Shown: piece by piece, positions 1 to 64,000 of the stretch
Position numbering within the stretch: position 1 is the first letter of the stretch
How the letters are laid out: every line of letters starts with the position of its first letter
Assembly: GCA_016165875.1 (NCBI GenBank)
Contig: JABBOT010000015.1
Span: 2,471,132 to 2,535,131, forward strand
Length of the DNA stretch: 64,000 nucleotides
From: Acanthopleura granulata
Lineage: Eukaryota; Mollusca; Polyplacophora; Chitonida; Chitonidae
Direction: 5' to 3'
Position numbers and translations under genes: made by a program
Notes under the pieces: model-generated
The model's database searches: none
What the model saw: only the letters and a program-made list of their open reading frames with translations
Told to the model about the DNA's origin: nothing

Positions 1-644
1 TAAACAGCTGTCGGGTCATCAACTACATCTAGTACAACCACTGTCAGTTGATTTGTGACATATGGATTTATTTATTTGAGCAAATACACTGAACTCTTGA
101 ATATTTCACTTCAATAACCCATGCAAAGAAAATGTTTATCAAGGACTAGGACTAAATTTCCTTGGTTCTACAGCAATTTAAGGATCATTCAGTTACGTAG
201 AAACCTTTATGCAGAGATTAACAGATAACATTTAGGTGCCATGGCAACCCATTTTGAACACAATGAGATATGACATTTAACACTAAAACACCACACATTT
301 TCAAGGACTTTCAAGGTAATGAAACCTTTCAGCAGAATTCAAGTACTTTGAAGGATTTCAAGAACCAGCTTAATACAGGAAGTTGATTAGCTTGAAGGGT
401 GGATAGAGGGCTTGGAATACAAAACCACTGGACTTTGGCCAGTAACAGGCAAACTTTCGCACATGTGCCACAGAGATATTAAACCACAAAGCAAGAGTAG
501 AACTGATTCCAGACTGATGGAAATCCTCTCCTGCAAACTTCAGGAGAGACAGTCTAAGTGAACTTATAAATGATGTCAGTGGTGCTTCATGCTAAATGAA
601 CCAAGTCCTGAGAGCTGTGGGGCAAGAATCAAAATTTAATGGTG
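1..644. other. Intronic sequence left of exon 49
   Basis: No exon, RNA gene or SINE is recognisable. It holds a short run of 'ttcaaggactttcaagg'-type words around 300-360, resembling a dispersed repeat also seen near 56.5 kb. It presumably belongs to the intron after exon 49, because no C-terminal unc80 sequence is found here. Confidence 0.5.
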
Positions 645-1945
645 GCAGTTGGAATTGTACCCTCACAGGTGCATATGACTGAGAGACAAACATCTCTAGG
701 AGAAAACTGCAAAATTCCATGACTTTGGCTGGGACTGAAATCCCCCATCTTATGTGTACATATGACTGACAGACAAACATCTTTAGGGGAAAACTGCAAA
801 ATTCCATGACTGGCTAGGACTGAAATCCCCCATCTTATGTGTACATATGACTGACAGACAAACATCTTTAGGGGAAAACTGCAAAATTCCATGACTGGCT
901 GGGACTGAAATCCCCCATCTTATGTGTACATATGACTGACAGACAAACATCTTTAGGGGAAAACTGCAAAATTCCATGACTGGCTGGGACTGAAATTCCC
1001 CATCTTATGTGTACATATGACTGAGAGACAATCATCTTAGATCTGAGATCTGAGATCCAAAATTCCACGACCTAGGCTGGGACTGAAATCCCCCATCTTA
1101 TGTGTACATATGACTGACAGACAAACATCTTAGATCTGAGATCTGAGATCCAAAATTCCACGACCTAGGCTGGGACTGAAATCCCCCATCTTATGTGTAC
1201 ATATGACTGACAGACAAACATCTTAGATCTGAGATCTGAGATCCAAAATTCCACGACCTAGGCTGGGACTGAAATCCCCCATCTTATGTGTACATATGAC
1301 TGAGAGACAATCATCTTGGATCTGAGATCTGAGATCCAAAATTCCACGACCTAGGCTGGGACTGAAATCCCCCATCTTATGTGTACATATGACTGACAGA
1401 CAATCATCTTAGATCTGCGATCCAAAATTCCACGACCTAGGCTGGGACTGAAATCCCCCATCTTATGTGTACATATGACTGAGAGACAATCATCTTAGAT
1501 CTGAGATCTGAGATCCAAAATTCCACGACCTAGGCTGGGACTGAAATCCCCCATCTTATGTGTACATATGACTGACAGACAATCATCTTAGATCTGAGAT
1601 CTGAGATCCAAAATTCCACGACCTAGGCTGGGACTGAAATCCCCCGACCTAGGCTGGGACTGAAACCCCCCATCTTATGTGTACATATGACTGAGAGACA
1701 ATCATCTTAGATCTGAGATCTGAGATCCAAAATTCCACGACCTAGGCTGGGACTGAAATCCCCCATCTTATGTGTACATATGACTGAGAGACAATCATCT
1801 TAGATCTGAGATCTGAGATCCAAAATTCCACGACCTAGGCTGGGACTGAAATCCCCCATCTTATGTGTACATATGACTGACAGACAATCATCTTAGATCT
1901 GAGATCTGAGATCCAAAATTCCACGACCTAGGCTGGGACTGAAAC
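645..1945. repeat. Minisatellite, 83-95-base unit, about 14 copies
   Basis: Tandem units share 'catcttatgtgtacatatga' and end in two alternative blocks. The right-hand units carry 'agatctgagatctgagatcc' and are about 95 bases long. The left-hand units carry 'aggggaaaactgcaaaattc' and are about 83 bases long. A diverged ancestral-looking unit lies at about 1995-2080, between the array and the donor of exon 49. The array is in the intron just after exon 49 and carries no recognisable exon sequence. Confidence 0.95.
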
Positions 1946-2112
1946 TTCAACCTTCTGTGCGAATATGCTTGAGAAACCCCAGGACGTTAAAAAGAACGGT
2001 GCAAAATTCCATGTCACTGGCTGGGATGGAACCTCCCTCATCATGGATGAATCCGACCAAGAGACAAGCATCTTAATAATCATGCTGCCCAATGTAAGGC
2101 TGACGAGTTTAC

Positions 2113-2316
2113 CGAGAGCAGTAATATCATCCTCTTGCACACTCTGCACCCGGCTGAACTTCTCCAGGATGCGACTTCCCTCCCGTGCAATGATGCGCTT
2201 GCTGGACCTCTGTCTGTTGAGGAGGGGACTGCCCCCGGTTGTGTCCACGCTTGACCCTCGGGCCAGGTTTCTGACCGGCGCTCCAGTGCTGGAGCTGGAC
2301 TGAGACAGAATCGTGG
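2113..2316 (-). CDS. unc80: unc80 exon 49 (last exon in window)
   Basis: 68 codons; phase in 1, phase out 1. It encodes a Ser-rich segment, then SSKRIIAREGSR and ILEKFSRVQSVQEDD, similar to the EGSLSRVASIQSEPG region near the C-terminus of vertebrate UNC80. The acceptor is TTTGTTTGCAG. The donor GTAAAC is weak, and the reading frame stays open for more than 50 further codons, so the left border is the least certain of the exon ends here. Confidence 0.75.
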
Positions 2317-5300
2317 CTGCAAACAAAATGTTACACAATGTCTCCCACATTTCACATTTAATTGTAATACAGGATTTTGGAGCACGTCTGCAATTTACAA
2401 GAAATCTGTCCGAATTTTCAGTTTGCATCTAAAAATTCTGGGCTTTAAACAATGAAAGTCTAATCATTTTAACTAAAAGGGCACATTTTTAAAAACATGT
2501 TTCTTTAAAGGTTGTTAGAACACTATGGGTACCTTTGCTTGGTCTCTACTGGCATACGTGGCTAGGTTTTGAGAGATACTGGAAGGTATCTGAGTTCCTT
2601 TGACAGTACCTTTTCTGGGTCTCTTGCTAATGGTAGCAAACATGGGATTGAGGGATACTGGAAGATATCTGCATTTCACAAAATACCATACCTCTATCGG
2701 GTCTCTTGCCAATGGTAGCAAACATGCAATTGAGAGATACTGGAAGACTGTCACTCAACTGGGTCTCTTGCCAATGGTAGCTAACATGGGTTTGGGAGAT
2801 ACTGGAAGATATCTGCTTTCCACAATAAACCATACCTTTACTGGGTCTTTTGCCAATGGTAGCTAACATGGGTTTGGGAGGGTTGATGTCAGGAGGCACT
2901 TCAGAGATGCTCATCCTCTGGCGATGGTCAAACGCTTGCGAGTGGTCTGAACGGTCAGTCGCCATGGTAGCAGTTCTTGGTCGATATTCTGTAAAAGACC
3001 AATGGTTGGTTTCTTAATGGGTATAAAGACCACAACACATTACACGTCCAGCTGCAGTCAAACGATCGAACGAGTTGGACCAGTTTGGTACCTCACTGGT
3101 CAGGAGTCAGTCAATCATGGCATGATCAAGGCATAAGGCTGTGTTCACAGCGTTAGATTGTCATATCGACTACTTGTAGTAGAATTCAACAAGTGGAATG
3201 AAAATTGTTAAGTCATAAGCCATTGTCTGATGATGTGTTATGTCCAATGTGACAAACCTTGTGAAATAACGCCGGTCCTATTTGACTTGTTGAGTCCGTC
3301 GTGTCGACGATAGCACCACGTGAATGTGGTTTTGAGCCATGGAGTCAGATAGGGTTTAAGCCATGGAGTCAGAGAGGGTTTAACCCATGGAGTCAGATAG
3401 GGCCACTTGCTACAGAACATGCATTACAGCTTGGGTAGACCCTGCTCATTTCTGTGGCTAGACCGTCTATTTCTACTACCAGTATTAGCCATACAGACAT
3501 TACTGGCTCTATTCAGGTCACTTATAATTTTTCAGGGAAGTTTTTCTGTACACAAAAATACAATCATACATGAATATCTGTCAAAGAAAGACTTGTTAAA
3601 AAGTTTAGCGAAATGGGCATGGCCTCGATTTTCAGATTTTGCACAAAAATGGCTGGCACATACTTTGAATTTTTCATCTATACCTATCAATTTATTGTCA
3701 GCTTTTTTGCACACTCAAGCAAGCAAGTTAAGCTGATCCTGATACAAGGGACTATCCCTGTTTTGCACATGATACTGCATCTGTCGTTTAAATAGCAACG
3801 TTCAACTGCAGCATTTTACACCTGTAAATATCCTGTCTGTGTATACAGATATATCAAGTCCTGCAGAAAAAAGTACGACAACTTTATAAACACGCGGCAT
3901 ATGAAAACAGCTTGAAAATAACATGGGGGCTATTTGTTCATCATGCATTCGCTTCTTCGTAAAAACCTGAAACACTCTTATTACACGAAAACCTCATGTG
4001 CTTCTATTTCAAGAACATAACGTCATTCCCGCAGCAAATTTCTGACCAAACAAAACCAAATCCAGGGCATACACTTCAACGTATAACACATGCTGCAAAA
4101 CTAGAAAGACAAATCTGCCTCATGTGAAGACAAACTAAAGTGTAAAAGTAAAACTGGACACAAGCCTTTCCACCATGAAACTTAAGGCGTACCTGCGTGT
4201 CTCAAACTAAGTAAGTACACAGGTCTAATTACATATATACATACATGTACATGTATTTACATGCAATCTAATTAAGATCTGATCATACAACATGTATTAT
4301 ACCAGCCATATATATCTAGAACAGCCAAGTAACAAAAAACAGTACACATTAAAGAAGGATGATACTGGTTGTTGAGAGAGAGCCAATTTATAGTATTCAT
4401 TTACTTACTGGATACTGGGGTTAGAGAGATGATAAATATTTTGCTGGTGGTTAGATTTAATAAGGGAGAGACAAACTGGTAATGTCTCAGAGAAAACCAC
4501 CACCCAATCACAAGTTACTGGACAAATCCCCTGCCATAAAGCCAACCGCAGAAAAAAACTAGTGATCGATCGTGTGCTGGATTTGACCACCAGTCTTTTT
4601 GCCCGACCAATGCTTTGATTTGACCACCAATCTTTTTTCCCGACCAGTGCTATTTAATCAGACGTATTCACAAAATGATAGGGAATATCATAATTTCAGT
4701 TCAGGGCATTTCGTACAATGAATATTCTAACTTAATAAAAAATTATCCAACATTTATGTCATTTATTACAATCAGACTATGAAAAAAACATAAATCATAT
4801 TACGTTTTACATTAAACTGATAAACACACCAAAGAAATAGCTTATTCCAAAGCAACTTTATACTAAGGTACTAAGACATGAGTATTTGCATTTAAACAAA
4901 TATAAAACACAAAGTCTTTATTACAATCCCTGCTAATGTGAAGCCCATTAAACGGAAACAAGCCACTGAAATTAACAATGTGGTCTCCACAAGATGACTT
5001 TGGGGAAAAATAATGTGTATTTATACACAACCCGGTTTGTTCTAAACTATGTTCTGTCAGAGAGGTTTTGCACTGTCTCGAATACTCGCACAGATACCGA
5101 CACATCACAACCTAATGTGATCTCTGTTCAAGCATCTGTTGTGCACAAGCCTTTCTCTCATGTTTATACAGTGTTTTACATTTATTTATTTATTTGATTG
5201 GTGTTTTACGCCGTAATCAAGAATATTTCACTTATATGACAGAGGCCAGCATTATGGTGGGAGGAAACCGGGCAGAGCCTGGGGGAAACTCACGACCATC

Positions 5301-8300
5301 CACAGGTTGCTGGCAGACCTTCCCACCAGTGTTTTACAGAGTATAAAGACATAAATGTCATGTTAGGTATAAGCTTCATTGATTCTGTTAAGAACTCTAA
5401 GGAGCTAGTTAATACTGCTGCTGTTTTGCTCTCACAGTAAAATTGAAGTCAATTTCCGATTGAAAAATAGGTGAAAAGCCAAACATACGGACTAAAAATC
5501 CAAACTGGTACGTAAAGCATATATGCTTGGGAGTTTCTCCAGGAACGGCGAATCAAAAGATTCTTCGTGCGTGAGCACAAACAGCTGCAGTTGTCGAACT
5601 TAAAGTTGCATCTACCTACACAGCCATGCAAAACCTCTCAAGCATCTCAGTGGTTGAAATATCTACCTGTGTATATATGTATACAATTTGTTTTCTAAAG
5701 CCGCCTGCAGTGAAAAGACGATACAATCATGAGAAAAATCATCCAAACAGAAGAGGACTACTCTGACAGTGCATCGGTATCATTCATTCCTGTGACGTTC
5801 TACATCAGTTCTACACAATCCTACCATCAAAGGTATCCAAAAAACAGTCAGGGCAAGAATCTGAAAGAGACGTGGACACATCGGTGCCATAAATTGGTCA
5901 CAAATCACACAGCACAATGTCAACTGCACAACAACAACTGGGATACATTGATGTAAAACAGTGGAATTACCAACAAATCCAAGTCAGGTGTCTGTTTTTT
6001 CACAGACATACCGAGACGGTGCTTTCTTCTGGTGGGCTGGCGTCGGCATATATGCCATTATATTTACCGCAATTCTTCTACTTTTCACCTAATGCACATA
6101 CCCGTCATTGTAACAAGAATACAGTTTCTTTTTTTCTCACAGTTAGTCCATCTCATGAGCAACACATCCATATTTTTACTTTTCACAAAACTGCGTGAGA
6201 AATGCAAAAATTTTGGACATCAGCATTACAAATATCTGTCCTAAAGATCAAAGGAATTGGGGTAGGATGCTGACTCAATGGAATGCTATGCCAAAGACAC
6301 CAGACACGATATCCCACCCACCAACATTATACCCACACCAGACACGATATCCCACCCACCAACATTATACCACACCAGACTGACCAGTACTTGGCCTTTT
6401 CTGTACTTCTGCCATTTGATTTACAACCTCATTTGCCTGATTCCAAACCAAATCGTTCAATAAGACAAACAACAATAACAGGCAGGACCAATTACAATTG
6501 GCACTTAGTCATAGGGGTGAAGGAAACCCAAGAGTGAGGGCTACAGGCCACCCTCTGGGATGTCACTCGTTACTGACAAGCTATTCCACATGTGACGTCC
6601 AGATACACACAACATACTGGGGTGGGTGGGGTGTTCAGTGAAGACTACTGATCTTCAACAAACGTTTTGCAATTTTAGTTTTGCAATGATCGGTGGTTTT
6701 CTTTTTTTTTACCTATCTGTTCATCCCATTGACTGATGCTACCTAGAGATGAAAGTTTTTTATACTACACGAGGCCCAAATCGACTGTCACATTTTCCAA
6801 AAAAATCATTAGAAACGCTATTAGCAAAGGTGAAATGAATGTGGCGCCAGGTGTTATACATGTATGCTTTCTTGTGTCTTTTTGGTCATTTAAATGCAGG
6901 AACTGCTTTCATATCATTTGTATTTATTTCGCTTTTTTTTGGTAGTGCCTTGAGATATTCTACACGTATGTGTCTGAAAACGGCCACAGTTTTTATCATC
7001 CCGATGTATAATTTTCTTTTCAAGTTTTTCTTTTTCAGAAGAAGCTAAATTTGCCTTGACACTTACAGGTACTTAACTTGATCCAGTAACATAAATACTT
7101 TGATTGCTGAGTCAAACTACTTAACTCCGACCTGGCTTAAGTGGAAAAAAATTCATATTTGAGTCAAAACACCACACGATTTGTTGAGTGTCTTGGCCAA
7201 ATATCTCTACCAAAACATTTAACCAGATTAGCTAACAAAACTGGGCAGAGTAAGTTTTTTCTCTTATATTTTGTATATTTCTTGGACTATATCTAGTAAT
7301 GGTGTAAGAGGAAAATGATTTCAAATCTCATTGGCTGTGACCTGCCATGTGACATTCTCTTACTATGTACCTGCCAATGGCTACACTGGAGCTCTGAATT
7401 GACACTAGTCCACTGGAGTGCATAACCCAGAAGGAACACAAGAATGTCCCTTGGACATCCTCGTTCAAGGGCGACATCTGTTAGATTACAGCCAAGGAAG
7501 CAGTATTCTACTGTGCCCTGACACTGGATTACAAATGCATTAATACAGCCATGCAAGTGACAGACAAAATGACAATAAAGACCACAACGAAAATTTAGCT
7601 CTTTCTTATGGTAAAGACTTGGGGCCATCTGTGGCTGAGGAGGTTAGCATGCTAGCAAAGCGTAATGACCCAGGAACCTTTCACTGAAACTGTTACGGTG
7701 ACTTGAAGTCAAGCTCATGCTGGCTTCCTCTTCGGTTGTACACAACTGTGGAACTGTCTGCCGGCAACCTCTCGTCTGCTGGCAGCCTGGCCCCACTCCC
7801 CCAGCCACCTCGGGGAATATTTCACTAATACAATGCTGGCCACCATTATAGTGGGAGGAAACCAGGCACAGCTCTGGTAGCTGGCAGACTTTCTCGCACA
7901 TCTTTTCACAGGCATTCTGAATTGGTTATACCATGCTGACGGAAGAAATGTTATCTCCTTTAAGACCACTTACAAATGCCTTTATTTATCAAAGAGCTCC
8001 ACAATATTCTCATTCCTAAGCTAGCTCTGAGTCACCACCATGTGTATCCTAGCAATTTCAAGACAAGCCTCTTAAACACCTTGGCCAATATATGTTACCC
8101 CGCAAGTAAATTTTGTTCTTTTAACACCATACTCAAGAATCATCCCCTTACATGATGACGGTAAATATATTGTGTGCGCAGGAATGTTCAGCAAGTTGCT
8201 CTGACTACAGGGCTTCAGTGACCTTCATGCATGACTGCACAAAATCACACCATCAACTGCTTACTACCATCAAGGCCCTGGTAACCTTGAAGCAGGCAAA

Positions 8301-11300
8301 GGTGAACTACAGTTTTAAATAAAATCTCCATGACCCTATTAAGGAAGCAGCCAGTAAAACGCACGAGCACACTGATAAGGACACTGGTAAGAAAATGCCA
8401 CCAGTATATATCACCAGGTTGGAGGAACAAACATGAAGGACATGGCAAAACTCCTGAAGTAAAACTAGACGTATGACTGTGCCAGATCTGAACACTCAGC
8501 CCAACTACTGCTGGAATTGAATGAAAGTACAATCTAGACAAAAAAACCTATAAGCTCCACAATCTTTTTTCCTTTTTTCCCCTCCAAACTGCAGCAGTGC
8601 CAGATTCCAGTCCTCAACCCACCTGCCATTGGAGAAAAGTACGATCTGGACACACACCTGACAGCTCGGCAACTTTTCTTTTCTTTTTGTTGTACAACAC
8701 AAAGGCACTACACTAGTGCACGATTACGAACATGTGAGTGTGCACTCAAAAGCTGAAAATTAATCCTACCATCTAAGGCATCCGAGACACCACTTTGATA
8801 ATAGTCTGAAAGAAAGGGCAATAACTCTTAGTAAAAGTCTCACGCAAGGGCAATAACTCCTAGTAACAGTCTAATAAAAAGGGCCATAACTCTTAGAAAG
8901 TCACCAACACAGTAGACCATCAGAAATAAAGATATATGTAAAAAGCCATAACCTGTGAGCATTGTTCACATGTATAACACTGGATGCTGTAACTAAATGA
9001 AAAAAAATACCGTGCAACGCACTTAAAACCCTTCGGCCTTCAGCACAAGTACGTGTAACAAACAGATACAAATTCCAAGAGATATTATGTACAACACCAG
9101 CCATTCATAAAATTGTATAGTTGTGGTATAAGTTTGGTGGACTTGGGACAAACTGTTTAGGAGATAGAGTGTTTACAAGCCTTTATAAAATTTAACTTAA
9201 ATGACCCAAATGACCGTGACAAAAAAAGGCAAGGTTGCTGAAAATCAATAGGGTGCTTCCTCATGCCAAAGTGTAAGTATGGTGTAATACCCATTGGCCA
9301 AAGTTGGCTGATGGGTAAAAAATCAGAAACACAATCAAAGAGAAACAAGATAGAGCTACTGGTACACACAAAACAGGGCCAAATACAGATTCCCTATGGC
9401 ACCCATTTGGGTATTAGAATTGGGTTGAGGTCAATAAAGAGTTCAGTTGTGTCTGATGTACAGGTATATATGTATATTTCCTCTTTTGTTGAAATTTTGT
9501 CCTGTATGGGCTATTTTTTGGTGATCCATAAAGGTGAGCATGGTATAAATGACATTAAACCCGAATATTGATGCCTCATACTGCTAAATGGTCTGAAGAC
9601 AAAATGAGAAATCACCAAAACACAAATTGTCCCAACTTAATGAGTTACAAGTACAGGTACTTCAACAATGAAACTTCAGTGTAAGTTAAGACATGAGAGC
9701 AATCATTCCTAACCATTTCAAATCCTGAAAGGAATGTAAAACAAACACACCAATCCACACACAAAACTTATGCACTGACTAATTCGTTTTCTAACCCACT
9801 CTGAGCTAAAGTACATGAGCAATGAGGCAATCTGTAGTTGGTCAAGCTACATTTTGTACTACGTGAACTGATTTCAAATGATTTAAGCCTGCATGTTTCA
9901 GCAATACTGGAGTAGCTCTTTAACTAAGGATTATCATTATTAAAAACAAAAAAACAAACTCACACGAAAGTAATAAATAGTTAATGTATCAGTACATACC
10001 ACCATACACCCCTACACCGCCAGCAGAAGTGATCTCTTCCTTGATCTGGCGTAACTCAGTGGCCAGCTGAACCAGGACGCTCCCATTACAGCGGGGGGGT
10101 GGCAGGTTCCCTGTGATTTTCTCCTTTATGGTCTGCTGTAAGAAGTACTCCTGAGCTGTGTCACAGTTCACTTTCATCATCTAAAAAAAACCAAAAAAAA
10201 ACAGCTGAACAAACTACTTTGTCTCCTAATCTCAATGGATTCCATTTGATCCACTCTGCAGGACTCTACTATAAGCTGGTTCAAATCGATAGTGACATAA
10301 CAGCTGTCAAACTGAAGATTTTTAAACATAAAATAGCAAACAGATTTTCGGGATTCCATGTTCAAGAAATTTAACGATGTGAAGCAATGTACATCAGATT
10401 ATGAGTATGAATGTGACTTTGTTTAATTCAGCAATCCAAGCAGATTCCCTTCAGTTTCAGTTTATGAAAAATCATAACAGGGGCCAGATCTCTGGATTCC
10501 AGTTGAATGTAAAGCCGTGATTTAATTAGTTATGAACTCTGTACACACAATTTTTTTCACTTTTATATGATGGCTGTCAGGGTCTATGCATGGAGAGACC
10601 AGAGTGTCTGAAGCAAACCACTGCCCTTCACAAGATACCAGAGACACCTTCAGATTTACAGTTAAAGTCAGAAGTAGCAAAATTGGAATTTTATTCGGCT
10701 TCCTCATGGATCAGAGCCTGGCTGAGGCAAGATTTCCTCAAAATTCCTGCCCAATGTTCTCAAAATCCCAACCAATTTCCACAAAATACCAACCAAATGT
10801 CTCCAGAATTCCAAGCACTTCAAAATCCCAGCCAAATTTCCACAAAATAACAACTAAGAGTCTCCAGAATCCCAACCACTTCTTCAAAATCCCAACCAAA
10901 CTGCCTTAAACATCTCAACAAAATACACGAATCCCAACCAAAAGTTCTCAAAATCCCACCCAAATGTCTTCAAAATCTCCACCAAAACCCTTCAAAATCC
11001 CAACCAAAAGTCCACAGAATCCCAACTAAATGCCCCCAAAATCCCAACCACATGTCCCCAAAATCCCAACCAAAAGTTCTCAAAATCCCAACCAAATGTA
11101 CCCTAAGTCCCTGACCAAATGTCACCAAAATCCAAACCAAAACTCTCCAAAATCCCAACCAAATGACAACAAAATCCCAACCAAATGTCCCCAAAATCCA
11201 AACCAAAGATCCTCTAAATCCCAACCAAAAGTCTCCAAAATCCCAACCAAATGTCCCCAAAATCCCAACCAAAAGTTCTCAAAATCCCAACCAAATGTAC

Positions 11301-14300
11301 CCTAAGTCCCTGACCAAATGTCACCAAAATCCAAACCAAAACTCCCCAAAATCTCAACCAAAAGTCTCCAGAATCCCACCCAAAGGCCCTCAGAATCCCC
11401 CACGTCCTCAAAATTCCAACCAAATATCTTCAAAATCTCACCCAAAAGTCTTCAGGATCTCAACCAGAAGCCCTCAGAATACTATTAACCAAATGCTCAG
11501 AGAATTCCAACCAAATGTCCTCAAATATCCACCAATGCGTGAACACTGTTCGGCACTCTCGCCACTCATTTCAATCTGTAGTCTCACTTACTTTGAACTC
11601 TATGAATGGCTGAAGCTGAAGGAATATGGAGGGCCTGTGAGTTACAACAAAGTCCAGGAATTTCCACAACGGCAGGCCGCCTGGTGACAGAAAACAGAAT
11701 GAACTTGATAACTGTAACCATTATTTCCTTACTACTTGCATTTCCTTCCTTTTACTATGATGTGGATATATACACATGCATTTAACAGACTAATTTTTGT
11801 GTGCTCAGACTCGAATATCTCTTGAAAATAAATGTTTCATTCTACGCCTCGTTTATATGACTGATTGATAGCCTGGTTTTTAATATTCAAGAATATTTCA
11901 CTAGTAACACTGAGGTTTATGGAGGACAACAGTGTCGGGAAAATAGCCGCCTTGGCAAGCCATGGGCAACTTCTCCTACATCATGTATTTGAAGTCCATA
12001 CAAGACCAGATATATGTACACATAAACCGCCCTTCATCCATTCAGCTACATCTTAGGTACATAGTAATATTACACTGTAAGTGTACTACACCCTCAGTTA
12101 GTGTAATAATGCTACACCCTAAGTTACCATAGTCACGTTTCACCTTATTTTACTGCACTAGTGCCACACCCTCACTTACTGTAATAATGCTACTCCTTAT
12201 GTGACAACCCTAAACACTCAGCAACTATAGACATGCCACATCCTCAGTGACTGTAGCAATGTTACACCCTCAGTTAGTGTAATAATGCTACTGCTTATGT
12301 AACTGTAGCATCCCTACACACTCAGTAACTACAGACATGGCACACCCTCAGTTACTGTTGTAATGCAACACCATGTTATCATAGCATCCCTACACACTCA
12401 GTAACTGTAGACATGCCGAAACCTCAGTGACTGTTGTAATGCTACACCGTATGTTACCGTAGCATCCCTACACACTCAGCAACTGTAGACATGCCACATC
12501 CTCTGTTACCGTAGTGACACTACACCTTCAGTTACGGTAACACCCTTAGTAACTACAGAAATGCCACACACTCATGTAATATGTGTGGTAATGCTACATC
12601 CTCAATTACTCTCATGAGTTAATTTTGTGATGGTACACACTCAGCAGATGACAGCATGTGTAAGGAGGACAGCTTCAAGTGACCCAGGAGTGAGCTAGTA
12701 GCATGTCCTTGAGAATGTGAATCCTTCCTATGTCTCCACACACAATACTAACTGCCTCCGTGGCCTGGTGGTTAGAGTGTCTGTCTGGAGGTGACAGATT
12801 CGGGATTCATCCTGGATCAGGTCACACCAAAGACTTTAAAAATGGTATTTTCTGCTGCCTCACTTTTTGCTCGGTGCTCAGAGGTGAGAGAAAGGAAACA
12901 GGGCTGGAAGGCCAGGTGTTAGCATAATGTGACTAGGTGGGGTGTCACATCTGGTGTCATCGGCCTGATGCTCAAGTAGCAGCAGCACTTTGGCAGCATG
13001 GATTTGCCCTGCCACAAGCAGACACTGCACATTCTGACTCCTCCTCCGTCATATGGCTGAAAAAGTTTTGAGAGACGACCCCAAGCATTCATGCATACAT
13101 ACCACACACTCCTCCTCTGAAAAATTGTTGAGTACAACGTACGACCCCAAGCATTCATACAAACATACCACACATGCCTTCTCCGTCATATGGCTGAGAA
13201 ATTGTTGAGTACAACCTATGACCCCAAGCACACATACAAACATACCACACACACCTTCTCCATCATATGGCTGGAAAATTGTTGAGTACAACCTATGACC
13301 CCAAGCATACATACAAACATACCACACACACCTTCTCCGTCATATGGCTGGAAAATTGTTGAGTACAACCTATGACCCCAAGCATTCATACAAACATACC
13401 ACACACGCCTTCTCCGTCATATGGCTGGAAAATTGTTGAGTACAACCTATGACCCCAAGCACACATACAAACATACCACACACACCTTCTCCGTCATATG
13501 GCTGGAAAATTGTTGAGTACGACGTACGACCCCAAGCATACATACAAACATACCACACACAATAATTCTCACCATTATTTGAGCCCGCTATTTCATGCAC
13601 ACATTTGGCCACCTTATGCCATTCTGGAGCCAGCTGTTTATCAAAACACACCATCAGGATTTCCAAACCTGAAACAGAAAGTGACACTATATGAAAACTA
13701 GAGGTTGTGCATATAAGTATATGCCCCCTCCTCCTTCCTCTTTTATAGTCTTGAGGAGTATCAAGAAACACACCTACATTACACCTTTGAACAAAGTGGT
13801 CTGATAATGTTTTCCATGGTATTCATTACTGGACAACTACTTGGAGCATACCACTTTCATTAAAGGGGTGGTTGGAAAAATGTCAGGCACCTCTTTGCAG
13901 GCTTGTATTCTATACATTAGGAAATTCAAATCTGTTCACTGCGCCATCCAAGGGAAAATGCTCACCACTAAAATCTGTGAACATCTGTTCAAACTTTGCA
14001 TCAAAGCCGAAGATACTGGCAAACTAATTGCATTTACTTTTGACAGTTACTTACCTGGGCAAGCTGTCAGTAAGACCAGCTCCAGTGGTTCTTCAGGTAG
14101 ACTTTGCCAAAATGGGAGGGAGGCACTGTTACTTACCCAGGTAAGCTGTCTGTAAGACCACCTCAGGTGTGTTCTTCAGGTAGACTTTGTCAGAGTGGGA
14201 AGGAGACACTGTTACTTACCCAGGTAAGCTGTCTGTAAGACCAACTCAGGTGCATTCTTCAGGTACACTTTGTCAGAGTGGGAGGAAGACACTGTTACTT

Positions 14301-17300
14301 ACCCAGGTAAGCTGTCTCTAAGACCAGCTCTGGTGCATTCTTCTGGTACACTTTGTTACAGTGGGAGGAAGACACTGTTACTTACCCAGGTAAGCTGTCT
14401 GTAAGACCAGCTCTGGTGCATTCTTCTGGTACACTTTGTCAGAGTGGGAGGAAGACACTGTTACTTACCCAGGTAAGCTGTCTGTAAGACCAGCTCTGGT
14501 GCATTCTTCTGGTACACTTTGTCAGAGTGGGAGGAAGACACTGTTACTTACCCAGGTAAGCTGTCTGTAAGACCAGCTCAGGTGCATTCTTCAGGTACAC
14601 TTTGTCAGAGTGGGAGATACTGTTAGAGCGGCTGTGTTCGTTAAGCGCCAGGTGATGGCCACTCTTGGTGGACGAGTTGGAATGACTGGGAGGCTTGGCA
14701 GGAGGGTTGAGGGCGTTCAGCAAAATGGTCAGCGCAAACGCAATATCCACTGGCCGGATTTTGGGAGAATCTGACAAAAACAGAGGATACATTAATAATA
14801 AGTATTCAAAACATCCACATTATTCAAAGATCATTCGATGAGACCACGTACTTGTAAATTTATATACATATATGTAGTGTTTACATGTACAGAACTTGAA
14901 AATTTCGTTCGGGCTAAATTCCTCATTTTGCCTGATTCTGAAAGATCCACTGACTGATCTTTAGTAAAATATTTTGAGGTCTGACTGGAAGGCAGGATCA
15001 TATCCTGCTGGTAAAAGGTAAGACCAAGTCCCAAACACAAATTTATTTATGACAAATACTCTTTTTTGGGCAACAGTCCAAAATGACAGTTTTATGTTCT
15101 ACGCTATGTTTTGGCTATGAGACTCACCCCTTCTGCCAGACCCCACCCTCACACAGAGAGGCAGGACAAAGTTGACCAGCATATTGAGGCAGCGCTCCTG
15201 GGTGGGGAACACGGACAGACCCCCGCAGATGTACTCCAGAGAATACTGGTCCTGGGCAAGAACATATAAGGGCATAAAGTTTATTATTATTTATTATTAA
15301 TGACTTTTTCTGTATCTCAATTTTTAGGTATAGTACCGGTAGTATTTGTTAATCAGTTAAGTAATTAAGACAAAAAAGACCAAAAAAAAATGTGATGACA
15401 GGTGCAGGATTTGAACCCGAGTCTCCATCCCTTGAGAAATGTACTCAGAACATGGAATAAAGGAAGAAAGCACTATATGGAGCACTGACCCCTAGCAACT
15501 GCATCTGCATGGCAACCAGCTTGACAACAGCAGAGCAAAACGTGTGAGGAGGGTTAGAGGTCAAGGTTGAGGAGGTGTGATCGCTACGGTGACTGCCCTG
15601 GAGACCTGTCTCTGGGTAGGTTGGGCCCGTGGTTGATAAGATCACGCTCAGTAACACGTTAATCACTGTCTGCAAAACACAAACACAAATGTGTGACACT
15701 CGATGTGGATTACCTCCCTTGTTATGCGAGCTCGCTTACAATCAAGGTTCAAACTGCAAGGTACAGGGTTAAAATTTACGAACTCAAGAAGAAAATCATT
15801 GCTGAAGAATTCATTACATACTTCTATGAATACACAGGTTCTAATTAATCCCCTCCCATTATGTTACTTCAAATATTATCAGCACAGTTTGTCAAGATTC
15901 ACTGAAAACAAAAGGCCAACATCTAGATAAAAGGCGTTAATATTTCACTCTCTCAAGACAACTTAAGACCAATTCACTAATGTATTTATTTGACTGTGTT
16001 TTACACTTTACTCAAAAATAATTCACTTTAATATACTGCGGTGGCCAGCATTATGATGGGAGGAAACTCAACAGAAAAGTTCACACCACAGGTTGTTGTC
16101 AGGCCTTCCTACCTATGAGCACTTCTGACCAAAATAAAAGAATCACTCTACTTAGAGCTTTACGACAGACGTATATAGCCATTTGAAATTAACCGACAAG
16201 AACTGCCCAATCTCCTTGGCTAACCACTTCAGTCAAGCAGCACTAGAAATCAGTAAATCTGTACAGCAGTTGCTTTAAGTTGTCATGTTGAATAAAATTT
16301 TACAGTTTTTAATCCATTTTAAACATAGTGACATTTTGCAGATTTCTCAAATACATCTTTTCCACATTGATTAAGCAGAATGACTGTCAGGTTTGTGGCT
16401 GTGTTCTTCATTTAAGAAAAAAATGAAGGCCTTGTTTTAACAGCAAATCTGTAGTTTTAAGGTATTTTGTCCAACAGAAAACTTATTAAACCTTTATATG
16501 TATACTGATCATATATTTTGTCTGTAATTTGAGGTCTTGTAATTTTATCTTTCTATTTATTTCATTGCTGTTTTGTGCTATACCCCAGAATGTTCTCTTT
16601 CAGGACAGTGGTCAGTTATACATGTGTAGATGGAGGAAACTGTGCCCATGGAAACCCACTGACCTCTGACAAGTTCATACTGACCAACATTCTCGTGTGT
16701 TACCTGGATGGTGGATGACGCCATCATGGATTGGTGGAAAACAAACGGTCTTCAACGAATCTTGGACCGTGTATAACTGCCACACAAGCGCTACTGACTG
16801 CTTATTCTCACCAATGCCCCATAAGCACCAAGAAATGGGCAATCCTAACATTCCCTGTCCACAACTGAGTTTGAGCCCAGGGAATTGAAATCATATTTTT
16901 GACATACCTTTAGGTGTGGGAGATGTGCCACAAATGTGAACTTGCTGAGAGTCGTGTAAAGACCTGTCACAAAAAAGAAACCAAACAATGAATCCAAATT
17001 CAACAAATGAGCAGCTATATGTACATGTACTATAAATAAAGAGAAGGGAGAAGAAAACTGGAAAAGACATCTTTACACACCCTTGCCAGCAAATTCATCT
17101 GTGTCAATTTCATGTCACATGAATCAGTCTGGCATAGTATTTAGGCGTCATTCCTATACAAGCAGTATACAGAAATGCGCGATCTGGGTCAATAATTAGT
17201 ATTTAGGCGTCATTCCTATACCAGCAGTATACAGAAATGCGCGATCTGGGTCAATAATTGCAAGACCAGTTTCCAAAAACCACAAATAACACAAACCCTC

Positions 17301-20300
17301 GAAAGAACTAAGAAAATATATAAATACAAATTTAGGACGGATTCAAGCAAAGAGAAGCCGCCAACAGTTTTCAGTGATGACGAAAAGGCGTTGCAAACGT
17401 TCTAGGCAGGCGAATGATATCAGTATTCAAATCGTGTATCATTTTAGTTCATGTAGCGTCGATAATCCACTATGTATCTCAGTTGCTTTTTGACACGGAT
17501 TAAAATCTAACATCTGCAGGCTCAGCTCTGGCTCGGCAAGAGATCTGTCAGAAACTCAGCCGTTTCCACGGTACAGGGTTGGCGGGAAATGAAGGCAGCG
17601 TGTGCAGCAGGAAGTCCCTGCGTCATCACAGTCACTGACGGCACAATACATGGGGAACTGGGCATGGTGGATTCTCAGCCAGTGACTTTACTCTGGTGCG
17701 AATAACTCTCTGACCACCTTATTCACATGCGCCTGAAGCATTCTTGACTGCAGGTTTATTGCGCCAAGCTAATTTACAAAATGATACACACTGTAACATG
17801 GACGTATCATTGTCACCTTTGAGAATATTGGCCGTGGCTTCCCAATCCATTTGCCTCTGAAAGAAGTCAAAATGAAATATTTAAAAAGAGTAGCCTAATA
17901 CTTGACATGTCACACGTGTCTTAATGGAGGACAGAGCAAAGTAAATTTATGCGTATCCATCTGGATGTTACACTGTATGTTGGTACAACTACGTAAATGG
18001 GATAGCCCAACTGGAATTATTTCAACATAATTTTTAGTTTTTCAATAAGAGCTCCAAAACAATATATTCCTTTGGCACAGATTTACAATGCTGTTTTCCC
18101 ATAGATGTATACATAAAAAAAATGTGACAAAACCAGCAGAATAAAACTGACATATACAACGCAACTGATTTATTTATTTACCTGATTGGTGTTTACAATG
18201 CACTGAAGAACATTTCACTTTAACATATGATGGCAGCCAGCATTATGGTGGAAGGAAACCAAACAGTGCTCGCGGGAAACTGACAACCATCCTCCAGATG
18301 CTGTCAGACCTTCCCTTTAACAGCCAGTGAGGAAGCCAGCATGAGCTAAAGTTGAACTCGCAGCGACTGCATTGGTGAGAAGCTCCAGGGTGCATTTGCT
18401 GTGGTAGGGTGCAATTAAAGTGCCTTGGCCACGGAGAACGATACGAGGGATGAAAATCAATCATATACAGATGCAAAAAACTGCATACCCTAAGATACTG
18501 CTTCTTGGCAATCTTGCTGAACAGCCTGTCAAGTCTTCGCAGGATTAGATACAGGGCAGGGCGCACGGCTTCCACTGACCAGTCCGTCAGGGGCACAGCT
18601 TCTGTCATGTACCTGAAGTGACAAGGATTATCTCCCCTGTCAGCATCTGACTTCAACACGATAACGTTCCTTCATATAATTAAAGGCACGGTACTGTTGA
18701 GAACAGTACAATGCCAAAATCTTCAAATCCGCAATACAATTTACGTACAATGTAGGTAAAGCACTACAAGCATTAGCAAAGCTGATATCACAAAAATATA
18801 TGTTTCAAATCTTTGCAATGGGGTACCTTTTCCCTGTGCAATTGCAACTCATGATTTGACCGCTGTTCTCTCGTACAGGAGTGCTGCGTTCCCTGTTTGA
18901 ACACAAACTGTCATCATGAACACCAGAATGAACAGTACACAACACAGCTTATGTCTGCGTTCCTTTGGGCAGTGGTAACAATCTTACAATACATGTTATA
19001 CCTACATTCCTTATGGCTTTGCAGATTGAGCATTCAATGTTATAAAAACATGTTTCAAAACACTGTATTCGCTGTCATTAAACTATACGCGCAGGTATTT
19101 CCATGAAGCTTTTCACGACGAGAACTGGCTGAGACAATCTCTGTTGTACATGTGTCACAGTAGCAGCGTTCCAGTGCTTACACCAGTGGTAGCTCGCGGG
19201 AATTCCCCTTTAGCTTAGTTGGTAGAGCACTGGACTTTGGCTGCACAGACTCAGAGTTCAAATCCCACAGAGTAAATCCTCCACCAGTCTCACATGCAGT
19301 CATCTAACTTTCAATTATTTGCTGTACGTACATATGGACGTTCAAAGACTGTGTGTATAATATCTACATATTCTCAATTCATAGTCTGTGCATACCTCTG
19401 CAGTCCGGCACACCTCATAGTCTGAGGGTCGTATGGCGCTAATTTCAGCAGTGTGTGGACAATATCCGCCAGGCGCTAAAACAAAGGCAAGGTTGTAATT
19501 AACATGTTCATAATTGATAAATTATAATACCTAAGCATGTAATTTAGAGTAACTTGACATTTTTCGGTATAAGACTGTTCAGATCTTTTTCTACATCTCC
19601 AAATAGTCTGCACAAATTCAATACGAAACACGTTAAACAGTTTAACTGTTTCTCCTGTGAATTCAACGGGAAGACCTGAAAAATCAGAAAACATCATAAC
19701 ATAGCTAGCCATAGTTTTCCCATTTTCGCTAAAATTTACACCATCTCCAGGGTTGAATGCTGACAATGGGAAACTTGACCCTCAGCCAATTTAGCAAAGA
19801 CTAAAATTAGACGCAAATAAAAAAAAAGAAGTATCTGTATCTGTTCCTAATGTCCTGACTACAAAAGGCAATACAACCTGGTCCAGATATCGATTCTGAT
19901 ATATCTATTTCATTTTATTGAGCTTAAATACCATACTCAAGAATTTCTGAATTTTCAGCCTGTCCCTTAAACTGTGTACACAAGAGCATGCTTAAGATGA
20001 AAAAAATAAAATCATAAGACTGAACATGCCCGATCATCTCCGAAAGAACAGAGCAGGTAAGAAATCATACTTCATTTCTTTTATCCTGGCTACGGAAAAA
20101 GTTAAGGATATGAAAGAAACTCGAATACATTAAGAACAAAAATTCTGCCGAAAGAGTTTGACCTATTTTAAGAGGGTCTGTCAGGTAATGCCCAAAAAAC
20201 ATATTTTTAATATTGGCCTTACATTGTGTGTTTTGGGGTCAAACAGCTCCGGGGGTCTGAATGTGGGGTCTGCCATCATCCGGCGTAGCTCCCGCAGACG

Positions 20301-23300
20301 GAGCACGCAGGTCACGAAGAAATCCACGGCGATGTTCAACAGTGCATCGCGTGGCTTTCGGAACTCGTTCCTCATCTCAAGGTCATCTGGGTCGTGCGTG
20401 TACTGTTTCTTGCGTCCTTCCTCCATGTATCTATGCACGATGCTAAAACAGTCAGTCTGAGCTACAGGCACAACACACGAGTCAGTATTCAGCTGGTCCT
20501 CTTAATTTCGACACCAATGCACTACAGACACTGCATTTCATCTTAGGTTTGGCTCTTTTACAGTGACACATGTTCTTTGATTCTGAGTGATTCATGCACA
20601 TTACATGTATATGCATGATCACTTAACATGTTTTCTTTTAATAAAGTTTGATTAACTTCTTTTCAGAAAAACGTATGTGTTGGAATCAAATGTATTACTT
20701 TAAGATCCTTATGTGATTCTAAAGTTGCATATTTACAAGCTACATTTCAGGTGAAATTAAGGAATTCAAACTAAAAACTCTTGACTTCTCATGACCAAGT
20801 CTGAGTATCATTCACGACTACAGCACTGTGCTAAAATGCTAAAATCTGGAGACCATTCTTGCACCTTTACACAATGTAGAGCTGTTAAATGTCAGAAACA
20901 AAATTCCACTAAGGAACATTCGTGCGATGAATCATTCATAACACTATTTACTTCACACAAGTGTTTATTTGATTGGTGTTTTACCCCATACTCAATAATA
21001 TTTCACTTTACATATACGATGGTGGGAGGAAACAGAGCAGACCTTCCCATGTATGACAACAGACAAGGACAACATGACTTGGACAGAACTCACAGACAGC
21101 ATTGGTGAGAGGCTCCTGTGTCATTGTGCTGCGCTAACATGCCACCACCTGTCACTCACCTGGTGTGGGACTCCTCCCTCTCCTCGCAGTACACACTACA
21201 CCCCTGAGGGGAGTGGTTACTGTGATTCTGGAAGTTGTTACCTGTCAATCACTTGGCATGGGACTCCCCTCTCTCCTTGTAGTACACACTACACTACACC
21301 CTGGAGGGGAGTGGTTACTGTGATTCTGGTAGTTGCTACCTGTCACTCACCTGGCGTGGGGCTCCTCCCTCTCTTCGTAGCACACACTACATCTCTGAGG
21401 AGGAGTGGTTACTGTGATTCTGGAAGTTGCTACCTGTCACTCACCTGGCGTGGGGCTCCTCCCTCTCTTCATAGCACAAACTAAACCTCTGAGGAGGAGT
21501 GGTTACTGTGATTCTGGTAGTTGCTACCTGTCACTCACCTGGCGTGGGATCTCCCTCTCTTCATAGCAAACACTACACCTCTGAGGGGAGTGGTTACTAT
21601 GATTCTGGAAGTTGCTACCACTCACCTGGCATGGGACCTCCCTCTCCTTGTAGTACACACTACACCCCTGAGGGGAGTGGTTATTGTGATTCTGGAAGTT
21701 GCTACCTGTCACTCACCTGGCGCGGGGCTCCTCCCTCTCTTCATAACACACACTACACCTCTGATGGGAGTGGTTACTGTGATTCTGGTAGTTGCTACCT
21801 GTCACTCACCTGGCGTGGGGCTCCTCCCTCTCTTCATAGCACACACTACACCCCTGAGCGGAGTGGTTATTGTGATTCTGGAAATTGCTACCTGCCACTC
21901 ACCTGGCGTGGGACCTCCCTCTCCTTGTAGTACACACTACACCCCAGAAGAAGTTACTGGGGGACCTCCGTGGCTCAGTAAGTTAGCGCGCTATTGCAGC
22001 ACAATGACCCGAAGCCTTAAACCAACGCGGTCGCTGTGAGTTCAAGACCAGCTCATGCTGGTTTCCTCTTCGGCCGTATGTTCGAAGGTCTGCCAGCAAC
22101 CTGCGGATGGTCGTGAGTTTCCCCCGGGCTCTGTCCGGTTTCCTCCCACCATAATGCTGGTCGCCGTCATATAAGTGAAATATTCTTGAGTACGGTGTAA
22201 AACACCAATCAAATAAATAAATAAATAAATAAATAAGAAGTTACTGTGATTCTGGAAGTTGCTACCTGTCACTCACCTGGCGTGGGACTCCTCCCTCTCC
22301 TCGTAGTACACACTACACCCCTGGGGGGAGTGGTTGCTGTGATTCTGCATTGTCTTAATGTTGGGGTTCACATTCTCCAGGTGGCGGGAAGGGATGCTCA
22401 TACTCCTAGGGACAAGGATTAGTTGGCAGATTAAACATTTGACTGACAGCTAGAGAGAGTTGGTGACTGGTCAGTTGTTTGAATCGAAGATGATGATACT
22501 CAAACATAAAAGTTCTCACAGCTTTCACAGCTTTTTACAGATTTTTCTTCCCTGTAAGAAGTTCTGAACATTTGAGAGTTCATTCTGAAAGTACACATTT
22601 TAATAATAAATCTAATGATCTGGGGCATGTCTATTGGCAGATCGTGTCTACTGGCAGATCATGTCTGCTGTCTATTGGCAGATGATGTCTATTGGCAGAT
22701 GATGTCTATTGGCAGATCATGTCTGCTGTCTATTGGCAGATCATGTCTATTGGCAGATCGTGTCTATTGGCAGATCATGTCTGCTGGCAGATCATGTCTA
22801 TTTGCAGATCGTGTCTATTGGCAGATCGTGTCTATTGGCAGATCGTGTCTGCTGGCAGATCGTGTCTGTTGGCAGATCGTGTCTATTGGCAGATCGTGTC
22901 TATTGGCAGCTCATGTCTATTGGCAGATCGTGTCTATTGGCAGATCGTGTCTGCTGGCAGATCGTGTCTATTGGCAGATCGTGGCTATTGGCAGCTCATG
23001 TCTATTGGCAGCTCGTGTCTATTGGCAGATCGTGTCTATTGGCAAATTGTGTCTATTGGTAGATCATTATTGGCTGCTTCACGAAATACACCTGTATCTT
23101 CAAGAGGCAAATATTTTTTTCAGATTTCATTTCTGCCATGTTTTAATGAGATTCCATATAGTGCTCGATGTTCCACCTGATGTAAGAGAGTGAGGTTAGC
23201 AGTTGGTCCCCAAACTGATGTGAGGAAACCGGTTTTGTACTGCTTTTCTGACCCGGTCTTTACAAGGTTCATGTACTCATGATCATATCATGATCGTATC

Positions 23301-26300
23301 ATGAATTCCATGCTCCTCCTCTCACTCAGGCTTCTTGCCCTTTTGTCGTAGTCAAATTTCACGCTTTTTCATTTACGGAAAAATTCCATGTCTTTTCCCT
23401 GACCTTTGTCAGGTTTCATGGACTGACACATTGACAGTATGTCAGATTGTTGCTTAATGTCAAATGGATCAAGAAGGAAACCAGAGCTGGGTACAAAAGT
23501 TATCTCGACTATCAAATTACAATATAATCTTTGGGTTGGTAACTCTTCTGTACTTGAACATCAGGCATGTGCCTGATTATGAACATGAAGAACATATGTA
23601 TTCATATTGTTTTTAATAACACAACTGAATTTCTCCACGACCTGTGACACAAATCCATGACTTTGCCACATTTCCATGACTTTTCCAGGACTAGAAGTAG
23701 ATTCAGAATTACATGACATTTCCAGGGTTTTTAATGACCGCAGAAACCCTGTCACTCTCTGAGTTTGCTACTCCTTATCTTCCTCAGAGAGGGTGGTACT
23801 TATTGTCTTCCTCAGTGAAATTTACCCTTTATATCACCTGTTGAGTTTACTATTCACTATTTCACCTTGTGAGTTAGAGATAGCTACCTGTTATCTCACT
23901 GTGTTAGTTAGGTACTGATTATCTCACCTCTGTAAATTTGGTACTCATTACCCCACCTGGCGAGTTAAGTATTTGTTATCCCATGTGGTGAATTACGTAC
24001 TTGTTATCTCACCTGCCGAGTGTGGTACTCAGTACCTCACCTGGTGAGTTTCGTATTCATTATCTCACCCTATGACTCAGGTACTTGTTATCTCACCTGC
24101 TGAGTGCGGTGCTCAGTACCTCACCTGGTGAGTTTGGTATTCATTATCACCCTATGACTCGTACTTGTTATCTCACCTGGTGTAAGATTCACAGGAGGTA
24201 ATCAGGGCTCTCATGGACACTGACAGGTTTGTGATGCTGGTGATTTCCAGTCTGGCCGCCACAGGGCTGTCAACTCGGGCTGTGTGTTTCTTCAGACACT
24301 GTAAGTAGCGCGGCATGACCACTTCCAGAACTGTCTGTGAAGGCAAAACACAAAAATTCCAAACTGTGAAATAAATACACATACATAACACACAATAGCA
24401 GAGCTGTTTTGCCGAATATGCCATCTTTCCTAGTAATGTTATCGTAGTTAACAGACATTTTACATTAGTTAGCCCTATTTAGATAGAAATCCTGTGCATC
24501 AAACCCCCCAACAGCTCCAACTAATAACAAGGTGGGTTAATCTGAAAATGCAAGCCCAGCCCATGCTGGCTTTCTCTCCAGTCACACGTGGGAAGGTCTG
24601 CCAGCAAACTGTGGATGGTCGTGGGTAATTTCTCTGGGTTCCGCCCGGTTTCCTCCCACCATAATGCTGGCCTCCAGTATTGCATAAATTTATTTATTTA
24701 TTTGATAGGTATTTTACACCAAAGTATTCTTGAGTACAGCATAAAGCACCGATGGAATACATTTATTTATAAATTTATAAATTTATCTATTTATTTGATC
24801 GGTGATTCACACTGTACTGAAAAATATTTCACTTCTGCGACAGCATCAGCATTATGGTTGGGGGAAACCGTGCAGTCCTGGGGAGAAACTTCAGGATGCC
24901 GGCAGACCTTCCCATGTACGGCTGGAGGCCAGTACGTGCTGAACTTACACCGGCGTGCTAACCCCCTCGGCCACCGAGGCCCCTCCAATCAAATAACCTA
25001 AAAACACCAGGGGAGAAAACTGTCCTCAAAGGGAAACAAATGTCCTTAAAGTGACAAGAGAAAAGACAACTCACCAGCATCTGGACAGCTCTGGCCGAGT
25101 CTGGAGCATATGCCACCACTGTCACACACATGTTGATCACGTCCAGCATGGTTATGGTGCCGGGGTCATCCTCATAGCAGAAATCCTGAGGTACAACAAA
25201 ATAATTCAGGAATATCACAGATAAGCTTGTCATGCTATCAAAAACATTTCTATCAGATATGCAGCGGTTTAGTGGAGATATCACCAAAGTAATTCATTCC
25301 TCTCCTTTCTTTTATATTTTTGTTTTTTAATTTTTTTTCCATTCAGATTAAACCTCTTCTGATTTTTAAATTTTTTTTTTGTGGTTTACGTGAAAGCTTT
25401 GCATTGTATCCAGGCTGTTTAAAGGAGAAACACTTGCCATCACATCTACTATTTATTTGTCACTTTTGTACACTCAAGCATCTGAACTGTGGAGAATAAT
25501 GAGTCAGACACTCAGAAAAGGGAGGCGTAATGTTTCCCACAATGCCAATGGTAAATATGATATCACACAGAAATTAAACATGATTGGTGCCCAACCGCTA
25601 GCTTGATCCAAAAGACCTTGAACAGGACCTCTAAATCTAACAAGTTCAATCAAATATGAATTTTTTTTTTTTTTAAGTTTGAGAAGCTCAAGAAAGGTCT
25701 TTTCCTGACACCTTCTCAAATGGGGTACAAACCTCGATGAGAAGTGTAAATTGATTTTTTGACAAATTTTTGAATATTTTAGTTTTTAGGCGAATTTTAC
25801 AACAATGTTACATGTGATAAAATCCATTTTTAACAGTTTTCAAATTGAGTGTGATAAAAGATTTTTTTCTTTGGCCTACCCCCCCCCCCATCATAAGGAT
25901 ATCATGTACAATGGGGGAAAACCCCATGCCAGAGAACAGAATCAATGTACAGTATAACAGGTTATACCAAGGCTCGCAGGGGTTTCTCTCCATCAACCAG
26001 GTCCAAGATGTCCAGCTCATCGGGGATATCCTGTTCTAAGTCCAGTAACAACTGAAATAAACAGTCCGGCTGCACCTGTACAAAGACAAAAATGTGAGAC
26101 CTTCTAGTTACCTTTATCAATAGCATGTAAGGTATCTGTTCTGATTTTTTATAACAATCTAAGCTGTGCTTGAAAACTTTACTTTTCTCCAAGCAGATGA
26201 TTCGACAATTCCCCCTTAACGTTGCACGAAATCCTGGAAGCCATAATACAGAAGGACCTGCGCCATGATAAAATTTCCACTCTCAACCATGCAACACTCT

Positions 26301-29300
26301 ACATTTACCACTTGTTCATATTAACCTTGGGCGATATTTTTAAACACACAAAAGTAATCACAATGGTCAAAGCCATACCGAGAGTTATCTTAAACTGTTT
26401 TCTTTTACCCTAAGACAAGATTCACCAGAGATATCAGCACTGAGTCCAATCAGTCTTAGGTCCAGTCAAAAAACTCCGACTACTCAAAATGGTAATGGTT
26501 GACAGTTACAGATCAACGAATTCCGTCTCTATGCAATGGCGATAAACATGAGCTGATCTACACTTTTATTTTGCTACTGTGGCAAATACGCTACATGAAT
26601 CCTGGCGACTATATCACTATATTTACTCATCACGGCATTTGAGCCTGTGACCGATGACAACCATATTATTTTAGCGCTCAACTAAGTACTTTGACTAGAA
26701 GAAATTAACTTAAACATTTTCACTTGATATTCTGTTCGTTATAAGAGAAAGACTTCACCCCTTTCACGGTATACATCAGATAACCTAAGTTCTTGATTTG
26801 CGTACACTTAGTACACACCTTTATAACTTAAAAATTGCCAAAAAAAACTGAAACAAACTAATTTTAATGCACACTTCATCTAATACAACAGCCAACGACT
26901 TTTAATATGAATGGACGACACCCTTGTGGATCCAGTGGAAGGGCCAGTAGGTAACCATGACGACTCACTTTGTTCATGTTCATCATCCCTGTCACATGAC
27001 TGTTCATGTCCAAGATGGGGGCCACGGCACCGAACATCTGAAACAGGAAAGCAGGTGTTAACTTTTGATTTTATCACTGAAGCACTATTTCTTTAACTCT
27101 TATATTTATAGCAAACCATTCTAATGAGCTCACCAAGATAACAATGTGCTTCACATGGTTGAGTACCTGTACACAGAATTTTGTCACCTTTCAACTTATT
27201 TCTTGACTTTCCCACAAAAAATTTCAACTTAAATTTCCCTAAAAGTGGAATCGAATTTCCTAAAACTTAAGGGTGAGTTTACTAAAATTTCTTAAACTTT
27301 TCAAGCGAATTTCCTACAATTTTGATTCAGTTTTCATATTTTGATTCACAAGAGGTTTTCTTGCGTAACGGCCCATTCAGCCCAAGCCAAAGTGACTATT
27401 GTTGCCTTACAATACACAAGTACAATGTTAGCAGTTTGTCCACAAGACGTCACCACAAATGCAGGATTGAACAACGGACTACACAGCTTGGACCCCAGTT
27501 ACCTTATTTGGAAATGGTTCACCACTACAAATAAAGTTTGTCCTGAAATTTTCCTGAATTTTGCAAGTGTAGCACACACATATTTAACTACTTCATGAAA
27601 TCACCCCTTAATTATACCATCACATTGTGCACATGTCAGTCTAACACTTGTATCAGACAGAAGAGAGTGACCCCCATCTGGTTACCATATCAGAGCAAGA
27701 AACCCCATACCATGCTTGGTTGATTGTTTCTGTACTCTCTAAATATTACTGTATTGTTTCTGTACTCTCTAAATATTATTGTTTCTGCACTCTCTAAATA
27801 TTACTGTATTGTTTGTGTACTCTCTAAATATTACTGTACAACTCATCTGTAGAACAATGGGCTTTCTGTGCTGCAAGTAGAACCGCCTACACATACAGGT
27901 GATGGCTTTGGATAGAACTGTATTTGTTTGACTGATTCTTGTACAACTCACCTGCACGTCAAAGGGCTTTCTGTGCAGGAGGTACAACTGTTTACAGACA
28001 AAGGTGATGGTTTTGGACAGAACTGTGTTTGCTTGATTGTTTTCTGTACAACTCACCTGCACGTCAAAGGGCTTTCTGTATAGCAGGTACAACTGTTACA
28101 GATAAAGGTGATGGTTTTGGACAGAACTGTGTTTGCTTGATTTTCACCTTTACAACTCACCTGCAGAACAAAGGGCTTTCTGTGCAGCAGGTAGAACTGC
28201 TTACAGACAAAGGTGATGGCTCTGGACAGCACTGTGTTTGGCTGATTGTTGCTGTACACTCTCAGTAAGGTAGGCACCAGGTACAGGTAGCTGAAATTAG
28301 ATCCCACCTGTATTAAAGTACATGTATGACTGAAATCGAAATATATTCAGAATTTAATATGTAAATAAGTCAGCCTTAGGGTGTCACGCGGCAATGTCCT
28401 TGCAGAAAGAGAATCTGTCCATTTGGAAAATGACACAACTTCAAGACAAAGCAGCAGGTAGTCATGTAAATATTCATGTCCAGCTTAACATATGCAGACT
28501 AATCTTAAACTACTCATTCTTGTTCTAAGCCTTTCACATTCAGCTAAGTGCTTTTATAAAGTTTGGTGGTGATCTTTCGAAGAATTTGAGAAGGACCAAT
28601 AATTTGGAGCCAACAGAAAACTTCGGTATTCAGGATCGAGAAATCAGCAAATAACCACTGCGTCCAAACACGAGACATACATGTATCTGTCTCGCACATG
28701 GACTGTCAGTATTGGTGGTGGATGCCTGCATGAAGCATTTCTGTGCTATTTGGTTGCATTCATTCAAAACATTCAAAACTCATTCAAACATTTGCAGTAA
28801 GCGTTTGAAGTGTTTCCTATTTCCCCTTTTTGGCGAACACATTTTTGAAGTATTCAAAGGCACTGATCAGTATGATCAGGCACACCCCTGGTGGTCTTGT
28901 CCTACTGACCCGTTCCACGAGGACACATCTGAAGAGTTTTCTGAACAGTTACACCTTACAAAGGCACTCACTCATTGGTGGTAATCACATATGTGAAGTG
29001 TTCTTTACTTACCCATAAGTAGCGAACGTGTTTGAAGTGTTTTCTACCCACCTGAGCAAACACATGTTCGGAGTGTTTCCTTTTCAACCTGTTGGTGGCA
29101 AACAATTCACATCTTTTATCCTCACTCGCTGGAGGCAAACACATGTTTAAAGTTTCATTTTTCACGTGTTGGTGGCAAACACGTGTTTTGAAGTGTCCCC
29201 TACTCACCCGTTGGTGGCAAACATATGTTTGAAGTGTCCCCTACTCACCCGTTGGTGGCAAACATATGTTTGAAGTGTCCCCTACTCACCCATTGGTGGC

Positions 29301-32300
29301 AAACATATGTTTGAAGTGTCCCCTACTCACCCGTTGGTGGCAAACATATGTTTGAAGTGTCCCCTACTCACCCGTTGGTGGTAAACATATGTTTGAAGTG
29401 TCCCCTACTCACTCGGTGATGGCAAACACATGTATGAAATATCCCTTACTCACCTGTTGGTGGCAAATATGTGAAGTGTTTGGAGGCATTGATGAGTAGG
29501 CCTAGGCACACCCTCAGGATTGCGGTGTTCTACTCACCCGTTGGTGGCAAACACATGTTTGAAGTGTTTGGAGGCGTTGATCAGTATGCCCAGGCACACT
29601 CTCAAGATGGCCGTGTCCTCGGAGTGTAGAATGATCGTCCCGTTTATCACATTCAAGAAAAGAGGGAGGTCCTGTGATCTGGTCAGTGTGTCCAGCATCG
29701 AAGTGAACAGTGCTCGCATCAGCTGAGGACAGACAGACAAAGCTTTCAGAGCTAAACATGAAGTGGGCATATAAATATAACAGGAAATTCAAAACAGTGT
29801 TTTTCGTCTTTCTGATGTTTTCCTATTATCACTGATTGTATGACCGTTGTGTTTGTAAACAATACATGATTTTCACTCTTGGGAAATCTCAATACCCGAA
29901 AAAATTCCCGTTTTGCTTTTGTCTGATATTTCTGCCTTTATCCCTATACTGGTTGTATGTGTCATTAATATATCTGCACATGTGCAGCTGCCACTCAGAT
30001 GAGGGGTTACCCTGTCTCAACAAGATGTCTGCACAAATGCAGTTGCCACTCAGAAGATGGAGAGAGTATGTCTCTGGAAGCTTGGTCAGGAAATATCATA
30101 AATGTATAAAAATTTTCAAATTGCCACAGTTGTGCTACTCATTGTTAGCTTAGTGGAATTTATTTTACTTGATTGATGTTTTGCACCCTACTCAAGAATA
30201 TTTCACTTACAACGTGAGTAACCAGACAGAGCCCTGGGGAAAACCAAGGTCCTAAATGTATGTTGGTTGAAATTAGTGGAATTCAAAATAATTATTGGAC
30301 ATAATGAATTTCTGAGAGTCTGAGCCTTTGCCTTAAGATTACACAGTCATCTATCATGTCCTTCAGACACCTGTGTCAACCAAGGATTCACCCGGGCAAC
30401 ACATAGGCACCTTTTCGATCCGCAAAGCTGTTAGTTTCACCCTATTTTATATGCAAATCACACATAGGTACACACAAGAAAATTTTATGATTTAGTATTT
30501 TAAACTCCTGACCTCACAAACCATTAAGACAGGTTCAAAGACAGGTCCACAGGTGAAGTCCTGGCCAAGTGGTACCTGACCAGTCTCCTGACAATAAGTG
30601 GGGCATGGGATTCACACATGCTGTACCTTCTCAACATTAGTGAATGACAATGGACATGACATGTAGCAATCTATCAAGTTAGATCAACATACCAATTAAA
30701 AATGTTTATTCAAATGTACTGGTTTTCAAAGAGTGAACAATTTGAAATTTGATTTATTTATTTGATTGATGTTTTACGTCGTACTCAAGAATATTTCACT
30801 TCCACGACAGCGGCTATCATTATGGTGGAAGGAAACCGGGCAGAGCCTGGCAGAAACTCACAATCTTCTGCAGGTGTGCTGGCAGAGCTTCTCACATACA
30901 GCCGGAGAGGGAGCCAGCATGAGCTGGATTTGAACTCACAACAACCGCATTGGTGGGAGGCTTCTAAGTCATTGTGCTGCACTAGCGTGCTAACCAACTG
31001 AGCCACGGAGGTCCCCTGTTGGCAGTTTGCATGTTAGCAGTGAAGATAGCATACCTTGACCCAAACATACTTGTGTAATGTGTCCATGCCAAACAGCTCC
31101 TGTAGAGAACACAGAAAATTCATACTTCACATCTTTACAGTTGGGTAAAAAAACACTTAGGCTGTTGTGTTATTTTATATTTTGTAACGCATCAAACGCA
31201 TCACTGCAGGGTGTCTTTTTCGTTTACTCATTTTTTTACTCTTTCATACTTTAAATGTGACCTGTGATAATATGTTAATGCAAACAGGATTCCCAACCTT
31301 TAAAGAAAAACATATTTCAAGGACTTTCAAAAACTTAATATAACCCAAATTTTTTCCAGTTCCTTGGATACAGACCATTCAGATTAAATAATCAACAGAT
31401 TTTATTTCGTTACTTTTTTATCAATACATTTCATATAACACAATGTAATATGATATTTTACCAACAATTTACATGTAGTACTTTCTAGGTCTTGAAAAAA
31501 ACTTTTAAACAACATTTCAGCATTTCATGGATTTCAAGGTCAACCGTACCAAAAATTAAGCAAAGATGTAGTTCACACATGAATGGCGAGAAAGAAAAAT
31601 ACCTTTCCCCAATGTCCATCATACAGTCCAAACTCCGCCTCTAATGCCTTTCTGGGAAACGACGGCAGCTTCATGAATTCTTCCAGCAAGAATGCCACAT
31701 GGGTCTGAATCTGTGAAAAAAAACAACGGAAGCAAAAACCCAAATTACAGCCAAAAATTAATGCAGCATTTGATGGGTGGTGTTTCCCACATTAAAGATC
31801 AAACGGTATTTCAGTATTCCATGATATATGAGTATGTGAAAAGTATTCCATGATACACGAGTATGTGAAAAAAATTCATGAGACATGAGTATGTGAAAAG
31901 TATTCCATGATACAGGAGTATGTGAAAAGTATTCCATGATATGTGAGTATGTGAAAAGGACAGTTTAAATTGTGAATGTCTTCTTGTTTTTAATGTCATG
32001 ATACCAATAAAATATTTCACTTGGATGGATGATAGCATCATTTCCTTCTTTATTTCTCACTGCTTTTGAATACACTTTTAATTTGGCGTGGCAGATCACA
32101 AAATATATTCTAGGTCGGCATGTTGTTGATATATTTATTTATTTGATTGGTGTTTTATGCCATACTCAAGAATATTTCACTGATATGACAGCGGCCAGCA
32201 TAATGGTGGGAGGAAACCGGCCAGAGCTCAGGGGAAACCTATGATCATCTGCAGGTTACCGGCAGACCTTCCAATGTACAACTGGACAGGAAGCCAGAAA

Positions 32301-35300
32301 CATAATCTCGTATTTCACCAACGTCTAAAAATGTTCAGTAGTTTAATTGTATAGATTTAATTGATATAGCTATTAAATTCACCTTGAAACTCGTATTACA
32401 TGAACACCTAATTTCCACTTGGGGTTAGGGAGCCCTTTTTTGTGGTTCACATTGACCACCGAGCCACGGCTGATAATCCCACACCTGTGTGTAAGGCTTA
32501 CTTGGTGTGCTGGGGTGCTCTGCAAGATCTGGGTGGTGAACACACCTGTGTGTAAAGCTTACCTGGTGTGCTGGGGTGCTCTGCAAGATCTGGGTGGTGA
32601 ACACACCTGTGTGTAAAGCTTACCTGGTGTGCTGGGGTGCTCTGCAAGATCTGGGTGGTGAACACACCTGTGTGTAAAGCTTACCTGGTGTGCTGGGGTG
32701 CTCTGCAAGATCTGGGTGGTGAACACACCTGTGTGTAAGGCTTACCTGGTGTGCTGGGGTGCTCTGCAAGATCTGGGTGGTGAACACACCTGTGTGTAAG
32801 GCTTACCTGGTGTGCTGGGGTGCTCTGCAAGATCTGGGTGGTGAACACACCTGTGTGTAAAGCTTACCTGGTGTGCTGGGGTGCTCTGCAAGATCTGGGT
32901 GGTGAACACACCTGTGTGTAAAGCTTACCTGGTGTGCTGGGGTGCTCTGCAAGATCTGGGTGGTGAACACACCTGTGTGTAAAGCTTACCTGGTGTGCTG
33001 GGGTGCTCTGCAAGATCTGGGTGGTGAACACACCTGTGTGTAAAGCTTACCTGGTGTGCTGGGGTGCTCTGCAAGATCTGGGTGGTGAACACACCTGTGT
33101 GTAAAGCTTGCCTGGTGTGCTGGGGTGCTCTGCAAGATCTGGGTGGTGAACACACCTGTGTGTAAAGCTTACCTGGTGTGCTGGGGTGCTCTGCAAGATC
33201 TGGGTGGTGAACACACCTGTGTGTAAAGCTTACCTGGTGTGCCGGGGTGCTCTGCAAGATCTGGGTGGTGAACACACCTGTGTGTAAAGCTTACCTGGTG
33301 TGCCGGGGTGCTCTGCAAGATCTGGGTGGTGAACACACCTGTGTGTAAAGCTTACCTGGTGTGCTGGGGTGCTCTGCAAGATCTGGGTGGTGAACACACC
33401 TGTGTGTAAAGCTTACCTGGTGTGCTGTAAAGCTGGTGAACACACCTGGTGTGCTGGGGTGCTCTGCAAGATCTGGGTGGTGAACACACCTGTGTGTAAA
33501 GCTTACCTGGTGTGCTGGGGTGCTCTGCAAGATCTGGGTGGTGAACACACCTGTGTGTAAGGCTTACCTGGTGTGCTGGGGTGCTCTGCAAGATCTGGGT
33601 GGTGAACACACCTGTGTGTAAGGCTTACCTGGTGTGCTGGGGTGCTCTGCAAGATCTGGGTGGTGAACACACCTGTGTGTAAAGCTTACCTGGTGTGCTG
33701 GGGTGCTCTGCAAGATCTGGGTGGTGAACACACCTGTATGTAAAGCTTACCTGGTGTGCTGGGGTGCTCTGCAAGATCTGGGTGGTGAACACACCTGTGT
33801 GTAAAGCTTACCTGGTGTGCTGGGGTGCTCTGCAAGATCTGGGTGGTGAACACACCTGTGTGTAAGGCTTACCTGGTGTGCCGGGGTGCTCTGCAAGATC
33901 TGGGTGGTGAACACACCTGTGTGTAAAGCTTACCTGGTGTGCCGGGGTGCTCTGCAAGATCTGGGTGGTGAACACACCTGTGTGTAAAGCTTACCTGGTG
34001 TGCTGGGGTGCTCTGCAAGATCTGGGTGGTGAACATCACTTTGCCTGTCTCCACAAACTTCAAGGTAAAAGCCTACAGAAAATACAGGTAAACAATGTGT
34101 ACTTACATACATGTAGAACATGTCTTTGGATTATTTGTACCATTTGTTGTTGTGAATGAGGATATAAAGTCATGGTGTGCTGTCCAGTGCGAAAACATTA
34201 TTTCCTAAACACACCTGAATAAGTTTTGTGTCATAAGTAATAATTTCCCAGCAAAGACTACTGACTGGTTGTCATTGTCATCAAAACGCCAGGTTTCTAT
34301 CACCTGCACTTACTGCCTTTCCAACATTTGGTGTGAAATTTTCCAAACTTCCAAAATTTTCTTCCTTCCAGTTTTTAATCACGACACATCTACTTGTAGC
34401 AAGGAAACACCTATGGCTCCAGGACTTACTTCAATTCCACCTCACACTTACGCAAAATTCATTATATAAAAAAACCTCAAAATTCTTCTTAATAAAGTCT
34501 TACCACAGACAAAAATCAGAGTTTTATCAGGTCTATACATCTACTTCATCCAGTGTTGGATCCAGTGTTTTTCTAGAGTCCTTATTAGATTTTGTGATAT
34601 TTTCTCCTCAAGTGCAACGAGGTCAAAGTGGATCAAAATCTCTGCACATGTACAACCAAATGCGACATGTGTCAGATCCACTCACATGTTCTTGATGCAA
34701 ACACACTGACCTCACGCTCTTGAAACCACCTTTGGTCTGCCTGTTAATTAGCAGCTATATCGTTAACCATGTCTTGAAGATTATTCAGACGTATTTTGAA
34801 GCACCAATTCAAAACAAAAAATACATTTGGTTTTTAAAATTTTTGCCCGATTGAGTTTTTAGAAGAGTCCTTTTAACGGACACACCAAGACCCTGTATTC
34901 ATCCCTGTGATGTTCCTGGATGCTAACTTCCTTTCAACAGAAACACTGGCTGACCTGCTTCTGTAAGGCCTTTGAGGCATCCTCCGGGTTCATGTGCACC
35001 AGACTCAGCTGAGGGTAAAAGTTACGACGGAAATAGTAGAAGTCTCTGACATACGAGTTCATGTTGTGCATCTGATCTGAAAACAACACATACAACGATG
35101 AGTATGAAATGTCGACAGGTTTAATGCTGGGGAAATCTCTGTTGAAGTGTACTAACGTTAAACATGAGACTTTTTGTCCCTTTTTTTTTTTTTACTCAAC
35201 GTTATTGCAATTATTGGTGGGTGAACAAAAGAGAGAAGAACATCTTGCGTGCTTTCAATGTACTTGAATAACAGTGTCAGATTAATTCCCAATCACATGT

Positions 35301-38300
35301 TGGTAATGAAATCACTGGTACTGTTATTCATCTACGTAATATAAAGGGCATTGCTACTTTATGAGATGTAAAACTTGCTTCCTTTGGCAGAGAACTAAAG
35401 AACCTAGCCTGACTCACTAGACTTTGTGTCCACCAGGAAGTGGGAGCTGTGCTGATCTTCTGGAATGTTGAAAAACTCCAAGCTGTCCTGCAGAATCTGG
35501 TAGAACTGAGTGTCCTGAAACAGACAACTCAAATTACAGATGAAAACAACAAAGAAGGAGATTCAGAGAATTGATATCCCATATTAACTGTAAAACCTAT
35601 CCAGCAAGCTGGTTTTTTAAAACTGATCTGATGGACAGGCCACAAAATGAGCGCGCGCACAAAATGTGAACAAACGCAGACAATATTTGATTTTTGCTCA
35701 ATTAGCACAAGGGAGAAACCCTTTTTCTTACCATCTCTTCTGTGTGCATGCATCACCACTATGAACCCTCCACTGTTAATTCTTTCTTGTTACTTTCATG
35801 AGCATTAATATTTCCATATGAAATTTAAATAAAATTTATAAAGCATATTTTGCTATCCATGATAAGAACAATGGATCATACCTCATGTACTGGAAGCTGT
35901 GACGGGATACTGGAGAGATCGGGCCCATGGACCAGGATTTTCTTCGTACTGGCCACAAGAGCAGACACCATCAGGTATGGCTGTAATGTAGTGATGTCAA
36001 TACTTTAATAAACCAGTGGCTATATTAGCGAAATTAGCCTGGTTTAATGCTTACCCCATAAGTTGCATTTACATCAACAAACAACCAGACAAGACAAGAT
36101 ACATGATGACCAGGATACAAAGCTTTATACTATTTCATACTCTCATTAAAGTCAAAGCGTTTCACCCTGAGCTTAGCTTTTTTATTTTGCAAGCAACAAA
36201 CTTTGCTTGATTCATCCACCTTACATGGTTAGTTTAGAGTTTTTTGTGACGTTTGATTAATTTCTAATCAGAAGAACTTGAGTGTTGGTGTCAAATGTAA
36301 GGCTTTATGTGCTTTTGATAGCTCATTTATACAGACTAAACTTCTGCAAAAAGTGAGCAAAGAAAACCTTAAATTTTACAGACAAACGGGTGCAACATAC
36401 TATGGTTTTAAAAAATTAAAATTGAACATTAAGCCAGAAGAAAGAACATTCAGTGGAGAAATGTTTTGTGAAAGGATATCCTGCAAGTATTATGCTGCCA
36501 TGGTAGCAATTTGTATGTTACGCTCCTGTTACACCACATGAACAGTATCGCACCAGTCCTATGAGCCATGGGGTGCAAGTTGCCAATATTTAAACATTTG
36601 CAAAAACTGTGTGAATAAAACCGTAATGCAAACTGACACCTGACCAGATTTCACTGGTTACCTGAAGCCGTTTGCTAACTATCACAATGTCGTTGTAGCT
36701 CTAGTTTTACTCTTTCTTTTTTTTTTTTTTGATATTCAACACTGCTACTCACATCACACTGTTCCTTCTTCAAGGTCTGTTTCAGGTCCTTGAAGTAGAT
36801 GCCCTCGACGCACGGAATCACCTGCCAGAGGAGTGACAGAGCACCCCCTATCGCCTCCTGCCCTCCCTCGCACGGTGTTCTCACGTAGAACATGATAAAA
36901 CCAATCTGAGAACAGAGACAATGACACTTTTTTCCTCCCGACAACCGTTTTACTCTGTACAACTCTTCTACAGGGAAACTGAGTTGGACTTCACTGTCAG
37001 GACACCTTTGAGCATAGTTAGGAAACTGGGAAAAGAGTGCAAAATTTATAAGCTTAGAGAAAATAGTTTCTTGAATTTGCTGACTGAGTGTGTATTACCC
37101 TCTGTAAATAAAGTTTTGTATTATTATTAATCTTCAATACTCTTCTGAGTCCAGCTCATGCTGGCTTCCTCTCCTCTTCTGTACATGGGAAGTTTCACAA
37201 GCAAACTGCAGATAGTCATGGGTTTCCTCTGAGCTCTGCCTGGTTTCCCCCAACCATAATGATGGCCGCAGTCATAAAAGTGAAATATTCTTCAGTAAAA
37301 AAACAGTCAAATAAAACAAATAAATACTCTTCACTGTACATGTCAAGAATTACTATTGACATGATATATTAGACAGTCTGGGACAAGTCCATATTAGGAA
37401 ACGTTTCCACTTTTAGAGTCAAGTCCAAGACAGGAAACTTTTCATAAAATATTAATATTTACGTATAACTTCATCAGAAGTTAAGTGTTTGGATTCTTAA
37501 TCTTCATAGTTTTAAAACTTATGCCTATTAATTAATATACGTTAAGGATATTGTGAAATAATGAAAAAAATGCCAACATATGACTCCTGAAAAATTTCAG
37601 TTTTAATTTTCTTGGCTCCTGCACTTCTATGCACAATGAACTCTTGCTATATGGTAGACTAATGTGTTTTAAACATTTTGCAAACTCTTGTTAGCACTTG
37701 TTAGCCTGAGATATCTGAGTTTTTAACTGATAGTTTCCTGAATTGGAACATCACAGCCTTGCCATCAAGTTTTGCTTGAATGGGAAACAATAACGACCCC
37801 TCATCAGGAAACACGTTTCCTAAACAGGGACGTAGCAACGTAGCAACGTTTCACCAAAGTTACAGATTTGTGGCACATTTAGACAAACAGGTCAGAGTAT
37901 TTCATTCCCAATTCTACCCTAAGACTTTAAGATTTGCGGATTTCTCACCAGATAGTTAAAGAGGGAATGAGCAATCTGGGCTGGCAGGTCTGGATAATGG
38001 AGGAGGAGTTTGCGTAACAGAAACAACAGTTCCTCCTGAAACAGACAAAGAAGGATGTTTACAAGCCTAAAACTCACTCTCCAGACTCATCATAACAAAA
38101 ATCTGTCAAGGTCATCCTTAAAATATTTTTGTTGGGTGTAACCCGACTGACTCTTCAAAAAATAGTATTGAGCCATTCGTAAAAATCAGTTTTTTTTTTA
38201 TAAGATCTCTTGAAAAAGATGGTGGTCTAAACACCAACATCAATTTTTGAGCACTTTTTTGAAGAGTCAGTCGGGTTACATCCAACGAAAATATTTTAAG

Positions 38301-41300
38301 GATGGCCTGAACAGATTTAAAAATGTTGAGTATTGTGGAAAGACTAACTTTAATTTAAATCCGACAGCAAAATGACAGCAAATGATAGCACAAACCTGTC
38401 TATCTCTGTTTGTGAGTTTCTCATTGAAGTGTCTCAGGAATAACACAGGATCTTCTACAATACAGTTCCAGATCACACGATTGGCCACTTCCGACACTGC
38501 AAACAGACGTCCACACGAAATGTTAGAAATATAAGCATCAATGTCTATCTGCAAAACTTTGCATCTATCTTTGCAGTTACAAGTACCCCAATTCTTCTAA
38601 TTTCTGGAACACGTACCAGTAGTGCTGAAAGCAAAGAATTATCTTTCTCTGCCAGTTTTTCAGCACAGTAAAGATATAGATATGTTGTTCATTAGATGCA
38701 CTAACCATGCGAGGAAAAGAATCTGTATTCCTGTTACAATTACATGTATACCAGCTTACAGGGACAGATCTGGTGTTCCATTTATCAGAAGATTTCGCGT
38801 GAAGTGAAATACATTTGATCCCTCCAAATTTGCAGTTATATTCAGTAAAAATAAACGCCATGGAAAGAACTGAATTCCAAAATCCAAATCGTGGAAGTTA
38901 ACAACTTGATTGATGTAATGAACACGTTTAGGCTTCAACGAAAGTAGTCATTCAGTTTCCACAGAATACTGTGCGCATGTTCTTTATATCTAAAACCTGC
39001 AGATGGGTGTGAGTTTTCCCCCAGGCTCTGCCGGGTTTCCTCCCACCATAATGCTAACAAGTAAAATATTTTTGAGTAAGGCATTAAACATTAATCAAAT
39101 AAATAAAGTGATATTATTGTGCGAGTGATGTTATTGTCAGTGACATTATTACAAGAATGATACTACTGCCAGACATTATTGCCAGAGGGATGTATTATTG
39201 CCAAAGTGATGTATTATTGCCAAAGTGATATTATTGCCAGAGTGAAATTACAGTGTTATCATATGCAAACATCTGTGTCGACAATAACTTTAAAATATTA
39301 GTAAAGTTATTTTCTTACACAGTTTCTATTGGTTATTCCACTGACACTCATTTCTTTATGGGAGTAGTGCATCAATAACACTTACCGGCCACTCCTTCAG
39401 AATTAACATCACTGTCGTCCAGCAAGTGGATTATGGGTAAAATGGCTGCACAGATGGTTGATGGGAAGAATGACTGAGCCAGCTGCATGTGATGACAGTG
39501 CTCTGCTCTCTCTTCTTCACCTGACCAGGAAAACAATGGTCACCATGGAAACACGAAAACAAGTGAACAAAATTTTATATCAGTCAAGAACATTTCAGAA
39601 ACCATTGGAAATTTCTTAGTAGAAGTAGACTTTTTATTTGTACTTTATTTATGGCGAAAACCAGCTAATTGTCCAAAGCTTCGAACGTTAGTTTCCTAAT
39701 TTACTTTTCTGAGGCATTCCGCATGTTGTCATACGGTAAAGGTTTTGAGAAATTCTGACAAAATCATTTTTTTCAGATGGGAAAATTATATAGTACACGC
39801 CAATGGCAGGCTACCCCAAAACAGACATTTTATGCCCGAATAAAATTACATTACAAAAGTTTAGGATATTTAAAATATTGTTAATGAGTTGTGTGCTACA
39901 TACATGTATGCACTCTTGGAACCTTAAAAGAAATATGAACAGAGAATAACATTTCTGTTGAGGCGTTTCATCCCCACTTATTAAATTAGGCATATCCGAG
40001 ACATCCCACATGGTTTTCCGTAAATATTTACGCCTGCTGTCGCATTTTACAATCAAATCAATCCGCTTTTGCAGATTACTGACAAAAAAGCTGTTAGGTT
40101 TCCAGGGTAAAAGAAAAATCTGCATTTGAATGTCATTTTCACTGACCAAGAAAGAACTTTTTGGTCAACGCACAACTGGCAAGCAGACAAGTTTTACAGG
40201 AAGTGATTCTTTGGGGCTCATGATTCATCATGCTAAGTTGTTAATTGTTGCCTGTGAGTTTAAAAGTATCACAGAGTTAAAAATAACAGTGAGCCAAATT
40301 TAATGGAGGGGTCTACGCAAAGCAGTCAAGGGCATGCTTTATACATTTTTAAGGTATTAGATATGTGAGAATGGAGCCGCTACCAAAACTGGCACAAGAA
40401 GTTACACGGACATTTATATTTGATTGACTGACCAGCGTTAAATTATAACCTCATACTAGAGTACTTTTCTTTCAGAGGACATCTGGTTATTAGGAGTGTT
40501 CAGCGTAAACAAAAGGCTTTTGACAAGTAAGGCCGAGCACAGACACAATGCATCTGCTTTAAAAACACCTCTCCCAACTGTTTGCTAAGCACTTTACTCA
40601 AGTTATGTTTCACAGCTCACGTTGTTTAATCTACTCGCAACATCCTCCGACATCGTTTCAGAAGCTGACAGATGTCACATGAAGAAAATGCTGCTCTTAG
40701 ATCGGTCACAATTTTCTCTTGGTTCCGACGGCATATTTCACTTCAGCACACACACTGACGATTTTGTTTCTCCAGTTAAAAATTATCAACCAAGGACAGA
40801 TGTTTTCCTCAAGACTTCAAGAGGTGAAAAACTCAACAAAACTATGCGCGCCCTTTAGTACAGCACTTAACAAATACGTACAAGAGGCATTTCTCTAAGC
40901 AGATAAGCAGATCATGTCTGTGCCTGGCTTCAGCAAAGACCTCTCTCCCACAGGGTGTACAGATCTTCACTCTCAAGGAGCCAGCTCAACATGTGCTCTA
41001 CATCCACAGAAAACTCACCGTGTATTTATTCCAGACTGTGTACAACATGTTGTCTGCACCTTTATTATTCAATGAACGCAGCTTTCCATACAACACTGCT
41101 ACTTAAACCTTCATCAAAACGCTTTTAATACACTTAACTGTTGTATTCATTTTATTTCTCTTTTTTGTTTTCTTTTTTTTATAAACAATAGATGTACACA
41201 ACACACATATATGACCGCCATGAGCCTGCATTCCAGATCACTGTAAATTTACATGTAAAAACTGAAACACTGAAAATTTGTTTTTGAAAGCAGAAAATTT

Positions 41301-44300
41301 TTGATGATCTCAACTGAACAACTGTGACAGTTTGCTTGAGGTGTGCTCAAGGTCATTTCAATGTCATCTGTGTGGGCATGGTTTTTAACATGTACAAGAT
41401 TATGAGTTCGTAGCGGAACTCACTGGGTACACAGAGCTATCAATAAGATCACAATTTTCTTATTATTTATGATTCTGTTATAAACAGTTGCCATGGCAAC
41501 AGGCTGTTGGGACAGGATTACAGTTACAACACTCCGTCAATTCACACCAGGTTACCGTGATTACAAGATACAGTGCCACACTTTTCCACGCCACAAATCA
41601 GCATGACAGTGCAGGGGGAAGCAGCGACACAATATAACAAATCTTAATCCGATACCATAAACATTTTTCATACTGCCAGGTGGAATTTCCACTACAAAAA
41701 CAACGATGTTATAGTGGAAAACAGAAGCAAGATGAAGTCTCCTTGTAAAAAAACTTTTGACAGGAAATTTGTTATAGAATTTGAGACAGCAACTTATTCC
41801 TGACCGGTACTAAGACAAATCAATCCCTTCCTTTTTTTTTTCGTAAATCAAGCCTTTGTCACTCAAGTTTGAAGAAAATCCATTTTTCCTAGTTTAGTCT
41901 TTTGAAAGAAATACTGTTGACAAAAAAAAAAGCAAAAAAATAAAAAAATAAAAAAAACGTATTTGCATTGCTGTTGGTGTTTAGACAAAGCTGAGTACCT
42001 TCCAGACAAACACGGCCCCAATGTAAACTTCCGTTCCGCCAGGACAAACTGCGACTTTGGATATTAGCTCGATTGACTGGTGCCAATGACACTCGCCGTG
42101 CAGCCAAGTTCAATTCCTCTTGCATTGCTATTGGTCAAAATCAAAGCACGTGCAAGTGAGCTCAACTGTGATTGGTTAATGTGACAACACTTGGGGGGCA
42201 GGCGGGGGGGTTACAGGATTTCATATATGATGAGCAAACCAGACCACACTTTTTGAAACCTTTTTTACTCTCAACTCACACCGCATAATTAACTGTAAAA
42301 ATGTTTTCTTTTGAACAATGTTTGTTTCAGCTTAATTATACAGAAAGAAAGCCTTTGGCTTAAATTTACACTCTGACATAAACTTTTCATCAGAAATTTT
42401 CTCCATAAAATACCCATGTCTTCGTATTAAAAAATCTAGGACTCCTTAAGCACAATTTGGATCAATATGCCGCATGCATCATGAGGAAAAAATGTCTGCG
42501 TCCCTTTTCTTCTAGTGTATTAACCATACTTTTGGTTAATTATAAATTTAGAATGTTTCAGTTATAAAGTGTGATTTAGTTACTAGGTCAAGGTCAACAT
42601 CAAGCGTGGAAAAAAACAGACTGTCACTTTTGGCGGACCAAATAAAGTCGAAAGCAACGAAACAGAATGAGCGTGCAACACAGCAGAACTGAAAAAAGTT
42701 ACATCGATATACTTATGTTTACGAATAACACGACTCATTTATTTCAATGATTTGTTATTTTTCTTTTTTTTTTTCTTCATGTGACAGACATTCTTTTTTC
42801 ATTTCCATGCTTGGCTCAAAACTCTCTTCTAAATATTAAGTTCACGAACACAGTGAAATTACAGGGTTAAGTAGAACTTGTGCGTCATCCAGAAGAACAT
42901 GTCAACAGAGAAACATACAATTTACAAACATAAACATAGTGAATGCAACAAGTTCTGCACCTGTTGTTTATATTGGTTAATTAATATACTGCATTTCGTC
43001 TCATTGCACTTGTCATTGTCAGTCAGCATGTCTCACTTGCACGTCTCTAAAGCAACGTGCTGAATATGTGTTTTTTTAAGTACGTGTGTGACACACTATT
43101 TTACACTTACAAGCAAGAAAACGCATGAAAAATTGAAATGACATTTGCTTAGGAATACATATTTAACAGCTGACTAAAGACTGGCACGTAGCTATGAATA
43201 AGGTATGTGTGTCAATGAATAGACAAAACGAAAAAGTGAATTAAAAATAAAAAAAAATAAAAAAAAAATTAAAGGAATACTGTAACTGAAAAACAGATGT
43301 TGATAAAATGAAAGAAGGTAAGTATGACAGGCTGCTGATTTACATGTAGAATTTATGTAAATCTGTATGAAGAGAAAAACTCAAACAGAAAACATGCCGT
43401 AATCATTCAGTTACAAGCTGAGATATATAAGATAAATAATGTCTGTCTGCTTCAGGTAATACACCTGGCCATGCAGCCATGGTATATATCACAACGGACA
43501 ATAGGCCATGTCAACTACATGTATTTATATATAAATATAAAATGTAAATTTATTTATTTATTTGATTGGTGTTTTACGCCGTACTCAAGAATATTTCATT
43601 TATACAGCGGCAGCCAGCATTATGGTGGGAGGAAACCGGGCAGAGCCCGGGGAAAACACATGACCATTCGCAGGCTGCTGGCAGACCTTCCCACGTACGG
43701 CCGGAGAGGAAGCCAGCACGAGCTGGACTTGAACTCACAGCGACCGCATTGGGGGGAGACTGCGGGTGATTACGCTGCAATAGCGGGCTAACCGACTGAG
43801 CCACAGAGGCCCCATCAACTACGTGTATAACTTACATCTATATTATGTACAATATTGTCTTATGACGAGGCTTATTTATTGTGCACTATTTTCATTACGG
43901 ATAATTGATCGTACAAGAAAAAACAAGGACGCAGCACACGTGCAACGAAACCCAAAAATCCCATCCATGCAACAAAATCAGTCACGGTTACAAAGGAATT
44001 GGTGAAAAGTTCAAACAAAAATTGCATGCAGGTGTTGGTTGTAAATGTGGCTGATTATTATCAGGGTTGGATGTTTTAAATAGAACTGCAGGTCCGCCAT
44101 GCTTACAGTCAAACGCTGTGTTATTTGTTGCTTTATTGATACGGCTGGCTTCCGCAGAGGCTTCTTGTAGGATCATGTTCGATATGAAAATTGGGGTCCA
44201 AAACGTGCAGTGTGAATGTCAGGTATAAATTTGTACATAATTCTACATGCAAGATCAATGGGCCCCAAAAAATAAAAAATAGTAACAATTACAAAAACAA

Positions 44301-47300
44301 CTGAACAAAGAAACTAGGAGTGAAAGATGACCAAGGTGAGAAATTAAACTTGTTAGAAACATCAGCTGTGGCAGTTTCGACAACAAGGCCTTTTGAAATC
44401 GATACAGCATAAAAATGGGAATCTGAAGAAATCATCGATACAGCTGGTGTATTATAGGATCTATGATTTTCTTCAATAAACAGAATACATGTAAATTGGC
44501 CAACATGCAACTCAATGCAATAAGGAAAAGAAGAAAATGCAATATGAGCTAAGGAAGAGAAGAAAATGCAATATGAGCTAAGGAAAAGAAGAAAATGCAA
44601 TATGAGCTAAGGAAAAGAAGAAAATGCAATCTGAGCTAAGGAAAAGAAGAAAATGCAATCTGAGCTAAGGAAAAGAAGAAAATGCAACATGAGCTAAGGA
44701 AAAGAAGAAAATGCAATATGAGCATGTTCCTAGTATTACATTAGAAGATGAAAATAACCTGATGCTGATCACAACCAAATAAAGATGTTTGAAGTCAAGC
44801 ACCTGGGATGAATCTTTGCAGTAGAATGAACGCAGCCAAAATAGAAAGAATTCAGGAATGAATGTGGTCTACGATGAATATAGAAAACATAGAATGAATA
44901 GATATCAACAGTTTATACAGTAAGAAGAATGCAGCATGAACAGGATGAAAGCTGACAAACTAGGAAGAATGTATAGCTATAGTAAGAGGTAAGCTATTCA
45001 GTAAGAAGTCAGACACAGAAAGAAGATACAGTAAAAAGTATTTATTTATTAATTTGATTTGATGTTCGCCATAGTCAAGATTATTTCACTTTGAGGACGG
45101 CGGCCAGCATTATGTTAGGGGGAAACCTGGCAGGGGTGGAGAAAACCCACGACCATCCACAGATTGCTGGTGGACTTCCCACTTACAACTGGAGAGGAAA
45201 TTCACATTGAGAGGAACCTAGGTCATTAATCTGCACTAGTGTGATAATAGCTTTAGCCAGTAAGAAGTAAGCTACAGCAGTAGCCAACAGGAAGAATGGA
45301 AAAATGAATGCTGGCAAACTAAGATAAATATGATTACAGTAAGATTAGTATTACAGGAAGTAAGAAGCATGCAGTTAATGAAGGATGAATGCAGACAAAA
45401 TGGAAAAAAATGTAGAGCTGTGGTAAGTAGTAAACTACAGTACGATCCAAGACAGGATGAATGCAAGAATGAATGCTGACGAACTAAGTAAAAGTCTGGT
45501 TACAGTAAGAAAAATACAGTCAATGCATTAAGAACTCAATACAAAGTAGGGCTGGTGTAGATTGTAGTCAGAAGATTTAAATATTAAAAGTGGAATACAA
45601 CAGCAGTCTGAAAGTAGTGGAAGAAATTAAGCTGAAATCGGAGAAAGTTTCATGTAGCATTTTTAGAGTTCAACACACAAAAAGTAACATCGCTAAAGCA
45701 ACAAATAAAAAAAGAGAGAGAAAAAGTTAGAAATAGGTAGGCCCACAAACCATAAGCTAAAATTTAGCGCATATCGCCTAACTGCTTGTTAGCATAAAGC
45801 AGTAATACAACACATCATACCCTCGCGCTTTTCTCAAGCAACATTATACGTTATTTCAGCTTCAAACATTTTTTAAAATCATTTTGAAGCAGAAACATCC
45901 TTAACAGAATTGGACAGATTCTGAACTCATATGGTACAGAGGAAGTGTACAAGGAAAAACGAATGTATCAAAAATGTTACACATGCTAAAGGGTTGAAAG
46001 GATGTGGCATCGTAAGACAGAATTGACAGAGAAGTGAGTTAAATGGCCGCATGGGAAACTTTGTGGCGAATCACAGCTTTGTCACCTTAGTTTGTACCTA
46101 CCTTCTTCATGGTCCTCATTCACGTGATGTAACGCTGGTTCATACGCAGCTTGCTGAGTCGGCGATATCGTCGTCATGGGAAAGTTTTCTCGTCCGATCT
46201 TTTTTCTCTCCTCCTCTGCCAGAAGAGCTTTGTAGATCATTTCCTGCTGCTGTTTACGACGGGTTGTTGTCGCAGTCACGAGAGATTTCTGAAGAGCGAA
46301 GGAAAAAAGGCTGAGGAAACTTTAACTTGCCCACGAATGATAAATGCTGCATTCCGTCCATGACAGAGTTACATTTTATTTGATCCTGACTGCTTTTTTC
46401 TACTTAGAAAGGTGTTCTGAGGTAGTTTCCCACTGTTAGTTTAACTGCACAGTTGAAATACAAGGAGTAATACTGACAACTTTGATACGTGAGAATTAGA
46501 GCTTATTGTCTGCTTTCATTGATTTTATTTATTTCAATTCAGTTTTACACCATCACTAATTTATCCATGCATGCATATGCAACATTCACAAATCATTGAT
46601 AACTCCCTGTAAACTTGTAAAAATGTCATAAAGACAAACTTAATAATCTGAAAGAGACAGAGAACACATAGATCGTACAATTAACCTGCTGGTACAGCCC
46701 TCTACTTTGAGCCAAACACCTGTACTTACTCTCGGGGTTCCTTCCATCACACGTGTCATATATGTGAACAATTTTTGAGATTACGTTGTTTTACACCAGC
46801 CAAAGGAATGAACAGAATTGTACGAATAAATCCTAGGATAGGATTGTTGTAGGAAATTAACTCTTCGTGATCTATGACTAACCTATACGTTTGTTACATG
46901 GAAAACATCTCAAATGGCTGTAGACATGTAACTAGATCTACATCTAAACTACATGTACAGCTATCAAACTACTGTAGGATTGCTAAGCAAACATTTCTAT
47001 TCACACTGCTACTCTAATTCTACTCCACTTACAGACTGATTTGAGGGAAAGCAGCAAAGGGGGAGAAGATACACAGCACACATATGAAAGTCTCATATTT
47101 AATATATCCAGGTAAACACTTCAATTCTGAAACTGTTTTCAATGTTGGGCTTGCTTCTCATACCCTGCATTCTACACTGTACTTTACACACATACGATTT
47201 GCTAACAGTGTTACAAGAACAGAAATTATAGGTGTAGCATTTATTTTCTTGATTGGCGTTTTACGTACTTAAAAATATTTCACTTATACTACTGTGGCCA

Positions 47301-50300
47301 TCATTATGGGTGGGAGGACATCAGGCATACCCCCGAAGGAAACCCACTACCATTCCCAGGTTGCTGGCAGACCTTCCCATGTACGACCGAAGAGGAAGCC
47401 AGAATGAGCTGGGTGTGAACTCACTGCGAGGGAAAGAGCTGGGCGTGAACTCACTGCGAGGGAAAGAGCTGGGCGTGAACTCACTGCGAGGGAAAGAGCT
47501 GGGCGTGAACTCACTGCGAGGGAAAGAGCTGGGCGTGAACTCACTGCGAGGGAAAGGCTAACTCCTCATCCTTTCACAGTTTTGGGTGTAATAAGTTTTA
47601 CACGAATGATTCGGAATTACAGCCACAATGGCAGTATTTCAATCATCCATGATGACAATAACGGTAAGTTTAAAATGAACGAATGAATGAATGAATGACC
47701 ATGGTTTAGTAATGCCAATTCTGCAGAAATACTGCAGCCACATTGTGATGTAACAACAAGTTCTGAGAAACACGCACATCAGACTATGTTCACATTCATT
47801 TCTGCTACTCTGCAGGCTTTTCAAGAAATATGAAATATGAATTTGATTTCCATAAAAAACAGAAGTCCAGGTTAAGAATGTAGATCGGATGATGACCAGT
47901 ACTCACAGTTTCTTCTTGGTTCACGGTCACCTCTTCTATCTTTGCCTTGAAGTGCGGAGTCCATGGGGGGTCTATGACGGTGAGGTTAGGAAGCCCGATG
48001 GTTGGGGAGGGGAGGGTGAAGTCAATCCCAGGAGGGGGCACCTACGTAAATATGACCACAAACAGGTAAACAGCCATAATGTTAGGAAAAATTTAGGATA
48101 AGTATATACACATGTCTGTATTCATGCCAAATATTTCTTCCCACACAATAACGTAATCCTCTTCAAAAGTATTATTTTCAAGGAACACCTATGTATAAAT
48201 CTATTCCCTCACATATATTCTTTGATACGCAAACCATATTTAAAGAATAAAGGCCATGAAGAAGAATCTTGGCTTAATTATGGCCCTGTCTCTACCAGAT
48301 AAACCTGTCCACTAATTACACCAATTATTGTTATAAATCATTGAATAAGAGTATATACTGTGAAATGATTGATTCACTGATTGCCATTCAATAACTCTGA
48401 AATGGGGCATAGTAATGGTTTATAGAATGCATATATATATTTCCTCGATCAACAATTGATTTATTTATTTATTTGATTAGTGTTTTACGCCGTACTTAAA
48501 AATATTTCACTTATATGACGGCGGCCAGCATTATGGTGGGAGGAAACCCGGCAGAGCCCGGAGGAAACCCACGACCATCTGCAGGTTGCTGGCGGACTTT
48601 ACCACATACGACCGGAGAGGAAGCCAGCATGAGCTGGTCTTGAACTCACAGCGACCGCATTGGTGGGAGGTTTCGGGTCATTGTGCTGCAATAGCACGCT
48701 GACAGCTTACCCACCAGTAATGAGCTATTGGTGAGCCTATAATGTGCAAGAGGTGAGCCAGTAATGTGACAGTAATGTGTGAATGGTGGCCCAGCAATGT
48801 ACCTGAGGTGAGCTGGTAATATGAGAGTGGAAAGATGGTAATGTGTCAGTGGTGAGCCAGTAATGTGCATGAGGTGACGTAGTAATGTGCGAGTGCTAAG
48901 TGAGTATTGTGTGAAAGATGACCTGGTAATGTGTCAGAGTTGAGCCAGTGATGTATGCCAGTGATGACCTGGTAATGTGCGAGTGGTGAGTAATGTGCTA
49001 CAGGAGAGCTGGTAATGTGTCAGTGGTGAGCCAGTAATGTGCGAGAGGTTACCTGCTAATGTGACAGTGGTGAACCAGTAATGTATCAGTGCAGACCTGG
49101 TAATGTGTGAGTGTTAAGCCAGTAACATGCAAGAGGTGACCTGGTAATGTATGAGAGTTCAGCCAGTAACGTGCCAGAGGTAACCTGCTAATGTGACAGT
49201 GGTGAACCAGGGATGTGCTAGTGTAGAGTTAGTAATGTGCGAGAGGTGACCTGGTAATGTGTGAGTGTTAAGCCAGTAACATGCAAGAGGTGACCTGGTA
49301 ATGTGTCAGTGATGAACCTCTCTACCTTCTGGTACTATAGCCAAGATTTCTTACATGATAAGATAGGTCATGTGACCAGCTACAAACCTTGAAATAGCTC
49401 ACAGCGCCATCTTCCATTCTCGGCCAGACTTGAAAACGAAACTTCCACAAAATACCAAACCTGAAAAATGAAATCTTACAGGTATAAATTAAGATAACAT
49501 CTTACTTGCCATAAAATGAACAATCACATTTTATTTATTTATACAGTTTACCAACATTAATAGTTCATTTCCCTTCCAACATCTACATAATCTTCAATAA
49601 TCAATGAAATCAAAAAGTATCCAAGACAAAGTGACTTTGAAAACATAATGAAGAGACAGAATAATCAGTATTAGGTATTAAGCCATGGTCTCGGCCATTT
49701 TTGAGCACTAGAACCTGTGCAATACCCAGAAAATGTAATCCCCAATAACGATAATACTCTTACTTAAATTCACTTTCTAAATAACATCTACCAATCTGAA
49801 CAAAATTGACGTTAATGCTGAGTTTCCACTAATTATGAAATGCTTACAAAACTGCATAGGTATTATACCACACTCAGTCGTATAGACCTCAATGTAACAG
49901 TTACCGTATCACTTATTAATACACTTGAGTGATGTTTACATACGCAAGACTGAAGTAAAGCCATCAACCCCAGGCATGTACCTCACAAAACTTTTCCACA
50001 CCTGCCATACACATGTTTTCACCTGGCTTGTTCTGACAGATGTCATGATAACAACACAGGTGAGGACATCTTAAGGTTTCCCTGTCCAATGCAGGAATTA
50101 AAGCAACACCTGTTTGCAGATTCTACGCAGGCCTCTTAACCACTTGGCCACCCACTGTCTCCATGGTTGCTACTCTATCAGCATCCTGGTACTTTGTAAC
50201 TCCATACCTTAAGACGGCGAAGACCCTCTGTGCCGTGTCATCATGTTGTAACTGCCGAGTCATCATTTCATGAGTCCTCTCTGGGGCTTTCACAGACGAC

Positions 50301-53300
50301 AACAGGAACACTGAAGCTGCAGAAAACAGAAGCAAATATCTGACTTCATTACAACTTAATTCTCAGCTGCCATTTGCAAATTTGTGTGTCCACAAGATTT
50401 TCATATCACAACAATCCGTATAATTTGTCTGTCCACAAGATTTGCACATTTTGTATATCTAAAACTGCTGAATCATCTTTCTGGCATACATATATACAGG
50501 TCAGTGAAAAGTGTAATCTTAAAAACAACTGAGAGGTTAAAGGCCCTACAGGAAAAACCAAACAGCAAGAACAGATCGGGCGAAATATTAATATTTCACT
50601 TGGATCTGCAGTTTATCGCCACGACATGGCCGAAAAATTGTCCATGAGGGGTGCATCGCCAGAATCATTCACTCCTTCTTCCGTTTACAACTGTGGCTTT
50701 ACCTGCACAGGCAGCGATCTCCTGATCCACATCCAGCAGTAGTTCCCATGCCACGGGCATGATGTCGATGAAATGTTCCTCTGTGAGGGTCGGGGCAGCC
50801 TTGGTGATGATGGCCAGCGTAGAATGGGTGAGGCACTGAGCCTGTTGGGGCAGGGACGGAACGAGAGACAGATTAACTCATGGCTTTCATGTGACACTCA
50901 GGAGTGTCATACAGAGGAGGATTCAGTGATATGAGGTCTTGAGAAGTTCCCGAAGGAAAGAGGTGTCATTCGTGACTGTGAGAGAGGTGGGGAGGACATT
51001 AATGTCAACAAGGGTTTTGTAATATAATTTTTTGGGGGGGGAAAGGTCACATCATACAATAACACTCTATTTTACCTTTAACAGCAAAAACGTCTGATCT
51101 CAAAACTCTCCTATAAACAAGATGGTAGTTCCACTGTGCATGACCGAGTGTTCTTCCTTGAAGGACAAACCAACCCACAGGGATACCTCAAAGCATTGTA
51201 ACACCCGAGAGTAACTCACAACTTAGAAAATTACGTGCAGTGTTGTGAGTTTTTCGGGATATCCGAAAACTTGCATGGGATCGATCATGTTTTAAGCTAA
51301 AAACTGGGCTGCCACCAGAGTCAGAAATGTTGATGACTACGCAAAAATGGACATGTGCTTTAGTTTATCTTACGCATGACGCGTTTTGCTCAGGCGCAAT
51401 GATGCACCACTTGTAAAGGCTATCTGGCTTATTCCGGACTTTATGACGAGGACAGGAATAGATTGGTGCCACTCAGGTACCTGTGTCATGATATACTTCA
51501 TGATGGGGTGGTCCTCTTTAGGCTCCTTAGGCTTGTCCTCCTTCTTCACAGGCTGGTTCAGTTTCAGTTTCGTCATCGACACGTCCGTCTTGATTTTCTC
51601 CAGCAGCGGAGTGCTCTCCCTTCTTCTTGTTGGTGAAGACTGTTGGAATATGGATTCCTAGAGCAACACATCATAGTTTTGTTAGTTTGAACAGCTCAGA
51701 ATTGTTATCTTAAAGACATGTGGGTTACAATTTCAGATTGCGTTACCTAAAACTATGAGGTACAGTAATGTGAAAATTAAGCTTTCAAATTTTTACATCA
51801 ATCCAGTATCGCTAAAATTAACTGGCCTGGGCTACTTAAAAAGATCGGTGTCCATATTTAGTACTTATCCATAATTAACTACCCTGTATATCTTATTATA
51901 CAGAGATATTGAAATATTTGAACAGTATACAATAATCTGATTACTATAGCACATAAAATCACCAGATAATGGGGCTAGTTTTATACATTTTTTTCCACCA
52001 ACACTCAGCAGTTTCCACTGAATTACATCATGCAAGTTCAGCCTTTATGAGTTGTCATAAAGGTTATACAGCCCAGCCAAGTCTTCGGTTGACCATCTAT
52101 GACATCACCCCTTGAACCATAAAGGGCGGCCAGTTGGAGATCAGCTAGGGAAGTAAATCCATTGTTTCTTGTGGATTTAAAGTCATTATTACCTTTCTCA
52201 GAAGATCTTCTGGTAATAGATTGTGAAAACAGGTTATAATCTTTATAATTAGGACCAGCAGCAAAAACATGGACGCTAATCCTTTAAGTCTGCTTTTATC
52301 CTTTAAGTCTGCTTTTATCCTTTAAGTCTGCTTTTGTCCTTTAAGTCTGCTTTTAAACAGTCAGATTGAGAGTTTACTCGTCTCTTAAGCTTCTCCTTGA
52401 AGAAGTCCCTCCTGCTGTCAGAACGCTGCTTCTCCTGTTCTCTCTTTGTGTCTGCCTCCGTTGACTGGTAGACTTTCTTGACGGCGGTGACGAGGCGGGC
52501 GCAGCTGCGACGCTGTCGCTCAGAGCAGTTGGGATGGCAGAAACCCTCGTGGGTGCAGATGAAGTTGGACAGGTTTGCCAGCTGAATCACAACCTGGTGT
52601 GATGCAACAGAAAAACTTAGATGTGGTAGCAAGGCAACCAAAGAGCTCACCTGTAGAGGATACCTTCTAACATGCGGTACTCTAAGTGTGGAATTCGGTA
52701 ATTTTCAGTATTTAATACACGTGCAGAGAATCAACGATGTAATATTCCCCTTGTGTCATTATGCTCTACATGTGTGCAGACTATGAACTCAATACCTGCA
52801 GTATTTAATAAGATACCACCTCCAACATTTTGTCTAACACAGATTCTAATACACTGTACACTAAGTCAGGAATTGGGTAATTTACAGTATGTAATATGCA
52901 GAAAATTGAATCAACGCTGGAGTATCGCCCTCAGGTTATTGTCCTCTACATGTGTGCAAACCCTGAATTCAATGTATGCAGTACTTTTTAAGATACCACC
53001 ACTAACATTTTGTTTAACATTGCTTTCCCTGTTACTGGACCCTGACAAGAGGTATGACACAAGCTATGCCTGTACTTAGAACAAGCTGTAGCTAAATCGA
53101 ATTTCTGTTTAGCTCAGTTGGTAGAGCGTTAGATTTTGGCTGTAGAGATCCGAGTTCAAATCCTGATTGACCCCCAAAATCTTCACATCGACATGTTTAA
53201 ATGATAAACGATGCCTACTGGACAGAAGTAAAAATCGATCACAATTTTCATCTGTTGTTTCTACTGACACTAATTTAACCTCTGTATGGAGTAAAACACC

Positions 53301-56300
53301 AATGAAATACAGAAATAAATAAATATTTCACATCTATACATTCTTCCCTCAAACACTAACCTGGATCCAGGGCATATTCTGATAAAGGTCATCTCCGTCA
53401 TTATCTGCTGGACTCTCCTGCGCCTCATCACTCAGCATTCCCGATGATTCGGCATCGTCCGCATGCTCCTCCAGTTCCGAGCGCTCCTCTGACCTCAGCG
53501 ACTGGCTGCTCACCTTTCGGGATTTAACACTGCCAAACCTCTTGATACCTGACGACATCAAGTACACCAGTAATGTAGGAGGGTGTTACACTTTCAGTTT
53601 ACAAGGTAAAAGTCATGATAATTTCCATCTCACTGTAAATGACCTTGTGTTACAAAATATTAAAGGAAATCTAAAACTTTCAGCCATAAGGCAATACTGA
53701 CTTTTTTTTCACCTTCTGAAGTTGTACTGTGTTCTTGAAGTTGGATTGGTACACAGTAAAATTACACAGAGTTTTTTGAGAACAACACAAAAATGCATTT
53801 CATAAAAAGTTTTTACGATTATTAAATTCTTTCTTTTTGTTTTTTTGGTGAGCACTGTTTGTTTTTTAGGAGTGAGTGCAAAGAAATTTGAGAAAAATGA
53901 CATAATTTCTGGAGCCCTTAATGTAAAATTCCAAAATGGAGCCAAGCATTCAAGACAAGACAAAAGAACATATTAACAAATGTTACTCACTTTCTCCTTT
54001 AGGGAATGTTATGTATTTGACAAAGATTGGCAAATTTGTTGGAAAGAAAGCTTGGACATTTTGTTACAATCACGAGATGCTGCCAACACCTATTCTGATA
54101 AATAAATTTACAAAAAAAACCCCACAAAAATGACCTGCCAATGAGTGTGAGTCAATTTTGTATACACACACTAGTTTAAGCAATCAAGAACAAATAATCA
54201 TGTGAGGAACAGCACCTAAATCATTAAAATTCTCCACTTTCTACACTACTTTTTCCAGAATCACAAACAAATATCAACAAACATACTTCCTCCTTCCTGA
54301 CGTTTAAATTTAAAACTGCGATTGTGTCGAAAACTAGAGTTGTGTCCCGATCCTCTCCTGAAGTGCTTCAGTAGTTTTGTTCTCCCTTGAGTGCTGGTAA
54401 CTCTCCTGTTTCCTGAGAACACAAAACACATATGAACCATTTGCATAATGAGTTTTCACAGCTCTACATGTATATCATTAACCTTACCAGAAAATTATTC
54501 ATAACTTGTACTAATTTCTTCACTGCTGTAGGCATAAACAGTAAAGCACATTTTACACAACAAAAACATTATCGCAGGACACATCCTAAATACACCGATA
54601 CAAAATGCACATTTTTTTCTCAAAATTGACCTGTATGCAAAGAGTGCAGAGTACAGTTGGAAATAAAACGTTGAGATAAAATTTCTAGGTAATCCATGGA
54701 CGCATGGCGATTTAAGTTATCCTTAACACAAGGTGAACAGCATGTGGCAGTCAACATGGGGCTCAAGGGACTGCATCTTTGACAACAACGGAACTCATGT
54801 GTCTATCCTAAAGTAGCAAAAAGCATATTTATTAAAGAAAAATAAAAAGATTTCAAATGTTATAAGGAATTGCTTGGGCTTTTCTTCCTTTTTCTTTATT
54901 TTTCACAACTTCTGTCATGCACGTGTCTACTAGCATAATAAATGTCGCTGAACTCAAAGTCAATGGACACAAGTGGCACTCCAACTCCCTTTTTTTCTAA
55001 ATTTCTAAGTCATTCCTGTAAGAATCTAAAATCTGGCTTCTTAATTTACTACCTTTACTGATGTAATTAATTACTTCACAGTGTTTTGGTCCCATTAGCT
55101 GTGAGAACATACCGAACGGCTCACCATTGGCAGCCATTTCAAAAAAAAGTCTTGTAACCTACTGTTGGTCCTGAATTGTAACGGAGTTCTGGTTACAACA
55201 GCCTCTTGAAAACTGACATTTTTTCTGCTGTTTGCAGGTTGCAATACAAATCTTCACAACACAACCGAGTAGGGCATATAAAGATTTTTGCTACTGTGAG
55301 TTTTGAACACAGGTAAATTTGCGTGAAACGAGTGATGACCTCATCGAGACGAGTTCTATCGACTTCGAGTTCTGGGATCTGTGGCGATGTTTTGAGTACG
55401 AGTGATTGACTACCATGGTTACGATGAATGACACCCTGAGTCTATTTAGATGGACTAACTGACTTTATGACAGAGTAAACTACAAAGCAATGATGATACT
55501 GACTATATATATGCGGTTGATACACCCCATGCCAGCTAGCCAGGGTTGTCCACACTGTTTATTTACGTTAGTCATGCTGAGCCAAGATGAAGGTTGGTGC
55601 CGTTCAGACCATGAGAACTCCGCTGGCTTTACATCCTGGGGTGATGTGATGATCTGGGTGGCTGGCCCTATTTCACAGTGTGGCTTATTGTTGGTCACAG
55701 GTGCTTTTCAGTGATTTACGGATCAAAGTTAGCACTGCGTATTATAGAAGGGTGCGGCCTGTATCTGTGGATCTACGGTAAGTTACAAACATGATTTTGC
55801 AAGTACAGCGCACTAACAACAGACAGTATTACTACAGACTTAGACAGCTAGATAAAGATCTCGGTCAAGATGTGTCTACACATAAAAATGTGCAAAGTGC
55901 TGACAGTGATGTAAAGCGAGCAGAGGGAGTGGCTTATGCGCCATGAGGAATATGGCCTCACCCTTCTTCTCCTCGCCAGGCTCTGCCATGGAAAGGGACG
56001 TGGTACTGCTGTGTAGAGAGTCAGATCGCTCCTGTAGTCCGTACACCGCAAAACTGATCTTCCTGTCCCCGGGACTGCCAACTACAACAACAACATCAGA
56101 ATGTCACTAAGCTTTCTTTTAATGGAAAAAAAGGAAATGTATCAGAGTTTGATAATTAAGTCTTCTGACATCGAAAATAAGAAAATTTGAGAACTGTTGA
56201 GAAATGACCAACGTCAGGTGATATAGACACAGTAGTAATGACGGCAGTCTTGATTTCTCAAACATTTAAGTATTTAATATAGTCCCAGTGAAGAGCGATG

Positions 56301-59300
56301 TCGTACATGTATATGCTACAAATTCTCGGATTTGAATCAAACAATCATGCATTTGATCGACCAAGCCCTTACCTGAAAACAGATAATCCCAAAATGAACA
56401 CTGCCTGCCTATAACCCAGGTAACAAGGGCACGTGCTCTTATTTTTTGTGTTAGCTGTCACTGTTTCTGTATAGTAGTGCTAGTATAGCAAAGACTTTGT
56501 TCACCAGCACTGTGGGACTTTCACCCCAAGGTTATCTTTCAAGGACATTCAAGGCCTGAAATTGTTTTTCAAGGACAATCAAGGCCCAATCCTGTTTTTC
56601 AGGCAAATTCAAGACCCAAGCTTGTTTTTCAAGGGCTTCACAGGCCATATTTTTTTCAGCCTGATATTTACAAACTTTCAAGCAATTTCAGGCCCTCTAC
56701 AAACCCTGCCAAATTCATACCTGAGGACTGCGGCAACTCGGCAATGTTTGACTCAGAGCTTTTCTCAGAATGCCCTGAACTACTGACAGCTGCGCTCCAC
56801 CGCCTGGCTGGTTGAGTTTTCTCCCCTACATTGACCTCTTTCTTGGGGCCTTTCATTTTGGGTAGAAACTGGTAGGTCTCCCTCAGGAACGTGGTCACCT
56901 CCAGCAAAACCATACAGGCGATCATTTTGAGGGCATAAGGACAGTCCGAGCCAGTGTGGTTCACAGTTGCTGTGGGGGGAAAAAATGTCATTCTTCATTA
57001 GCTCACCTGTTTATTTCTTCAATAATTTATGTATCTCATGATGCAAACACTGCAAAGGCTTACATCTTTGAACAGGTGCGTGAATGTCAATTTCATATAC
57101 ATATTAAGGGGGAATTGCAGGCATTTTTTTTGTCACTTCCAGAATAAGAGCTGAAAGACAACCAAAAGCAACATATGCCAAGAAAGAACATGTTGTTTTT
57201 CTTTTTATAATAACTTGATGTTGAAAACATGTAATTTATATAACCTTCATATTTAGTCTAATAATAAATATATTTCAACACTTAGACTAAAGATTTACAC
57301 TGGACCCAAAGGCCTCTATGTTAAAAGGTAGTACTTGTCTGAAAAGTGTTCGCTTTTCTTTTGTGAGTCATTACGGCTATGATTTGCCCAAGAGACGTCT
57401 TTGAATATAAACAAATTTCTGGCTCAAATGTCAAATGTCGTTCGTCTGACAACCCAGTGGCAAGAAATTACAGACACCAACACGGTCCCTCATCCCATGA
57501 CATTTGAGTGCTCTGCCACATTTCAGTCACAAATCTGTGGCGACACATGAAGGTTTCAATCCTCCTGACCTTCATCCAGGAAGTCCTCTTCATCGTCCTC
57601 ATTCCTCAGTCCCTTCCTCGACTCTTCCTTCACTTCGTTCAGGACGGCGTACCTGTCTGTGTGTTCTTTACCCAGCACGTACTCCAGCTGGTAGCCTAGG
57701 GCCTTGAAGCGGAGAACCAAATACAACAGCAGACTATACATGCTTCATTTCTATGTACAAATATCAGACTGTTAACCCTACTTGAGAGCTCACTGAGACA
57801 AGACACCACTCTGTGGAATGATGATCAGCTCAAGCTTTTCTGGCATAATGAATTTGACGAGAAACACTGACATTTTTCTCACAGATCTTTATTACTACTG
57901 TTTCCATTGCATGCTTAAAGAAGATTCCAATAAACATTTATTTATTTATTTATTTATTTGATCGGTGTTTGTTTATTTCACTTTGACAAAGGCAGCTCAC
58001 AATATGGTGAAAGGAAACTGGGCATAGCCATGGGGAAACCCGCGACCATCTGCAGGTTGAGAGCAGGCCTTCGTACATACGACTGGGGAGGAAGCCAAGC
58101 ATGAGCTTCTTTGGGCAGAGGCTCCTGTGTCCTTGTAATACACTAGCATGCTAATCCCCTCAGCCATGAGCCCACCCTCCCACTGAATTAACCCACAAAT
58201 AGATAGATAAATAGACAATCTTTATTATTCAAAACTCAATATAAACTCTCGATACACACATGAACACCAAGATCATAGTGTAATTTGGCGCCTTTGTAGT
58301 AGACAATATAATTTCAGGGGAAGTCCTCAATGGGTGAGCCAATGACAATGTCGGCCAGTTCCAGTATAAGGGAAAACCATACCGTTAAATAATAATCAAA
58401 TAAACAAAGTAAACAAAATAAATAAATAACTCAACTCCATCGAAAAAAGCCCCAATGAGCCTTATTACTCACCTCAGCCCAAGAATAAAACATTCGCCCT
58501 GCCAACCTCTGGATGATTAAATTTCGCCGGTAAGCGGACGGCTGGCCCCTGTTCTGGAGGGCCGCAGTCGAATGACGGAAGCTCGGCAGGTTCAGCTTCA
58601 TCCAGTTTGGCCAGTCGCCATGGTTACAGCGATGGATAAACTGTGCACATTCCAACAACAGCGATGCTCGAGCGACCACCGGCGCTTCCTGTTTCCAACG
58701 GCAACAGCGACAGTTTCATGTAAAGTTACAAAAATAGAGCCGTCTGTTAATAAATCACAAAGCTCAAAGGGAAGTTTACAGAAAATTATAAACCAAACAT
58801 TTTCCATCAATATAACAGTCAAAAAATCAGGAAACTTTGTAATATAAGATTTTTCACTGTGTCCATGAAAATTATTCTGGTACACACGTTACAATTTAGA
58901 ACATTTACTTTTCCTCCACATAAAAACGTATCAAATACTTATTCTTTTCTGTAAGGATTACACTGAAAGAAATCTTACAAAGCAAATATTCCATTTCTCA
59001 TAGGCCATTAATATAACATTCAAAAATGCTGGAAAAATATCAATATGCTACTTGGAAAACAGAATTTCAAAGTCACTTTGTGACACATGAAAATTTCCCT
59101 GTGCACGTACATGAGAATTATTCTGTTAAACATGTGACATTTATATTCTCCACCCCTAAAATGCATCGATCAAGTTTCCCTTCTTTTCTGAGAGGATAAA
59201 AATGAAAAAATTCTCACAAAGCACATATTCTATTTGCAATAGGCCTTCTTCATATTTTGTCCCATCCAAGATGCAACACTGATATGATCTGAACTGGCCA

Positions 59301-62300
59301 CGCAAGGTTGATACGTCCACGCAAGGCAATGTCACACAGAGCTTACACGTGGCATCATCAAGTACAAATTGTCAAGCAACTGCACATGATTCAACATTAC
59401 TGAGCTCCTGATGCTGCAGGCTCTCACAGAACAGAATTGGAAACATGAAGGCGGTCTTAGTGTTTATGTGATAAATAACTTTCTGTCTTTTCAACGTACC
59501 TTCTTTATTTTAATGTTTTCTTTATGGGCATTCACACATCGACATGGAGGTAAAGTTAGGGAAAAAAATTCAAAATATATACCATATGCAGTCTATATAA
59601 ACTTTGTTTCATGCACTGCACACGATGGTCAAAATCAGACTTTCTCACCAAATCCAACATGGCGGCCACAAGTTGAGGATCTGGCAAAGTGCCAGGATTA
59701 CAGCACTCCAGCAGGAAGGAGAACCGCAGCATTCCCGATTTAACCAGATAGCGATCCACCAGTTTCTTCTCCTTGACAATGACAACCTCGGTACCTAAAG
59801 ACCCGCCTACTTCACACGAGCCACGCCGATTAAAACCTGGGTTACCAAGAAGAAAACAGCAACAACGTCCTTAGAAACAAATTTCCACCATTGTGGCAAC
59901 AAATTTCCACCATTGTGGCAACAATTTCTCGTATGCTATGATCAACACTAAGCATAAGTTAACACTGGAATGAAATTTTTGGAGTCGACTAAATCGTCAG
60001 ATTTGGACAGTCAACGGGATACTGGCAGAGGCCAAAACATGCTCCATCATACTGATGATGCTAAAGGCTCTACCTGAGGGACAACAGCGCGACGTCGCAG
60101 AGAGTAGCGCATATGCATCACAATTGAGAGCGTTCTACGCAACATGTTTGACATTGCGCAACAATAGACTTATGATGTGGAAGCCCTAACTCACTGCAGC
60201 GACACCTGCTGGGAGACGAAAATCCACCCATACTCCATTATAATTTAAAGCTGAATTGATTGAACATTCCGATATACGTGGCACATAGATGTGTAATCAG
60301 ATCAAATACACCGCATACAAAATGTCAGAACTGCAAATGCTTGACGGAGTTCTTGATTACTTCAAACTGAAAGACTGCCGATATGGCATTGCATGGTTTC
60401 ATAAAAGCACTGTGAACAAATCTTCCCATGGGCCTGCATGCATCTTATCCAGTCTGCTGACTGTCAGGAAAACAAAGCCAATGTGCATTTTGTTACGACC
60501 CTACCCTAACAGTGTCGTACATAAGCGCTGTCTGTTACCAGCTTGGGAATTGAACTCATGATTCAAGGCCACACCTATACCACTAGATTGAAGGGAATTC
60601 CTGCCAACCTGGAGGCAGACAGAGCTTATATCCCACTCTATTATGTAACAAAGCTTACAGCCAGCTTGCAAACAACCTCTTGCTGACTCCACCCACCCCA
60701 CAACCCCCACCTCCAAAAAAAGGTTATTTGCTATTTTTCATTACACCATACTTTTCTGCAAGAGTTCTGTTCTGTAAAAATACTTGTAAACGAACACCGA
60801 TGTATCCTCACAGATATAAACTTGTTTCTTTACAAAATCACCGATCCTACCCTACTCCCCATTCCATCCCAATGATCTCAGGATACCTCACACAGTAACC
60901 AAGGCAACCCTCACCGTCAGTACTTCCTCGCTTGCTCATCCTCTTGCCCAGGTTCTTCAGCCCGTCTTCTATGCGTTTCCGCGCGCTCAGGAAGGTCATG
61001 GTGGCGTGGCTGGCCGCTTTGAAGGACATGCGTTTACGCTGGAACTGCCCCTCGCTCTTACTCTCCCGTCGGTCCAGCACTGCCGTCGGAGGCGGGTCGC
61101 TGGCCACCTCATCCTCGTGGTCAGACTTGGTCTGACGCTTCCAGGCTGGGGACAACAGAGAGTCAGTGATTTGAGTGAAAAGTAAACTAGACAGCACACC
61201 GAGAGTGGAATCCTTTGTCAAAGTGAAACGTTCAAGTTCGCTCACTACACTGCCTTCAGGCCACAAATCATGGCATCTTGAAGCCGCTTTCACAAACATT
61301 TGTAAATCATGATTCTCGTAACCTTTTCATAAATGACGTTGTCTTTGGGTCAGAGCTGCACAGGGAAACGTCAAATCCAAGTGAAGTTATGTAAAACTGA
61401 TTTGCAATGTTTCGAGAAAGTGACCTGAACTGTATTAAAAATACATCACGTGTACATGTAAGGATACGGTATTTATTTTCTTTGATTGGAGCTTTACGCC
61501 GTTCTCAACAATATTTCAGTTAAATGATGGCGACCACCATTATGGTGGGAGGAAACTGTGCAGAGCGCGGGGGAAGCGTACGACCATCCACAGGCTGCTG
61601 GCGGATCTTCCCATGTACGGCCGGACAGGAAGCCAGCACGTGCTGGGCTTCAAACTCACGGAGGGCGCATTGGTGAGAGGAAGCTGTCGTTATGCCGCGC
61701 TGGCGAGTTAACCCTCTTGGCCACAGAGGCCCCAAGACTACAGATGTCTGGTAGTTTTAATTTTGCTCACATGTGGTGGTGTTGGCAGGGAACCATCCCT
61801 GTTACAGAAGTGCTGCCTTACCCAGCTGGAATTTGCTGAAACGTCGCTTTGGGGTGCTGGGGCCCGAGGGTGGGTCATCCTCATTGTTGTTGTTACAGAT
61901 GCTAGCCCGTGGACTGAGTTTGCTATGGAGAGCTTCCTCTAGGAGCTCCGAGTCGCTGGCCGTCCCAAGTTGCATCACCAGGGGCTGGGAAAGTACGCAA
62001 CATTTACTTACTTACATCCATTTATGTATTTGTTCATTTATTTTGTTGTTGCTGAATAGCACATGCGAGAATCGTGTACTTTAATGTATGATGAGCGGAG
62101 GAAACACCCTTGCCTATGTCGTGTAAAACGGGGGAGCCCATACAGAAAGCAAACAACATGCACTCAAGAATCGTTCACTTTTATACATGACGGCCGGTAT
62201 TATGAGGCGGGGGAAACCAGAATGTCAGCGCCATATTACACTGCCAAATTTTCCAGTGTGCAGCACGCAAACAAGCATGCCATTGTTGCATTCAACAAAC

Positions 62301-63496
62301 ATCAGGCCACGCAAATAGCTGCAGGAGCGCCATCAACCGAAACTTCACAGTTACGGGTGGAGAATTCCCAAATTCCATGCATACAGCCAGCGTCACTAGC
62401 CATTGAAAGAAAAATGCCTTAGCGATTCTCCACGCCAAAGATCTTGACCATCTGGAACCTTAACATCCAAAACTGTTTCCACACATGCAAGTCCATATTC
62501 ATGTAATATTTATAATTTTTGAAGGGCACAGGGATTTGCAGGAATTAGATTATTTTTCCATTTCACTTTTCTTTCACAGAATTTCTATGTTCGTTGTCGT
62601 TGTGATCGAACAGCGCTCATGCAGATTCAGGTGTACCTTCCTCTTCTTGCGGAAGATGGAGCGGCGTGACTTCTGCGTTGACGAATCGTCCATGTAGCTG
62701 GGAGATCGGGGCCCGTCACGCTCCTCGTTATGGTCGCAGTTCATGGACACATTCCGTCTGACAAACAGCAAATATATTTAGTAAGAAACTTTTCCACAAG
62801 TCCTATTAAAGAGGCTGTCAGCAATAAATTCTGCCGAAGGACTGAATTCACTGACGTATCTGATTGCTCTTTCAAATATCACACTCTGGAGGTAACACAG
62901 TGTCCAGATTAAATGACCACTGACGGCCTGTTTTAGGTCACTCCAACTTCATCATATTTTTAGTTTTAACTGATCTACATACATTTGCTCTAACACATAA
63001 ATTCTTTTCTCCACCAGAATGTAAACTTGCAAAAGTATTCAGGCCTGAAATATTACAATGTCTAAAAACAGCTATTTAACCTTCGTAATGTTTCAAAATT
63101 ATACCTCAATCATGTCCCATGTTTCATCTACGTCCCCTGTCTCTTCTGTTACTGGGGTCGAGAGTTCAGGGCTTCTATTTTTTGTAACTTTATTTCTCTG
63201 CAAATGGGTTTCACTGTGGGTTAGACAAGCCACGAGGCTACAAGTGGCTGCCTTACGAGCTATCAGGCTGAGTTGCTCATTACTGTTTATTCACATAAGT
63301 GGACGGGGTTCACACTGGCCAGCATGCGGCTAGCCAGTCAAGCGGATTATTCAGTAAAACAATATGCAGTTAGCTGGTGGTAAAACAAGGAGTTGACAGA
63401 CTCTTTGGTTTTGTCATATGGTTTGCTATGCAATAAAACAGGTTATCCTTTAACCCAATATGCAATTAAGTGGGCCCGACTGTATATACTCCAGAC

Positions 63497-63531
<35 letters not shown>

Positions 63532-63721: not shown

Positions 63722-64000
63722 CTGTAACAGAAAATCAAAGGACTTCAAAGGACTTTTGAAGAAAAATACTAACACTGCATGTGTACACAGTACATATTCA
63801 AATAATGTTTTTTGGGGGTATAACCTGTAAATGAATGTTGTACATATAAATATATATATTTACATCCATACAGAGGTTCTTTTCCCCCACAAAGAAAGTT
63901 TTCACACAATTTTTACTTAAGACATTAAACATTTAACATAAAATTTACACAAGGAAATAAATTTGGAAGATTTCTCACTGAAAGTATGTTTTATTAATTC
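63722..64000 (-). other. unc80: Upstream intron, truncated by window edge
   Basis: AT-rich, with no exon recognised. Confidence 0.6.

Follow-up and report, generated by a model that had tools for sequence, protein, structure and literature searches.

Why the ends of exons, together with their own 5' splice sites (donors), should be repeated in tandem at seven separate exons of one gene is the question raised by this locus of Acanthopleura granulata. The window, meaning the whole 64-kb stretch of DNA that was analysed, is AT-rich (GC 0.407) and lies on a contig of 14.45 Mb, which is not the GC-rich setting of a dot chromosome. The gene bearing the arrays is the molluscan ortholog of UNC80, a nerve-channel gene, and is encoded on the minus strand. 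Its reconstruction within the window gave 49 exons encoding 2251 residues in a single continuous frame with no stop, and the coding exons were intact despite the arrays. In the UNC80 tree, the sequence from the window branched outside three gastropods, two bivalves and one cuttlefish, the support for those six together being 96/95; this placement makes a chiton or some other early-branching mollusc likely. The exon numbers used here are identical to those of the original prediction, in which arrays had been placed downstream of exons 27, 30, 31, 35, 36, 44 and 48. All seven were confirmed; in each, the first copy is the exon's own donor junction, from which the array extends into the intron. 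The exons and arrays are as follows:

33995..34072, minus strand, UNC80 exon 27, AFTLKFVETGKVMFTTQILQSTPAHQ; array A27 opens with the final 41 bases of this exon
32482..34035, minus strand, array A27: 26 copies of a 61-bp unit (41 exon and 20 intron bases), 24 of them at 97-100% identity to the exon copy; donor CAG|GTAAGC
29538..29722, minus strand, UNC80 exon 30, ending in ...HFKHVFATN; donor CGG|GTGAGT
28823..29567, minus strand, array B30: 16 whole or partial copies of a unit of about 41 bp (30 exon and about 11 intron bases)
28161..28290, minus strand, UNC80 exon 31, YLYLVPTLLRVYSNNQPNTVLSRAITFVCKQFYLLHRKPFVLQ
27834..28252, minus strand, array C31: 4 copies of a 105-bp unit (92 exon and 13 intron bases), identity 82-88%
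24177..24334, minus strand, UNC80 exon 35
23885..24185, minus strand, array D35: unit of about 28 bp (7-9 exon bases and the donor), with a higher-order period of 84 bp
22277..22405, minus strand, UNC80 exon 36, ...NHSPQGCSVYYEEREESHA
21147..22349, minus strand, array E36: 11 whole or partial copies of a 93-bp unit (73 exon and 20 intron bases), identity 86-95%; copy 2 interrupted by an insertion
21960..22234, minus strand, SINE-like insertion within array E36, with the 12-base direct repeat CAGTAACTTCTT on both flanks
14552..14770, minus strand, UNC80 exon 44
14043..14616, minus strand, array F44: 7 copies of an 83-bp unit (65 exon and 18 intron bases), 83-99% identity to the exon copy; donor TGG|GTAAGT
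2836..2988, minus strand, UNC80 exon 48, ...PMLATIGKRPSK; donor AAG|GTATGG
2607..2897, minus strand, array G48: 4 irregular copies (41-92 bp aligned), identity 86-98%; the match of the second copy ends before the donor

The unit lengths measured at these exons (61, 41, 105, about 28, 93 and 83 bp, and an irregular 60-95 bp at exon 48) nearly matched the predicted ones, and four of the six regular lengths are not divisible by three. The common build ascribed to the units, i.e. the end of the exon, the exon|GT junction and the start of the intron, holds in general; at exon 48, the array is irregular and one copy is without a donor, the unit at exon 35 contains only about 7-9 exon bases, and the second copy at exon 36 is split by the insertion. 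When the exon's own end and partial copies are included, exons 27, 30, 31, 35, 36, 44 and 48 are followed by 26, 16, 4, 7, 11, 7 and 4 copies, respectively. The arrays were also distinguished by a probe of 36 bases over each donor junction (24 exon and 12 intron bases), which was aligned to the following intron, with acceptor probes aligned to the preceding one. The seven donors scored 36, 30, 28, 16, 34, 36 and 24 in the same order, against at most 13 for the remaining 41 of the 48 UNC80 donors (among them exon 16, whose probe was placed one base short and scored 10), at most 14 for all 48 acceptors and up to 14 for shuffled introns. An artefact of assembly or sequencing is hardly conceivable as the source of this pattern. 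The near identity of 24 of the 26 A27 copies means that the copy number there could be misassembled; however, most other arrays contain copies that have diverged by 10-25%, one is interrupted by an insertion that has a target-site-like repeat, and the seven units, mutually unrelated in sequence, recur at the same type of boundary each time. A dispersed repeat or mobile unit was rejected, as a probe of 501 bases taken from array A27 matched only its own array in the 606-Mb genome (five matches among the best candidates).

The predicted preference for donors over acceptors was clearly visible in UNC80, in which arrays occur at 7 of 48 donors and at none of 48 acceptors. When eight dynein stretches were added, 8 of 151 donors were positive, and the only acceptor among 151 to pass the same threshold owed this to one short match, not an array; thus, all arrays found at exon borders in this set are donor-side. 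The array frequency of UNC80 is exceptional in comparison with the dynein stretches, where 1 of 103 donors carries one. Outside UNC80, two further cases of donor arrays were found, one in a dynein gene and one in a gene for a rhodopsin-type receptor. Purely intronic arrays also lay close to donors. Of 27 such arrays, 3.3 would be expected within 100 bases of a donor and 8 were observed (p = 0.008), although these 8 include the body of array B30; near acceptors, 3 were observed and 3.3 expected. The dynein intronic arrays L033 and L032 stop 1 and 8 bases before an acceptor, which indicates that the 3' ends of introns are not array-free.

The donors that bear arrays are also strong ones. Their mean strength in UNC80 was 11.0 bits, compared with 7.5 bits for the others (p = 0.0005), and in UNC80 and the dynein stretches together a strength of at least 11 bits was reached by 6 of 8 array-bearing donors and by 15 of 143 others (p = 8.5e-5; seven of the eight come from UNC80). 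Base composition was rejected as the cause, since GC content differed little between array-bearing and other exon ends (52% and 50%) or the first 60 intron bases (44% and 40%). It may be asked whether a filter is all that is required, i.e. duplication is equally likely everywhere, acceptor-spanning and exonic duplications are purged, and donor-spanning ones are neutral and stay visible. Such a filter accounts for the donor-only polarity and for the lack of conservation among the copies, and the bias to strong donors would follow if the first donor must be strong to win; arrays are, moreover, common in the window, with 28 (period at least 10, score at least 50) covering 15% of its 64 kb. Purging could, however, merely bring donors down to the neutral level. 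When 24 array seeds were placed at random, with acceptor-spanning and wholly exonic seeds purged, a mean of 1.10 spanned a donor and seven or more did so in none of 4000 runs; the repeat list used for this placement holds six of the seven arrays, that of exon 48 being absent, and six was the highest simulated value. Therefore, the filter alone is insufficient, and we consider it an unlikely full account.

The cause we tentatively favour is exon stuttering at strong 5' splice sites, in which donor-biased duplication is combined with such a splicing filter. Slippage or template switching would duplicate a short segment in tandem, from the end of the exon across the exon|GT junction into the start of the intron, probably with a bias to the exon-to-intron boundary of strong donors. 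The array may then expand and contract by unequal exchange or further slippage. This growth is suggested by the middle copies of array B30, which are most similar to each other; five of them are 95-97% identical to the exon copy, and the rest mostly 74-89%. The original donor would stay closest to the exon, be transcribed first and hence still be used, so that the protein would be unchanged and the copies could decay neutrally. A duplication on the acceptor side would instead set a decoy acceptor before the true one and extend the exon, and its presumed purging would leave the donor-only pattern that is observed. It is possible, if somewhat doubtful, that a strong 5' splice site is in itself a hot spot for tandem duplication, at which DNA is re-copied locally in response to the machinery of splicing or transcription at the boundary, e.g. 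through U1 binding, polymerase pausing or R-loops. If so, splice-site strength would predict where new minisatellites grow in a genome.

The genome-wide excess of tandem donor sites anticipated by the original prediction was found at the level of the motif. Three spaced copies of the 9-mer CAGGTRAGT (a triple) occurred 426 times, against 51 for the reversed motif used as control (8.4x), a count to which each long array contributes many matches. Single 9-mers numbered 17,246 against 7,381 reversed (2.3x), and the excess of triples normalised by single sites was 3.6-fold, which also speaks against the filter as the only cause. Counted by locus on contig C1, donor triples occupied 11 loci against 2.8 expected (p = 1.6e-4). 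No comparable excess was seen for acceptor triples genome-wide (107 against 94 reversed, as raw counts). A donor score of at least 9 bits was reached by 9 of the 28 arrays in the window and by none of the reversed controls; in a small sample of 190 kb from other regions, there was no excess (2 of 34 against 2). As this genome-wide signal is one of the motif itself, it would also be expected if CAGGTRAGT and its surroundings were recombinogenic or prone to slippage, like a minisatellite core, irrespective of any role in splicing. Motif instability of this kind is decidedly unlikely, because the UNC80 arrays include true exon ends with other donors (TGG|GTAAGT at exon 44, AAG|GTATGG at exon 48 and CGG|GTGAGT at exon 30).

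The fate of the copies is a further question. The original prediction had offered either a process that duplicates 5' splice sites or selection that tolerates or favours them; recurrent, independent tandem duplication of exon ends with their donors was found, and so were signs of tolerance, but none of favour. In six arrays, no overall signal of selection on the copies' donors was detected, as mismatches occupied 30 of 594 cells in the donor 9-mers and 213 of 3470 in the rest of the unit (p = 0.35). Because the copies' donors are kept no better than the remainder of the unit, the arrays look tolerated rather than used. The same result weighs against a function, by which the extra donors would strengthen exon definition, offer alternative 3' ends of exons or block premature polyadenylation through U1 binding. 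Precedents exist in the repeat donors of human IFI6 (6-16) (PMC4526556, in the text available) and in dual-specific sites within tandem repeats (PMC10809524, likewise); nevertheless, function is very unlikely here, as a frameshift would result from four of the six regular units and read-through at exon 36 meets an immediate stop (GCC AGG TGA).

The duplications had also been proposed as a route to intron gain. In the tandem genomic duplication model, as outlined in the accessible text of a review (PMC3443670; also PMC4974935), an AGGT-bearing segment duplicated within an exon creates a new intron, and the UNC80 units, which contain AG|GT or GG|GT, come near the element of that model and share with it the tandem duplication of a segment with a potential splice site. 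This route is nonetheless highly improbable for UNC80, since every one of the seven arrays starts from the donor of a pre-existing intron and does not extend beyond that intron, which it lengthens; no exon is split.

Closest to these arrays is the sequence or exon stuttering of chicken dot chromosomes (Hron et al., 2026; PMC12954441). In the available text of that paper, stuttering is described as characteristic of the dot chromosomes of birds, and the sole exception named is that of GC-rich genes in gerbils; exon copies are reported in 3.4% of dot-chromosome introns, from the donor or the acceptor side, and most copied sources extend to the exon border. The chicken set that was published comprises 236 introns. 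Both systems consist of local, imperfect tandem expansions within introns. Their units range from tens to hundreds of bases, a lateral part of the adjacent exon is copied along with its splice site, and the coding sequence stays intact. The setting, which is associated with stuttering more than strictly required for it, differs, being tiny GC-rich chromosomes in birds and a 14.5-Mb contig with 41% GC in the mollusc. Stuttering also entails marked differences in length among individuals; the UNC80 arrays were read from a single assembly. Moreover, either side is copied in chicken, the text available giving no donor/acceptor tally, whereas in UNC80 the donor side alone is copied, in 7 of 48 introns of one gene and in association with donor strength. 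The UNC80 arrays thus resemble stuttering, and what is new is the AT-rich mollusc setting, the donor-only polarity and the link to donor strength. In human IFI6, an intronic minisatellite at an exon end likewise carries splice donors in its units, and the donors of downstream units are reported to be in use (Turri et al., 1995, as cited in PMC4526556); that is one locus, while UNC80 has seven unrelated arrays with units of 28-105 bp. In genes such as UBC, repeated AG|GT sites are dual-specific, and according to the available text (PMC10809524) the repeat is coding and its sites are spliced, in contrast to the intronic UNC80 copies, which were read from the genome. Among the matches listed in open-licence literature (titles and abstract openings), no description of donor-spanning arrays in molluscs was found.

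Stuttering-like arrays in an AT-rich mollusc gene would make the phenomenon more general than bird dot chromosomes, and the donor-only polarity, together with the link to donor strength, offers a testable clue to its cause. Seven UNC80 exon ends copied always on the same side into the following intron, in a manner resembling the bird instability described in 2026 (PMC12954441, as far as its available text goes), suggest that strong splice sites are preferred targets of tandem duplication, or at any rate withstand it. The arrays are also natural experiments in splice-site choice, e.g. at exon 27, which is confronted with 25 additional copies of its own donor region.

The arrays matter for annotation as well, because gene finders place false exons in them; our own gene-finding run called such exons inside the arrays of exons 27, 30, 31, 36 and 44.

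The minus strand of the window encodes UNC80, an auxiliary subunit of the sodium leak channel NALCN, from its central region to the C-terminus. The exon model was built with a small exon finder, run with and without homology to relatives, and doubtful edges were settled by reading. The 49 joined exons gave 2251 residues in one stop-free frame, and the exon numbering of the original prediction is that of this rebuilt model. Solved UNC80 chains were matched by a 613-residue partial query (E 5e-55), a 1187-residue part of the model gave the Pfam families PF19424 (E = 0) and PF20262 (E 8e-82), and an 1835-residue model was 47-54% identical to UNC80 of six molluscs across 36-56% of the query. A tree built from 14 UNC80 proteins placed the window sequence outside the six other molluscs. 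The first exons, upstream of the window, could not be read, because the stretches L006-L013 (C15:2535132-2615131, on the contig holding the window) and L024 are all N.

At seven exons, a tandem array has the end of the exon and the start of the intron as its first copy and extends downstream in the transcript. The arrays predicted at the donors (5' splice sites) of seven exons of one gene are therefore real, and the pattern is striking. As was also predicted, the units look unrelated to one another on reading.

Tandem arrays at UNC80 donors (gene on the minus strand) and the insertion in one of them
A27, exon 27: 26 copies of a 61-bp unit, 24 of them 97-100% identical
B30, exon 30: unit of about 41 bp, middle copies alike, both ends diverged
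C31, exon 31: 4 copies of a 105-bp unit, 82-88% identity
D35, exon 35: 28-bp unit including merely 7-9 exon bases
E36, exon 36: 93-bp unit, 86-95% identity, insertion in copy 2
F44, exon 44: 7 copies of an 83-bp unit, 83-99% identity
G48, exon 48: irregular copies
Window 21960-22234: SINE-like element inside E36, with a 12-base direct repeat on both flanks

The arrays differ in divergence and therefore probably in age. E36 must be older than its insertion, because the element, with its flanking 12-base direct repeat, sits in the second copy. Stretches resembling this element were seen elsewhere in the window on reading, e.g. near 32220, 43574 and 61520. A genome search with sequence taken from A27 found no matches outside that array.

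The arrays are confined to the donor side. When junction-spanning probes from 48 donors and 48 acceptors (3' splice sites) of UNC80 were aligned to the adjoining intron, the seven array donors scored 16-36 and the remaining 41 donors at most 13, while all 48 acceptors scored at most 14, the same as the maximum for shuffled introns (donor versus acceptor, one-sided p = 0.006). Random placement is also unlikely to yield such a number. In a simulation, 24 seeds were placed at random, their lengths being those of the units found, with 110 as the upper limit; acceptor-spanning and wholly exonic seeds were rejected, and the repeat list included six of the seven arrays. Donor-spanning seeds averaged 1.10, and none of the 4000 runs reached seven (maximum six). 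Moreover, the array donors were stronger than the other UNC80 donors (mean 11.0 versus 7.5 bits, p = 0.0005), exon 16 being omitted for an edge one base short and the exon 49 donor counted among the others though its intron leaves the window; the bit scores derive from a generic metazoan matrix. The GC content of arrayed and other UNC80 donors differed little, and the exact donor motif CAGGTRAGT did not occur on either strand of the window outside the seven arrays.

Dynein heavy chain genes in eight 10-kb stretches served as a comparison. Of 122 predicted exons, the 108 supported by homology were used and 14 were dropped, which yielded 103 donors and 103 acceptors, with one stop retained in the L028 model. 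A single donor, that of exon 4 in L030, was clearly arrayed (the unit measures about 35-40 bp on reading), against 7 of 48 in UNC80 (p = 0.001), and the one acceptor above threshold (L027 exon 5, score 16) was a single short match, not an array. In both gene sets together, 6 of 8 array donors reached at least 11 bits, compared with 15 of 143 others (p = 8.5e-5); in other words, arrays were present at 6 of 21 strong and 2 of 130 weaker donors. A further donor-spanning duplication (L017 1144-1321, 91-bp unit, about two copies) was found about 39 kb from the window in a rhodopsin-type receptor, whose downstream exon matched Pfam 7tm_1 with E 3.5e-21 and whose upstream exon matched it below the curated cut-off, with E 9.5e-6. 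It stands outside the unbiased count, because it was found through the strong donor in its unit.

Across 606.5 Mb, three CAGGTRAGT copies separated by gaps of 20-50 bases occurred 426 times, versus 51 for the reversed motif, although such matches count long arrays repeatedly, one array on contig C2 alone contributing about 60. The latter (G000:C2:1573011-1575541) comprises about 60 copies of a 42-bp unit. Single sites numbered 17,246 versus 7,381; the 8.4-fold excess of triples over a 2.3-fold excess of single sites therefore leaves a residual 3.6-fold excess. Grouped by us, the donor-motif triples, listed for contig C1 and into part of C2, formed 11 loci on C1 alone, versus 2.8 expected (p = 1.6e-4), and the listed reversed-motif triples formed 15 loci, one of them on C1. 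Acceptor triples of similar information (TTYTYNCAGG, same gaps) gave raw counts of 107 versus 94 reversed. The genome-wide excess is opposed by a small sample: among 34 arrays from another 190 kb, a donor of at least 9 bits was present in 2, and likewise in 2 of the reversed controls.

The UNC80 pattern is best filed as a variant of exon stuttering, the tandem copying of part of an exon with its splice site into the adjoining intron. In the part of the chicken report considered here, 'sequence stuttering' is described in introns of dot chromosomes, with exon parts expanded together with the adjacent donor or acceptor in 236 introns of 115 genes, 190 of these introns being on dot chromosomes (Hron et al., 2026; PMC12954441). 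The same part states that stuttering was not found in other vertebrates save GC-rich genes of gerbil, names length variation between individuals as one of three main features, and suggests GC content, quadruplexes or recombination as causes. Exon 19 is said there to have supplied part of the expansion in PHF8 intron 18, which presumably puts that source on the acceptor side. The UNC80 arrays resemble chicken stuttering in their working, but they belong to an AT-rich mollusc gene and lie on the donor side only. This restriction to donors, the association of the arrays with strong donors and the surplus of motif triples across the genome are new relative to known stuttering. The route of intron gain by tandem duplication, which the original prediction had invoked, does not fit the arrays as that model is set out in the part of its source considered (PMC3443670).

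Splicing itself may act as a filter. After a duplication on the donor side, the original donor would remain nearest to the exon and be transcribed first, and if strong it would stay in use, leaving splicing unchanged; on the acceptor side, the new acceptor would be met first and intron sequence would be added to the exon. Such a filter would account for the polarity, the lack of conservation of the copies and the bias to strong donors. In six arrays no sign of preferential keeping of donors was seen, mismatches affecting 30 of 594 cells in the donor 9-mer versus 213 of 3470 in the remaining unit (p = 0.35), a weak test since the copies are non-independent. However, the filter leaves the excess over purely intronic arrays unexplained. 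The favoured reading therefore adds to the filter a tendency of the exon-intron boundary to be duplicated where the donor is strong, with U1 binding, polymerase pausing or R-loops as candidate causes. UNC80 and the dyneins together have 27 purely intronic arrays. Eight of them, among which the body of B30 is counted, begin no more than 100 bases from a donor, where 3.3 would be expected (p = 0.008), whereas the three that end equally close to an acceptor match expectation. Intronic arrays near intron 5' ends include those at window 13117-13561, 48714-49318, 52279-52355 and 56537-56646, among others. Two of the three arrays close to an acceptor lie in dynein genes: L033 1140-1275 (numbered on the minus strand) stops 1 base and L032 6307-6353 stops 8 bases short of the acceptor, with the exon left outside the array.
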